Below the pieces are notes generated by a model, which saw only the letters and a program-made list of their open reading frames with translations, had not been told where the DNA came from and did not search any database. 64,000 nt of DNA, from positions 310,001-374,000 of the forward strand of contig NC_088939.1 of assembly GCF_033473495.1 (NCBI RefSeq), read 5' to 3'. Position 1 is the first letter of the stretch. The number at the start of each line of letters is the position of its first letter. The translations under genes were made by a program, and so were the position numbers. This stretch comes from Cercospora beticola. Taxonomy: Eukaryota > Ascomycota > Dothideomycetes > Mycosphaerellales > Mycosphaerellaceae. This document shows, piece by piece, positions 1-64,000 of the stretch.

Positions 1-280
1 CGTGCAAAAAGATAGACCCATCGCTCCATGCCAGATATGCTGTGACGACCGTCCGCTCCCCTTTCCCCATCCCTAACGCCCATATGTGAATGATGCTTCT
101 GTCAAGAAATGTGCACCAGCTTTGTCCCCTTCTCTACAGCTCGAGGGGCCTCGCCTCACTTCCATGTACATTCGGTATGTCTCTTCCGACCCAGCGTCCT
201 CATTCGCTGCGCACTCAGCTGGTCACAATGTCTCCCTGGTGCAACTCTCTAACCTTTGTACGAGCAGTTGTTCGATAGCC

Positions 281-1195
281 TCATAGTATGACACACCTGC
301 AACCCGCACCTTGCTCTTCTGTCTCTCGTTGTCGCACCGCCTTCCCGGTGCTCTTAGCATTCGCTGCCTCATCGTCGTCGATAATATCCGCCGGCTTGAC
401 AGTCATGTGAACAACGTTCGTCGAAGCCATATTAAAGGGAAGATCTATGCGAATGTTAGCCGTTCGCCCCTCCTTTGAATCCGCCACCACTGCCTCTTCT
501 GCATCCCAGTGGCCATCGCATATCGCGCAGAACGTGCGCGTGTATGCAACTCTCCACCGCCCTGTCCCCGACTCACCTTTCAACAACCCCTTATCCTCAA
601 TCATCCTCCCCATAACAATCAACCTTATCCGCCCGGGACTACTCGGCCGTGGCTCCCATTCCTGCCTCCAATCCGTCCAAATCAGCTCTTTCAATTGATA
701 CCCGCTCAATTCCCTCGGATCGAATTCGCCTGCGCTATTCTGGGCTGTGACTTTTCGATTCCGGAGATATTTCTCGTCGATTTTATAGGGGTGTCGCGCG
801 CCCGTGATGAGCATTAATGAGATCATGAGATGGGGTCCTGAGGTGGAGGTTGTACTGGGTGCGATGGGAGCGTGGTCTTCTGCGGCGGGGCCGAGATGTT
901 CTGTTTCGGTTCGGGTGAGGTTGGGTGCAGTGGTGGTGGTGGTAGACGTGGGTGGTTGTGTTTGTTGTTGTTGCGATGTTGTTGTCGCTGCTGTTGCCGC
1001 TGCTTCAGGCTGTGTCTGGAGGGCATCTTCGAATACGGCAGGAGTGCCAGGTGTCTCTGGGATGGCATTGCTCGCCGCCGCGGTATCCAAGTTGGTCATC
1101 TCGACGGGTTTGTTCTCCTCTTCGGATAGCGCTCGAGCAGTACTCGTTGTTGGGAGAGAAGCCCCTGCCACGGCGTCTTGTGATGATGAGGCCAT
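281..1195 (-). CDS. UBL3/MUB-like membrane-anchored ubiquitin-fold protein
   Basis: Two exons (1195-577 and 444-281) give a 260-residue protein. The first 120 residues are a low-complexity Ser/Thr/Gln/Ala-rich tail. A ubiquitin-like fold follows, from about residue 122 (HLMISLMLITG) to a typical end (FNMASTNVVHMTVKP). The protein ends CRCVIL. The last four residues, CVIL, form a CAAX box, and a final Leu favours geranylgeranylation. This layout is that of the Rad60-SLD_2 / UBL3 family, whose members attach to the plasma membrane by prenylation and are not conjugated like ubiquitin. The 132-nt intron (donor GTGAGTCG, branch CTAAC, acceptor GCATAG) is in frame and has no stop, so the gene also reads through as a 304-residue form. 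Splicing restores the family spacing between DKGLLK and DLPFNMAS. Membrane role is inferred from the family. Confidence 0.8.
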   Translation of the reverse strand: MASSSQDAVAGASLPTTSTARALSEEENKPVEMTNLDTAAASNAIPETPGTPAVFEDALQTQPEAAATAATTTSQQQQTQPPTSTTTTTAPNLTRTETEHLGPAAEDHAPIAPSTTSTSGPHLMISLMLITGARHPYKIDEKYLRNRKVTAQNSAGEFDPRELSGYQLKELIWTDWRQEWEPRPSSPGRIRLIVMGRMIEDKGLLKGESGTGRWRVAYTRTFCAICDGHWDAEEAVVADSKEGRTANIRIDLPFNMASTNVVHMTVKPADIIDDDEAANAKSTGKAVRQRETEEQGAGCRCVIL

Positions 1196-2593
1196 TGATT
1201 GGTGATCAGCCGATGTGGTTGTTTGCTGTGTCGTATGTCACGCCGGACGCTGTGATGACCCAATGCACTTTCCGAGCGATCTAGAATCAAGCCCTTGCTA
1301 GTTTCCGTGTGTCTGATATGTTCCCAATTGATGATACGAGTCTGGTGAATAGCGGCGGACGGAAGTGGTATGGTATGAGATAGCACGAAGGGCGATAGCG
1401 AGCGGAAGCGACCTGGTCTTCGCAATGGGGATTCTGTCCGTGTCTCTCCCGGCCTCTTCCTCTCCTGTTCACAAATCTGCCACGTTGTGCTCTGTTTTTA
1501 CTGTTCTCGATGTCGATTCTTCGTCCGCCCGCGGAGCACTTCTTCTTCAGGCTCGAGGGGCAAGCGAAGGAGAGGGCGAGACTGGAGTTGGTGAAGTGCC
1601 GCCGCACCAGGGAAGTGCCAACTGAGTGGAGTGGAGTACAGGAAAGCGCGCACGAATCAGGAAGGAAGAGCCACGCTAAACGATGGGCTCGGCGATCATC
1701 CGTGTGGCACCGAACCGACCGACGAACTGCTGACGGAGTATGTGGTTGTTGCACTACAAATAGAATGTCATGCCAGGGAAGATATCAGTAAGATGGACTA
1801 CAGTTCATGTTTCTCATCACCCCAGTCGCGCAATCGTCCTCGTGGTCAAATAACGCCACCGCGACTAACACCAACCGACATCTCCTTCCACGCGCTTTCT
1901 GTCGGCATCGGCGGCGAGAATGGTCTCGGCATGCACATGCTGCCCTCCATCGAAACTTGGCCGGCCTCAACAATACTTGGCACAGAAGGCATTAGCCGTG
2001 CAACATGCTGCGAAGTCACCAGCAGCGTGTGTATGGCCACATGTACGCTCAGCCGGGCCGTCTTTGGCTACGCGGCAGCTGGCACGCGTTCTTGGGCGAA
2101 ATGACAGATACCTGTGAAGTACTCGTCTCGCGGAGATTGAGCTGGTGATTCATCAATCAATTTCTTGAAGGCAATGATCTGAAGCCTACCTCAGCGGTGA
2201 GCGTGAGCTGCCCAGCCTACATTGCATTCATATCAGGCCATCATCGTCATCACGACCAACACTGTCGGACATACTTCCTACGTTCTGTTGGGATGTCATT
2301 CGATACCCCAATGCCAATATCTTGACGAGACCCACAAGGCTGAGCTTGGCTGGAGAGAGACACAGCGGCACGAGCGGGGTCGTACACACCACAGCGAGTG
2401 GCCAAGTCTCCTAGACACGAGTCGTGTCGTCGTTTGCTACTGTACGACTAGACTCACTCTGCTACATGAGAGGCAATAGTGCCCAGAGACAGCATCCAGC
2501 CATGCTTTCATGCCACACGAACAACACCCACCAGCGCCGAACATGAATTCCAGTAATGCTGCCTTTTTCCCAGCGAACCCCAGCCAAACTCCT
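1196..2593. other. Intergenic, no supported gene
   Basis: About 1.4 kb between the UBL3-like gene start and the NMD3 stop. Several open frames of 60-157 codons exist on both strands (for example 1631-2104 plus), but none shows a recognisable domain, splice pattern or codon bias. It should hold the promoter of the UBL3-like gene. Confidence 0.5.
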
Positions 2594-4144
2594 TCACTCA
2601 TCATCATCATCGCTAGCATCCTCCATCCCCATATCCTCCATCTCATCAATAAGTTGGTCCATAGGTATTTGCAGCCCTTCATCATCCTCATCATCCGTCT
2701 CCATCTCACTCGCCGCAGCGGCCGCTTGAGTATTCCTGTACAAATTGAGATTACCTCTGAGCTCAGGATCTTGTTCGAGATCCTGCAAGAATTGCTCGTA
2801 ATCAATCTCATCACGATCCTGATCCTGCTTGCGAGGTTTCATCTCGCTCTCCTCACGAGCCATTCTTCTCAGCTTCCAGTTTCGGCCCTTACCGCTCTTT
2901 CGCTTGCGTTCGTAGTGCTTCTTGACCAGTATCACATCAGGTATCGTGCCAGAGTATTTCTTTGAGTCTTCGAGGGCTTCCCAGTTGGGGTTGTTGAATT
3001 GTGTTCCGGCGAGAAGATATCCCATTGCGCTGTCTCCTGCGTTCAAAATGCTGCCGAGATGTGTGCGGATAAGATATTGGTTGTCGTTGACGCCGAGATC
3101 TGACGCTCGCACGACTGTGGCATCTGCGAGCTCGAAACGGCCGTTTCGTTGTCCTGTGGGCTCGATATCCATCACCACAAATTCTATCAACTCCTTGTTG
3201 TCTGCAAGTGGCGCGAAAGGTTCTCTCCAGTAGATCTGTGTGCTGAGATCTGCAGTTTGTAATGTGTTAGGGTCCAGCAGGTTGACTGACGTGCCAATGC
3301 GGTAGCACAGTGTCAAAGGTGAAATGTTTCCAATCGATTTTGCGAGCTTCGGCGGGAGAGCAACTAGATCATCCTTGCAAATAGGCACCAAATTCACAGA
3401 GAATGTAAACTTGTAACTCTTCACACTCGTATGCGTATCCATCGAAATCAGCTCTTGCGCCTTCTTCGTTGTGACCGGCACAACCGATTGCAAGAAATCC
3501 ACAAACTTCTCCGCACTATTTCTCTCCGCAAAGAAGAAGTCTATTCCATTCGGTACTTCCTTAATGTTGATCGTGTTGCTGTGCGCTCCTTGCTTGAGAA
3601 TCAACTGTTCGAGGTACAAGAACGTCCTCTTATGAGGAACCTTCTGCCGCACCTGCACGACAGCTCTCCATGTGTTGTGTGTGTATGACTTTGCGCAGTC
3701 CGGACACTGCTTGTAATTTTGCACGAACTCCACGTCGAATGTCTGCTGCAATATTGTGCCTTGCATCGCCTCTTGCTGTACTGTGATCTTCAACTTCACA
3801 CGTCTCGAATGCGGTTCTGTCCAGATGAAGCTCGCGTCTATGATCCTCGTCTTGTGTAGCCCTCGCAGTTTCCGTAGACATAGTGCAAGCAGTTCTCGTG
3901 ATTCGGGCGCGGCGACGACCCAGGTTGCTGGAGGTGAGTGCCATCGGTCGCAGTCTCTGCACATGAGTAATATGCCGTCTCGCTCGATGCTGGATGTGAT
4001 GTCGACTGTCGTCTTGAGACAGTCATTGCAGAGTGCTCCTGCAGCTTGTGTGCCATCAATCGGTGCGCCGCAATTGTAGCAGAGCACCGTGGCCATCGTG
4101 GCCGGCCGCTGCTCGAGGGCGACAGTGTCGATGTCCATCGACAT
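2594..4144 (-). CDS. NMD3: 60S ribosomal export adapter Nmd3
   Basis: A single exon of 516 residues. Nmd3 binds pre-60S subunits in the nucleus and recruits the exportin Crm1, and is released late in cytoplasmic maturation. The N-terminal zinc region is visible as Cys pairs at residues 22/25 (CYNC), 39/42 (CNDC), 62/65 (CRDC) and 147/150 (CPDC), the family arrangement. The C-terminus is highly acidic (MEDMGMEDASDDDDE), preceded by a basic KHYERKRKSGKGRNWKLRR patch. Together these match the shuttling-signal tail of the family. The open frame runs further upstream to 4219, but that codon is GTG. The ATG at 4144 (MSMDIDTVALEQ) is the first true start and puts the first Cys pair near the N-terminus as expected. 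Family identity is very secure. Confidence 0.95.
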   Translation of the reverse strand: MSMDIDTVALEQRPATMATVLCYNCGAPIDGTQAAGALCNDCLKTTVDITSSIERDGILLMCRDCDRWHSPPATWVVAAPESRELLALCLRKLRGLHKTRIIDASFIWTEPHSRRVKLKITVQQEAMQGTILQQTFDVEFVQNYKQCPDCAKSYTHNTWRAVVQVRQKVPHKRTFLYLEQLILKQGAHSNTINIKEVPNGIDFFFAERNSAEKFVDFLQSVVPVTTKKAQELISMDTHTSVKSYKFTFSVNLVPICKDDLVALPPKLAKSIGNISPLTLCYRIGTSVNLLDPNTLQTADLSTQIYWREPFAPLADNKELIEFVVMDIEPTGQRNGRFELADATVVRASDLGVNDNQYLIRTHLGSILNAGDSAMGYLLAGTQFNNPNWEALEDSKKYSGTIPDVILVKKHYERKRKSGKGRNWKLRRMAREESEMKPRKQDQDRDEIDYEQFLQDLEQDPELRGNLNLYRNTQAAAAASEMETDDEDDEGLQIPMDQLIDEMEDMGMEDASDDDDE

Positions 4145-4537
4145 GATTGCGGGGTCTGGAGGATAGTCTTTTTCGATTCGGTGGCACTCTCGTGCGAATG
4201 ACAATTGCTCTGACCCCACTTCGGTGTGTTTTCAGAGCAGACTTCTAGCGAGGGTGGTTGTTGCTGTGAAGAAACGGGATGTTCTCGAGAGCGATGACAA
4301 AACCGCCGCCACAGAATTATTTGCAAGCAGACGACGCCAGGGTTCAGCTGATAAGATAAGAAGGCACGGGCCATCGGAACAACTCAGCCGAAAAGCACGT
4401 TCGTCACGGAAGCAGGCGGCACTTCACTCCAATCCCAAGACCGAGCATCGTCCTCTCGATTTCTTGTAAACAGCGACAACGATGTTTCGTACTGCTATAC
4501 AGACCATCTAATCTATCATTGGTTCCTTGACCGAATT
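4145..4537. other. Intergenic NMD3 promoter region
   Basis: About 390 bp between the NMD3 start and the stop of the beta-propeller gene. Both genes are on the minus strand, so this holds the NMD3 promoter and the 3' end of the upstream gene. I see no other feature. Confidence 0.5.
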
Positions 4538-6237
4538 CTACTCTGCACTGCCGTACCCAGGAACAATTTCCTCCACCTGATCGAAAACCTTCACAATTCC
4601 GCCTTGCACCCACGTATACACCGCCCCATCCGGCCCCAGCGTCGGACTCTGATAATTGTTATTGAGCAATGGACCAGTACCCGTCTTTACCGACCAGACA
4701 ATCTCCCCAGACTCATAATCTATCGCCGAGAGATACCACACATATTCCCCTTCTTTTGCAAGCTCGACATCCTGATGATATTGATAGAGCAGTCCAGAGG
4801 CTGTTGAGAGCGTCCCAATACCCGTTCCGGGGAGATCGACTTCCCAGCGTACGCGACAGGAGTTATTCCGCGGATCAAAATCCACTCGAACGAGACCGGG
4901 CGCTGCGGTAGTGACGCGATGGTCAGAGCTATTGAGCGTCGTGCTGCTGTTGAAGAAGTTGATGACTGGAGGCGCATTGAAGGAAGCGGTGATGACAGCA
5001 CTGTAGATCTTCCCGTCGAAGTGCGTGATGAGAGTGTTTTCGGTGGCGCTGGCATTCGGGCGAAAAATTGGAACATTGCAGACGAGGTTGCTGTTCTTAT
5101 TGCTGACGCTCTCATAGTCTGTGCTTGCATCATTCCGAGCCTGCTTGAAGATGTTCAACCGGATTTGCATGTCTGCGTTGTCGGTGATGGCGACATAGTC
5201 TGTGCCTAGCAAGCTCGGCGACGAGCCTGAGCCGCGAGAGATGCCACCGGGCTTGATGCCCGATCCGGCATCGTAGGTTTCATTGTACAAGACCCGGATG
5301 CCATCGACACTGGGCGCCAAGGCATAGAGGTGCCCGATAGCATTCGGACGATCGTTAGCTCCGGCGGGTCCAGTGTTAACATACACGATGCTGCCGCTCA
5401 TGGCTATCCCATTCTCCACATTGGTGTCGGGAAGGACCAAGTGCCTCATCGTCCCACTTGGCTCGATGTAACCGATCACAGCCGAAGTATTGGTAGAGCC
5501 TACTCCCGCTCCGCGAAAGCCTCCAGTCGTGAACCAGAATCTCCCTTCCTCGTCGTATGCCGCATTGATTATCTGATTCTCTTCGCCTACCAAGGCCGAT
5601 AAGTTCAGCTCTTTAACAAAGTTTAGCGTTGTGCCATTGGCCGTATCACTCCGTTCAATCTCCAAGACTTTCGGCCCGAGCGCTGGCGTTATATATCGTC
5701 CTTGGTACATGGTCGAATAGGTAAAGAATGGAAAGAAGGGAGACGATCCCTGTTCTGTGGGACCAGTCCATGTCGCGAGTGTGTCGAAAGACGTGGGGTC
5801 TAGTGCCACGATGCAGGTCGTGGTGTCATTGCAGATGGCGCCAGCAGTAAGTCGGCCCTCTCCATCCCAAAAGAGAGGGGCGGGCTTGATGTTGGTGCTA
5901 GATGATGTGGTGACATTGTGGCCGAGAGGACCAAGGTAGTCATCTGACCGAGTGTTGCCAGTGTCTCGATGGTAGGCAAGAACAGAAGGGTTGTATTTGG
6001 TCTTTGGCCGCAGTGGCCTGGCTGCTACTGGCTCTCCAGTGAGCTGTCCCCCAGGAATCGATTGCAAAGATGGGACCACATGCTTATCTGTCCAGCCAGA
6101 ATTGGGAGTGTTGGAAGCGTACTGGTTTGTCAGCCTTTTATGTGATAAGCTATGCAGGTACGGATACATACTATCGGGACAGCTGACAAAAGCATAAGCG
6201 ATGCCAATGATCGGCCTGTCTTCTTGGAGAGCAGCAT
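4538..6237 (-). CDS. Secreted beta-propeller (quinoprotein-like) protein
   Basis: Two exons (6237-6172 and 6121-4538) give 549 residues. Exon 1 encodes a signal peptide (MLLSKKTGRSLASLMLLSAV). The 50-nt intron has donor GTATGT, branch CTGAC and acceptor CAG, and changes frame. An unspliced reading would therefore start wrongly further upstream and hide the signal peptide. The mature chain has many N-glycosylation sequons (NDTT, NGTT, NTSA, NETY, NSST, NNSC). It also has repeated blade-like segments such as YDEEGRFWFTTGG, GHLYALAPS and GAVYTWVQGG, which suggest a PQQ/YVTN-type propeller. The C-terminus has no membrane anchor. I do not recognise a specific enzyme, and no catalytic residues can be named. 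Secretion is well supported and function is unknown. Confidence 0.7.
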
Positions 6238-7197
6238 GGTTGCAGAATGCGATAGCTATGCTCCATTGTTGCACTGGGTCTGGAGTACATATACGCTCCA
6301 TGCGTTCTTCAGCCACAACTGTCCGAGACAGTGTGACAAGATCGGTGTCGCGGCCATTATTCCTCTGCAGTGCCGGTCTTATGCATTGCGATCGGATCTG
6401 TATCGAGAGCCGGGTTTCCGTACAGTCAGAAAAACATTGGTGTTACGAAGCCAAGCTTTCCTGGTTGGACTGGGGTCTTGCGTGTCTATAATCGGGATAA
6501 TGACGGACAGACATGTGTGCCACTGAAACCAGTGTAGACTATGTCTGAAAGGCTGGAGGGAATACGGCGATTCGTCTTTTGCATAAAACATTGCCGGACC
6601 TTGCATAAGCCGGGTCGCTGATGTGCTTTGGCCTGGACAAGCCTTCCCTGTTGTTGAAGCTGCAATGATGGAACATAAGTCGTGCCAAGAGCCTTCATCG
6701 CCCATGGGCTAATCTCTCTTTAGAAATTCGACAGGGAGCGAAGCTGCTCTTAGGGCAGACGACAGAGATCAAAGCTGTGCTCAGCCTCACAACTTGAGGT
6801 CATGCCAATGAGTAAGATGACAGATCCTTTGCAACTATCATGGTTCGGGACAGGGCATTCTTCGATGGCCTTGCAGGTTCCGAGCTGTCTCTCGGAATGA
6901 TGGCTAGGCTGGGGACGATTTCTGCTTGTGACGAAGTCTGCTTGGCTCAGGCTGCGGTCGGTAGCCACGTTCTGCTTCGCCACGATAGAGACGATGCGAA
7001 GCTCGAATCTGGATGTGGTCGACGCCTGTCTCCATTAGAGTGCCATCACTGGCTTATCAGCCACGAGCCGCTGATTGGCCTGTCGCTGGATGCTAAGAGA
7101 CTTTAGTCACGTCCGCTGCTGTCCACACATCAAGCTTTCCAGTTGGTACTTTTTGCAGTCCAGTGTGTTGAGCTCACAGCAGTTCTTGAATACTTGT
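6238..7197. other. Intergenic, no supported gene
   Basis: Nearly 1 kb upstream of the beta-propeller gene. An 88-codon plus-strand frame at 6840-7106 shows no recognisable domain. I see no RNA gene or repeat. Confidence 0.45.
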
Positions 7198-9310
7198 TCA
7201 TCCATATAACTCTTCAGGCATGTCTCCAATCATGATATCCATCCAGTGGATTGTGGGCCCCGAAGAGTCCGTTCGAGTACTGTCCAATTCATCTGCTCGA
7301 AGCCAAACAGTCTCCAATACCTGGATCATTCGCAGCACTGTGGGAACACCATGGCGTTCATGGATCCAATTCATTCGCCGCACCACAAGATTTCGCCACG
7401 TTTGTAGATCCGCAGTCTGCGATGATCTTGCCGCACTGGCCTGTAAGGCGCTCCCTACACTGATGAGTTGTATCGGAATTAGATTGTTACATCCAGAATC
7501 TTGAGGAATCCCAGGAACGACACTGAGAACTGAGATCGCAAAATCTAAAGCCATTCTTCGGGCTTCCAGTGTGAGGTCAGAGGCTTTTTGGAGACTCGGA
7601 TAGTACTCCATGGCGATTTGTGGGAATGCTAGCGTGAGCTCCAGCAGGATTGTCAGTTGCATTATGGTGTCCACGGCGAACAAGTGATCGATTGGTGTAG
7701 TTGGATCCTGTGTGTCGGGCACTGATATAGCTGGCGGAGCCATATGGTTCAAGGCCTTTTCGTAAATCTCTCTGGCCCTCGAAAGATCCTCGTCGGCCCC
7801 TGCAGTTGACGCTGGGGATGTCTTTGAGCGACTGAGTAGTACGGCGCGGCGTTTCCGTCTGACTATTATCATTGTTTCGGTCAGGTAGATGAAGAGAGGA
7901 GTACTGAAGCCGGTCCATGGGCATAAGTAAATGGGCTGCCCATCCGCCACTTTGGTGAACCGCCGTAGATGGGCCACTGAGCTGAAATCTTGATCCACGA
8001 CGATGGATTTCAGGTACTCCATGAACCCCATGGCGCCGATGATGAAACTTTGCTCGCGATTCAGTAAGAGCGGCCGCTCGTCGAACTCGTTTATGCGTTG
8101 ATCGGCCATCCATGCTCGGAACAATGGCTTGGCACCATGAAGGTGAATATGGTTGGTGGCAGAAGCATCGCACCAGCTCTGTGGGACTGTTCATGAGTTT
8201 AGTGATTCTTTCAAGACTGGACTTATTCCTACCGTGGTAATTACAAGCAGGAACGCTGCCAGAAGCGCCTGCTTTCTAGCAAGTCTTGTCGAGAAGGGAG
8301 ATTCGTCGTTGCCAGATACTCCATTGACAATCGATCGAATTGCACGAATGACAGATGTTATTCCCCGGATGGCGCTCGTTTCGTGTCTTGCCACTACATT
8401 CCGCATTTCAGCTATTGAGGGAGACAAGTGCGCCGCCGACAGGCTAACAGCGCAGTCACTGAGTAACTCGGAAGTCAGCACGAGTTGAGGAATTTCTCCG
8501 CGGAATGGGTTCTCCGGCGAGTCGAAGCACGACATCAGTCGGGGAACCTGGTTGATATAGTATGCGGTCAATGTGTGCCTCGTGTCATCGGCAAGCCACA
8601 TATTGTCAGTTCGCAGTGAGCTCTGCTGTTGCTGTAGTGCTAGGATCTGTTGTTCCTGCAGGCTGGATGTTCTTGTTCGACGTGTTGTACTTTGTGCGGC
8701 CACGGCAGGCGATATTATGTCCTGGTCCATGAAACGAAGATCCGGATCAGCCGCATAGTGCTTGCTGTGCTCCTTCGCTGTCTCGCCCGTAGCATCTGCA
8801 CTCTCGGTTGTGAAGCTTTGCTCTGTCCCTGGTGTCCAAGTGCGCTCGTGAGCATCGACAGCTTCAGATGGGCAGACGGACGACACAGAAGCAGAATCTG
8901 GCGATCTGGGGCTGCGAGAGGGTAAACGCACGGAATCTTCTAATCCAGATTCAAGCTGCTCCGATGGCATGAAAGTCTCAACACCATGCTGCTGTCTGCG
9001 ACGAGCAAGCTCGAACGAGCTTCGATTGCTTCCCTCGCGAGGGCTTGAGTCTCCTGAACGAGTTCCGTAGAGCGGTACATGATCACGAGGAGCCTGAGGT
9101 ACCGGAGCGCCGACGGCCCTCAGTCTGATTGGAAGTGGAGTCCCAGGGCATTCAATACCTCTCCCTACGCAGTTCTTGCATTCAGGCCGCGTCTTATCAC
9201 AGTAGATGTTCTGCAATCGTGCAAAAATCAGTTCATCAACAAAGCAACGAATGCTCACGTTATCAGTTCACTTACCTCAAGTCTGCAGGCCTCACATCCG
9301 TCTGGGTAGT
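7198..9310 (-). CDS. Zn2Cys6 fungal transcription factor
   Basis: At least three exons. The binuclear zinc cluster is split by a 65-nt intron (9211-9275; GTAAGT donor, TTGCAG acceptor). Joined, it reads CEACRLENIYC then DKTRPECKNCVGRGIEC, which is Cys-X2-Cys-X6-Cys-X6-Cys-X2-Cys-X6-Cys. A second intron at 8179-8232 joins LLVITT to SWCDASATNHIHLHGAKP, after which the frame runs to the stop at 7198. The C-terminal half (over 500 residues) is the C6-regulator middle-homology type, with a Gln-rich stretch after the cluster. The first coding exon lies upstream of about 9310. I could not fix the start codon: the frame is open back to about 9355, but no ATG with a matching phase was convincing. A target pathway cannot be read from the neighbours. 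Confidence 0.85.
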
Positions 9311-9319
9311 GCTTCGTCA

Positions 9320-11215
9320 GCCTTACTTCCGGCAATAGTACATAGCCGTAACGAACCCCTGTTAGCTATACTTGTGGACATGATTATGGGCTCACAGTTC
9401 GGTGCGCATGAAAGAGCGGTATGACTGCGCAGACCGCCAGTCGCATTGGCCGGCTGCCCGGCGAGCGGCGGGATCACTCAGTGTGTAGGTTCCATACGTG
9501 GTCCGATACTGTGTGAGATTGTTTTGGCACTCAGTGCGTGTCCGGTAGCAATAACTTTGTTCTCGCAAACTTCTTGGTCGGATGAACGAATTCGATGAAA
9601 CGGATAGTAGGGAGTGCTATCAGGCGATCTGCCGGAGATTAAACCGAGGGATCAGTCAACGCGTGAATAAACCCCTGTTCCTGGTACAATCCAAGGTTTA
9701 CATGGATCTGTATCTCAAAATGTTCACTTCGCAGGTTCCGCTGACTTCACCTTCTTCGTCAATCAGAAACGCGCACCTGGATAAGAGAGCGAATCCGTTC
9801 CCTCTTCCAGACCGGCGATTGTCGTGAGTGTTGTGCTTTGCGGTGGGATGTTTCGCTGTGAAAGTGTTCTGTATTGGTCGGGTAGTTGCCACGCTCCATG
9901 AAAGATGCGTTCTGGGCAAAGGAAGGCAAGTAGGTGAAAGTTGAAGGTATGTCGGTGCCCAAGTGCTGTATTCCTGGAACTCAAAGGCCATGGAAAGCAG
10001 CTAGGGACTTCGTCAGCTAGAGTATGAAACTCGAAGGGCCTAAGAAGCAGACAGGCACCTCGTCAGCGTGCGTGTGTATTTCCCAAACCTAAGGTTTGGT
10101 GGAAAAGCACACTCTGGGACCAGGAACACAGGCTACGTACCCCATAACGGCCTCCAAATCTGTATAGACTGCCGGTTTACGTTATTAGAAGCTGTGGCGT
10201 AGACCAAGAAATGGTGTCGGGTGCTATACCCTGTCTCCTTCTCAGCCCGACTCGGCTCTGTCGCAGTCGGCAACTAGCTGAACTGGAATTTGATGTGGGC
10301 TTAACGTGGCGCCTGTCGGAAAAAGGCCGTCGCTAGGTAGGGAGGAAAGTAGTGATAGTATCTGCTGTATGTACACTGGGAAGTGGAAGTGGAAGTGACA
10401 TGTTCGGCACCGGTAAACCTTTTTCCGAAGGAACCTGAGAAGGAGGCAGGCTCTATCGTGAAAGCGGATTTGAACTTCTCCTACTTCGATTACTCTATGC
10501 ATGATACCATATGTTCCATGCCGTCATTAATTTAACCAAACTTAGCGCTAGGTGACAAAGTGTCAATGATGAAATGAGTAGAAAGTGGTGGTTACTTAGC
10601 AAGAAGAAAGAGAATAGCTTCCATACTATACAACAACATGTTTGCCAACTGGAATATAAAGCACAATATGTTACCACAAGCATTCACAGGAAACAATTGA
10701 GCCAACTAAGTCAGGACGGAACACCTCATTCGACGTTGCGCACTGTCACGTTCGTTCAAGTAAATAGCAACCAAGCAAGCACGAAGCAAGTGAGACCAAA
10801 TAGTGAAACAGAGCAGATCCATCCTGCCAGAGGGAGGTCTGCCGTTTCCATTGCTCTATCGTGATCGCCGCTTCTCATTACCATGCAGCGGTTTCATCGT
10901 TCAATCTTTCTTTCTCTATGATCCTTCCGGAGAAGCAGTAAAAGCACAAGCCAAACGCTGCAAATGCGATGCGATGCGATGCGAAACCAACTCAACCAAA
11001 AAGAAACAAAAGCTTTTGCTCGCAGCGCAAAGCGCCGTCGCTATGCCTCTTCTGAAACCACAATCTTGCGAACCATTTGTGTCCCTGGCCGAACATCGCG
11101 AGCCATCTCCTGTCAGAGAGGCGAACGCCATGCAGCAAGAACATGCTCTTTCAGCTCATCCAAGCAAGCCCCAACCAAGTCGTCCTGAGCTCGTTCCGGC
11201 AGCATCATATCGCAA
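9320..11215. other. Intergenic, no supported gene
   Basis: About 1.9 kb with only short, domain-free frames. The part near 10.5-10.7 kb is somewhat AT-richer than the rest. The plus-strand frame 10803-11735 overlaps the 3' end of the next gene and looks like its shadow. The region should contain the unresolved 5' exon or leader of the zinc-cluster gene. Confidence 0.45.
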
Positions 11216-12619
11216 CTACTGTCCCTTAGCAGTATCTGCCCACGAAAGCACGCCGAATGTACCCTTCGGCTTGGTTGGTGCAAGATGCTTCAGACCGCCG
11301 TTACCGGAGAGAGAGATTCTGCCCTTCGTTGGCTTTGCTAACTTGAGAGGCTTCTTGCCGACTTGGGTCCACTCGTCTTCGGCTGGAAGGTTCTTCTGTG
11401 GTGTCTTGGCCGGGGTCTTCTTCGGCGTCTCAAGCTTTTTGGGTGCGTCGAGGCCGAGAGCAGCAAGTGCCTTTGATGCATCTGGATCCTGCAGGATGAA
11501 TGGAGCAGTCAAGACGGTTTCGTCGACGGTGCCAGCTGAGTTGGTGAGACTGGGGACGTTGACGCTGCTGCGGCGAGAGCTTTCGCCGCTGTCATCATCC
11601 TCCTCGTGTGCGGCATTTGGGTCAGGATCATCACTGCTGCCTCTTCTCTCCTCCAAAGCGGCATCAGAATCCTTCCTCTCGATGGGCTTGTGCTTATCAT
11701 CCCACTCTTTGCCACGATCCATGAGAGCACGATAATGCTTCTTGTTGGCCCAACGCCAGAAGCCAGCCTTGCTTCTAGCAGTGGTCTCGAGCTCCTCGTG
11801 AAAGCATTGAAGGTCACTCTTGATGGCCTTGATCAAATCCACGATGAGCTCGCCTTCCTTGCCATTTACGTTGGTGTTGACCTCCATCTTCTCCAGGATG
11901 GACCTGACCTGGTCCTCGGAAACCTCGTACTGGTCGGTGCGATCTCTGGCGATGTAGTCGTGGCGGAGGGACTTGGTGTTGAAGGTACTGTAGTTGAAGC
12001 TGAGGTTCCATTTGATGTCCTCATCTTCAGGCGTGCCTTCGCCCTCATCTTCTGCTTTCACCGCCTCTTTCTCTGGCTCTGGATGAAGGAGCTCTGCAAC
12101 ACGCTCGATGTCTGCGGTCGTCACAACCTTGTCCCGCTCCAACGCTTTGGCCGCCTTCTTTGCCGCCTTTTTCTCCTTCTTTGTAGCCTTTGGTGTGCTG
12201 CTACTCGGGGTCAGAGTTGCAGGGTCGGCGATGTTCTGGAGAGCGTCGGCGGTCAAGAGGATCCTGGGAGCTCTTGGAGTGCTCAGGGCCAGAGCTGCGG
12301 CTTCTTTCTCGGCTCTGAGCTGTTTGATCCTGTGGAGGATCTCGGCGATATCCCGGTGCCTCTTTTCATGCTGCTCGTCGGCGGTCTTACAGGCGGCGCA
12401 ACGAGAAGCCCAATTCACTCGGAAGAGGGAGTGGTACCGGTGGCACCACTCGACGTGCTTGCCGAGGCAGGTGGTTCTGCATTTGTCGTGCGAGAGCGGC
12501 GTTGAGCAGATTGGACAGTGGTGTTCTGGAGAGTGTCAGTACGTCCTGGGCAGGAGATATGTGTTGGGGTGCTTACTCAAGACACCGCCTTCGTCCCAGC
12601 GGAAGAGATCTTGTCCCAT
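11216..12619 (-). CDS. Conserved-looking Cys/His-rich protein of unknown function
   Basis: Two exons (12619-12577 and 12525-11216) encode 450 residues. The short first exon (MGQDLFRWDEGGVL) splices through a 51-nt intron (GTAAGC donor, CTGAC branch, CTCCAG acceptor). This opens a Cys/His cluster: HHCPIC at residues 16-21, then SHDKCRTTC, GKHVEWCHRYH and RCAAC. The cluster should bind zinc, possibly with two metal sites. A Lys/Ala-rich segment (KKEKKAAKKAAKALERDK), an acidic spacer and a Ser-rich linker follow. A WTQVGKK motif lies near the C-terminus, and the ending is FGVLSWADTAKGQ. There is no signal peptide or membrane segment. I do not recognise the family. The zinc cluster plus basic and disordered regions would fit a nucleic-acid-associated protein, but that is inference. 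Confidence 0.75.
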
Positions 12620-13592
12620 GGTGACTTTTGGGGAGCTGACAGCTCGTTGTGCCAACCTCGAGTTGGCTTGTGTGGGCGACCTGGAATCTGCCTCAACCTC
12701 GATCGTCGAGTGCTGCCTGTTCTTTGAATCGCGGTGCTATTGTCACTGAGTGAAGCAACAGAAGGAACCGATGTCTTCATTCTCTGAATGTCGGTGTTGT
12801 GTGGTGGGTGTCGCCGGCGGCCGACGTGGTCCAGCTGGGATCTGTATGGGACAGTGCAGATGGAGGAGGTAGAAATTGGGTGTCGGTGTTGTGTGTTGTC
12901 GTGGGAGACAGTCGGGAAACGGAGGTTGGTTTGTCAACGAAGTTCTTTCGTTTGAATATCTGCTCAGGCGTCGGGAGCCTGCGAGTGGAGACCGGCTCGG
13001 GCAGTGATGCCGCTTTAGTTCCCGTTTCTGGTGAAGGTGAATGGGCTTGAAGGTGGTCGGGAGGCTTACTCAGGACGTATTTCTTGCAGCACCTCGCCAC
13101 CGCTACCTCCTATCAAATCCAGCTCGTCGGGAAGATGCAGCTTCACCCTGGTAGGCGTTGTACTATCAAATGTGATATGTTCGTTTGCAGCGAGCGGGGT
13201 GTTGATTCTACGTCGTACAGAAGACGCGCTGGGACGCGAACGGTACTTTCACATGCGCAGGGGTCCACCTTAGCGTGGCAGCCTCGTGTTATTCACTTTT
13301 CACTCGTCAGCTGCTCAAGATACTGCTAATGAAATACAGCTATTGTATCAGCACAGAGAACAACAATGGAGCAGAGTCAAGACAGAAGCAGATCAGGCCG
13401 TTACATTGTTATTTTGTGTGCTCGCAGGCAGCAGCCGCAAGTCTTTTTTCTCCAACGAAAGTGGTCGAGCAGAGCTCAAACGCATCAAATCGTGCAATCC
13501 ATCTCGCAGAATCCAAAATTTGGAAATCAAATAAGATCAACACACCGCAGAGGTCAGACCTTCTCGGCCAGTTGAGGCTCGTCTCACAGATC
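12620..13592. other. Intergenic, no supported gene
   Basis: Upstream region of the Cys/His-rich gene and downstream region of EGT1. A minus-strand frame at 12777-13100 starts with ATG and contains a GTAAGC site, but has no domain. It may be transcribed leader. Nothing else is supported. Confidence 0.4.
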
Positions 13593-16392
13593 CTAAATGT
13601 CCTTCACGAGTCTCGCACCAGCCCACACATATGGGTAGTTGCGCTGGTACCAATTGACCCTACACATCGTCAGCAAAGATTCCCCAATCCAGGGCACCAG
13701 GCCGCCACAAAAGAACGTGTGAGAAAACTTACACCGACTTCCTCCCCGCGAACCTAGGATGGGTCGCCCACGACCCACCCAGTACAACATAATGCTTTCC
13801 GTCATAGAAATCTGCACTGTACGCCGGGTACAACTTCATCGCCTCAAATCCCTTCCTCTTCTCCAGCTGGGAGCTCGTCCACTCCCAGAGTCCTCCCATC
13901 TCCGCATGACCTGCCAAACGACCGCCATTCTGGGTTACTGGCAAAGGATGCCAGTACTTGAAGCCCACATTGGCGTCGCCGAGGTCGACAAAGAGCTCAC
14001 GGCTCTTGTATGGGTCTGCAGCATCGCTGCTGGACCCGTTGACGGAAGACGAGGATGGTGGGGACTCCTCGACGCCCTCGTTGACAAGGTGGCTGTTGAC
14101 GGCTGGGATTGTTTTGCCTTGAGCTTTGTCTGCTTCTTTCTTCTTGAGATGAGCGGCGTACTCGTAGATGCTGCGGGCTTCCTCCATTGTTGGGATTCGG
14201 CCGCCCATGTATTGCGCGCAGCCGTTGAGCTCGTCGTAGGATGCGGAGCATGGCCAGTCAAGGGCATACTTCAGCGCAACCGGACCATAGAAGGTGCGAA
14301 CAAATTTGCCCTCCAGGAAGTGGTCGAACTCCGCATCGCCGTTGGCATGGCCATTAACGACGTTGGTGTGCCCATTAATAGCACTGTCGCGTTTACTCTG
14401 AGTGGTCCATGAAGCCGGAATCTGCTGGACGTCTTTGGCAAGCATGTACCGCGCATATTCCTCGTTGGTGATAGGGCGAGCAGCAGCCTGGAAGCTGTGG
14501 ACGTTGGTAGTGTAGGAGGGCTTCTCGACATCCCAGCCAAAATGACGCACAGGTCCTTCAGGAGTATCAGCGTCTTCAAGACCAATCGTCACAGTCTGCT
14601 CAGGGATGGTGAACCACTCATTTGGCACGGCATCTCGCTTAGCCTTGGCAGCCAACTGCTCAAAATCTGCTTTGACAGTGCCATCAGGAGCGTTCGTCTT
14701 GTCGCTCTGCAGCGCTATGTAGAGCAGAGTCTCTAGATGCATCACTTCATGCTCGAAGCCAAGCCACATGGCTCGTCCGGCCCAGTTGTCCTCGTAGACA
14801 CGGCCAGTCTCGTAGAGATCACGCACGCGACTACGAACGTCCTGCTGATACTTCAAAATCGTCTCCAGTGCTGGCCATTCGTCCGGGATTTCGCTGTGAG
14901 CATGGCAGTGCTCAGGGTTGTCCACATCCGGGTCGATGCCTCGTTCAAAAATCTTCGTAAAGTAGCTGGGCTCCGTGAGTCCAAGTCCCGTGGCTTCATT
15001 GATCTTGATGTCGAAAAAGGTCGGAATGTGGCCAAGATAGAAGATACAAGCATTTCTCAGCTTGATTGGTTTCTCCAACAATTCCTCATCGGGAATCATC
15101 TGTCTCGTGACCTTGTCCCAAACAGCCCAGAGCTGCTCCCATTCGGGAATGGAAGGGACAGGGTGGCGAGCATACTCTTCAGGCTTCGTCGGATACATCG
15201 TCGCAGGCCGGGTAAGCATGTGAAGAGCTGGAAATTGTGGTTAGTTATGCTTATACTGACGCCGGGCTGATATCACACTGTGTCGATAAGCAAGCGGAGG
15301 TGTATTCCGCTGGGGTGACATGTGGTGACAAAGCCGAGTGGTACCCACCGTAGCTGCCGCTGCGATTGGCCCACGAGGCACTTTCTATGACGGATGCTGC
15401 AGACCACAGCTGAAGAGCTTGTGCGGCATTCCACTTGTAAGACTCTTCAATCCGGACTCGCTCGCCTTTCTTGATGTGGACGCCTTCGACTTCGACATCC
15501 CGCTTGGGCACCACGAATGCGCGGTGTCGCTCTCCTTCCTGGTCATACTCTCCTACAGCTTCCCAGTCGTCGATGCTGAAGGCGGTTTTGCCAAGAAGGG
15601 TGTTTGCATGATGCAGTCCGTTCATGGTGAAGTCGTGCGTCGTGCCATCCCTGTCGTTGTATGCATGGTAAACAACCTCTGGATCCTGACATGCATCCAG
15701 ACCGAGGATGAACGAATCAGTCGGCTTGAGGGTGTCTGCGAATTGGGCAAGAAACCCGACAGCCTCATCCCGCGTGAAGTTGCCAATACTCGAGCCGAGT
15801 GAGAGAATAGCTTTAGGCCGTGCGGCATTTTCTGGTCGCTTGAGCCATTCCAAGCCATCGTCATATGTTCCCCAGAGTCCGTAGCATTGCACGTGTCGGA
15901 AGGCATTTTTAGGCACTGCAGCGAGCGTACGTTCGAGCTCAGACTGCATCAGATCCAAGGCATAGTACTCGATTGCTTTTCCAGCTCGGTCCAGCGCATC
16001 CAGCAAGATCTTGACCTTTCTCAGGTTGCTACATTGTATGTTAGTGAGGACAGTTCAGGCTCGATGCCTGAATGGGGTAGGTCCTACCCGCTGCCCAGCT
16101 CGACGATCAAAGCGTTTGTTGGAATTCTTTCAGCAATGCGATCGGCATGCGTCTCTAGAACCTCAATTTCTTCGCCCGTCAAGTAGTATTCGTCCAGATA
16201 CGTGATCTGTTCAAACAGTTTGAGTCCCTTCGTGTCGTACAGCAGAAGCGTTGGGAGAGTCTTCTCTCCGCTGCCATCTTGCGCTTTCAGTCCTTTGTGG
16301 ATGAGCTGTTTCAACTCAATTCCTGCTGCATCACTGCGAATATCAATGATATCAGGCCGAAGAGTCTTCTCAGCTTCAGAAATCGAACCCAT
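13593..16392 (-). CDS. EGT1: Ergothioneine biosynthesis protein Egt1
   Basis: Four exons (16392-16088, 16028-15349, 15227-13733, 13659-13593) give 848 residues, the usual length of fungal Egt1. The N-terminal third is the SAM-dependent histidine trimethyltransferase, with the cofactor loop (VELGSGNLRKVK) reconstructed across intron 1. The middle has the DinB-like iron site HEVMHLE near residue 486. The C-terminal part is the FGE-sulfatase fold ending WATHPRFAGRKS, then VNWYQRNYPYVWAGARLV from the last small exon. The enzyme trimethylates histidine to hercynine, then joins it oxidatively to cysteine to give hercynylcysteine sulfoxide. A separate PLP lyase (Egt2) normally finishes the pathway, and I do not see one here. 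The open frame continues upstream to 16413 but that codon is TTG, so the ATG at 16392 is used. Introns are 59, 121 and 73 nt. Confidence 0.95.
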
Positions 16393-17527
16393 GTTCGACG
16401 ATGCTGGCAGCAACCGAGAGCAAATGAGGAGCTAGGTGTTATTTCGAACGTGGGACAAAGAGAATAAATAGTGCAGATCAGAAGTCGGAAGTGAATGAAA
16501 GCTGCTAAAGCATAATACAAACCACGCAGTCCCCTGCAGCCTGAAAGCTGGTAGGTCCATCGAAGGGTGCATCATCGACAACAGAAGCAAGGATCTGACT
16601 GTGCATGCGCCATTTGCAGAAGTGACAACTGCCGTCAGTGGCCGTGTGGTCGCAGAAGGGCCGCAAGGTCTTCAAACATCCAATGTGGTCAGCACTCTTA
16701 AACTCCACAGCGCCGTAATAGCTGTAGCGTATTACGAATCAGATTCCGCAGCAATAAACAAAGTACCTGGCAGGAGAGTCTGGCGTTTGTTTCTGCCCTG
16801 GGAGCACGGGAAAACGTGGCTCCTGTTTGCGGATTGCCATTGGAGGTAATGCTTCAAGGTCCCCATTTCGCTGACGTTTAGCTGCAGGTCAAGGTTCCAT
16901 AGGGGCTTCCTGGTCGGAGCTATAGAGATCGTGGAGTATTTCCGCCCAGCTGACAACTAGTATCCAGATGAGATGCCGTACTTGCCGTAGTCAGCCGCAA
17001 TCTCTGTGGTCTTTCTCGAATGCCAGACAATAGGCAGGCGAATTTGTCATGGTCCCTGACAGCTGTCCTCACGGATCTGGTTGTTCGTCTGCCTTTCTGA
17101 AGAGTGCGGGGAAGGTCCTGAGCAGATTCCGTTGTACCTGGCTAGCACATGCAATACCTGTACCTGCGCGTCATCGTGAAGTCGCTTGGATCCAGCCGTG
17201 GAGCTTTCTCCGTCCGAACGGTTGCAGAGTCGGGGAAAAAGTTCCGATCAAATCCGAGAACAGCGAGCGCGAAAAATTGGCTGGCGGCAGTGGAAAGTAT
17301 GAAGGTGGTAACGCTGGCGAGAAGCAGTGCTATTGTAGAAAAGGTCGAGATGTTGCACAAGGAAGTGATGGCGGGGACTCAAGGTAGTCACGACGCGTCG
17401 CGATGGTGTGCTTGCCAAGCAAGTCACATGAGATCGCGTGTTTTTGGTGACACCAGCATTACTCTACCATCTACATATATTGATGCGTGCCGCCTGGCAG
17501 TTCTGCAGACGTGGATTGAGATCCTGA
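16393..17527. other. Intergenic, no supported gene
   Basis: About 1.1 kb upstream of EGT1. A hydrophobic minus-strand frame at 17142-17360 lacks an ATG (it begins with TTG) and was not accepted. No repeat or RNA gene is seen. Confidence 0.45.
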
Positions 17528-19844
17528 TCACCGAGATACAGACCTCTCCCGATCCGCTCCTCCAGTTTCATGCACCTCGTCACCAAACCTCGCCGACTCA
17601 ATTTGGTCAGCCTCTCCATCAACCACCTCACTTCCCGCCAGTTTCTCCTCCTCCATGCACTGTTCTTCTCTCTTCTCACTCCAGAACCTCACGTTCAGTT
17701 CCTTCAGGTACCTCGGCAAAGGATCTTTGCCATCCAAATCCTCTTGCTTGACTTCTCCACTTAACTCCGCGCCTCTGGACAACCTCAGTAGTGTCGAGAA
17801 TTGATAACTAAATGACGCATCATTTATGATGATTGCCGCAAGGCCATAGCACACAATGAGTGCTGTAACGCCAATTGCGAGGCCGTATGCGAGCCAAAGC
17901 TTGAAGGCTGGGTAGACGTAGATATTTGTGCGCATGGAAAAGGTGACGTTGGTGGGCGGAGGATAGAACGGCGAGGACTTATTGTACCTGAAGCATAGAA
18001 GATGTGTTAGTCCAAGGTAAAGCACGTATCTCGACGCCTGAAAGCTTTACTCGAATGAACTGGACTTACTGCAGGGATTCCTGGCTCATCAAGCTGATTG
18101 TCACATTGACAAACAATTCCTCCAACATTCTATGTAGCGGAACCTCACTTGTGGCATTTCTTCTATTCTTCCACCCCGCAAATTTCGAGACCTCTCCGCC
18201 TTTCCATACAGGTTGAACGTCTTGCAGTAGCATGTCGCCATTTTTACTCGCCATGTTGAAATCGTCCATCCAGGCCAGTTCTGGTGCCGTGGTCAGAACG
18301 GTGCTGATGACTTTGGAGTCCGTGCTGAGGCCCCTGCCCGATTTGTAGTTGCTATCCCATTGCACTGAACCGATAAGTAGCTCTGCAAAGGCGTTGAAAA
18401 TGGCCTGGTAGGACAACGTTTGAAGGAGAGTCGTATCGAATTCACAGGTTGTTGCTGTTGATTCATAGTCGGCGAAATAATCGCAGGGCTGTGACATGAG
18501 ATCATCTTGATAAAGAGAAGAATTCTTCCAAAGACTTCGAACTTTCGACTGGCTGGTTAGAGGCATAGGGGAGATATCAGATACCACCACGCGAACTTGC
18601 TGTACGCCATTAACGTACGAGAATTCGGCGTGGTACGTTGAATTGTGGAGATCGCATTCCAAGATCGTAGACGGGGGCGATGCATCAGGACCAAAAAATG
18701 TTTCTATTAGGTTGATAGGTCCGGTTGGGTGGCAGACTCGAGGGTTTTGCGATGCCTCGCTAGAGTTCATTGCCATAAGAGAAGGTGTGGTAGCGATGAA
18801 GAATAACGTTGAAGCAGGATCGCGCTCCGTGGAGAGATCACTATTCGACACATGTGATCCATTGATCAAAGTCTCGAGATATGGAAGCATCTGGATTATG
18901 GGCTGTGGCGATGCGGGCAGGAGCGCAGGTCTCCAGCTCAGAAATCCCGGGCCAGCCGAGCAGTTTTTTTCGACAAGAGTGTAATCGAGAATGTTTTGCT
19001 GTATGGCGCGAGCAAATATCCTGTCCACGGCTCCACACTGGAGAGCCGGGGCAGGAAATTCTAGCATCCAGCTAGAATTCGGAGCAGGAGCTTTAATGTT
19101 GAGAATCCCTCCTTGCGCAGCAGTAGCTAGTGCTAATCTGCGTACAGCGTTGCTAGGTCCCGAGTAAACGTAGTCTGCCTCGGTCCCGCGCGGGAGGTAG
19201 TCACGATAGTCACAGGTACGGTACGCACAATCGAGTCGCACCTCCATCGGCGCCACATATGGCATCTCAGCCAGCAGGTTGAGACTGTTGAACGCGATTT
19301 GCGGAACAGGTCGGAACTCTGAGGGGGCTGTATGCGTCCCGATTGATAGAGTGGCTGGTGTCACGATCGAAGCAATGGGTATCAGCCTGAATACTTTGAT
19401 GTAAGTAGACATTTATCAATCTAGATCGAATCAGACTCACCATGCCATGACTGCGATCAGAAGCAACACAGGCCTTCGCACCCACACCGACAATGTTCCC
19501 AGAGCCAGCAGATTACCAAGCGCCGACATAAGCACGTCCAAATGAGCCACGGTGACCCCTCTTTTGTTTTCTCGCGCTGCAGACCAGAGCACGGCCTGTA
19601 AATATGCCAGCGATATCCCGAAAATCAAGCATGCTCGGACGAGGAAGGCAAAGGCCGTCCCAATGGCGGTGTTCGTCTGTTGTTCAGAGAAACTGGCTCC
19701 GAAAAGGTGATACTCGTCGGAAACGGAAGGTGCCTCAGTTCCGTGGAGGCTTGCGTAGAAGAAGTGATGTCCCAATGCGAACAGGAGCCCAAGAAGAACA
19801 GCACCTGTCATTAACATTGGTGTGAGCCAGTGTATCCGCGACAT
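17528..19844 (-). CDS. Multi-pass membrane glycoprotein, formylmethionine deformylase-like fungal family
   Basis: Three exons (19844-19441, 19386-18070, 17987-17528) give 726 residues. The N-terminus has several membrane segments (PMLMTGAVLLGLLFALG, TAFAFLVRACLIFGISLAYL, and one across intron 1, RPVLLLIAVMAWLIPIASIV). A large loop of roughly 400 residues with N-glycosylation sequons (NSSW, NCSA, NGSH, NSSL, NATS) and scattered Cys should face outside. A last membrane segment (LWLAYGLAIGVTALIVCYGL) precedes a charged cytoplasmic tail. This layout is common in fungal proteins often named formylmethionine deformylase-like, a label that does not reflect a proven activity. Introns of 54 and 82 nt have standard GTGAGT and GTAAGT donors. 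Function is unknown. Confidence 0.75.
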
Positions 19845-20329
19845 CTTCTGAAGTTAGAGGGTGTATGTTGCCACTACGGGAGAAGATTTGATAGCAAGTG
19901 CCATGAACGCTGTCCTAGAGGTACGATTAATACCGCGAACTGCCCGAGAACGACGCGCTTGTACTCCAGAAGCATTCGAAGCCTCCCGCATGGCGGCATG
20001 AGGCGGAGTACATGCTGTGTCGGAATAGGTCATGTTGCTCCACGAAGCTTGGCTGCCGCGAGTGGACGCGTGCGTTGCGTAACAATTTCAGTCGGCTTCT
20101 GCATGAGTTGCAGATGTTTGCTCTGTTCGTGTGACAACCGTGTTTCAATGAGTATAGGTCCATGGTCCGAGAGCAGTCCAAGCGCGGAGTTCTAGCCATG
20201 TGCCACTGCAGTCATTTCGAATCCTCTGCCGTGCACATGAGCTTCTGAACCGAAATGCGATGGACGCGCCAGTCTGGTGTTGTGAAACCTGGGACAGGTG
20301 CCGGAGTACATGTAGGTGAACGAAATTTT
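19845..20329. other. Intergenic, no supported gene
   Basis: About 485 bp between the membrane glycoprotein gene and the PEX12 stop, both minus. I see only short random frames. Confidence 0.45.
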
Positions 20330-21763
20330 CTACACCATGACTCTCCGCAGGCCACTGGTGCCACCAAGCACTTTCCTTCCAGTGACAGCATCGCGTCCTG
20401 CACCGCTCTCCCACTTCTCTCGCCGACTGCCACCGCCCTCCTCGACCCAGCCTCTCGCACCCTCTTCTTCGCCTGAGCCTTCGAGGAAAGCTTCCTGTCG
20501 TGGATGCGAGCCATCAACCCATTTGAAGATGCACGTGTAGCAGTAGACGTATCCCGTCTGTGCAGCAGTGGGTGTCTGAATAGCCTGCACGCAGATTGGA
20601 CATAGTGCTGTGACATTCTCCCCCTCTCCGTTCACTGTTAACGGCGGCGGAACAGTCAAAATCGGCAGCATGCTCGTCGCAGAAATCGGCGGCCCATCGA
20701 AACCACTGTCTCTCCTCAAGCTGCTGCTCCTCGGCCTTTCTCCCTTCTCATCCGCAAACTCCGCCTTCTTCTCCCTCTCCTCGCTCTTCTTCGCAGCGGC
20801 TCTCGCGCCCTTCGGCAACCCACTAATACTCGGTAGGGGCAGTTCCAAACCCTCATTCGCCTTCTTGCTCAACTGCCTCGCAAAATCCGAATTGTGCCAC
20901 CACTCCAAGAACTTGAGCGCAAAAATACTCGTCGGCAACAACAACTTCAACGCCGTCACAACTCTCGGCTGCAAAACTCTCGACATCGTCCTCGGCGAAA
21001 ACAAACTCGTCGTCTGTCCCGGTCTCGCTGCAGGCGGTGCAGGCTTCGGTTCTAGTGCCATAGCAATAGCCTTACTATCCGCCTCATTCAATCTTCGTAT
21101 CCTACTCCCGATGATCCACATAAACGGACTGTGATACTTCGTCCCATCAAACAAATAGGCCAAATTGAATGCCAGCAGCGAGAAGTAGTACACTGCGTTG
21201 ACGGAAGGATAGCATTTCCGTAGAAACCATTTATACACCCACATGATCTTATCTTTCAACTTCCCTTCTGTAGGATATCTCTCCCGATCGCGGTACGCCG
21301 GTCCAAGCATGTTTATTCCACTAGCATGAATATCATAACTCTCATCCAATTTCCGTTTGATATACGGAATCCCCACCATAACCGCCAAGTTCTTCCAAAC
21401 ATCTCCATCGTGGAGTTGTAGTGTTTGGCGGACTTCTTTCGGTGCGCCGAGTCGTGCGCGTGTGCTTTCACCGCCTTTGATGCGGAGGACGCGTTCGCGT
21501 TTGAGGCCGTAGAAGTTCTCGGTGAAACCTCCGCCGTAGGTTCGGAGGTAGAAGCGTTCGAGAGCGAGGGATAAGAGGGCGTAGAGTTCGTCGAAATTGT
21601 TGAGGATTCGGAGGAGGTAGCGGGGATTGCGATGGGTTGCGACTGCGAGGAGATAGCGCAGGGAGGGTGGGATGAGGCTGTTGAGCTCGTTTTCGGAGAG
21701 GATTTCGAAGAGAGAGGGCTTTTGGTTGTCGTAGCCGCCGCTGAGGGCGGTCATGAACTCCAT
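20330..21763 (-). CDS. PEX12: Peroxisome biogenesis RING protein Pex12
   Basis: A single exon of 477 residues starting at ATG 21763 (MEFMTALSGGYDNQKPSLFE). The N-terminal Pex2/10/12 domain is clear (ALERFYLRTYGGGFTENFYG; LKDKIMWVYKWFLRKCYPSV) and contains the membrane segments. A C-terminal RING follows near residue 386 (CPIC), with YCYTCIFKWV. Pex12 forms the peroxisomal ubiquitin-ligase complex with Pex2 and Pex10, which modifies the receptor Pex5 so that it can be recycled. The RING carries fewer zinc ligands than a full RING, as is usual for Pex12. The last 60 residues are Gly/Glu/Arg-rich. The gene is divergent to APT1 over about 630 bp. It serves the same organelle to which two enzymes of the metabolic block further right appear to be targeted. 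Confidence 0.93.
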   Translation of the reverse strand: MEFMTALSGGYDNQKPSLFEILSENELNSLIPPSLRYLLAVATHRNPRYLLRILNNFDELYALLSLALERFYLRTYGGGFTENFYGLKRERVLRIKGGESTRARLGAPKEVRQTLQLHDGDVWKNLAVMVGIPYIKRKLDESYDIHASGINMLGPAYRDRERYPTEGKLKDKIMWVYKWFLRKCYPSVNAVYYFSLLAFNLAYLFDGTKYHSPFMWIIGSRIRRLNEADSKAIAMALEPKPAPPAARPGQTTSLFSPRTMSRVLQPRVVTALKLLLPTSIFALKFLEWWHNSDFARQLSKKANEGLELPLPSISGLPKGARAAAKKSEEREKKAEFADEKGERPRSSSLRRDSGFDGPPISATSMLPILTVPPPLTVNGEGENVTALCPICVQAIQTPTAAQTGYVYCYTCIFKWVDGSHPRQEAFLEGSGEEEGARGWVEEGGGSRREKWESGAGRDAVTGRKVLGGTSGLRRVMV

Positions 21764-22395
21764 GATGAGTTGCTAGAGAGAGACTTGATGTTATCGTGGG
21801 CGCATTGTCGTGTATAGTGTGAAGTGCTTTCGTGGAGTGAGCTGTCGGGTGCTGTACTGGGTTCAAGGGTGTTTGATTGGGATGACGAGCTTGCCGAGGT
21901 CCCTTTTCACACGCGCGTGTTCGGCGCGTCTCTGCGTGCCGAAGGACAACACAACTGCTGTGCATCCGCATACTCAAGAGGGCGCTGATTCGAACTTCAT
22001 GGAGTCCAGTTTGCTCAAAATGATTTTTGATCGAGAGTCTTGTCCGCTTCAACCACAAAAAGCAGCACCTGGCTGCCAGCTGTCATTGTCAGCATCATGC
22101 TATCAACGGGAAGCACATGGGAGAACGCGCAAGACCAGGACATGAGTGGCCATAGCCTGGCGACGACACGAACGTGATCCTGTACAGGGTTCGGCAAATC
22201 CAAAAACACAGCTCATCTCGTACAAGTCTGGAGCTTCGAACGCTAAGTCCGTTTTGCCGTTGAGGGGCAACAGACCATGCCGAAGCTATTCGGCTTCCAC
22301 AGTACCCTCAGTAACTGAAGAATCACCAAGAAAATATCGATTTTTGCTCTGTTCGTTCGACGTACCTCGTGTCCAGCGAGCAAGGAGATTCGAAG
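21764..22395. promoter_or_regulatory. Shared divergent promoter region PEX12 / APT1
   Basis: A 632-bp interval between two divergent starts. It must contain both promoters and leaders. I can define no specific element. Confidence 0.5.
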
Positions 22396-23178
22396 ATGTC
22401 CACAATCAACTTTCCACACGAGAACGGCCGCGAGCCTCCCATCTACAAGCCCTCAACGACCACTCCCACAACAGCAGCTCTCATTTTCATCCACGGGCTC
22501 GCAGACTCAGCAGCCGCCATAGAGAATGTTGCAGACCAGTTTCAGCAAGGTGGAAAGCTTCCTTACATGTCCTGGATCTTACCCAATGCAAAGCGAAGTC
22601 CAATCACGCTTGACACAGCATGGTTTACTCCCAATGGCCTTCCATCTCATGCGCCTTCGCGTCCGGAGCTCATACCAGATGAAGACGAGGAAGGCATGTT
22701 GGAGAGCGTAGCGTATATCGAGTCCATTGTTGATGCGGTTGTGGAGAGTGGTCTGCCACCTGATAGGATTATCGTTGGCGGCTTCAGTCAAGGCTGTGCG
22801 ACGAGTCTGCTTACGCATTTGACTTCGAGGAAGTATAGCGGAAAGCTTGCGGGTTGCGCGGGACTGTTGGGTTGGTTGCCTTTGTGGGATGGCACGAAGC
22901 GAGTCAAGGCGATCCGGGAAGAGGCTGGACTCCAATCGAGTGGCGAGCAGCAGGGAAATGAGATTCAGATCTTTTTGGCGAGAGGTGGAAGGGATGAGTT
23001 TGTGCCGAAGAGAGCGTGGGTGTATACTCTGGAAGGTTTGAAAGAGTTGGGAATCGTAAAGGAGGAAGAGTCGTTGGAGGTGAAAGGGTATCCTCCTTTG
23101 ACGCATACGATCAATGCGCCGGTGCTGAGAGATCTTTGCCAGTGGATGGAGAAGGTTCTTCCGCCGATTGAAGGATAG
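22396..23178 (+). CDS. APT1: Acyl-protein thioesterase 1-like serine hydrolase
   Basis: A single exon of 260 residues. Members of this alpha/beta-hydrolase family remove palmitoyl groups from cysteines of membrane-associated proteins such as G-protein subunits and Ras. The nucleophile motif GFSQG lies near residue 131. The acid (GGRDEFVP) and the His (PLTHTI) complete the triad. The N-terminal strand-loop LIFIHGLADS carries the oxyanion region. The sequence also matches the family at WILPNAKRSPIT and AWFTP. The open frame starts at 22369 with GTG. The first ATG, at 22396 (MSTINFPHENG), matches family length and is preferred. The 3' end is only 51 bp from the convergent monooxygenase gene. Confidence 0.9.
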   Translation: MSTINFPHENGREPPIYKPSTTTPTTAALIFIHGLADSAAAIENVADQFQQGGKLPYMSWILPNAKRSPITLDTAWFTPNGLPSHAPSRPELIPDEDEEGMLESVAYIESIVDAVVESGLPPDRIIVGGFSQGCATSLLTHLTSRKYSGKLAGCAGLLGWLPLWDGTKRVKAIREEAGLQSSGEQQGNEIQIFLARGGRDEFVPKRAWVYTLEGLKELGIVKEEESLEVKGYPPLTHTINAPVLRDLCQWMEKVLPPIEG

Positions 23179-23229
23179 TCAAATGCCTATGCTGATCTAT
23201 GGAGCCATAGCGCCTTTATGCAAGCAGAA

Positions 23230-25015
23230 TCACGCCGACGCTGCAATCGGCTGAACCGTGTAGCCCTGCCACTTATCTACCGCTTCCTGCATCTTCTGCT
23301 TATACAACGGAAGTCCACCAAGGTAGATGAGATACTCTCTTCTCTTGCCAGGAATGTTGGCTCCCATGTACCAAGAATTCGTCTTGACTAGCAACGTTCG
23401 CTCCGCCAAAGCCAGCACGTGCTCTCGCCAGGCCTGCTCTGCCTCTGGACTTGATTCGATTGTTTCGATGTTCTCGCCTCTCTGCCGCGTGAGCAGCTGT
23501 AAGATGTATTCATTTTGTATCTCGATAAATGGCGGTCCGTTGGTCAGACTCGTTGGAGCTAGGCACGTTAGAATCGATAAAGTAGTGCTTAGAGCAGACC
23601 TCAAACTTACCTTGCGGACCATAGACCATGAAGAAATTGGGGAACCCATTAACTGTCATTCCGAGGTTTGTGATGATCCCATCTTTCCACTTCTCGTCGA
23701 GATCAATGCCATTGCGACCTTTGATTCCCATCGTTCGAAGCCCACCTGTGACTGCATCGTAACCAGTGCAGATAGCCACTATGTCAAACTCTCTTTCTTT
23801 CCCATCTTCGGTGACGATACCATTCTTGGTGAATTTAGCGATGGGAGAATTCGTGATCTCAACATGGTCCTTGTCACAGCATTCATAGTAGTCTTGCTCG
23901 AAGCTCGGTCGCTTGGTGTTGAGATAATATGGTGGCTCTAGAGGGGCGAGGAGGTCTCTCTTTGCCGGATTCGTGATTCGTGCTCGGGTCTTTTTGCACC
24001 AGAAGTCGTAAAGCTCGCGGTTAGCTTTTGCATCAACAAGGTAGTCTGAGTACGAGCTCATAGACCTATATCGTGTAAGTCAACTGTTTGACGAATCTGA
24101 AAGTTGTTCTCGAGTCATGTTTACCAGGTGAAGCCGCCCTGTTTCCAACCATGCTCCAGACGTGCTTCCCGTTTTTCCGGCGATTCATCAAACACTTTCA
24201 GACCAGAGTTGACGACAGGAAGACCAGAATTGGTCGACCGACATGCCTTGAATACATGAGGTATTTGCGGCAGATTGGCATAGATCTCGTCCTCCGAAAT
24301 CTGCCGTTGTCTCATGGGTACGGCGAAGTTTGGCGTCCGAATGAATTGTGTCACTTGCTGGCCTGCTTTGGCAGCTTCCTGCACGATTTGGATTCCTGTT
24401 GAACCGGCTCCGATGACGGCTACCTTTTTGCCATCGAGCGATACATTCTCAGGCCAGAGAGCGGAATGGTGGATCACGCCTTCGAAAAGTTCCCGCTGTG
24501 GCCACTCCGGAATGTGCTGTTTGAATGATGTACCAGTTGCAGCAACGAGCCAGCGGCATTTCCACACCTTTTCATCCGCTCCTGTCTTCAAATACCATCG
24601 ATTCTGCTCCTCGTTGTACTTTGCTTCCTTGACCCGCGTATTTAGATTGATATCACGGCGTAGGTCCCAGACATCTGCTACGTGCTGAAAATATCGGCGA
24701 AGCTCTGTGTCAGATGGAAACCGCTCTGTCCATTTGAATGTTTCATATATAGCTGGATCCGAGAAGCCGTAGTAAGGGAATTCGCAGTCGACTCTGGCGC
24801 CAGGGTATCTCTGTATAGTTCGTATCAGCCAATGGAAGAGCTTACTGCATTCAAAAAGGGAAACTCACATTCCAGCACCATACCCCACCGATTGTTGGAC
24901 CAGCCTCTAGTACTTTGACAGAGAAGTTATTCTTCCGCAGGTTATGCAGGAGATGGCAACCTCCAAATCCTGCACCGACCACAATCACATCTAGTTCTTG
25001 CTCCTCTGAAGGCAT
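23230..25015 (-). CDS. Baeyer-Villiger-type flavin monooxygenase 1
   Basis: Four exons (25015-24869, 24810-24125, 24065-23611, 23558-23230) give 538 residues. The FAD site is VVGAGFGG near the N-terminus. The Baeyer-Villiger fingerprint FEGVIHHSALWP fits FxGxxxHxxxW(P) exactly (about residues 158-169), followed by the NADPH motif VIGAGSTG. The C-terminus has NSWYMGANIPGKRRE, typical of the class. Such enzymes insert one oxygen next to a ketone to make an ester or lactone, using NADPH and O2. All three introns (58, 59, 52 nt) have GT-AG ends and close the frame. The gene is divergent to the alcohol dehydrogenase over 815 bp, which suggests shared control. Substrate cannot be read from sequence. 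Confidence 0.92.
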
Positions 25016-25830
25016 GCTTATGGGTTCGGTGGTATTTTGCAGGGATCAAGTCAGTATGAATCCGACACTCCCTGCGTGAGGTTTCCATATGTACACATTG
25101 ATAAACTTTCTGGGGCCGTCTCCGTGCGTGTGCCCCGCAGAGGGGAAATGGAACCGGTGATGACACAGACAGTGTAGGCGGTTGCCGGTTGTGCGGTAAT
25201 AATGCGGATATAAACCGTCAACCACTGTTTACGCCTGTCTTCGACTTCACATGCATTGAGTCGCTGAGCATGGGATTGTCTCGATGAGTGACATGAATGT
25301 CCACTGTAATGGCGTACTACATCCATACTTGGTCCGAGGTGTTTCCTGCCCTCTGCTTGATCACGCTCCTGCCCCTGAGATCATGCACTGGAATGAGGGA
25401 GAGAAGGCATGCGCATCGTGAGCCACTGCCAACACATCGCGTCTGGTCTGGCTTCCACATACTCGACGCAGCAAGAAACCACAGCTAGAATCGCGACACG
25501 TGCGTCTGAACAGACCGGTTCACATTCTTGGTATGGAGCACAATGCCTCAGCCGAGTTGATGCACTCAGGCTCGGGGGCACAGGCGGAATGCCACCGTCC
25601 ATAGACACGCATCCATCGGCCTGGGTCGCCGACTTCAGCTTCATTCTGTTCTCAGCGTAGTTGGTAAGACGTCAGCGCGGCTTGAGATCGGCGGGACGCT
25701 TTTCGGAGATAAGAACAGCTAGACCACGAAACACATTTCACCCCGCATCACAAGTGTAAGCATATTCCACTTCATCCATCTAAAATTCGAAGACATACTA
25801 TATTCGTGACATAGAGCATCGGACTCCACC
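25016..25830. promoter_or_regulatory. Divergent promoter region, monooxygenase 1 / alcohol dehydrogenase
   Basis: An 815-bp gap between two divergent starts at the left edge of the metabolic block. A gap of this size with enzyme genes on both sides is a natural place for binding by the cluster regulator. I could not define a specific Zn2Cys6 site with confidence. Confidence 0.4.
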
Positions 25831-27020
25831 ATGCCTGCCCTCACATCGCCCGCGTTCGTGGTACACGATGCCAAAGAAGACTTCAAGCTAGAAGAAATTA
25901 CTCTGGATGACATGCAAGACGATGAGCTGTTGGTCGAGATGAAATATAGTGGCATCTGCCACACAGACTTGGTGTTTCAGCAGGGGCAACTCACCATCTG
26001 CAAATATCCTGCTGTCTTTGGCCACGAAGGAGCAGGATGGGTCAAAGCTATCGGGCCCAAAGTCAAGAGCAAGAACGTACAGGTTGGCGACTTTGTGCTG
26101 CTCTCGATGAACTTCTGTCAAAAATGCAAGTTCTGCACGCGTGGTCACCCAGCGGATTGCACCGAAGGTACGCGGCTGCATTTGTTTGGTACTCGTGACG
26201 ATGGCTCCACAGCTGGCAAACTCTCTGGGTCGGGCGAGAGCGTTCGCTCGCATTTCTTTGGCCAATCGAGTTTCGCACGTTTCAGCTATGTGCACGAAAC
26301 ATGCGTTGTGAAGCATCCATATCCGGCCGACGAGGCAGCCAAGTTCGCGGCTATGGGTTGCGGATATCAGACAGGTAAGTGGTACCACGCTTGTGTTTAA
26401 CTCCTGGGGTTGAGAATTGACCATGAGATTCAGGTGCCGGCACCGTAATGAACATCCTAAAGCCTGAACCAGATAGCTCTATTGTCGTCTTTGGCCTGGG
26501 AACCGTCGGCCTTACAGCCTTGATGGCAGCCAAGTATCTGGGACTCAAGCAAATCATTGCAGTGGACATTCAGGAGCTGAAATTCCCAATTGCAAAAGAG
26601 CTCGGCGCCACAGACATTGTCAATTCACGTGGAATCGACATAGCCGCGAAGCTGAAAGAGTTGACTGGTGGAGTCGGGGTGGACTATGCTGTAGATTGCA
26701 CCGGTGCCACCACTGTGATCGAGGCGATGTTGAACAGCTTAGGGATGCGAGGCACAGCAGCTACAGTTGGTGTACCTCCTACCGGTGCTAAAGTGGAGAT
26801 CGATCCATTGGTGTTTTTACTTGGAAGCAGGAGATATGTTGGATGTCGAGAGGGCGACTCAGTACCGACAGAGTATATCCCAAAGCTGGTGGAAATGCAA
26901 CGGCAAGGTGAATTTCCTGTGGAGAAGCTGGTCAAGGTGTACGACTACAAGGACATGGAAAAGGCTCTGAAGGACTTGCATGATGGAACTGTTGTGAAGC
27001 CGGTAATTCAATGGTCATAG
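25831..27020 (+). CDS. Zinc-dependent alcohol dehydrogenase (aryl/alkyl-alcohol type)
   Basis: Two exons (25831-26374, 26434-27020) give 376 residues. Catalytic zinc ligands are Cys43 (GICHTDL), His65-Glu66 (GHEGAG) and Cys177 (MGCGYQTG). The structural zinc site is Cys96, Cys99, Cys102 and Cys110. The nucleotide fold is FGLGTVGL near residues 201-208, and an Asp at the end of the second strand (AVDI) favours NAD over NADP. The family oxidises primary or aromatic alcohols to aldehydes, or the reverse. The start is ATG in a good context (CCACCATGCC). The 59-nt intron splits the conserved QTGAG loop. The gene sits between monooxygenase 1 (divergent) and the dienoyl-CoA isomerase (convergent), consistent with an oxidation step linking the two. 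Confidence 0.93.
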
Positions 27021-27172
27021 TTGTTCAAACTGGTTTTACTCCGTAGCATAGCATGTCTGGGGAATGATAAGACATCATGAATGCAGCTATATAGCGCCGA
27101 TACAATTTGCGGTTTGTCAATTCTCTCCTACTAGAGTTTGAACTTGGTGCCGTATCGACGAATACAAGTATG

Positions 27173-28088
27173 CTACAGCTTCTCGAATGTAGGTTTCGTT
27201 TTACGGATGCCGCTCATCATAGCCTTTTTCACATCATCAGCCTGTACCATTGCACTGTTCCATGCGGCAGTATATAGCAGGCCATCCTGTACAGGACGAT
27301 CACGGCTAAAGTCCCACAGAGCTTTGGCACTCTGAACCGCTACGGGACTCTTTTCTGCTATTGTCTTGGCCAAGGCGAGCCCACCATCGATGAGCGCCTG
27401 CTTGGTATCGAAGACTTTGCTAACAAATCCCTGTGTAGCAGCTTCGGAGCCGTCAAAGGTTCGAGCAGTGTATGTGACCTCCTTCGCCCACGAATAGCTG
27501 ACTCCAATCTTAGGTAGTCGGCTCAATGTGCCAATATCTGGGGCGAGGCCGACATCGATTTCTCTTACGCATAGCTTCACATCTCTTGTGCAATACCGCA
27601 CATCTGCCGCTGTTGCGATGTCCAAGGCTGCCCCGTATGAAACTCCATGAAGTAGGCAAATCACGGGCTTTTCGCATCGCTCGATGGCATTGACCGCATT
27701 CTGATAAGCCAAAGCGTGCCTTCGAATTTTCCAAGATCTTCGAGCAAAGTCCTCCTTCTCGGATGAAGCACCTACAGGGCCAGAAGATGATGCTCCGCTC
27801 ACATCGAGGCCAGCCGAGAAGGCTTTGTCGCCAGCGCCAGAAAGCAGGACTACACGAACCTCTGGGTCGTGCGATAGCTGGTCGAACACTTTGGCCATAT
27901 TGTAGAACATGCTGATCAGGATTTAGAACAATCCACTGGTAATAGCCCTCGACCGTGTTTGTCTCCACTTACTCATGCTTTATGGAATTGTATTTCTTCT
28001 GATTATCGATCTCGACGTGAGCGACGTATTCGCAGGGGAAAGAGATATTGTAGTTGACGACATCATTATACTGAAGCGGTGATTCCAT
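27173..28088 (-). CDS. Delta3,5-delta2,4-dienoyl-CoA isomerase-like protein
   Basis: Two exons (28088-27973, 27911-27173) give 284 residues of the crotonase superfamily. The stretch DVRYCTRD...CVREIDVGLAPDIGTLSRLP matches ECH1-type isomerases. The three catalytic acids of rat ECH1 (Asp176, Glu196, Asp204) have counterparts at Asp136, Glu156 and Asp164 with identical spacing. The oxyanion regions are KAFSAGLDVSG and HGVSYGAALD. Such enzymes move paired double bonds during beta-oxidation of unsaturated acyl-CoAs. The C-terminus is FEKL; this resembles a PTS1 only loosely, because Glu at position -3 is not in the standard set. The gene is divergent to the acyl-CoA ligase over 456 bp. Confidence 0.88.
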
Positions 28089-28544
28089 ATCGAAAGTGAT
28101 GACACCCAATGCGCATGTGGTGTTCAATGGTGAAGTACAATTTGACTGATGGTTAGCTGTCTGAGCTGGGCATATGTGGCTTGGGGCTGGCGTTATTTCC
28201 GCACGTGAAGCTTCACTACGCGTCTCACTCTCTACGCGTCGGTCCACCACAGTGCAGCAGCGACTTAAAAATGGAAGGGTGCGAAATCTCTCGACTGGAA
28301 ACTCGACGTCATCGATAACATGCTTTCGGGAAATACAGATGGTGGCTTGAGGCGGCCACTTACAACTTCGGAAGACAAGAGCTCGGACCCTCATGGGCTC
28401 CCGCCGTATATCCGCAGCCAGATCCCACCCATATGCGGAAAGCACATCACATACTCGGCAAACCGACAAGTTCTTCCAAGTGCTGGCAGGACTACAATTT
28501 TGCCATCCTTCAACGCCTTCCCGTCATAGACCACAGTAGGCAAG
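28089..28544. promoter_or_regulatory. Divergent promoter region, isomerase / acyl-CoA ligase
   Basis: A 456-bp interval between divergent starts of two genes with linked functions. It probably carries common regulatory sites. None could be defined by eye. Confidence 0.4.
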
Positions 28545-30291
28545 ATGCCGTTCCTTGCCGAACAACATATGAGGTTTGGAGCCTGACTTCTTTGGAAACC
28601 TGCTTTGAGGGCTGATATCGTGTTACAGCATACCGGAGAAAGATGTACTGTCCTGGTATTTTGACTCGCCCGAATTCCCGCAAGACGACCCTGTGTATAT
28701 TGACGCTCTCGATACGTCAAAGTACTGGACCGCCAACCAATGTCGAAAGGCGATACGACAGCTAGCGGCGGGCTTTCGGCGGTTGGGACTGAAGAATGGT
28801 GACTGCGTTTGCATATTCGCCTTCAATTCGATGGACTACCCAGTTTTGGCCAACGGCATTATTGGGTTCGGGGGCGTCTACACCGGGTGCAATCCGAGCT
28901 ACACCACCTACGAACTTACACATCATCTTCGAAGTTCTCGGGCATCTGTTGTCATCGTGGAGCCGGAGCTCGTCAAAACTTGCTTCGAAGCAGCAGAAAA
29001 GGTAGGCCTTCCTCATGAGCGCATTTTGCTATTTGCAGATGCCGATAGCCATGGTCTAAAAAGCTGGAAAACCCTTTTCAATTGCGGAGAGATCGATTGG
29101 CCCCGATTCAGCGATAAAGCGACTGCTCAAAACACGACTGCAGCATTGCTCTACAGCTCAGGCACGACAGGTCTCCCCAAAGCTGCCATGCTCTCACACT
29201 ACAATCTGATCGCACAGCAAACATTATTCTGGGAATGGAAAGCCTCGCCGTGGAAGAAACGCCGTCTTGTTGCATTGCCAATGTTTCACGCAGCCACCGC
29301 ACCCTTGTGTCATTTTGCACCTTTGCATTCTGGTGACAAAATGTTTATTCTTCGCCGCTTCGAGATCGAGAGCTTCTTGAAGTGCATCGAAGTGCACCAG
29401 ATCAATATTGGCGCCTTTGTTCCGCCCATGGTGCACATGATAATGAACTCGCCTCTGTCCAAGAAGTACAGTATGAAGTCCATACGTCACGCTCATGCCG
29501 GCGCTGCACCGTTGGATGCGGGTAGCCAGGCCAGATTCAGAAAGCTTCTATCACCTGAAGCGCCCCTGACACAGGTATGGGGTATGACGGAGACGAGCTG
29601 CACCTGCAGTTGTTTGCCATACGAATACGGAGACGAGACCACCGGTTCGGTAGGACAGATGCTGCCAGATATGGATGTCAAGCTGTGCGACGATGACGGA
29701 AAGGACATTACCGCATTCAACGTCCGAGGAGAGATTTGTGTACGTGGACCTCTGGTTGTGCAAGGATACTACTTGAACCCTCAAGCGAACGCCCGCGATT
29801 GGGACGAAGAGGGGTTTTTCCATACTGGAGATATTGGTTGTGAGTGTACCTCCTGAAGAGACGTGATTCTGTGTGCTGACAATTCGATTCTTCAAGATCG
29901 AGATGCCGAGAGCAAGCTGTGGTACATCGTCGACCGCAAGAAGGAGTTGGTCAAAGTCCGAGGTTTCCAGGTCTCACCGAGCGAGATCGAAGGCGTCTTG
30001 CTGGAACATGCCGACATCGTAGACGCCGCAGTCATTGGCGTACCTGCTCGAAAAGCTTCTGATGGAGAAGAGCCAAGAGCGTACGTGACTTTGAGAGAAG
30101 GGTCGTCTCTGTCGGAAGACGCGATCCGAGGGCTGCTCAAGACACAACTGGCACACTACAAACAATGCGTTGGAGGCATCGTCGTGGGAACGGAGATCCC
30201 AAAGAGCCCAAGCGGCAAGATTTTGAAACGTTTGCTTGTCGAGCGAGCGAAGCAAGAGATGGCACGTGGAAGCCGTGAATCTAGGTTGTGA
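28545..30291 (+). CDS. Acyl-CoA ligase (4-coumarate-CoA ligase-like), peroxisomal PTS1
   Basis: Three exons (28545-28573, 28629-29839, 29897-30291) give 544 residues of the AMP-forming ANL superfamily. The tiny first exon encodes MPFLAEQHM and joins via a 55-nt intron to SIPEKDVLSWYF. Motifs: AMP-binding loop LLYSSGTTGLPKAAMLSH, QVWGMTETS, HTGDIGYRD (Tyr created at the second splice), VDRKKELVKVRGFQV, and catalytic Lys in PKSPSGKILKR. The enzyme activates a carboxylic acid to its acyl-CoA with ATP. The last three residues are SRL, a standard peroxisomal targeting signal type 1. The first intron donor (GTTTGG) is weak, but the resulting N-terminus is normal for the family. The gene is the entry step expected for the isomerase, dehydrogenase and thioesterase around it. 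Confidence 0.93.
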
Positions 30292-30739
30292 TGAACATCG
30301 AAGCGGAGTGAGCCGGTCTATTTCTTGGGAAAATCGTCGTTTGAGCGGGAACCCTAGCCTGGAAGCCTTCGGTCTATGAGGGATTGCATGCAGAGAGCGG
30401 CGATGACTGTAATAGAGCAATGCGGAAGGTGGTTGATACTCAGAAGACTAGAGCTGAATAGATATATGTAGCATGATGACACAAAGTGAGAGGACAAGCG
30501 ATTTATGCCAACCTGGGAACAATCAGCGTACAAGCGATGTGTAGCCAATGCTAGCTATAGCCAACGATAGCTATGCACTTCTTTTGATACCACTCCAAGG
30601 CGGAAATCCTCAACATGGCGTTTCTCGCTACGCCCGATGCGAAAGCATTGACGAACACAGCACCTCCTCGGGCGTCCAAGACTTCTTCAGGTTCGAGAAC
30701 AATGGTATACTCGGCGCATCTTCCACTGTCCTGAGGTGC
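30292..30739. other. Convergent intergenic region
   Basis: About 450 bp between the 3' ends of the ligase and the thioesterase. It should hold both terminators. No gene is seen. Confidence 0.45.
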
Positions 30740-31706
30740 TCAAAGCCTGGCGACCTTTGGTTCATGGAGTCGAAGCACACCCTAGGCTCACAATCAGCTT
30801 AGTGACAACGAAGGCTGACTACATCCATACCTCCTGTAGAACTGTTGCTATCAGTTCGCCGCTACCAGAAAATATTTTCTGGGATACCAGCGCTCGTCCG
30901 TCTCCCGCCCAAGGTGATTGCATTTCACTTCGGAGCCATTCGTCCGCACGGATAGGCTCGGAAACATGGTGGAAGTAGATTTTGTGATCGAGCGAGACCA
31001 TCATCTTGATGATATCTCCAGATCGGCCTTCTATAGCGAGAGATGGAGGCAGATTTTCGGGATCTCGCTCCCATCGTAGCCCGTGCACACGCGTCGCAGT
31101 GGGTAGAAAGTAATTGTCGCTCATATAGGCAATTGCGGCAAGATGGAGGGGAGATTGTTCGGACTTGATAGTGTGACGAGTTTTCATCCATTGGAAGACC
31201 TGTGTTTCATGGTTCCGCCCACGGTCGTCGGGTATTGCGCCAAGCTCACTACAGACATATGGACATATCTCTGCACCTCCACCACCCTTGACTGTACCAA
31301 GGTACCTTTCCACCTGCGCTTGGTCTTGAGACGAGGGCTTGAGTGGTCGGGGGCGTTGTTCCGGTCGAAAGTTGACGGTAGCAAGGAATGTGCATTGCTC
31401 TTCCTGTACCGCGCGAACTGTGCATACCGACCACTTGTTTTCCGACTGCAGTTTCTCAACTGTATAGTATATCGGAATGTTCGGCTTGCCTCCTTGCACG
31501 AATGCGCCATGCAGACTCGAGATAAGACTCCCAGAAGGCACAGTGGCCTGAGCAGCGAGCATGCAGTGAGCTACCACTGTGCCCCCATAGATTGATGGCG
31601 CTCCAGGTGGCAGCCAGGGAGATTCGGCGCTGACGAAGATGTCTTGGCCTACACGTTGAAGCTCGAGCAGGCTTTCCATGTTCAACGGTGTAGCCATTTC
31701 AGCCAT
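30740..31706 (-). CDS. Acyl-CoA thioesterase II (TesB-like), PTS1 made by splicing
   Basis: Two exons (31706-30831, 30781-30740) give 305 residues with a double hot-dog fold. Family marks include YGGTVVAHCMLAAQ, SLHGAFVQGGKPNIPIYYTV and the C-terminal catalytic motif SLDHKIYFH. The enzyme hydrolyses acyl-CoA to free acid and CoA. Without splicing the frame stops after VLQEVWM. With the 49-nt intron removed (GTATGG donor, GCTGAT branch region, CCTAG acceptor) it continues as EGVLRLHEPKVARL, ending in ARL, which fits PTS1. LQEGVLR also restores the usual family ending, so the splice is well supported. The frame is open upstream to 31769 but that codon is TTG, so ATG 31706 is used. Confidence 0.88.
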
Positions 31707-32114
31707 GGTCGTGCTGGCCCCGATTGTTTGCAGGATCTCCACATTGGGTTTTCCACGTGCGATGGGCAATCTTGAAAGAATGATTGGTCAAGCTGTGATG
31801 GAATTCATCTCGTGTGTGAGAAGGTGCTGTTTCTCGTTTTGCCTAGCGGGCCAACAGAGAAACATGGGTTATTCCCGACTTATTCCCTGACCGCGCACTG
31901 CTACGGTCTGCGGTTTGGCCATGCTATGTAGATTACAATCTGTATTGAAACCACACAGTAGGCCATCAGTCGTACGCAATAGTCATGCAGACGTCGCTTG
32001 CAAAGACAGTAAGTATATGAAAAGCTTTTGCACTCTGGCGCACCCAGCGGACCTTCGTCTGAAAAATGCCCTCCATCTCGATGCTGATATCCAGGATGTG
32101 GATGCATTTAAAAA
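31707..32114. other. Intergenic promoter region of the thioesterase
   Basis: About 400 bp between the thioesterase start and the stop of the first regulator. No other feature is seen. Confidence 0.4.
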
Positions 32115-34364
32115 TCAATTCGTTGTGGCCTGCGCTTCCGCCTGCAGCGTCTTGAGGTTGGCCAACCGCTCACGCTGAATTACCCGAAATTCTGGTGAAC
32201 CCTGCGCCCTCTCGAGCATACTAACATATCGGTCAAAGTCACTCTTCCCGAGCATGAGCTGCGGATCATCAACGACGATTCGTCGGCCGGCAATGCTGTT
32301 TTTCTTGTGAGTCGCCAGCATAGTTCCTATCACTGCCTGTGACGTATAACCATTAGCTCTTTGTTCGTTGGGAGGAGGGACGATGAAGATGCGAACTAAC
32401 CGCCATAGCATACGTGCGGCTGTGAACTGCAGCCCAAACGCGCATATGTCCCGGTGCGATTCGGACCAGTGCGAAGAAAGCTGTCATGCCCTCATGGGCA
32501 GCTCGAATGGCTCCGGAGGGGTCGCTGTGCACTCCTGCTTTTTCATTCCTGTCCGTGAAGACAAACATGAGTGCGTGAAAGTAAGTGCTGGCCACAGTAA
32601 CCATTTGGTAAAGCAGGCGGGGCGATAAATGGTCGAAACGAGACGGCGCTGTCTGGCAAAAGGGTTCCTCGAACCGAGAGTATAGCTCGCGAAACCTGGA
32701 GACTGTCTGACTCCTGTGTGCGGCATCGGTGCAAAGTGGCTTATGACTTGAGCGCGGAGTGCAGATAGTCTCTTGTATCAGCACAGAGCACTGCCACATT
32801 GCACGCACGTACGCAACGTCCGACGAGGCATAATCGTTAGAGGTCCGAAACGATTGTATGTCGTAGTGACTGACGTTAAAGTACGTGGTCGATGGAGGTC
32901 GTTTGAGACGCAGACATAGTAATGTGTCTTGTAACATGGCCGCTTGCCATGGCCGCAGTCGTACCTGCACAGTCTCATGATCCAGGTGCAGACCAAGAGC
33001 GTCGGGAATGCAGTTGAGTCTCAGGCGGTAAATTTGACGTTGCACAATGCCAGAGATCGTCCACGCGTCGGCAATGCGGTTGTTCGTTATCATGAAATGG
33101 CAGATCAAAATCATCGTCTGGACCGTCAATAGCGACCACCGGTTAAGGTAGCTTGAGATGCACAGACTCTGGTGGCAGCAACTCAGGTAAAATGAGGCCA
33201 TGTCCAGTTGAACGTCCGAGCCTTCTCTCAAGGTGGAGTCCTGTGCAGCGTTGGCGTAGACTGCGAACTGCAGCGCTATCTGTGCTGGGTCGTGTCTGTG
33301 TTTACCGTGATCGGGCAGATGCCAGAAACGTTCGACGTCCGCGACAAATGCATCTCGCGCGATGATGGGGTACACAGGATCCACGGTGTCGAAATACCGT
33401 TCGATCAGAACTTCGGCATCAGATCTGTTTGGCAGACTGGCCACGACCTCAACGAGGCCGCCTGCATCGGTCCAGTAGTTCTCTGCAGTTAACATTAGCA
33501 TGTATGTTGCTGGAATTGAAGAGCAGGATATACACACGAAAGGGGTGCTCAATACTCGCGGCGCCAAACAGGTTGAGCAATGCATGGCGTTCACTCGGCC
33601 GTGCTGAAAGTGGAGAGCCGATTATGGTGGGTGCTAAGGTGTCAATGACATTTGGGATTAAAGGCGTTACGTTGAGGAGCTGGTTCAACTCGTCTGGCTC
33701 ATCGTCTTCGATGGCCCCAAAATCCTGTTGGAAGTCGAGCTGATTGCTCTCATTGAGGGCAGGGATAGTAGCAGTGGTGCCAGAATCCGTAATGGCATTG
33801 ATTACGGCAACAGAAGAGCGGCGATTTGTATCTTCAATATTCACGATAGGTTGAAGAGGACGTTCCGTGGTGGTGTCGGTTCTCGAGCGTTTACGCGGAT
33901 TGATGGTACTCGCTGGATTGGCGGCAATGACATCTGCAATATGCGTGTACTGACAACGGGTCTGTCGCCGAATGCTTCCAGAAGGTCAGTAGTCTAGTCA
34001 TGATCCTGGACGAGCCAGAATAGAGAGGCGGGGCGTACCACGTGAAACAGGATGGACGTGCGCGATCGCACTTGGACTTGCGCTCGACACACTCCAGACA
34101 ATTCAGCGTAGGCTTGTTGCGCTTCTTACCGCGAACAGCAGGTTTTTCGTTGGCGGTAGAGGTGCGTCGGGTGCTGCTGCTGCTGTTGCTGTTCACATCG
34201 GCGCCGGACTGTGCAGAGCGGTCGGCTCTGAGGACGATGACAGTATCATCGTCTCCGGCCGGGTTTAGACCATGATTGAGGCCGAAGCTCGTGTTATCCA
34301 TGGACATCTCGCCATACCAGCCGGCAATAGCGGTGTGCGGTAGGCAGGCGTCGACTTCGCTCAT
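32115..34364 (-). CDS. Zn2Cys6 transcription factor, likely cluster regulator
   Basis: Four exons (34364-34039, 33974-33538, 33482-32401, 32336-32115) give 688 residues. The zinc cluster is rebuilt across intron 1: CLECVERKSKC, DRARPSC, then FTCIRRQTRC, which gives all six cysteines with Cys-X2-Cys-X6-Cys spacing in both halves. A basic stretch (RGKKRNKPTLN) precedes it. The remainder is the fungal-specific middle-homology region (GGLVEVVASLPNRSDAEVL; YFDTVDPVYPII; SLLTVQTMILICHFMI). The last exon has a short helix-rich tail. Introns of 64, 55 and 64 nt close the frame exactly. ATG 34364 is the first true start, since the longer frame begins at GTG. The position inside the metabolic block, next to a paralogue, makes it the best candidate for the pathway activator (inference). 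Confidence 0.92.
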
Positions 34365-34910
34365 AATGCCGGACCTAGTTTCTGCAGCACGGGAAGATAG
34401 ACAATTCAGTCTTGGCGAGGCGAAAAGCCTCCCAGTGATGATGGTAACGAGACTGGAGTGCCTTCTATCTCTGCCAGTCACTCTCAGAACAGAAGTCTGG
34501 CCTCCCGGAGAACGCCATGAACAGCGCCACCACCCCTCATTGAATTCGCCATCAGTGGCGCTTTGGGGCGCCGCTTGCCGCCGTCTCTGTCCTTTTCGTT
34601 GCGGAGTAGCGAGGCGTTGCGCTAGTCCAACTTTTTATTAAGCGTAATGCTAGCGTGGCGCTTCATGAACGTCGGGACCAAGCTGTGCAAGGGACATCGG
34701 ATCTCGGATGCATATTTCAAATTGCTTCAGCTTATTGTACAATGTAGGAAACACTTTTTCCTCGATCATACGACCGAGTGCGGAGCAAAGGTAATCGCGT
34801 GGTATCAAGAGACCACTGTGACCGAGACAGTTCCATGGATTCCAAGGTAGAGGTAGTTCTGGTCCAGATGTGGCAGTTCAACTGTGCACGCCATGACCGC
34901 TCCAACACAT
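34365..34910. other. Intergenic region between the two regulators
   Basis: About 545 bp, expected to hold the promoter of the Zn2Cys6 regulator. No other gene is seen. Confidence 0.4.
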
Positions 34911-36559
34911 TCAGCCAACAGTGCCTGCTGATAGAAGCTCGCGATACCCCCAAAGCACGTTGAGGTATTCCTGCTTCTTGACTTCAAACGCGAACGATCC
35001 GCGGGCGTGGTGCAACAAGTCCATGTATCGTTCGATATTTCCCACAGCTAGTTGCAGCCAAGGTTCTTCCTGTCCACTCGTCTGCTCCTTGGCCGTAGAG
35101 AGTACCTTGCAGATCATGAGCTGTTGACGCGGGATATCAAAGTCAGCGAGTGTAACAATTACAGTATGCAGCGTGGAGACCATTCAAGGACTCACCGTCT
35201 GCGCATAAGCGCGAGTGTTAATAGGCGTCATCATAGTCAGATACTGTCGATCTTGATTCACCAAGTCGAAAAATGCAGACATCGCCTTGTTGGATGACTT
35301 GAGGGCGCCGCGCCAATCTATGCCTACGCCAGTCGCTGGATTCTGAGCCAAATGCAGCATTGTGAAGGCAAGATTGTAGTTGCTTGCAACCATAATCATT
35401 TGCCTCCATACACGGCCTTGCTGTCCGCGGAAGTCGATGGAGTGAAAAGGCGGGTCCAAGTTGTCGTAAATACTCTGCAAGTCTGCCAGGAGCCCTCCTT
35501 TGTGCGCGGCATCTCTGGCAATCGGCCTCCCCAACGCCGTTGGAATACATATGTTCTTCTGCATGAATGTGGAGAACTGCCACATGGCTCGCTGGTAGGC
35601 CACATCCGCTTTATTGTTGAGATATGCAATGTCGACGTGAGCTCGTTCGGAAAGCAGCATTTCTTCGAGCCGACTGTCCGGGTTGTTCTCGCCGTCATCG
35701 ACGGGCCGAAGTAAGCTAACATCGATGCTATGGTGACAGGATGCGGGAACCAGTTCGAGAAAATAGGAGAGCGAGACATCTTGGAACATGAATGCCTGCC
35801 ATAGGGCGTACCGGAGGTGCTTTTCCGAAACCGATGCGCTCGCGGGAGGAGGAAGATGCAACTCCAGGCCATAAACGATTTTCTGCAGGATGCCCGAAAA
35901 TGTCCAACAATCGGCAGTTCTGGTACTGGTGACAAAATAGTTGCAAATAAGAATTAGTACTTGAATCGTCTCAAGAGACCACTCGCTTAAAAACGAGACG
36001 AGGCACAGAGCCCGATAGCAGCACGACAGATACGTCTCGGGAACGGACGTGAAATCAATTGCTGTCGGGTCTTGCACGTATATGTGACCCGAAGCGAGCA
36101 CAATGAAAAGTAGGGCGACCCATGTTGTATTGAATTTGCCTCTGTGCCATTGTGTGAGCGTTTTCGTACGGAACTCATCGCGTAAAATGGTTCTGGCGTA
36201 GCATACCTGTCTATGGGCGGAAGAGCCCAGAACTCCTCGAAGCGGGATCGAAACAAGTTCTCCGGAATAATTGGATACAATGGATCCACGTACTTGAAGA
36301 AGGCGGTGACAAGAATATCTGCTTGCTCTCTGCTCGGTATGGCAAACAGAACCTCGTCGAGGCCACCCTCTACGCTCCAAAAATTGCGGAAAGGGTATGC
36401 CTCTTGCCCGCCAGTGCCATTCTCGTCTGGAGGCGTCCAGGGATTGCCTGAGGGTGCTAAAGAGCCGTCGGAGCCCACGAAGGCGTTACTTGGCATGGAA
36501 GACTCGGCCATGGAAACGGAGCAGGATCGCCCGGAGGAGGGCGGCGCAGATTGGTCCAT
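34911..36559 (-). CDS. Fungal transcription-factor middle-homology protein lacking a zinc cluster
   Basis: Three exons (36559-36207, 36141-35196, 35120-34911) give 502 residues. The whole chain is paralogous to the neighbouring regulator. Compare GGLDEVLFAIPSREQADIL, YVDPLYPIIPENLF, ETYLSCCYRALCLVSFLSEW and TIQVLILICNYFVTSTRTAD with its counterparts. No Cys-X2-Cys-X6-Cys unit occurs in the model or just upstream. The first ATG of the frame starts directly in a Ser/Pro-rich linker (MDQSAPPSSGRSCSV). An in-frame 28-codon upstream ORF (36676-36590) ends at TAA 10 codons before it. Either the DNA-binding domain was lost, making this a possible dimer partner or co-regulator, or an upstream exon is damaged. 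Both introns (65, 75 nt) have normal sites, so the remaining body looks intact. Confidence 0.85.
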
Positions 36560-36589
36560 GCGGACGACAGAGTGCTTTTCATCCCGGCG

Positions 36590-36676
36590 TTAGCCTTGAG
36601 CTTCTTGTTTGGCCTCGCATGTGGTGGCAAGTGTAGCCGCGATGTTTGTCGTCTGCTGCGGTTCGATGTTGTTCAT
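36590..36676 (-). other. Upstream ORF of the zinc-cluster-less regulator
   Basis: A 28-codon ORF (MNNIEPQQTTNIAATLATTC...) in the same frame as the downstream start, closed by TAA. It could lower translation of the main frame, or be a remnant of a former longer N-terminus. Confidence 0.35.
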
Positions 36677-37327
36677 ATTTCACCTGGTCGATCGGGTGGC
36701 CGGCAAGGGTCCCCTGCTTAGCGCGACGTCACGGCACGTGACATTTGACCACACTTGCTCTCAGACTTTCTCCTTTACATTCTCTCTCCCGAGCGACATT
36801 CAGCAATTCTAGGCAATAGTCGGAAACACTTTGATCAGTCATCCTCGAGCACAAACCGTATTCCCAACAGATCAACGGCGATCAGATTGATCATATGCCG
36901 GCGTGGGCGCGCTAGAGACCGTCCGAGGCTTTGATGCGACGATCTAAATCATCCTTTGGACCCTGCCAGCTTTCTTATGCATTCCCACAAATCAGAACCC
37001 ATTCTCCGCATAGCTAAGAGCCCTTAGACTACCACAACATGGGGTAAACGCAGCCGCTTACGAGAAGGCTGAGAGTGGCACTCGCAAAGCGACAAACGCG
37101 GCAGACGATCTGCACTTTGGCTTGTGTCCGCATTATCGCCATATTTCCTGGCGATATGCAGGCCACCAGCGCGTTGGATAGTGCGTGGCAACGCATGTGG
37201 TCACCGACTGCATCCTATATTAATGTCGTCTCCTGGCGATCAATCGTAGACTCTTCCATCACGGCCAACATCAACTTCATAGAAGCATCTTTGCCAGCTT
37301 TCTCTGATATCACACACATCTATCAAC
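36677..37327. promoter_or_regulatory. Divergent promoter region, regulator paralogue / small secreted protein
   Basis: About 650 bp between the regulator leader and the start of the plus-strand secreted protein. I see no defined element. Confidence 0.4.
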
Positions 37328-38001
37328 ATGTTCACCTCAACACTGGTCGCCTGCGCCGCCGTGCTCGGCTCTGCTGTTGCAGCACCAGCACCTGTCCCAC
37401 AATTCAGCAGCGGCACTTGCACTGCAGAGCGAAGAATCGCCATCTCTGGCCAAGTCCCATTCGCCTATGCTCAACCGGGTGTCACTGCAGTCCGCGAGGC
37501 CTTCAGAGACATTCCCTTTGGTGTGCCAGACCTCGACGGCTCTTGTGTCACACAAATGTAAGTTGTTGCCGACAGCCAGAGCTCAAGACGGGTGTTGACA
37601 ATTCGCAGCTGGCCAAACGGTGGTGGCCCAATCACTGTGGGAGTTACTGGCAACGGCGTCGTCAACTTTGGCGTCGCAACTCGTCAAGCGTTCTCCTCGG
37701 TCACAGGCCAATATGTTGACTTCCCTCAAAACGGCACGACTGTCATCTACACCAATGTGACCTGTAAGCGCTCACCTGATCGTCTGACCTTGATAAACCA
37801 TTACTAACGCTGCCAAAAGTGGGTGTCAGCTCCATTGTCCCTGCTCCCGTCACCTTCTCTGGCCAAGTCTACCTTGATTTCAACACCGACTGCCGAATCA
37901 CTGCTGTTCGTGCTTTCGCTCAAGTCCCTACATATATCGGCGGCCGCCCGACCGACCTTTGGCAATTGCTGCCAATCCCACCTACCCCTGGCATTATTTA
38001 G
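37328..38001 (+). CDS. Secreted protein of unknown function, 188 residues
   Basis: Three exons (37328-37557, 37609-37763, 37820-38001). The N-terminus is a clear signal peptide (MFTSTLVACAAVLGSAVA, then APAPVPQ). Introns of 51 and 56 nt use GTAAGT and GTAAGC donors. The second has a perfect TACTAAC branch site. The mature protein has three cysteines, two N-glycosylation sequons (NGTT, NVTL) and repeated beta-rich segments (ITVGVTGNGVVNFGV; VTFSGQVYLDF). It has no membrane segment or GPI signal. I do not recognise a family. It could be a cell-wall or apoplast protein or an effector, and it may be unrelated to the surrounding pathway. Confidence 0.82.
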
Positions 38002-38400
38002 ATGAGCTATTTTGAAACGGCTCTGTGAAAATTAGCGACCAGTGTAACCTCCGGACTATGGAGAGATGAGTGGACGTGGAATCTACGATAGTGTGTGTTG
38101 TGATCAGACAGCAGAAATTTCAGAATGCTTCACATTCATCCGTGTCGTTGTCATCCATCATTATACCTTCCGATTTTGCTTGGATATCGCTTCTGGTCAG
38201 CAACACCATCTAGTTGTTCGTAGTCATCGTGTTATGATGGTTCTGTGATGTTTCGCAGCCCTGACCTCGTGGTATCAGGATGCAGACTTGGATACGCAAT
38301 GTTTCGGTTGAGAGAAATGTGCCGTGTGCATGTACTGAGAACGTGGTTCGGCTCTAGGCCGTGTACAAACAATGCTGCTATCTATACACCAGTCCAATCC
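38002..38400. other. Convergent intergenic region
   Basis: About 400 bp between the secreted-protein stop and the acyl-CoA dehydrogenase stop. It presumably holds both 3' ends. No gene is seen. Confidence 0.4.
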
Positions 38401-39916
38401 TTACAGCTTGGTATAGACTTGTCTTTGGAAGTTCTTGAGTAACTGGCGGATCGCGAGATCGAAGAGCACGTCTTCACTGCCACCAGGGACTCTCGCACCG
38501 TGTATCTCGCTCGCGATTTTCGACACCAGTTCTCCCTGGCCGGTCGCAGTGTATCCATTGCCTCCAAATAGCAGCTGCGCACATTGTCCGCATTCGTTCA
38601 AAACAAGCCCGGCCTTCGCCTTTGCAAGAGCGGTAAGGCCGCCGATCTTTACATCTGCCTCCTCTTTCTTGAAATGGCACATCTGATAGGCGAAGCTCCT
38701 GCAGAAGTGTTAGTTCGGTGGCTTCAATATGGAAATGGGAGGGAGTCTTACTCGACCCAAGCCCAGAGTGTTTCTAACTCTGCGCCTGCTTTTGCAAGGC
38801 GGTGTCGAACGACGGCTTGGTTGATGAGGGGATTTCCAAAGGCCTCTCGCTTCATTACCCACTCGAATGCTGCTGCCAGTGCCACACGAGCCTGTGCTGC
38901 CACAAGTGTCGCGATCGTCATTCGTTCGTGGTTAAAGTTTGTCTGCAACTCGTCAGCGCCCACCCTCCAACATCGATACGCCGACTTACCATAATGTATT
39001 TCATGCCCTGTCCCTCTTTGCCCAGCATGTTCTCCACGGGAACTTTGACATCATCCAGCTCAATGAACGTCGTCCCGCTGGCCTTTCCACCAACGACTGG
39101 AATTTTGCGCATGCTGACACCTTCTGTATTCTTCAAAGGCACAAGCAGGACGCTTAGGCCTCCAGGACCTTCGCCGCCCGTTCTTACACACATCGAAGCA
39201 TAATCGCTCCACATTCCATTTGTGATCCACTTTTTCGTACCGTTCACAATGAAATGCTTTCCGTCCTTGCTCTTCTCGGCTACTGTTTGCACGTTCGCGA
39301 CCTGTTTGAAATTTGTGAGCTGTGATATCTCAAGCTGGGCTGGATGAACTCACATCAGACCCTGCGTCCGGCTCTGTAATGGCAATACATATTCTTGTTC
39401 GCCCAGTCAAGAGGCCAGGAAGGAACCGTTTCTGCAATTCTGGGCTGCCGAAGTGAACAATGGGTGGAACTCCAAAAGCGAAGCCTGTGGTGATTGCAGT
39501 CACTGGACCCATAAGGCCGCAACGCATCATCTCGGCTGAGTAGATCATCACATGCATGTAGTCGAATTCCTCCACCGCGACCGGTCCAACATGATCAATG
39601 CCAACACTTTTTAACCATTCGACTGGGAGAGGAGCTGGTAGGTTGGGAACCATCATATTATGTTTCGCAAATGTGTCTGTTCAGCACAGCTACCCAGTCA
39701 GTGCGTGATTGTATAACGTTTTCAGGAAAACATGCCGTATACATGCGACGGAACTTCTCCATCTCGTTCCCATTGCAGCGCGTGTGGTGTGAAGTGTGCG
39801 TCGATAAATTCACGGCAAAATCGCTGCCATTTCCAGTGTGATTCCTTGTAATACGGTGAGGGATGCTTCAGGAGCCACGGTGGCTCGCTGAAGGGAATGG
39901 GCTCGTTAGTAGACAT
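38401..39916 (-). CDS. Acyl-CoA dehydrogenase
   Basis: Five exons (39916-39736, 39676-39354, 39301-38990, 38942-38752, 38698-38401) give 434 residues. Family marks include CIAITEPDAGSDV, KKWITNGMWSDYA, GMKYIMTNFNHERM and QLLFGGNGYT. The enzyme introduces a double bond between C2 and C3 of an acyl-CoA using FAD. Introns 2-4 have GT donors. Intron 1 fits only if it starts with GC (TACG|GCATGT) and ends CAG; this GC-AG reading makes the total length divisible by three and joins SHVYD to TFAKHN without a stop. The C-terminus is TKL, near but outside the strict PTS1 set, so a peroxisomal location is possible but unproven. Confidence 0.88.
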
Positions 39917-40442
39917 GGTTATTGTGTTAATACTACTGATCTTCGCGAAGTGGATGTCTGTATTATACGGATAAGAGATATCGTAGTCTTCACAGATGGA
40001 CACGCGCCTGAGCCTAGCGGGCCCGGATCGTAGGTAGTACTTATTCCCGCAACTGGATTAACGATAATGACGACTTCGACCCTGAGACCATACGACAGTG
40101 GTGCGAAAATGAACGCGTAGTAAGTAACATGACTTATATATCCAAACATGAACATATGCCTGCACTTCCAAAGAAGAAGTGCTAATTCATGAAACGATGA
40201 CTTCAGTTCACAGCTCGCAGTTTATTTCCTCAGGCAACGTAGGGTGCTCGCTGGATCCTACGCGATATATCCGTCGCAAATGCAGTGCTCGGTAAACGCG
40301 AAAGAGCCGCGCTTGAGCAAATTTGGAAGGAGCCGTGGACGATCATGAATGAGCAAGAGGTGTCGGGAATAAGCACAAACGTTGATCATTACGCTTTCTA
40401 GCTGACGTACGGCGGCACTCTCGTGCTGCTGACATGACCAGC
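39917..40442. other. Intergenic promoter region of the acyl-CoA dehydrogenase
   Basis: About 525 bp, with the downstream end of the peroxidase gene on the same strand. No other feature is seen. Confidence 0.4.
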
Positions 40443-41463
40443 CTAGCATCGTCCCAGCAAAGCACAAGTCGCATTGACGAGAGTGCCCGTCAACGGATCT
40501 CTGAGCTGGAACACATCTTGCACCAAGTCTCCCGTAAGCTCAGGCAATTGCTCTCCAAACTCTCCCGGGTCAGTTAGTAGCATGTTGTTGGCCATAATTC
40601 CTAGTGTTGCAAAATTGGTTTCGACGGCCGGTTTGGTCCATCCCAGCTCGTATGGAAGGCGTTCTTGCTCTACAATCGGGTCAGCGTTGAGATCACATCT
40701 CGCAAGGTGACTTAGTGCCCACCGAAGAACGACCTGACGTAAGAAATTGGAGCTTCGCCGGTGATTGGGTTACCCATAACACTCTGGTAAAGACTGCTTT
40801 CGACGAGACCAAGCACAAGCTGTCGAGGTCCGTAGATCAGTTTATCGCCGTTTAGCTGCCGTTGTCTATCGACACGAGCCCACTGTGCGTGCATTGCCAC
40901 AGGTAACGACGTTCGTTCCATGCCCTCGTAAAAGGCTAGGACTTGGTTGAAGATATCCTGGTTGAAGTTGAGGTTGCTCCCTTGGTAGAAGTCTTGACGA
41001 GAAAGGCTGACGTCGTGCTCAATGGGAAAGTTGTGAGCACGGAGTTGATCCATATTGAATGTCCCAGCGAGAGGATTGGGATTGGAGACCGTCGCGCCTT
41101 GACCGACGACAAGACCGAAGTCCAAGCCAACGTTCAATCCCTCCTTCAGTCCCTGTGCGACTTGAAGCGGCGTGATGTTCTTTCCGCTTCGCGGAATATA
41201 ACATACTGTCATCAGTACCCTTCTTGAGTGCTATTAATTAAGTCCGATCATAAGCTCACCATGGTTTGCTGCAGAGTTGATTCCAGGGCAAGGAGATCGT
41301 ACTGTAGGGAATATCGGTCAGTCTCAGCGTTCATGGTGCAAAGAATATCATTACCATCATTGGGCCCTGGAGGAATGTATTCGTGACCCGCAGGAGCAGC
41401 CTGGCCAGCAGCTAGGGCCAATATCGAAGCCAGGGAAAAAGCTGACGATCCTTGGAACAACAT
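40443..41463 (-). CDS. Secreted heme-thiolate peroxidase / short unspecific peroxygenase
   Basis: Four exons (41463-41355, 41301-41260, 41205-40723, 40669-40443) give 286 residues. The N-terminus is a signal peptide (SSAFSLASILALAAGQ). Splicing rebuilds HEYIPPGPNDVRSPCPGIN. The PCP motif at about residues 40-42 supplies the cysteine heme ligand. The EHD motif (residues 113-115, IEHDVSLSRQDF) is the one seen in the short peroxygenase group. The C-terminal exon encodes ERLPYELGWTKPA and FATLGIMANNML. Such enzymes use H2O2 to oxygenate or halogenate organic compounds outside the cell. An isolated 42-nt exon carries the catalytic Cys, so simple ORF calling would miss it. Residues 50-53 are HVCY, where relatives usually have HGY. 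Confidence 0.88.
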
Positions 41464-42771
41464 CTTGACTTGCAGAGCGTGATGGTCGAGAACAAGAACA
41501 GGACGGTGCACAGATAGATGACCAGGCCTCTGGCAGTCAAATGAAGTGCATTCCAATTTGTTTTTGATTTAATTCCCGCCGGTTGCGAACTGCGTCACAT
41601 CAAATGTCTATACGTACCTCCCACTCTAGGCAAGATCGACTGAAGTGAGCAGCGGCCGTCTTATTCTCGATCTGATAAGTCGGGAATGCATACACGCGAC
41701 AGCTGACCACTTTCAGTCTATTGTATGGTTACAGCACACTGGGCTAGGACCAATGTTCGCACCATTTACTGTTACGGGGATCTACGCAGTGACCACGCCC
41801 CAGCCAGTTCGCATACCACTCCATGCTCTGGGTTAGCACCGGCATGTCGTCCATGCAAGTCCCCGTGCCCTTACACGACATTATAGCAGCGGTAATCACC
41901 ACATCCTGAGGGAAAGTACTCGTAGTGTCGGACTATAACCCTAACGAAAGGGACAGCCGCATCGAGAAGTGCAAGGCAATTTATGAAAAGTTGGCATATA
42001 TCCATTAGGCTATTGACTAAGCGTAAGTGCGACAGGGCGAAGCAATCGAGATTCTCATTTGCTCTCATTTTGACCGATACTATTCTCTCTAGAAAGGGCA
42101 TAATATTCTCGTAAAGCAGAGAAAGACGGAGGGGGCGCTAATCGTATAATTCGTACGGGAATTCGGCCTTTAGCACGATCCCGACGCAAACGCTCGATAA
42201 AATGCTAATGAACTTCACTCTACCTACAGACTAGCTAAATAGTCGCACGGGCGGCGTAGTAGTGGAGGCAAGTCGCAATCTAGATAAGTAATAGAGGACT
42301 CTGCTGACCCACTAAACAAGTCGCATACATGCCCATCGTCACACCCCTCGTGATACAAGTCCAGCAAATCCAAAGCAAAGGCTGAACCCTTATGCGCGGG
42401 CTAGACATGTTGTCAGAGCAGGCTTTCGCGCAACTCGAGCTCTTTATAGGATGACAAGCACCACGGAAATTGACGTGAGACGATATATTCAAGCACTACA
42501 GCGAGCACTTTGTGCTAGGCAGCGCGTTGAATACTGATTCACCGTGATTGCTGGATTGAAGAGCCCAGAGCGAGATCCGGCTTTGGCGAAGTTATGGCGA
42601 GGAAAAATAAGATTAAATGTTTAGTGAACAGACTATTAGTCCATGCAAGCAAAGCACGTGGCCCGAACGATCTCTCGTTTTATCTTTCTTCTGTCGCCCA
42701 CAATAGATCTCAGTCATTCAGCATCCACCTCCAGATAGACAAGAACGGATTCGAAGAACGTAGTCGCCAAC
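41464..42771. other. Intergenic, possible degraded element
   Basis: About 1.3 kb. The stretch 41.9-42.3 kb reads like degraded coding or repeat DNA, with many TA steps and stops in all frames. I could not match it to a named element. No intact gene is seen. Confidence 0.3.
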
Positions 42772-43141
42772 ATGAGGGCCTCAATCGTCCTCGTCTTCAT
42801 CGCAGCTCTGGCCCCTGCTACATTGGCGCAAATGGGTACCTCCGGAGTACGCACTGCTCCAAACACATATATCTGATATCAGCATTCACTTACACATTTG
42901 CAACTGCGTTAGAAATGCCGCCAAAGATGGAATGACTGTTTCACAGGATTCTATCCTGGCACACCATGTCAGCTTGTAAGTGCGGCAGCTTCGTCGCTGA
43001 ACAGAAAGGGAAGCGAAACAAAGGGCGTTATACTAACATCAACTTATGTTGTAGGGCAGCGAATGCAATGTTGACGGCAACCCATGTACATTGGTGGATC
43101 CTCTGGGAACTGGTGATTTTTCTTCTGCACATTGTGCTTGA
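42772..43141 (+). CDS. Small cysteine-rich secreted protein, 59 residues
   Basis: Three tiny exons (42772-42835, 42947-42975, 43055-43141). The signal peptide is MRASIVLVFIAALAPATLAQ. The mature peptide of about 40 residues begins MGFYPGTPCQLGSEC and ends SSAHCA, with four cysteines, an even number that could form two disulfides. Introns are 111 and 79 nt. The second carries a perfect TACTAAC branch site and a GTAG acceptor, strong support for a real gene. No single exon is long enough to be called alone. Size, secretion signal and Cys content are those of fungal effector-like or antimicrobial peptides. Function is unknown. An AT-rich degraded stretch lies about 1.1 kb downstream. Confidence 0.7.
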
Positions 43142-45436
43142 GGGGATTACTTCGCAGCGGCGATATGAGATGGCCTAGGCTTATAAAGGAAATGGCGTGC
43201 TTGCAAGAGGTCGGGTCACGTGCGATACCAAATGCCATACACCATCGGCTAGCCCATAAGCTCGCAGGAGATCTTGCAATTCTCATCTTTGGTGTGTCGA
43301 CGCATGGGGCCGATCCAGACCGCACGCACAAACACAGGAGAGGCGAAGCGTAGCGTGCTAGACAGCGGGGGGAACAGCACTTGTGGCTCTCCAAAGTTTG
43401 GACTGGGTCTTTGCCAGTGCAAAGCACAACTTCATTCAATTGTGGGTGCGGAGAAGCCTGCCTTTGCACACCAGCAGCACCTCTCCCGAGACGCATCCTA
43501 CTCCTGTTCTTTTCAAATTCTAGCACTAATCCTGAAGTTGCTTGTGCCTCGCTCTACCTCAGCGTGCGTGTCCTGCTTCCAAGGCCGAAGCCATTGCGCA
43601 TCTCACTGACCACTTCCTCGGATCTAATAATGCTCATGAAGACTGTGCGACTGTATTTCCTGTTGAATGTCACAAAATTTTGTCGACTTGGTGTGTACTG
43701 ACAGTCGACCTTTCGATGTCTTTCGGGCGAATCTTGGCGACAAGGCCTCCTCCGAGAATATCAAGCAGATCGTCCAAACCACCATCTCCGAATGCTGGCC
43801 TGGGGAGCTTTGTGCAGTCTCGCCCTTGGTATCATTGTGGAGCACGATTACAGCGCTGCAGGTGGCGTCCGGATGTCGACGGATGCCGATGTCGAATGTG
43901 TCGCGTGGTCTGCCCTGTAGAAGGGCGTCATTAGCTGGCAAGGTGTCAGCATGCATCTTTGAGAGCGAAAGATGCTTGCGTAAACAGAGGACCTGCTCTC
44001 GCAATTGATCGATTCAGTGCTCGGGTCGTAGTATGCGATTGGCCCTTCACAGATTTGTATCAAACGCCAAACCGACGTTTGAGACCTCGATGTTATAGAT
44101 GAACTGCTATTGCAATCAAAGCAGGAACCTGGTACCTAGTACGATGGCCAGAGCATTCCAGATGTCCCTTTGCTCGAGGTCAACGTGACTGTAGGAGTTT
44201 CTGCATCATGTACAGTATGAAGGACATGCTAGCAAGGGTTATAAGAGAGTAAAGCAAATGCTAAGCGATTGGTAAGTAGCTATATCTAGTACATATAGAC
44301 AGTTGGTAAATACTATGGTACAAGTTAAGTCGTCTAGCGTAACAAGAGTACGCTTGATAGTTCTCATAGCTTTAGTACATAGCTACTCACTAAATCTGAT
44401 ACTATTATACTTATTATACGGCTTAGTAGATATAAAGTACTTTTAATCGTTAACGTAGTAAGCGGAAGCTCTCGTGTCCAATGTCTACTTAGATCGGTTA
44501 TTGTTCTGTTAAGCACTTAGATAGATTGCTAAAGTTATATAGGAGATCCTCTTACCCCTCGTTTTACTATCGTGGGGAATGGAAGTAGAGCCGTGGTTTG
44601 ACTTCTTCTTACAACTTCCGCAAGGTGGTGTAAAACTCAGGTGCACTGTCGATCCGACAGTAACCACGCGTCTCCCATGCAGTTTCAGGAGATCGACACT
44701 CTTAATGCCGCTGTACACCAATTACTCGCAGTATGTTCTCAAGACGAAATGCTCTAGGACCTACAACGTGGTCTTTGCTGCATAGCCGCGCTTGTCTGCC
44801 AAGCACCTGGAAATCGAAGCTTCCATTTGTCTCCGCAAGGTCCTGCTCGCTACGAGAACGTCGAGTGTATCAGATAGAATCATGACATATTCATTTTGAA
44901 ACCGCAGGCAGTCCAGAAACTATACATAATACATGCTCGTGATCACAACGAGGCCGATTTATGTATCGATCCCTCTCCATAGTTCCTGACTATATCCTTG
45001 ATGCTCAAATGCCACAATTTTCAACCTCTATTTCCGATCACACACCGCGTAGTGGCCTGGAGGCTCGAATGTCATTAGTAACAGAGCCACGCAAAATACA
45101 CTCCAAGATCCCCGCTGCCGCTATCATTCCGCTCTCAGTTTCTCTGGGAATTCAACGCAACAATGCATGATCCCGAAAAGCCAATGTTGGTATCTTACAA
45201 TTCTACGCGATAGCCATTTGCCGGCTTTAGAGGGAGAAACACTGCTATTGACATGCAGTCTTGTGATACACTGTCGTCATCTAGCAAAATGGTTGAAAAT
45301 AAAATTGTACAATAAGTGAGTCTTCATCGATGATACCAGTGTTGACACGAACGATTAAGCCCCAGCGTCACAGTTCGATGTTATCGTCTACAATTTCAAC
45401 AGCACTATGCTTGCATCCTGAATGCAAATACATCCT
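43142..45436. other. Gene-poor stretch with AT-rich block
   Basis: About 2.3 kb without a supported gene. A minus-strand frame at 43624-44004 has no recognisable domain. The middle part is AT-rich and is listed separately. The region looks like repeat-derived or decayed sequence beside the small secreted protein gene. Confidence 0.4.
44230..44545. repeat. AT-rich, TA-dinucleotide-rich block (RIP-like remnant)
   Basis: The base composition changes sharply to many TA steps (for example ctatatctagtacatatag and gatactattatacttattat) with stops in all frames. This is the look of repeat-induced point mutation on an old transposon copy. No terminal repeats or recognisable protein remain, so the source element cannot be named. 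Confidence 0.45.
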
Positions 45437-45892
45437 TCAATCTTCCGCGTGCGTTACTACCTCCCAGTTGACTCCAACAAACGGATCCAATATATACGCA
45501 GCATAGTATGTTGGAGCAAATTGCCTCCGAAATCCAGGAGGACCGTTGCAAATTCCTCCGGAAATGATCGCAGCGGCATGAAATGCGTGGACTTGTTCTC
45601 GATCTTAGATTACCATCAGCGACGCACCAACCATATGCATTGAAGAAGACTTACTCTCAGCACGAAAGCAAACGTGCGACTCCTTGAGTATGTGATCAAA
45701 AGTCTTCTCATCCAGGTCTTCCGAAGTTCCATGGAGCCAGAGGAATGGGTATTTGTCGCCAATACCAGTCCAAGAAGGGCTGGCGCGATAGACTTCTCGC
45801 AGGCCGATGGAAGCGAAGGCGGTGACCAGGAAGTTGACCAGCTGATCGAGCTTTACTTGAGGGACGACGAAGGTATGGTGGTCAAGAGGCAT
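45437..45892 (-). CDS. VOC/glyoxalase-superfamily protein
   Basis: Two exons (45892-45655, 45603-45437) give 134 residues. The fold is marked by MPLDHHTFVVPQVKLDQLVNF at the start, FLWLHG in the middle, and after splicing AENREQVHAFHAAAIISGG and CNGPPGFR, ending with YYAAYILDPFVGVNWEVV. This is the layout of the small fungal glyoxalase/bleomycin-resistance/dioxygenase-like group. Enzymes of this superfamily use a metal for varied reactions, so no reaction is assigned. The 51-nt intron has a GTAAGT donor and a CTAAG acceptor and closes the frame. An alternative ATG at 46006 adds 38 residues rich in Arg and Ser that could serve as a mitochondrial presequence. The family start is 45892. Confidence 0.82.
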
Positions 45893-46318
45893 GTTGAGCT
45901 GGACAGATGGGAACGGTCTGATGAAAGGCGAGATAGATTGTTGGGAAGCGTGTGAGCGAAGGACAGTATTTGTACGAGTAAACGTGCGGCCCGGAAAGCT
46001 GGGCATTGAAGGCTAAAGCGCCCAGGGGTCTATTTCAAGGCAACAGCTGATTAATTCAGATCGCGGTCTGTGATTAGAACGCGACGGCGATCGATCGGGA
46101 TGCGCAGGTTCGTGTCGGAGCTTTTCAGCGTCTCAATTACATGGCTAAGCACAGTTCTACCGTCGAGGAATGGTCAAAGAAAGCTCTGAAGCTGAGACTC
46201 AGTCTACCGCATTTTGGCCCAACTCATGGCATATCTACAATGCTACCTTCGTCTAAGGCTGCGCTAGAGCAGGGATCTCTGAGCCTGACACATACATGCC
46301 TCCTCAACGTCCAACTCA
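45893..46318. other. Intergenic, promoter region of the VOC gene
   Basis: About 425 bp, including the optional N-terminal extension of the VOC gene up to 46006. Nothing else is seen. Confidence 0.4.
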
Positions 46319-47985
46319 TCACCCACTCGGACTCGTGAACTTCAAACTCGCCCAGCCGCCGAAAACCTCCTTGTCCAGCCAGGACCTCCAATTCGGAATG
46401 CCACCAAAGTACATCAAGATTTCCGGCTTCTTGCCAGGAACATTTGCTCCAACGAACCAAGAACGAGCCGCAGCAGCAGGCTTTGAGACAAGCAGAAAGT
46501 TCCACAAGTCACTGACATGTTGCGTCCAAGCAGCAGCAGCCTCCTGCTTGACATCAACTATCGAGATCTGATGCTCTCGCATGTAAGCGACGACTTTGCC
46601 CATCCAATCAACTGCGACTTCTACTGTGGTCGGCTGGTTCCCAACGCTACTGTGCGGTCCATTGATAATGAACATGTTTGGGAACTCTGGGACTAGCACC
46701 CCTGCAAAGGTCTGGAGACTCTCGGCCCAGGCGCCCTTCAGTGACTTTTCCGAGCTACCTTGGATGTCGATCCTGCCCAATGCACCTGGTCCAGCATCGA
46801 AGCCTACGGCGAAGATGATGATGTCTACTTCATGTTGGGTGCCATCAGCCGTGACCAATCCCTTCTCGCGAACTTCGACATCTCCACCGCTAACGTCCAC
46901 GGGTTTAACATTAGATCGGTTGAAGGTCTTGTAGTATCCGTGCTCGCAGGTGGGTCGTTTCGTACCAAAAGGGTACGAAGGAGATAGCAGATCTGCGGTA
47001 GCCTGGTCGTCGACAATAGCGTGGATCTTGTCGCGCACATATTGCGAAATGATCTCATTCGACTCAGGATCTGTGTAAATGTCCGCGAACGAGTGTAATT
47101 GAAAAGGAAGAAATCCACTTTCCCATCCCTTGTCAAGGTATTGGCGGATAGTTGCTGGATCTAGTCCTTTCATAATCTTACTTGCAGCAACGGAGTCATG
47201 ACCTACAGGATTGTTGATTGCCAGCTTCCACGACTCTTCGTTGTGACTTTTTATCTCGGCAGCTCGGAATTCATCGATGCCTTCATTGCGTCCCGGAATG
47301 GCGTAGCATGGCGTGCGTTGGAGGACAAGCAGCTGTTTCACTGCAGGCGCAAGCTTTGGGACGAGCTGAACGCCTGTAGACCCAGTGCCCACGATCGCAA
47401 CCCGTTTTCCTTCCAGTGAGACACCTTGAGATGGCCAATTGGAAGATTGATAGACCTTGCCTGTGAATCTTTCGAGTCCTTTGAAAGGTGGATCCCTTGG
47501 CACTGATAGTGTTCTTGTGGCCGGAATAAAGTAACGGCAAGTAAAAGATCGGCCCGCTGCAGTTTCGATGGTCCAGACCTGATGCTCATCGCTGTATTTT
47601 GCAGACACGACTTGTACGTTGAACTGAATACGCCGTCGCAAATCGTAGTGATCTGTGTCCAGTCAGTCTCGCCACAACGGCTGCAATACAGCATATTTAA
47701 CTTACCAACAACACGGGCAAGGTAACTTTGAATTTCCTGCTGCGTGGGATACTTCTCAGAGTAGTCCCACGCGTCCGCCACTTCTTTTGAGAACTTGAGG
47801 GTGTAGATTGATGCTTCGCCATCGGATCTTGCGCCAGGGTATCGATTCCACCACCAGGTACCACCGACATCTGATGCTGCATCGAAACAGACCATTGAGA
47901 TGCCGAGTGCCTGAAGTTCTAACATTGTCCTGATACCGCCGAAACCTGCGCCAACGACGACTGCGTCGTAGTCGGGAACTGCCAT
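46319..47985 (-). CDS. Baeyer-Villiger-type flavin monooxygenase 2
   Basis: Two exons (47985-47706, 47652-46319) give 537 residues. The FAD motif is [13 protein letters not shown], and [15 protein letters not shown] is the class-typical loop. NADPH motif: [12 protein letters not shown]. The Baeyer-Villiger fingerprint reads [12 protein letters not shown]. Phe, Gly, Trp and Pro are in place but the central His is Gln. The C-terminus has [13 protein letters not shown]. The 53-nt intron (GTAAGT, CTGAC, ACACAG) joins ARVVD to HYDLRRR. The longer open frame begins with TTG, so ATG 47985 ([12 protein letters not shown]) is used. It is only moderately similar to monooxygenase 1, so the two are not a recent duplicate. 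It marks the right edge of the metabolic block. Confidence 0.9.
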
Positions 47986-48919
47986 GGCTTCACCGTGATT
48001 GTGCAACAGTGACTGGATCTTTGGTGAGATGGCTCAATAGGGCTCCAATTTACTGATCAGTATGATCGAACAATGTACTGAATGCCATGTCGGTCTTATA
48101 CATATATTTGTCAAGGTGCTCAAAATTGTTGGAGCATGCTTAACAATCGTTTCGTCTCCGGTTGAAGCGATTGTCCGGGGAGGTCGTATGTCCGTTTCAT
48201 CCAGCCCTTACTGCGACCGCCTCCGACTTGTCCATAGCGGCTACGACAAATGCATCCCAGCAATGGGACTTGTGGCATCAATGCATCTAACGAGCGATAC
48301 GACAGCCGATCGGCCACCATGATCGAAACGGCATTGTTGTAAGCAGTCAGAAGCCACAACAACTCACTGATTTTTGAATACCGCTGGGGACTTCAGTGTC
48401 GGCATTCCTTGCAACGACAGTCGTACAAGCTTCGTCGATGGCTGAAGTGTATTGATGACAGAATAGCCTCATTGGGAACGCCATGGCTGGGCGTTTCAGA
48501 CACCTAGAGTTTGCTTACCAACCTGAACCATGCCTTCATGGCCGACCATCCTGACGTAACCCCAGGCGGCTGACGCGACCGCGTTCAAGAGTCAACTCAG
48601 CTTTTTTGCGGTCGCGTCAACTTTGAAGAGGTCGTGTCATAACTTAAGAGGCCTTGTCAGGTTTTTGAGGTCGGATGAGCTTGAACAATCTTTCAGCATT
48701 CCACGAAGTATCCGTAGCTCCACGGCGGTGATGGCAGTATCAACGATTCCGCAGATCTGATGTCTTTGCCTGCTCATGTTTGTGAGTGAAGTGAAATTGC
48801 CCACCCGTCGGCCCGGAAAAATGATTCCGCCGATCTTTCCCCTCCCAGTCGCGTCTCCGTCATCTCCAACGCGTCCCACACCTTCAATCCTCCCCGTAAA
48901 CCAGATCAGAACATCGATC
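47986..48919. promoter_or_regulatory. Divergent region monooxygenase 2 / DAD1
   Basis: About 930 bp between divergent starts, separating the metabolic block from core genes. It contains a short tandem repeat with an inverted copy at 48571-48685, listed separately. No gene is seen. Confidence 0.45.
48571..48685. repeat. Degenerate 20-bp tandem repeat with inverted arm
   Basis: Four imperfect units of 19-20 bp start at 48608, 48628, 48648 and 48667, each beginning GMGGYCNNRT-like (GCGGTCGCGTCA, GAGGTCGTGTCA, GAGGCCTTGTCA, GAGGTCGGATGA). A perfect 12-bp inverted copy of the first unit (TGACGCGACCGC) lies at 48571-48582, giving a possible hairpin with 25 bp between the arms. Confidence 0.6.
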
Positions 48920-49281
48920 ATGGCCGACACCTCCTCTGAAGAAGGCCGCGCCTTCTTCGAACAGCAACGAGTCCTCCTCATCCAAGATGTAGCAGCCGTG
49001 AGTCCGCGCTCTACCCCACCAACGCCCTAATCCCTCCCCAAACACAACCGTAACCACTAACACGACACTACTATTTCCAGAGCATGGAAAACGTCCTCCA
49101 GAACATCAACAAACTCAACCGCAGCTTAGAAGGCGTCATAGCAGTCGGGAACGAATTCAGTCAAGTCGAGGGGTTGTGGTCGCAGTTTGAGAATGTGATG
49201 GCGAAGCAGCCTTCGACGGGCGGGGAGAAAGATGAGCAGGGGAAAGAGGATGCGAAGGAGGGTGCGGAAGGGGGAGTTTGA
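48920..49281 (+). CDS. DAD1: DASH/Dam1 complex subunit Dad1
   Basis: Two exons (48920-48997, 49081-49281) give 92 residues. The core [15 protein letters not shown] then [20 protein letters not shown] and [16 protein letters not shown] is the conserved Dad1 helix pair. Dad1 is part of the ring-forming DASH complex that couples kinetochores to spindle microtubules in fungi. The 83-nt intron (GTGAGT, TTTCCAG) lies between the two helices. The last 25 residues are a Lys/Glu/Gly-rich tail. The small size matches the family. Confidence is high despite the short length, because the two exons join to a continuous conserved block. Confidence 0.93.
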
Positions 49282-49799
49282 GGAAACGAGTCGAGTGCAA
49301 GAGGCAAATTTTGGGATGGAAGAGGATTGATTTTATGATACCCGGTATGCGTTACGGAGACCGCGGAGCTGAAAGCAAGAGGGAGTCAGAGGTCCTGCGG
49401 AGGTTCGGCTTGCGCGAGAGCAGACGGGAAGATCCTTAGGAAACGATCTGCTAAGGAAGCGGCACTTTGTGCGAGTAGCAGCGATGGGTTTGGAGACACG
49501 GGATGAGCGGACGTCTGCGGTCAAGCCGTTGTAGAAGGGCAGCATGGCAGGATTCAGAGCCACAACACGCAACGACCTGTCAGGAGGAGAAGAAGGACAA
49601 GGCCCATGAATGAGAAGGGAGAAAGCATCATACTTGCTCTATACTACAATCATGCCTCGAGGACATTTCCATGCTGCCGAATCGCCAGATTGTCACATCG
49701 CACCGCATACACGTTGTCAAGAGCTTCTTCCATGTCCCGATACGCTCGCGGATCGTAGGCGGTTACATCAACTGGTCAGCGCCTATTACCGATCCATGC
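49282..49799. other. Convergent intergenic region
   Basis: About 520 bp between the 3' ends of DAD1 and the Dicer gene. No gene is supported. Confidence 0.45.
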
Positions 49800-52700
49800 T
49801 CAAATGGCACAAGCACCATCAAGCCCACCAGCATCCTCTCCATCCATCTTCAGATCTTGCCCAAGCTGGACACGACCCGTCTCATCGATCTTACAATCAC
49901 AACCATACTTCGCACGGAAGTCGAAAGGCGCAAGGCCATCCAACTTCTCGAGTGCCTTATTCGCAACTCTAAGCCTCGCATACCTCCCCGACTTGCCCGC
50001 ACTACTGGCCATGATTCGGTCATGGATCATGACGACCGCAATCACATCTTTTCTCTCCATGCCGTCGATACTCGGAAGTTCCTTGGCCATCAGCCTGTAG
50101 TCCATGCAGCCAAATGTAGTCTGCAGCATGTTGTGCAGATGCGTGCAAGGGTGGTTGTTGGCGAATGTGTCATAGATCCGCATGTCATCGAAGTACCACT
50201 GTACGTGCTCGTCGAAGAAGCGCTGGACCTCAGCGTAATTGAAATCTGAGTCGATGAACATGGCTCCAATGAAAGCTTCGACAATGTCAGGAAGACACTT
50301 TGGAGGGTCAGAGACTGTGGTCCAGTAGTCTCTACTATCGCCTGCTACGCGCTTGGCTTCGAGGAGGTCGGCCGCGTATGCTGTGATCTGCGACTGCAAG
50401 GCAGCATGATGGTGGCGCAGATGCTTATGGAAGCCGATGTTAACGCACAAAGCGCCCAAAAATTTGTTGCTCACCATGGCCATCTTGTGCTCGGTGAGCC
50501 ACTGTGGGTCTTTGTCGGGATACTTATGGAACAGGTATGTGATAGAAGCCTGGTCCAGAAGAGCATCACCAAGGAATTCGAGTCTTTGGTAATTCGGCAC
50601 CTTCTCGTAGATGTAGGGCACTGATGGATGCATGAAAGCCGAGTACAGTAGTCGCGGGTACTTGAAACGATACGCATGCTCGCGCTCGACCTTCTGTGCC
50701 AAATCACGCTGAACCGCGGTGACTTCGGCGGTCTGATAATGGGGCTTGTTGTATGCGGATCTATAGTCTTCCCAGGTCAACATTCTGTGGTCATCGGAAT
50801 CGACCAGAGCTGTGACAGCCTTCACGGCCTGAGTCCAGTGCTCTGCTTCCCATGATCCATGCTTGTCCCAGGTCAGGTACGCAGCACCAATCAGAGCCTC
50901 GCAAACATCAGCGATCGTCTTCTCCCCGAGCCCATGCGTTCTGGGTTCGTGGAAGTTCTCCTTTTCCTGGCCCTTGATGACTCCCGTGCCGACGAGCAGT
51001 TTCAAACCCTCTGGGTACCAGTATCGACGATTGAAGGCCATGCTGCGAATCTGCTCATACAGCTTCAGCTTCACAGCAGTGCCGAATAGATTCTTGTTGC
51101 AGAGCATCTGCATTCTGCGAACGTGGAACTCAAATTCATTCTCATTCGGATTCTGAATGAAGGTCGATATCGTAGTTGCCGTCTTCAAGAAAGTATCGCC
51201 AATAAATTCTAGACGTTCATAGTTCTCGCCCATTCCGTGCTGGAAGTTTACTCGCTCTGCATCATGCTCTCCTTGATTGTCAGAGTCCTTGGTGAAGGCA
51301 GCAAGCGCAAATTTTGGGCCGCAGTCGAGCCCAATCGCAGTGCATCCTTCAATAGCGATTAGGTAGGATTCGATCCGGTGAATGATCGACGGCCAGACAA
51401 TGCAAGAGGTGGCCACTTCTGGTGTCAACGCTGATATCTTCAGTGGCTCCGGGCACAAATACGCCTTTTTAATGCCCTCGACTTCTTTCCTCTCGGGAGG
51501 AGCCAGCATGTTCCGGCGTAGCACCGCCAATTCTGCTTCAACGACGGGTTGGTTCTCTGCCCAGGTGATCTTTGCACGAGACTTCTTCCACAAGCTGACG
51601 CTGTAGGCGAGGATCGATTCACTGTTCTTGCCCTTTGCTGCATTATCAGGAATCGGGTCATCCTGTTTCAAAGATGGGTCCACGCCCTTCGAAAAGAACT
51701 TGCGGCTTCCATCGAACTTGTCAACAATGAACTTGTTGACGAATACTTCATGAGGCCACTCTGGAGTCCATCTGAGCTCGTCATTAGCGAGCACAACGTC
51801 CAAAGCGGCCCAGTCAATTGCTTTGATGGGGCTAACCGCTCGCTCTGCCTCTAAGCTGTCCTCTGATGTTCTCAAGTTGATGTTCACAGGAGCAATCCAG
51901 TACGACAGTTTGAGGGGCTCTTCTTCGTACGTCTTGCTGAAGACATCCTTGAACATTCGGAAAGTGAATGCACTCAGCTGTGCGAGACGCTGGTCTGTGA
52001 CGATGAGTGGCAGGATTAGGCTCGCTGACTTTACTGTCGTGGCATTGCCATTGTTTCGAAAGACTGGGAAAGAGGGCAGCTGTGGCAGTGGAGTCCTCGT
52101 CAGGAAAGCAAGCGCTTGATGTGGCCGATCTAGGCCCTCAGGAAAGTCGACAAGGGTGACCCAAAGCTCCTTTGGCAACAATCCTCTTTGCTCTGTCCAG
52201 ATCTTAGGCTTGATCTGCATCGCATATCCAGAAGTGGCTTTCATGTCAACAGCCAACAGCGCGTTTCTCATGGCTGGCAGTTTCTTCTGGTAGATCGGAA
52301 TGAGATTCTCATTGAGGTATCCGTGCGTACGCAGATATACGCAAGCATCGAAAGCTGCAGAACGCTTTGCCAACGACTTCTTGGTGTGAATCTTGCCAAT
52401 CTTGGAACGCAACGGAGCATTGCCCGGCAAGACGACCTCGGCAATGTACTTCGATCCTCTATTTGACACAACATAAGTGGGATGTTGAGGTTCGTCAGAT
52501 TCTGTAGGGATGGCCGTGACAAAGTGAGCAAGTATCGTCAGCGCGTTGGCGTAGGTCAGCTTCGCTCCAGAAATTGGGTCAACCCGGACCTCCATAGTCT
52601 TCTCTCGTTCGAGGAGGACTTCAAGACTGTCTGAATTTCCTTCAAGCTTGCGATCTTCCGGTAGCAGATCACAGTATCGACGCATGTTTGCCTCAGCGTA

Positions 52701-54422
52701 GCGCACTTCATTCAAAGTCTGTGAGTGTACAGAGTTGCCGCGCTCGATCATGTGGATGAACTTGGAATTCTGGTTGCGGGCACGGCCTCGCGACTGCACG
52801 TACTGGATCATTGTCGCGTACATATCGAAGCGCACGATCAGGTTGCAATCCGGCACATCAAGACCTTCCTCAGCTACAGAAGTAGCAAACAGGCAGTTCA
52901 GCTCACCCTTTCTGAACTTCAGCAGAGTCAAAACTTGCTGTTTGAACGAGAAGGAGTCTTCGTCCAGTCCACCATTGTTGGAACCGACGAGGAAGTGGCC
53001 TCGCATATGTGGTGTACTCAGTCGCAGGAAGAGGTTGTGCAGCATTCGTGCTGTATAGCGTCGATCGACGAAGACGATACAACGATGATCCGAAGGACGT
53101 TCGAACTGCAAGCGCAGATAATGTTGCAATTTTTGTACTTTCGAGCTGAGGTCAGTAGACTGAAGCCTGTCGAGGACGTCTTTTCGAGTCTGAACATATT
53201 CGATTGCTTCGCGAATCTCTTTTACAGCATTGTCCAGTTCTGAAACTTCTTGCTGCACTCTGCGGGCGTGGAACTTCTTCTCGACTTCCATTTCGTACTT
53301 GCCTGATTTGTCGTGGGAGAAGGCGTGTAGCAGGTAACTGTCTGCACACCATCGTCCCAGATGTCGAGCGATCTGAGCAGCGCGCTCAAAGACGTTTGAG
53401 AAGACGGGTATATGCTCGAATCGGGCCTTGATGTCCCGCAGTAGCTCCGTCTCGAAACCAGCGTGCGGCAAGGCGTCGTAACTCAAGACCTCCTCCTTGG
53501 GCTTCTTGATTGCTGCTGCCAAGCTCATGTCGCTTGTAGTAGCAATCTTGGAGTCCAGAAGGCACTCGAGTTCGGATGCTGCCTGCACTACATCCATCTT
53601 CGCATCGATTGGACTTGCTGTCATGCCGAATATACGTGGTCGTGAAGCGAGCTCCACCGTAAGGTAGAAGTCTTTGATGATACGAGCGTACGAGTGATTC
53701 TTCTTGGTGTGATGCGCTTCGTCAAAAATGAGTAGATTGATCTGGCTCATCTTCAGGTAGCTGTGAGCGAGTGCTTGGTTGAGGATCTCGGCAGTGCACA
53801 CGATGACTTTGTTCTCGGCGAGTTCCTTGAGCCATCGTGCACTGTTCCATCGATCTGTATTGTCAGCTCCGCAAAGTCGTGCTACGTTGTGATCAAGGTT
53901 GCACTCTAGCACCGAGTACTGTTGATAGACCAGCGTCACGGACGCGACGAGGAAGAATGAAATCTTCGCCGGAACTCCTCTGGAACGATTCTCGATCTCG
54001 TTGTCAATGACCCATCGGAGCAATAGAACTGCAATGAGAGTCTTTCCGGATCCAGTGTCCAAGACAGCGATGGTGTTCTGCTGCTTGGCACGTTCAAACA
54101 GCTCGATCTGATACTCACGCGGATTCTTTACGATCTGTGAGCCGCGTTGCTGGGAGGCTAGAAGTGAGTGAATTGACTGATTGTCGTCCAACGCATCGGC
54201 CGCCTTCTTGACTTTGGGCTTCAGTGCTTGTTGGCCATCGGCACTGGTGATCCAATTGTCGAATATGGCGCGTTGGACACGACGCTTCTCCTTCCAGCTT
54301 GCAGCTGTCGACGCGCCATTGAGCGGCTTGACGGCGTCTTCTTCGTCGCCGGAGCCGATCAGGTCGTCGAGTTCGGGCTCAAGGCCATCTGCGGATAGCG
54401 GGTGCTTCTCCGGTGCGCCCAT
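49800..54422 (-). CDS. DCL1: Dicer-like protein 1
   Basis: A single 1540-residue exon. Dicer cuts double-stranded RNA into small RNAs that guide gene silencing. In order: helicase with Walker A LDTGSGKTLIAV (about residues 121-132) and DEAHH box (234-238); helicase C part with VDRRYTARML, ATSVAEEGLDVPD and QSRGRARNQNSKF; a Dicer dimerisation segment; RNase IIIa (NYERLEFIGDTFL, near 1065); RNase IIIb (NYQRLEFLGDALLDQ, near 1277); and a C-terminal region with YGCDCKIDETGR (near 1509). The order and the CDC-type zinc-binding end are typical of the DCL1 branch. Acidic residues of both RNase III centres are present. No intron or frameshift is seen over 4.6 kb, so the gene looks functional. It is divergent to TAP42 over 311 bp. 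Confidence 0.96.
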   Translation of the reverse strand: MGAPEKHPLSADGLEPELDDLIGSGDEEDAVKPLNGASTAASWKEKRRVQRAIFDNWITSADGQQALKPKVKKAADALDDNQSIHSLLASQQRGSQIVKNPREYQIELFERAKQQNTIAVLDTGSGKTLIAVLLLRWVIDNEIENRSRGVPAKISFFLVASVTLVYQQYSVLECNLDHNVARLCGADNTDRWNSARWLKELAENKVIVCTAEILNQALAHSYLKMSQINLLIFDEAHHTKKNHSYARIIKDFYLTVELASRPRIFGMTASPIDAKMDVVQAASELECLLDSKIATTSDMSLAAAIKKPKEEVLSYDALPHAGFETELLRDIKARFEHIPVFSNVFERAAQIARHLGRWCADSYLLHAFSHDKSGKYEMEVEKKFHARRVQQEVSELDNAVKEIREAIEYVQTRKDVLDRLQSTDLSSKVQKLQHYLRLQFERPSDHRCIVFVDRRYTARMLHNLFLRLSTPHMRGHFLVGSNNGGLDEDSFSFKQQVLTLLKFRKGELNCLFATSVAEEGLDVPDCNLIVRFDMYATMIQYVQSRGRARNQNSKFIHMIERGNSVHSQTLNEVRYAEANMRRYCDLLPEDRKLEGNSDSLEVLLEREKTMEVRVDPISGAKLTYANALTILAHFVTAIPTESDEPQHPTYVVSNRGSKYIAEVVLPGNAPLRSKIGKIHTKKSLAKRSAAFDACVYLRTHGYLNENLIPIYQKKLPAMRNALLAVDMKATSGYAMQIKPKIWTEQRGLLPKELWVTLVDFPEGLDRPHQALAFLTRTPLPQLPSFPVFRNNGNATTVKSASLILPLIVTDQRLAQLSAFTFRMFKDVFSKTYEEEPLKLSYWIAPVNINLRTSEDSLEAERAVSPIKAIDWAALDVVLANDELRWTPEWPHEVFVNKFIVDKFDGSRKFFSKGVDPSLKQDDPIPDNAAKGKNSESILAYSVSLWKKSRAKITWAENQPVVEAELAVLRRNMLAPPERKEVEGIKKAYLCPEPLKISALTPEVATSCIVWPSIIHRIESYLIAIEGCTAIGLDCGPKFALAAFTKDSDNQGEHDAERVNFQHGMGENYERLEFIGDTFLKTATTISTFIQNPNENEFEFHVRRMQMLCNKNLFGTAVKLKLYEQIRSMAFNRRYWYPEGLKLLVGTGVIKGQEKENFHEPRTHGLGEKTIADVCEALIGAAYLTWDKHGSWEAEHWTQAVKAVTALVDSDDHRMLTWEDYRSAYNKPHYQTAEVTAVQRDLAQKVEREHAYRFKYPRLLYSAFMHPSVPYIYEKVPNYQRLEFLGDALLDQASITYLFHKYPDKDPQWLTEHKMAMVSNKFLGALCVNIGFHKHLRHHHAALQSQITAYAADLLEAKRVAGDSRDYWTTVSDPPKCLPDIVEAFIGAMFIDSDFNYAEVQRFFDEHVQWYFDDMRIYDTFANNHPCTHLHNMLQTTFGCMDYRLMAKELPSIDGMERKDVIAVVMIHDRIMASSAGKSGRYARLRVANKALEKLDGLAPFDFRAKYGCDCKIDETGRVQLGQDLKMDGEDAGGLDGACAI

Positions 54423-54733
54423 CTTGGAGCGAAAAGAATGGATGTGGTGAGGTTAGTGGATGAGAGTTGGGAAAGCGAGCAGAGAGGTGATCTGCCCGCG
54501 AGCAAAGTGTGTGCAACGCGCCGCTCTCACATGGAGCAGCGCATGTTTGTTGCAGGCACGACCATGATCATGTGAAAAGGCAAGGGGCAACAGAGTGTGA
54601 GTGTGAGTGATAGTTTGCTGTTTGCTGTGGCGTCGGGGCCAGTCGGCCCGGCAGTGTGGCATCGCGTCCAGCAACGACGTTTCTCTGCATGCATGTGAAA
54701 GTCCCTTGACATCGACATCACACCGACTCCAGC
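54423..54733. promoter_or_regulatory. Divergent promoter DCL1 / TAP42
   Basis: A 311-bp interval between divergent starts. It contains a short GT-rich run (gagtgtgagtgtgagtg near 54593). No other element can be defined. Confidence 0.5.
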
Positions 54734-55801
54734 ATGGCCGAAGAGAACCGCAGTCTCCGCTCCGTATACGATGAGGCCGAAAAGAAACGCAGCACAATCG
54801 AATCCAGCTTCGACAGCAACGCCGCCAGCTTCCAAGACAACCTAACAACCACAATCCAACTCTACGAAGAATGTCTCAAAATCGCCGACCAAATCTCCCT
54901 CTTCAGCCCCAATGAATCTCTCGAAGACATCACAACCGAAAACCTCCAGTACCTCCTCCTCAACTACCGCATCTCCGAACTCATCCTCCGCCTCAACTCT
55001 CGCGAGCACCGCAAATCCAACCTCCACCAAGCCCAAAACCACTACGAACGCTACCTCAAACGTCTCGACAACTACGATCTCCTCTCAAAAGAAGATTTCA
55101 CTCTCTTCGAACAATACCAAGAATCCCCCAACAAATTCTCCACAGCCTCCTCAACCGACGCTGCAGCCCGGCGGGAAACAAAAATCAAACGATTCAAAGA
55201 AGAGAAAGCATTGAAAGAGAAGTTGGCGTATATACGACAGAATCCTCGGATCTTACAAGAAGACGATGATAAGGCTCGAGAACTCCACCTCACCAATATC
55301 GCATACTGTACACATCAAACTTTCGCTTCACTAGAATCCATCGCGCAGGAATTACATATTCTATCACTCGCGCCTCCAACTCCCCCACCAGATCCGCGGG
55401 GTCAAAGCTCTTCCGATGCACGCGACAGAGGGCGTTTCGCAGAAGGCTACTCCGATCGTCTCGATGGTCCACAACACCTTTCCGCAGGAATGAAAGGACC
55501 TCTACTAGACGCCAAAGGCAAACCTCTTCGACCATTCACATTATTACCGAGACAAGAGTTGAAGCAAGGAGTTTTCCGACCGGATCATAGTCTGCCAACG
55601 ATGAGTATTGATGAGTACTTGGAGGAGGAGAGACGGAGAGGCGGGATGATTGAGGGTGGAGGCGAGGCGAGTCGGCAGACGAAGGAGGTGGATGAGGATG
55701 ATTATGAGGCGGCGGATCGGGAGACGATGAAGGCGAGAGAGTGGGATGAGTATGTGGAGGCGAATCCGAAGGGGAGTGGGAATACGATTAATCGTGGGTG
55801 A
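54734..55801 (+). CDS. TAP42: TAP42/alpha4-family regulator of type 2A phosphatases
   Basis: A single exon of 355 residues. The N-terminal two thirds are helical and include the family block ENLQYLLLNYRISELILRLN and RETKIKRFKEEKALKEKL, which binds PP2A-type catalytic subunits. The C-terminal third has the conserved PFTLLPRQELKQGVFRPDH and SIDEYLEEERRRGG, then an acidic tail with KAREWDEYVEANPKGSGN. In yeast the protein acts downstream of TOR. ATG 54734 is the first start and gives normal length. The first 450 bases are unusually C-rich and poor in G on the coding strand. Confidence 0.94.
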   Translation: MAEENRSLRSVYDEAEKKRSTIESSFDSNAASFQDNLTTTIQLYEECLKIADQISLFSPNESLEDITTENLQYLLLNYRISELILRLNSREHRKSNLHQAQNHYERYLKRLDNYDLLSKEDFTLFEQYQESPNKFSTASSTDAAARRETKIKRFKEEKALKEKLAYIRQNPRILQEDDDKARELHLTNIAYCTHQTFASLESIAQELHILSLAPPTPPPDPRGQSSSDARDRGRFAEGYSDRLDGPQHLSAGMKGPLLDAKGKPLRPFTLLPRQELKQGVFRPDHSLPTMSIDEYLEEERRRGGMIEGGGEASRQTKEVDEDDYEAADRETMKAREWDEYVEANPKGSGNTINRG

Positions 55802-56276
55802 AGACAGCAGCATTTTGAAGACAGCAGGATTTGCTGTGTTGTGATCATTCGGGCTATCTATGGTTGCCCGCCTTGCTGTGTCGCCGACAGCGGCGACCTC
55901 CGGCTATCGCGCACCGTGGAAGTGCGCAGTCGCACTCGTGCCTTGTTCATTCAGGCCTCTACTGTCGACATTTCATTTGGCTCCAATATGTAGGTCAAGA
56001 GCACTGATGAACGATGTCAGCAAGATATCTTCTTCAAAGCCAAAGGGAAGTAGGTAAACACTCACGCTTCTGATTCCTGCTCACCTGCGCGCTCAAGTAT
56101 TTAGCCACCACTTGAGGCAGTACAGAGAACTCCTCGCTAATGCCAATCATGCCAGTTATGCCAATCAATTCTCCCAATGCAATGCTTATCCGCCGAAAGT
56201 GACCTGCGTGGCAGCGCTTTTCTGAGGCTCGTTTCATGTTCGATGCTTCGATGCTAAACCCAGACTTCCATCAATC
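55802..56276. other. Convergent intergenic region with a small candidate ORF
   Basis: About 475 bp between TAP42 and the nucleoporin gene. A minus-strand frame from ATG 56237 (MKRASEKRCHAGHFRRISI...) contains a GTGAGC donor after LSAQ and could be a roughly 53-residue spliced peptide. I do not recognise it and do not call it as a gene. Confidence 0.3.
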
Positions 56277-57848
56277 TCATCGCACACTGCCATTCAATTG
56301 TGAGCCCAGCCGCCCGAGTGCAAGCTGTGTCACACCTTCTCTGCACTCGCCCACAATGCCAGCAACACCAAGAATGCTCTCTTCGAATCCGCGCAGAGTA
56401 GTTGCCAGCTCGCGGACAGTGTCTTCGCCGTTTGGTTGAGCACCGCCAATACCAGACCTCCGCTGAGCCAGTTGCTGGGCTTGCTGCACAGTCGAGCCTT
56501 CGATGACACGCATGTGTTGCTCGATCTCGGCCAGGTTGCTGGCGTACGAATCCATGGTCTTTTGCAGCTCGGCGGCCATCGGCAAGAAGTAGTTGCCAAT
56601 CAGGTCTGTGTCGTAGTTCTCGTCACCCTCGTTGGTATTCTGCTGCTGTTGCGAGCGCTGCTGCGAGCCGTACATGCTGCTGATGCCGTTGTTGCTCAAG
56701 TTCGGGTATTGGTATGGTTGTGGCAGTGCGAGATTTGTCACGATGCGCTGCAATCGCTGTCCGTCCTTGAGATCCTTCTCGGCATTCTTGCGTTGTGCAT
56801 CGACCGCGTATGCGTCTGCGGATAAGGCTTGCTCTACGTCGTCGGCCTTGTCCTTGACGAAGTTGATGTCTGGTATCAAACTGTTCAGGTTCTCCTCGTG
56901 CTTGGGCAAGAAAGCCTCGATCTGCTTCGCGAACTGCTCTTGCTGTTGAATCATCTTGTCCAGTGCCTCCAACTCTTGCTTCACGCTGTCTGCGCAGTCC
57001 TCGAATCGTGTCGTGCCCTTGAGGTTGTCAATGGTGACTTGTGAAGCTGCTTGCGCTGCTGGTGCTGCTCCTCCTTGTCCCATGCTCAGTCTGCCAAATG
57101 ATGTCGACTGGTTCATGCTGGATGCCTGTGTAGCACCGAGCAGTGACGGCGCTTGCTGTTGAGTCGGTCTCGCAGTATTGCCGAAGAGACTGCTTCCGGT
57201 GTTGTTCGCAGCAGGCTGTGCGCCGAATAGACTGCCGCCGGCATTGTTGGTGGCGGGCTGAGCGCCAAAGAGGCTGCTGCCAGCTTGTTGTGACTGAGTG
57301 GTAGCGGGTTTGGCGAACATGTTTGTAGCGTTGGGAGTATTGTTCGGATTGCCGAAGAGGCTGCTCGTGTTGTTCTTTGGCGCGCCAAATGTGCTGGTGT
57401 TGCCGGCGTTTCCGAATAAGCTTGGAGCTGCGGCGGGCTGATTTGGCTGCGTGTTGGCGTTGCTGGTGGTGTTGCCGCCGAAGAGTGAGGTGGTGTTGTT
57501 GTTCGCGTTGTTCTGCTGTGCGCTGGGTGTGGTGTCAGTTACCTGGTTCTGCTTGGCGCGTGAAGCATCCAGCATGCTCTGGAAGCTGGATTTTGGAGCC
57601 GGCGATGCGGCGGCGACAGCAGGCACCTCTGTCTGCGAGGCAGGGGCGGAGACGGCGAGGACTGAACGATTGAACCCAGCCTCGACGTCAGCCGGGATGG
57701 GCAAGAACTTGGCCTCCTCATCGTACGCCGGTGCTGTCTTCCACCCCTCCTCTTCGACATCGTCGCTGCGCTTGTTCTTCTTCTTGGAGCTGCCGTCTCC
57801 GCCACGGCCTCCTCTTGCGCCGCCACGGAAGTTGAGGTTGCTAGGCAT
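56277..57848 (-). CDS. NUP49: FG-repeat nucleoporin of the p58/NUP49 type
   Basis: A single exon of 523 residues. The middle region has at least seven SLFG or similar FG units in a Asn/Gln/Thr/Ala-rich spacer (SLFGGNTT, SLFGNAGN, SLFGAQPA). These bind transport receptors in the nuclear pore channel. The C-terminal part is a coiled coil (EALDKMIQQQEQFAKQIEAF; MAAELQKTMDSYASNLAEIE) as in the Nsp1-Nup57-Nup49 / p62 complex. The last residues are QLNGSVR. The first 70 residues are unusual: an RGG-like stretch (FRGGARGGRGG) and a basic, then acidic segment not typical of the family. They may be a lineage-specific extension. NUP49 is preferred over NUP57 from the SLFG pattern and length, but this is not proven. 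Confidence 0.8.
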   Translation of the reverse strand: MPSNLNFRGGARGGRGGDGSSKKKNKRSDDVEEEGWKTAPAYDEEAKFLPIPADVEAGFNRSVLAVSAPASQTEVPAVAAASPAPKSSFQSMLDASRAKQNQVTDTTPSAQQNNANNNTTSLFGGNTTSNANTQPNQPAAAPSLFGNAGNTSTFGAPKNNTSSLFGNPNNTPNATNMFAKPATTQSQQAGSSLFGAQPATNNAGGSLFGAQPAANNTGSSLFGNTARPTQQQAPSLLGATQASSMNQSTSFGRLSMGQGGAAPAAQAASQVTIDNLKGTTRFEDCADSVKQELEALDKMIQQQEQFAKQIEAFLPKHEENLNSLIPDINFVKDKADDVEQALSADAYAVDAQRKNAEKDLKDGQRLQRIVTNLALPQPYQYPNLSNNGISSMYGSQQRSQQQQNTNEGDENYDTDLIGNYFLPMAAELQKTMDSYASNLAEIEQHMRVIEGSTVQQAQQLAQRRSGIGGAQPNGEDTVRELATTLRGFEESILGVAGIVGECREGVTQLALGRLGSQLNGSVR

Positions 57849-58581
57849 AGTTCTTGCTCGGTATGCGCGAAGTGCTTTGACTGAAAAATGGGTGCGGAAA
57901 GGAAGTGAGAGATACGTACTTGAACATGTTGTTAGTATTCGCAGTGGATATACTGAGAGAATGGCTGCGATTGAGCATGTTGGCTATTGTTCAGCTACAA
58001 TAGCGACAATACCAACATTATGGCGGATGGATGCATGTTGACAAAACGCGGAGGACGCGACCGAGCTCCGCTGTTCCACAAAGGGAAGTGATCGACGCGC
58101 GACAATGCCTCCCCGTAGCCTCTCATGCTGCTGACAATCACTCATGCTCTCTCATTGTCAATTTCACATTGTCGTGTATAACACCATCAATACCACAATA
58201 GTCTTCATGCGAGGCCTTGCGGAAGTCCATTCTGGATGCAGTGAGAGTCGATTGGTACTCATTGCTCGTTTGCGAACTGGAGGGGAAATACGTTCAGACT
58301 TAGAGTCGTCCATGCTACTGTCTGACACAAGACTCGAGCACAGACAATTGATTGAGTGCTGCAGAGCTTGCTGAAATTTTCAGCTTCACGACCTTCCGCG
58401 AAGGCCCCCTGCTTCGTACCACGATCTCCCAGTGCATCTGCCCGAATCCGTCCTACAGTACAGCAAACACCACTACCGACGCACAAGTCAGCATGACCTA
58501 CGTTCCATCGAACACTCCAGCAAGCAGAACACAAGTCAATCAACCAACCAACCCTCACAATTTAGCTCCTCATCACTTTCG
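57849..58581. other. Intergenic, no supported gene
   Basis: About 730 bp upstream of the nucleoporin gene and downstream of the EthD gene. Only short domain-free frames. Confidence 0.45.
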
Positions 58582-58914
58582 TCAAGCCAGCCTCAAAACC
58601 TTGGCGTGGTAGAAGATAGGCGTGACGTTCGAATAATTCGGCAGATCCTGCATGAGCTCCGGAATATTCGCTCCAATTGCCTTATCGAAGTCTTCCGCAC
58701 TATCCCATAGCAAAATCGCTTGCGTATGGATACCGCTTGGATCGTCCTCTGCGAACTGCACAACTGTACAAGATTTCAAGCCAAAAGGCTTCCAGTGCTT
58801 GTCGACCAGCGCACAGTGCTTGTTGATGTAGTATTCCGTGTCGAACTTGATATCTGCTGTTCGTGGGTAGGAGACGTAGACGTAAGCCCCGACATCGTTG
58901 GTCCCGGAAGCCAT
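58582..58914 (-). CDS. EthD-domain protein
   Basis: A single exon of 110 residues. The EthD / ferredoxin-like barrel is recognisable by the start YVYVSYPRTADIKFDTEYYI and the conserved NKHCALVDKHWKPFGLKS, and by FYHAKVLRLA at the end. Members form small dimeric barrels found in breakdown of xenobiotics and in fungal secondary metabolism, where some act as cyclases or decarboxylases. No reaction can be assigned here. ATG 58914 gives the normal family length. It is divergent to the cyclase-family gene over about 475 bp, and the two may form a small functional pair. Confidence 0.88.
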   Translation of the reverse strand: MASGTNDVGAYVYVSYPRTADIKFDTEYYINKHCALVDKHWKPFGLKSCTVVQFAEDDPSGIHTQAILLWDSAEDFDKAIGANIPELMQDLPNYSNVTPIFYHAKVLRLA

Positions 58915-59390
58915 GATGCTTTGCTGCCCTTTTCGCTGGGAAGGTGCTGTGAGGAAAGTTGTCGAGACGGTAAGTCACACTTCTGCTATTCTTGAGAATC
59001 CATGCATTCGCGAGCGAATAAATAGCCTGGTTGAACTAGTCAGCAGTGGCTACGCAACACTTGGGGCCTGGCGTTCTCATGCCTGTTCAGCGGAGACATT
59101 CTCCACATGAGGCGCTGTGCCCTCCTCGGCTAAGAGCTGAGCTCGACACTTGGTGGATAGCTTCGACAAAGCTGTAGAATGCTTACAGTATCTATCAAAA
59201 TCTGCGACTACCACCTGCAACGAATAGGCCATTTGAGTGCTGTAAAAATTGGACATTGACGAGACAAAGTTCGAGGGCTCTGACACCTTTTCCCAAGTTC
59301 CCAGAATCTGTTCAATTGGCCGTGAAGAAAGCCGGACCTTAATCATCTTCACAAATCATCCCGTCCCAAAGCCGTTCATTCTTCACAAAC
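58915..59390. promoter_or_regulatory. Divergent promoter EthD gene / cyclase gene
   Basis: A 476-bp gap between divergent starts. A minus-strand 89-codon frame beginning at ATG 59346 occupies part of it, without a recognisable domain. Confidence 0.4.
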
Positions 59391-60487
59391 ATGGCCTCCG
59401 AAACCTGGAACCCAGACTCCAAGTCCTTCCCAACAATCCACGAACTCCCCGCCATTCCCGACGCCCCCAAATATGCCGCCTGGTTCTGGGGAAAAGACGA
59501 CTTCCTCGGCCGACTCAACCTCTTAACTCCAACGCGAGTCAAAGCCGCAGCAGCAGAAATCCGAACAGGTGAAATGGCTCGAACAGACCTGCCTTTGAAT
59601 GTGCCCCAGCAACCAGCTTTCGGACGACAGCAATTCAAACATGAAATCAAGCCTCTGCGAAAAGATTATGCGTACGATGATGTTTATTCTTTGAACACGC
59701 AAAGTGGAACGCAATGGGATGGGTTCCGACATGTTGCACACCATGATACTGGACACTTCTATAATTGGACCAAAGGGGCTGATATCGATGGACCGGAGCC
59801 AAATGAGAAGGCGAGTATTCATTATTGGTCGCAGCATGGGATTGCTGGGCGGGGAGGTAAATTCTGCACTTTCTTCTTCCATCGATAAATCAGTCATTGA
59901 TACCTGCATCACTAGTCCTCCTCGACTACCGCAGCTGGGCCACCGAACAAGGAATCAAATACGACTCCGCCACAGCCCACAGCATCACCTACGACGATCT
60001 CTTCGCAGTCGGCAAACACCAAGGGCTCGACATCCGCCCCGCATCCCAAGGCGGTGACATCCAAATCGGCGACATCCTCTTCATCCGCTCCGGCTTCACA
60101 GAAGACTACTACTCCCGAACCGCAGATCAAAACACCTCCATCGGCCTCCGAGAATTCTCCTTCAACGGAACCGACGAATCCAAATACCAAATCTGGGCCG
60201 GCGTAAGCCAAGAAGAGAAAGTCCGCGACTGGTTACACGACTGCTACTTCGCAGCCGTGGGAGGAGATGCTCCCGCTTTTGAACAATTCCCTCCACCGCA
60301 AGATGGATCGGGTCTTCATGCATATATCCTTGCGTGCTGGGGTATGCCGTTGGGGGAAATGATTGATCTCGAACGGGTGGCGGAGTTGGCGAAGAAGAAT
60401 CAGCGGTATACGTTTTTCTTCACGAGTGCGCCGGCGAATGTGGTGAGGGGTGTGTCGTCGCACGTGAATGGTACGGCGATTTTTTGA
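59391..60487 (+). CDS. Cyclase-family (kynurenine-formamidase-like) protein
   Basis: Two exons (59391-59856, 59916-60487) give 345 residues of the PF04199 cyclase family. The central signature is SGTQWDGFRHVAHHD. In canonical members this is a His-x-Gly-Thr-His-x-Asp-x3-His metal site; here Gln stands where the second His would be, as I recall for this fungal subgroup. Other marks: DYRSWATEQGIKYD, GDILFIRSGFTEDYY and PLGEMIDLERVAELA. Family members hydrolyse amide or ester bonds, for example formamidases. The 59-nt intron has a GTAAAT donor and an ACTAG acceptor and closes the frame. The start codon follows a clean leader. No targeting signal is seen. Confidence 0.9.
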
Positions 60488-61038
60488 AGAAGATCGGAAT
60501 GCGTGCGGTGTGCGTGCGTTTGACGTATGTCGCGTGCGAAGGTTGACCTCCTTGCTTAAGTGTGGAGTGCGGGCAGAAGAATGTATGCAATGCAGTCCTT
60601 CGTGTGCATATGACCAAACGGAATGGCCGCAGTGCTTGAGCAGATGTTGAAGGTCGACCACAGCAGCTGCCACACTCTGAAGAAAAGAGCTTCGTATCTG
60701 CATGCAATGAAGTGGTGCCAAGGTAGAATGTGGTTTTCGTGATCTTGTACAACGTGAGGTCTGGTAGCGATTGGGCATGGCCATCGCTTTCCTCCGAGAG
60801 GGTGCTCGATCTTGTGCGACGCGCCGCCAGGATTTAATTCTGCCATTCATGCCGTCTGCTGCGCATGAGACGTCAGTACGAGTCCAATGGCAATTCTAGC
60901 CTGGAGCAGGTTCCAAATTATCAATCACGATCCGTAGGCAAGATGCAAGATGAAGCACATAAGCTGCGGTCATGCCCAGCGAACATTGGACTTCTCGGTG
61001 CATAGCTGTTTCCGTGTTTTGTGAGCGCGCTGCCCACC
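60488..61038. other. Intergenic, no supported gene
   Basis: About 550 bp between two plus-strand genes, holding the promoter of the AA1-like gene. No other feature is seen. Confidence 0.45.
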
Positions 61039-61625
61039 ATGCAGGACTTCTTCTTTGTCGTTCTCATCGTAGCATGCTTCACTGAAGCTTCAGCATACTC
61101 GCCGTTCGTGATACCTACATTGACGACGCACCAACCGATTGGAAGCGGGAGCACGAACTTCTACTTCGTTGAATTCGACATCACATCCGACAACTCCGGG
61201 AAGCAGACCTCTGCGTATTGTCAGAAAAGTTGGGGCGACAATGGTTGGACTCGTCCAGAGCCATACAGTGTGAATGTTCCGACTGGGGAATGGTTTCGAT
61301 GCGATTCCGAACGGTACTCGTATGATGGAGCCAGTGCTTTCTCCTTCCAACTATTCCCTCAATTCTCGATTGGCAATTTCTCCTTGAGCATCAAGGAGGA
61401 TCTGGGGCCGGGCGTCAGGTAAAGAGGATTCTGTGCATTGCAATCTTGCTCAAGCTGACAAGCGCCAGTATTTCCGGGTTCCGCAGAGTCAAAAACGGGA
61501 CTGATCAGTTCGTATGCGACATTAATCCGACAGAAGTGTTTCCAGCACAGCACGCCCACGGAGACTGCAGTATCCCGGAGAAAGCAAGCCCGTTCAAAAT
61601 CTGGATCTCGCAAGCGGCAGCATGA
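61039..61625 (+). CDS. Secreted AA1-like (Alt a 1-type) protein
   Basis: Two exons (61039-61418, 61469-61625) give 178 residues. Signal peptide: MQDFFFVVLIVACFTEASA. The mature chain of about 158 residues carries exactly four cysteines (AYCQKS, FRCDSE, FVCDIN, GDCSIP), the number and rough spacing of the Alt a 1 beta-barrel. It is rich in Ser, Phe and aromatic residues (FYFVEFDITSD; AFSFQLFPQFSIGNFSL). The fourth Cys lies in exon 2, so unspliced reading would miss half of the disulfide set. The 50-nt intron has a GTAAAG donor, CTGAC branch and GCCAG acceptor. The frame opens at GTG 61021, and ATG 61039 is used. Alt a 1-like proteins are secreted by many plant-associated ascomycetes. Family assignment rests on Cys pattern and size, so it is moderate. 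Confidence 0.7.
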
Positions 61626-61772
61626 TCTGAGCTAAATTGGAGCTGAAGTCCTGCGAGAGCTCGATCGGCACAAGGGCTTGCAAAGCGAGTGCATGTCCAC
61701 GCAGTCTATTTCTGTGGCTTTACGATGTATCGTTGGAACTTGTAGCCAAAAGCATTGAGTCTTCGCCGTGTT

Positions 61773-63406
61773 TCAGTCTTCGTTCTGTGCCGTCGAACTA
61801 TGTGAGCTTGCTCCCTTCCTAGGCTCCGGCAAACGTAACAGAAATAGCGGAACCATGGCAACAATGGTGACGAGTGCCAGTACGAAGAACGGCAGGCCAA
61901 CCCAGACTCCACCAATATCCATGCCCACTGAGAATAGCTTCGCGAAGGTAAGGCCTGAGTACATAGCTCCCAAGACATCAATCATGCCGACAAGACTGAA
62001 TAGGGTCGAAGTTTGCTCCTTGTCGACGTATAGGCTCATGAGGCCCCTTGTGTAGCTGCTATAACCAGATCCGAGACTGAGTACCACCAGACCAGAGATG
62101 AAGCCTCCAAGCGAGAGCGAAAATGCGAGGCCTAGTGTCCCGAGGATTACGAGGATGAAAGAGAAGCGAGCGAGAACGAGGTCTCGCTTTTGCTCGTTCT
62201 CCGCGTGCATGATCTTCCAGGGATTGGCGTTCTCTCGGGATGCCAGAATGTATCGTGATAAAATTGGAAGGCCTAGCAAGACCATGAAGATTTGGACAGC
62301 ACCAGATACAGTCTGCACGTAACCAGTGTTCTTCACTTGGATATCGTATCGCTTTGATACAAATTGCGGAAGGAAGACGCTTGTCGCTGGCGCTATTGGT
62401 TGGGAGAGCAGAGAAGTGACGAATAGCAGCGCCAGCCATGGGGATTTCAGAAGTGACAGACTTCGTCTGGCGTTGGCCAAAGTGCCTGAGAAGGACAAAG
62501 TCTTGGTTTGGTCTGGGTTGTCCGCACGTAGTGTCTCCGGTATAAAGATGAAGGGGATGCCGGCGGAGAGGAGTAGAGCAACTGCCACGAACAACAGTGG
62601 CCACGGCCCAACCAAGTTCATCAGAATTGATGCTAGACCTGGAGATGCGAGGTTGCCCAGCATGGCAACAACATGTATACGCATGAACGCGAGAGACCTA
62701 GCGCAACGATATTAGCAGCTATTATGTGTTGCTGTATCGTAATGCTGACCTTTCGTCTTCAGTCGTGGTATCAGTGGTGATACCAAAGAATGCCGCATTC
62801 ATGATGGGTGTGCCTCCACCAATGAAGAGCCCCATAGCACCTAGCCAACCTGCCCAGAGTGGTAGTGCTGGATGGAGAGCGAGGACGATCATCCACCATA
62901 CCAGTACGAGCGAGCCGCCTGTCAATGCAAGAACGACGACTGGCTTTCTGCCAATTCTGTCACATAATGTATCAGTGCCACGCTTGTATGATTAGCAGAC
63001 GGCCGACGCCTCACCGATCTGCCACAATGCCCCAAGGGAGGGCAGCAGAAAATCCGCATATAGCATCACATGTTCCAGATATGGCAAGAAGGTAAGCAAC
63101 TCTGGACTGCACCCAGCTGCTCTTACAGTCGTCCAGACTGGGAAGCAATTCGGTATCTTGCCCGCGGTCGCGGCAGACCGCGTCCTCCAGGAGCTGTGTG
63201 AGTGGCATCATGGAGAAGCCTCCAGCACTGGCGCCTAAGAAGATGCTGAGACACAGAAGCCAGGCCACCTTTTGGCTTGTCTGATCACTGATGGCAGCGG
63301 CATCTTGACTTGAGGAATCACCGATGAGACGAGTCCGCTCATCAGCAGCGTACTGACGTTCTTGAGGTTCCACCTCGCTGTTGACTGCTGCTCGAAGCCC
63401 AGGCAT
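61773..63406 (-). CDS. Major facilitator superfamily transporter
   Basis: Three exons (63406-63015, 62956-62750, 62697-61773) give 507 residues with about 12 membrane segments. The loop after segment 2 carries the MFS signature rebuilt across intron 1 (GIVADRIGRKPVVVL). Other segments include VWWMIVLALHPALPLWAGWL, GPWPLLFVAVALLLSAGIPF and FILVILGTLGLAFSLSLGGF. The first 45 residues are a cytoplasmic, acidic and Gln-rich tail, and two cysteines lie in the first outer loop (AVCRDRGQD; DDCKSSW). The general layout recalls the SLC46-like group of fungi, but I cannot name a substrate. Introns of 58 and 52 nt close the frame. Nearest neighbours are secreted and cyclase-family genes. Confidence 0.88.
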
Positions 63407-64000
63407 GTTTTCCTGCGTGTGCGTCGAGCGCAGGAACGGTAGGCTGCTTGGGGAGATGTCACTCCTTATCGTGCGTGTCCGTCTATCGCAAGGACAGCCG
63501 TCAAAGTAGTCGCCGACCGCATATCAGCCGAATGCCGGCAGTACACAAGCGCCATTTCGAAGCAGTGCTTGTACCTCCGTAATACGCTAGGGTTGTAGAA
63601 CCGGACGGTCGGCTGCGCGTCAAATCATACAAGAGTGTGGGCTGTGTTTTGTATTCTGGAACGAACGAGGCAAAGCGCCCGGCAAGCGCTCGTCCATCTT
63701 GCTGCGGCTGAAGTGTATGTCCGGATATCGTCTTGACTCGGCGGGTGTTCGTGATGACTCTGTACAGATGGTGGCGCGCTCGGAGAACAGAAAGAGCTCT
63801 GGAATAATGTTTCAAGCATGGACGTCGTATGCCGTAGTATCATTTGACAGCCCACCTCCTCCCTCCGAACGAACCTTTCCTCCTCTTCACTGTCCAGTCT
63901 GGTCTCTTCTCCGATATGCATAGTATATGAGTTGAAGAGAACAATAGCGTCTGTTGATGCGTAAAGTCTCCCCGTTCAGCTTCCGCCGTCTGATGAGACA
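63407..64000. other. Intergenic to window end, no supported gene
   Basis: About 590 bp upstream of the transporter. Short frames only; nothing recognisable. Confidence 0.4.

Follow-up and report, generated by a model that had tools for sequence, protein, structure and literature searches.

Type I Baeyer–Villiger monooxygenases (BVMOs) carry the fingerprint FxGxxxHxxxW, and both they and the unspecific peroxygenases (UPOs) are families of broad substrate range. Short UPOs are recognised by PCP, EHD and catalytic Glu motifs (PMC6417270). A described gene cluster that invites comparison is that for the ACT-toxin of Alternaria. There, genes for ACL, hydrolase, hydratase and acyl-CoA synthetase enzymes (ACTT1, 2, 3, 5 and 6) serve the acyl moiety of the toxin, and the cluster, which sits on a small dispensable chromosome, also contains genes for a PKS, an enoyl reductase and an NRPS (PMC10715145).

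The locus described here lies in a 64,000-nucleotide stretch of the Cercospora beticola genome, the whole of which we call the window. The locus and the ACT-toxin cluster have in common an acyl-CoA ligase, enoyl-CoA hydratase/isomerase-type genes and a regulator, but no PKS, enoyl reductase, NRPS or small dispensable chromosome was found for the window. A preliminary description had loosely likened the locus to Alternaria host-selective toxin loci. That likeness fails because no PKS or NRPS was seen and the contig, C5, is 5.18 Mb long (5,177,381 bp, with PEX12 and Dicer genes adjoining); the marks of an ACT/AK-type cluster are a PKS and a peptide synthetase within it and a small dispensable chromosome. 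What stands of the earlier interpretation is a linked, peroxisome-associated oxidative gene set without a core synthase, as its domains, PTS1 ends and the window models bear out. Several pathway enzymes and a regulator lie side by side, beyond chance, and we are inclined, on balance, to regard the locus as a gene cluster that is inherited together and serves the catabolism of a hydrophobic substrate open to oxidation, for example a terpenoid or an alicyclic or branched ketone or alcohol. No description of this cluster was found in the open-licence literature (titles, abstract openings and top-ranked matches).

Gene content and limits of the cluster

Genes were modelled with a home-written splice-aware predictor followed by hand correction, with 28 predicted models in the window. 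Twelve fall at 23230-47985: the 11 genes named in the preliminary description, each an open, spliceable model, and a small secreted protein (SSP). Gene content and domains are direct observations, and are listed here with a neighbouring esterase gene.

22396..23178, plus strand: PF02230 carboxylesterase/phospholipase (Pfam E 1.4e-24)
23230..25015, minus: BVMO1, type I Baeyer–Villiger monooxygenase, 538 aa, 4 exons (Pfam, PDB search, fingerprint)
25831..27020, plus: zinc alcohol dehydrogenase (ADH), benzyl-alcohol-dehydrogenase-like, 376 aa (PF08240 and PF00107)
27173..28088, minus: delta3,5-delta2,4-dienoyl-CoA isomerase, crotonase fold, 284 aa, ends EKL (PF00378)
28545..30291, plus: acyl-CoA ligase (ACL), 4-coumarate-CoA-ligase-like AMP-binding, 544 aa, PTS1 SRL (PF00501 and PF13193, PDB search)
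30740..31706, minus: peroxisomal acyl-CoA thioesterase, 305 aa, PTS1 ARL (PF20789, PF02551, PF13622)
32115..34364, minus: TF1, Zn2Cys6 regulator with a PF04082 domain (PF00172 E 5.5e-6, PF04082 E 3.9e-6)
34911..36496, minus: TF2, PF04082 regulator (PF04082 E 9e-14)
37328..38001, plus: SSP, 188 aa (100% to CB0940_06836)
38401..39916, minus: acyl-CoA dehydrogenase (ACAD), 434 aa, 5 exons, ends TKL (PF02771/PF02770/PF00441)
40443..41463, minus: heme-thiolate peroxygenase (UPO), 286 aa, secreted (signal peptide by eye; PF01328 E 1.8e-44)
45437..45892, minus: VOC-like small protein, 134 aa (open model, one intron)
46319..47985, minus: BVMO2, BVMO-fold flavoprotein, 537 aa (Pfam, PDB search)

The gene set claimed earlier is thus real, with Pfam support for 10 of its 11 members. 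The exception is the VOC-like gene. It has its open model, but its protein has no Pfam match at E<=1 and a sole, irrelevant NCBIfam match (E 0.11), and the name VOC was given from residues judged by eye. The thioesterase and SSP models were checked against public C. beticola proteins and match them at 100% from end to end. With the SSP added, the divergent pairs number three (BVMO1/ADH, isomerase/ligase and TF2/SSP), not the two first reported. The idea that the ACAD is broken at exon 1 was rejected: a GC-AG first intron joins in frame with no base changed.

Inspection by eye of the 28 window models revealed no polyketide, peptide or terpene synthase, and Pfam scans of 18 distinct proteins from the window contain no PKS or NRPS; the ligase is the sole adenylation-domain match in the window among the matches listed. 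The window models likewise include no thiolase and no hydratase/hydroxyacyl-CoA dehydrogenase, and the window has no Rfam match.

The core of the cluster spans 23230-41463, and perhaps extends to 47985. The VOC-like gene and BVMO2, which are possible members, lie beyond a gap of about 4 kb (41464-45436), without a called gene, that follows the UPO. A transposon in this gap was considered and rejected, 42300-45400 having no second copy in the genome; repeats of at least 25 bases are absent from 36000-50000. A low-GC, RIP-like patch occurs at 44200-44500. At the other edge, the PF02230 gene, whose nearest paralogue in the same genome (51%, among the matches listed) is on C2, stops some 50 bp short of the end of BVMO1. 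It may hydrolyse the ester or lactone in the pathway, and its membership of the cluster is uncertain.

Enzymes, secreted proteins and regulators

Read in its PDB alignment, the BVMO1 fingerprint FEGVIHHSALWP fits the type I pattern, in agreement with its homology. Its closest solved relative is PDB 5j7x (534 bits over residues 7-525), which we take to be an Aspergillus flavus BVMO, a single enzyme entered as a putative dimethylaniline monooxygenase. BVMO2, by alignment, has Gln at the His position of the fingerprint and departs from the pattern; we predict that it has little or no BVMO activity. The top PDB matches of the ADH are a zinc ADH of unspecified type (5tnx, E 1.7e-82) and benzyl alcohol dehydrogenase (1f8f, E 7.2e-80).

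The best three PDB matches of the isomerase are all dienoyl-CoA isomerases (E 1.6e-59 to 3.8e-56). Catalysis in the rat enzyme depends on Asp, Glu and Asp, and the ALD, VREID and LAPD of our protein align with VD, VKEVD and LAAD of the best match, so that the catalytic residues are in place. The PDB matches of the ACAD are acyl-CoA dehydrogenases (best E 2.6e-43). Both PTS1 ends of the preliminary description, SRL on the ligase and ARL on the thioesterase, are confirmed by direct reading, the latter after a 49-nt intron; SKL ends occur in 53 of the 120 thioesterase relatives listed out of 229. The TKL of the ACAD and EKL of the isomerase are weak signals, and BVMO1, BVMO2 and ADH have none.

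The UPO carries the PCP-EHD-E motifs and, by sequence and PDB alignment, is a short MroUPO-like enzyme. Its best PDB match is an artificial UPO (E 2e-40), followed by deposited UPOs from 1.8e-36. With the MroUPO-type enzymes (PDB 5fuj and 7zbp, E about 5e-31) it shares these motifs and the Peroxidase_2 family; unlike them, it is encoded inside a peroxisomal acyl-CoA gene set. The SSP has no Pfam or NCBIfam match, and weak modelling suggests, with low confidence, an NTF2/SnoaL-like fold, which is an alpha+beta cone.

TF1 and TF2 are paralogues, a TF1 search matching TF2 at 32-39%. The first ATG of TF1 is uncertain (34364, 34307 or 34301), and its Pfam scan used a translation begun at 34343. In TF2 no zinc cluster was seen by eye. 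We compared 7- to 10-mers in 16 cluster promoters, nine from the window and seven from the paralogous C1 cluster described below, with those in 12 other window promoters. ATTCCCG occurs in six of the 16 and none of the 12, and was rejected as a common motif when 56 of 60 shuffles (7-mers) gave six or more. The best CGG-pair spacing, CCG-N17-CGG, with five sites in the cluster promoters against none, was rejected as a common regulator site, 39 of 100 shuffles equalling or exceeding it. Neither words nor spacings rise above shuffled promoters, which counts against the catabolic reading that we favour.

Relatives in the same genome and in other species

A paralogous cluster lies at C1:3,738,302-3,763,023. 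Its ligase (58%, likewise ending SRL), ACAD (64%, ending SKL), UPO (63% over 221 residues), thioesterase (31%) and SSP (29%) all correspond to window genes, as do its crotonase and a Zn2Cys6/PF04082-type paralogue of TF1, and PTS1 ends are a shared feature. Gene order is unlike that of the window. The C1 cluster further holds an HMG-CoA-lyase/crotonase fusion, a thiolase and a tandem-SDR protein, along with MFS genes (by eye), a further zinc dehydrogenase and a fragment that is OYE-like; the genome-wide matches listed include no BVMO there. A second region, C7:627,258-654,307, is a partial counterpart: within the genome, BVMO1 has its closest paralogue there (58%, among the matches listed), together with a ligase (31%), an SSP (44%) and a crotonase. 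It differs from the window in having three BVMO-like genes, an FMN dehydrogenase, a TauD dioxygenase and, by eye, an ALDH and a PF04199-type cyclase; no UPO, ACAD or thioesterase falls in it among the genome-wide matches listed. SSP relatives occur in both regions and at C5:776 kb.

Seven of nine families fall within one 30-kb stretch on C1. Random placement reached at most five, in three of 5,000 trials with positions drawn uniformly; the family lists are lower bounds and include weak matches (E<=1e-3; E<=0.1 for the SSP). This joint recurrence on C1, above what random placement gives, puts the co-occurrence of the families beyond chance. Counting weak matches, two of at least 12 UPO-like loci sit inside peroxisomal acyl-CoA clusters, those of the window and C1.

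The paralogous clusters are observed directly, and so is part of the linkage across species. In C. zeina the thioesterase and SSP bear the tags BST61_g6406 and BST61_g6409, which leaves room for two genes where TF1 and TF2 stand in C. beticola. In Dothistroma septosporum the BVMO1, thioesterase and SSP matches each lie on a contig of 2,595,548 bp. Tags and contig are consistent with conserved linkage. The preliminary description had named scatter of the genes in related species as evidence against a cluster, and here the picture divides: C. zeina and Dothistroma fit linkage, whereas the SSP and BVMO matches of Septoria linicola and Neohortaea acidophila lie on contigs of different length, though the tree assigns the Septoria BVMO match to the C7 side. 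In Zasmidium cellare the SSP and BVMO matches each lie on a contig of 652,580 bp, this BVMO being C7-like by tree. A C. berteroae protein shares 93% identity with BVMO1, which in the tree falls in one clade with proteins from Fulvia, Dothistroma and Zymoseptoria; no thioesterase is named from Zymoseptoria or Fulvia among the 120 matches listed of 229.

A proposed pathway and its rivals

We infer the substrate, the order of steps, their regulation and the compartment of BVMO1, ADH and ACAD, and the scheme would run as follows. The secreted UPO would insert oxygen into the substrate outside the cell, possibly aided by the SSP. Inside, the ADH would yield a ketone, which BVMO1 would turn into an ester or lactone by oxygen insertion; this product would be opened by an esterase, possibly that at 22396-23178. 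The PTS1 ligase would activate the resulting acid. ACAD, dienoyl-CoA isomerase and core beta-oxidation enzymes could then shorten the acyl chain in the peroxisome, with the PTS1 thioesterase releasing stalled acyl groups and CoA, and TF1 and TF2 would control the gene set. Besides the promoter results, several observations weigh against this reading: the window models include no thiolase or hydratase/hydroxyacyl-CoA dehydrogenase, the C-termini of BVMO1, ADH and BVMO2 carry no PTS1 and those of the ACAD and isomerase are weak, BVMO2 has lost the fingerprint His, Zymoseptoria and Fulvia are not named among the 120 thioesterase matches listed of 229, and the Septoria and Neohortaea matches sit on contigs of different length.

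A biosynthetic or tailoring cluster, in which these enzymes trim and activate the acyl group of a secreted metabolite with a core synthase encoded at another place in the genome, as in the ACT-toxin of Alternaria, is unlikely. The matching types of the ACT-toxin acyl-moiety genes speak for it (PMC10715145), as do the dedicated regulators. There is no synthase among the window models, however, the additional genes of the C1 relative (HMG-CoA-lyase/crotonase fusion, thiolase, tandem-SDR protein) stand for degradative steps, and a thioesterase with a secreted peroxygenase suits the use of an external compound.

The cluster might instead render a fungicide-like molecule or a defence compound of the plant harmless rather than draw carbon from it, beta-oxidation completing its disposal. 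C. beticola is a plant pathogen, the cause of sugar-beet leaf spot, and two BVMO genes and a UPO, with their breadth of substrate, would suit such a task; but two PTS1 CoA enzymes, an ACAD and a dienoyl-CoA isomerase suggest chain shortening, and we find detoxification distinctly improbable. Least credible of all, and very improbable, is a chance neighbourhood of common catabolic families without joint function, to which family size (at least 60 other ACL loci in the genome, 35 BVMO and 29 ADH, weak matches included), the gene-free interval before the VOC-like gene and BVMO2 (the likeliest strays) and the want of a common promoter word or spacing lend something, but against which stand the seven families on C1 and the linkage evidence in C. 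zeina and Dothistroma.

Beyond the catabolic cluster itself, we offer tentatively, as a doubtful but possible generalisation, that Mycosphaerellaceae carry modular catabolic clusters in which a UPO and a secreted NTF2-fold protein form a two-step extracellular front end feeding cluster-encoded peroxisomal beta-oxidation, with BVMO modules swapped between clusters. If true, this front end would assign a concrete role in nutrition to unspecific peroxygenases, and a UPO in two acyl-CoA clusters, each with the same type of SSP, makes that role direct and testable. The BVMO and UPO genes here come with a predicted metabolic context, and the clusters illustrate the way in which gene groups for catabolism may be duplicated and may trade oxidative modules.

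The genes and their products

The genome of Cercospora beticola spans 36.07 Mb in ten contigs, and the window was taken from one of them (C5:310001-374000). Using a splice-aware predictor, followed by correction by hand, we obtained twelve gene models between 23230 and 47985. The preliminary description had named eleven genes in this interval and all eleven are there as models, along with the peroxisomal PTS1 ends it had stated for the acyl-CoA ligase (SRL) and the acyl-CoA thioesterase (ARL). What it overlooked was the twelfth gene, which encodes a small secreted protein (SSP) at 37328-38001 and is identical (100%) to CB0940_06836 of C. beticola; the thioesterase model is likewise 100% identical to a different C. 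beticola protein.

Pfam recognized both Baeyer-Villiger-type monooxygenases (BVMO1 and BVMO2), the zinc alcohol dehydrogenase (ADH), the crotonase, the ligase, the thioesterase, the acyl-CoA dehydrogenase (ACAD), the secreted heme-thiolate peroxygenase (UPO) and both regulators, TF1 with its zinc cluster included and TF2. The Pfam search gave no match for the VOC-like protein or SSP. Searches of the PDB sharpened several of these identities. The structure closest to BVMO1 is 5j7x, and those closest to BVMO2 are the 6a37 group; in alignments, BVMO1 retains the fingerprint histidine, and BVMO2 has glutamine at the same position. The ADH is closest to 5tnx, an unspecified zinc alcohol dehydrogenase, and to the benzyl alcohol dehydrogenase 1f8f, the ligase to 4-coumarate-CoA ligases, the thioesterase to acyl-CoA thioesterase II and the peroxygenase to UPOs. 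The crotonase lies closest to delta3,5-delta2,4-dienoyl-CoA isomerases, and its three catalytic acids align with theirs. The ACAD falls among acyl-CoA dehydrogenases, not of one type. Its gene contains a GC-AG intron of 59 nt (39677-39735).

A few other features of the window deserve a mention:
20330-21763 (-), PEX12-type gene for peroxisome biogenesis (PF04757, E 1.3e-47), two genes away from BVMO1; its position is probably a coincidence
13593-16392 (-), gene resembling, by eye, the ergothioneine biosynthesis gene Egt1
58582-58914 (-), EthD-family protein (TIGR02118), adjoining the next
59391-60639 (+), putative cyclase (PF04199)
44200-44500, patch with a GC of 0.36 and RIP-like dinucleotide ratios (TpA/ApT 1.78), in which no gene was called; the surrounding DNA is unique

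Paralogous clusters in the same genome

It was when nine window proteins were used as queries against their own genome that matches converged on C1:3.739-3.763 Mb. Its contents, assembled from gene models, Pfam runs on five of those models and the search matches themselves, are as follows.

Contents of the C1 cluster (identities are to the window counterpart)
C1:3738302-3739897, HMG-CoA-lyase/crotonase fusion (L043), a single open frame joining HMG-CoA-lyase-like and crotonase domains, C-terminal AKL
ACAD, C-terminal SKL, 64% identity
UPO, 63% identity across 221 residues
Ligase, C-terminal SRL, 58% identity
Thioesterase, 31% identity
SSP, 29% identity
Zinc dehydrogenase
Thiolase
Tandem-SDR protein
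Zn2Cys6 regulator, from the similarity search
OYE-like fragment, slightly below the Pfam cut-off
MFS genes, by eye

Directly downstream of the C1 UPO gene is a short frame on the minus strand (L044, C1:3752184-3752375) that resembles, by eye, the start of a further SSP.

Seven of the nine families fall within one 30-kb stretch of C1. When loci outside the window were placed at random 5,000 times and the families counted in the best 30-kb stretch, the maximum was five, reached in three runs. A partial counterpart lies at C7:627-654 kb. The nearest paralogue of BVMO1 (58%) is found there, together with a ligase at 31% identity, an SSP at 44% and also a crotonase. By eye, this C7 region also has a PF04199-type gene similar to the cyclase at 59391-60639 (+). 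An additional SSP (48% identity) sits at C5:776 kb, about 1 kb from a gene resembling, by eye, nitronate monooxygenase, the product of which ends in SKL. Additional TF1-like regulators occur at C5:1306869-1310689, apparently as a tandem pair, and there is one at C7:2505745-2511713, close to ADH and crotonase matches; these loci are possibly more small clusters.

As for regulation, neither shared promoter words nor CGG-pair spacings in the C5 and C1 cluster promoters rose above shuffled sequence, so a shared binding site is unsupported by this promoter test.

Relatives in other fungi and known systems

We built a tree from the window BVMO1 and 20 proteins picked from the best 120 of 4,764 matches. 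BVMO1 falls in a clade (support 1.0) that also includes proteins from C. berteroae, Fulvia fulva, Dothistroma septosporum and Zymoseptoria tritici, and the C7 paralogue lies outside it. Taking contigs of equal size as the same scaffold, the D. septosporum relatives of BVMO1, thioesterase and SSP would be linked (each on a 2,595,548-bp contig), as would an SSP and a C7-like BVMO in Zasmidium cellare (652,580 bp). In C. zeina, thioesterase and SSP are g6406 and g6409. Two results count against linkage: SSP and BVMO matches from S. linicola and N. acidophila are on contigs of differing size, and the best 120 of 229 thioesterase matches include none assigned to Zymoseptoria or Fulvia.

The cluster had also been likened to Alternaria toxin loci. 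That likeness does not hold for the ACT cluster, which is defined by its PKS and NRPS genes and by its place on a small dispensable chromosome (PMC10715145); the window cluster falls outside this definition.

Catabolic clusters as such are a known kind. Among the open-licence papers that our literature searches listed first, we found no description of a secreted UPO and SSP paired with peroxisomal acyl-CoA genes.

A proposed pathway

Only the genes themselves and the PTS1 signals that end the ligase and thioesterase are shown; the order of steps is inferred. The substrate would be peroxygenated outside the cell, the resulting alcohol oxidized, oxygen introduced by Baeyer-Villiger insertion and the ester opened. 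CoA activation would follow, then dehydrogenation and double-bond isomerization in the peroxisome, and finally release by the thioesterase. Some fungal microbodies use an acyl-CoA dehydrogenase in place of an oxidase. The presence of a dienoyl-CoA isomerase suggests an unsaturated chain or a ring-derived acid.
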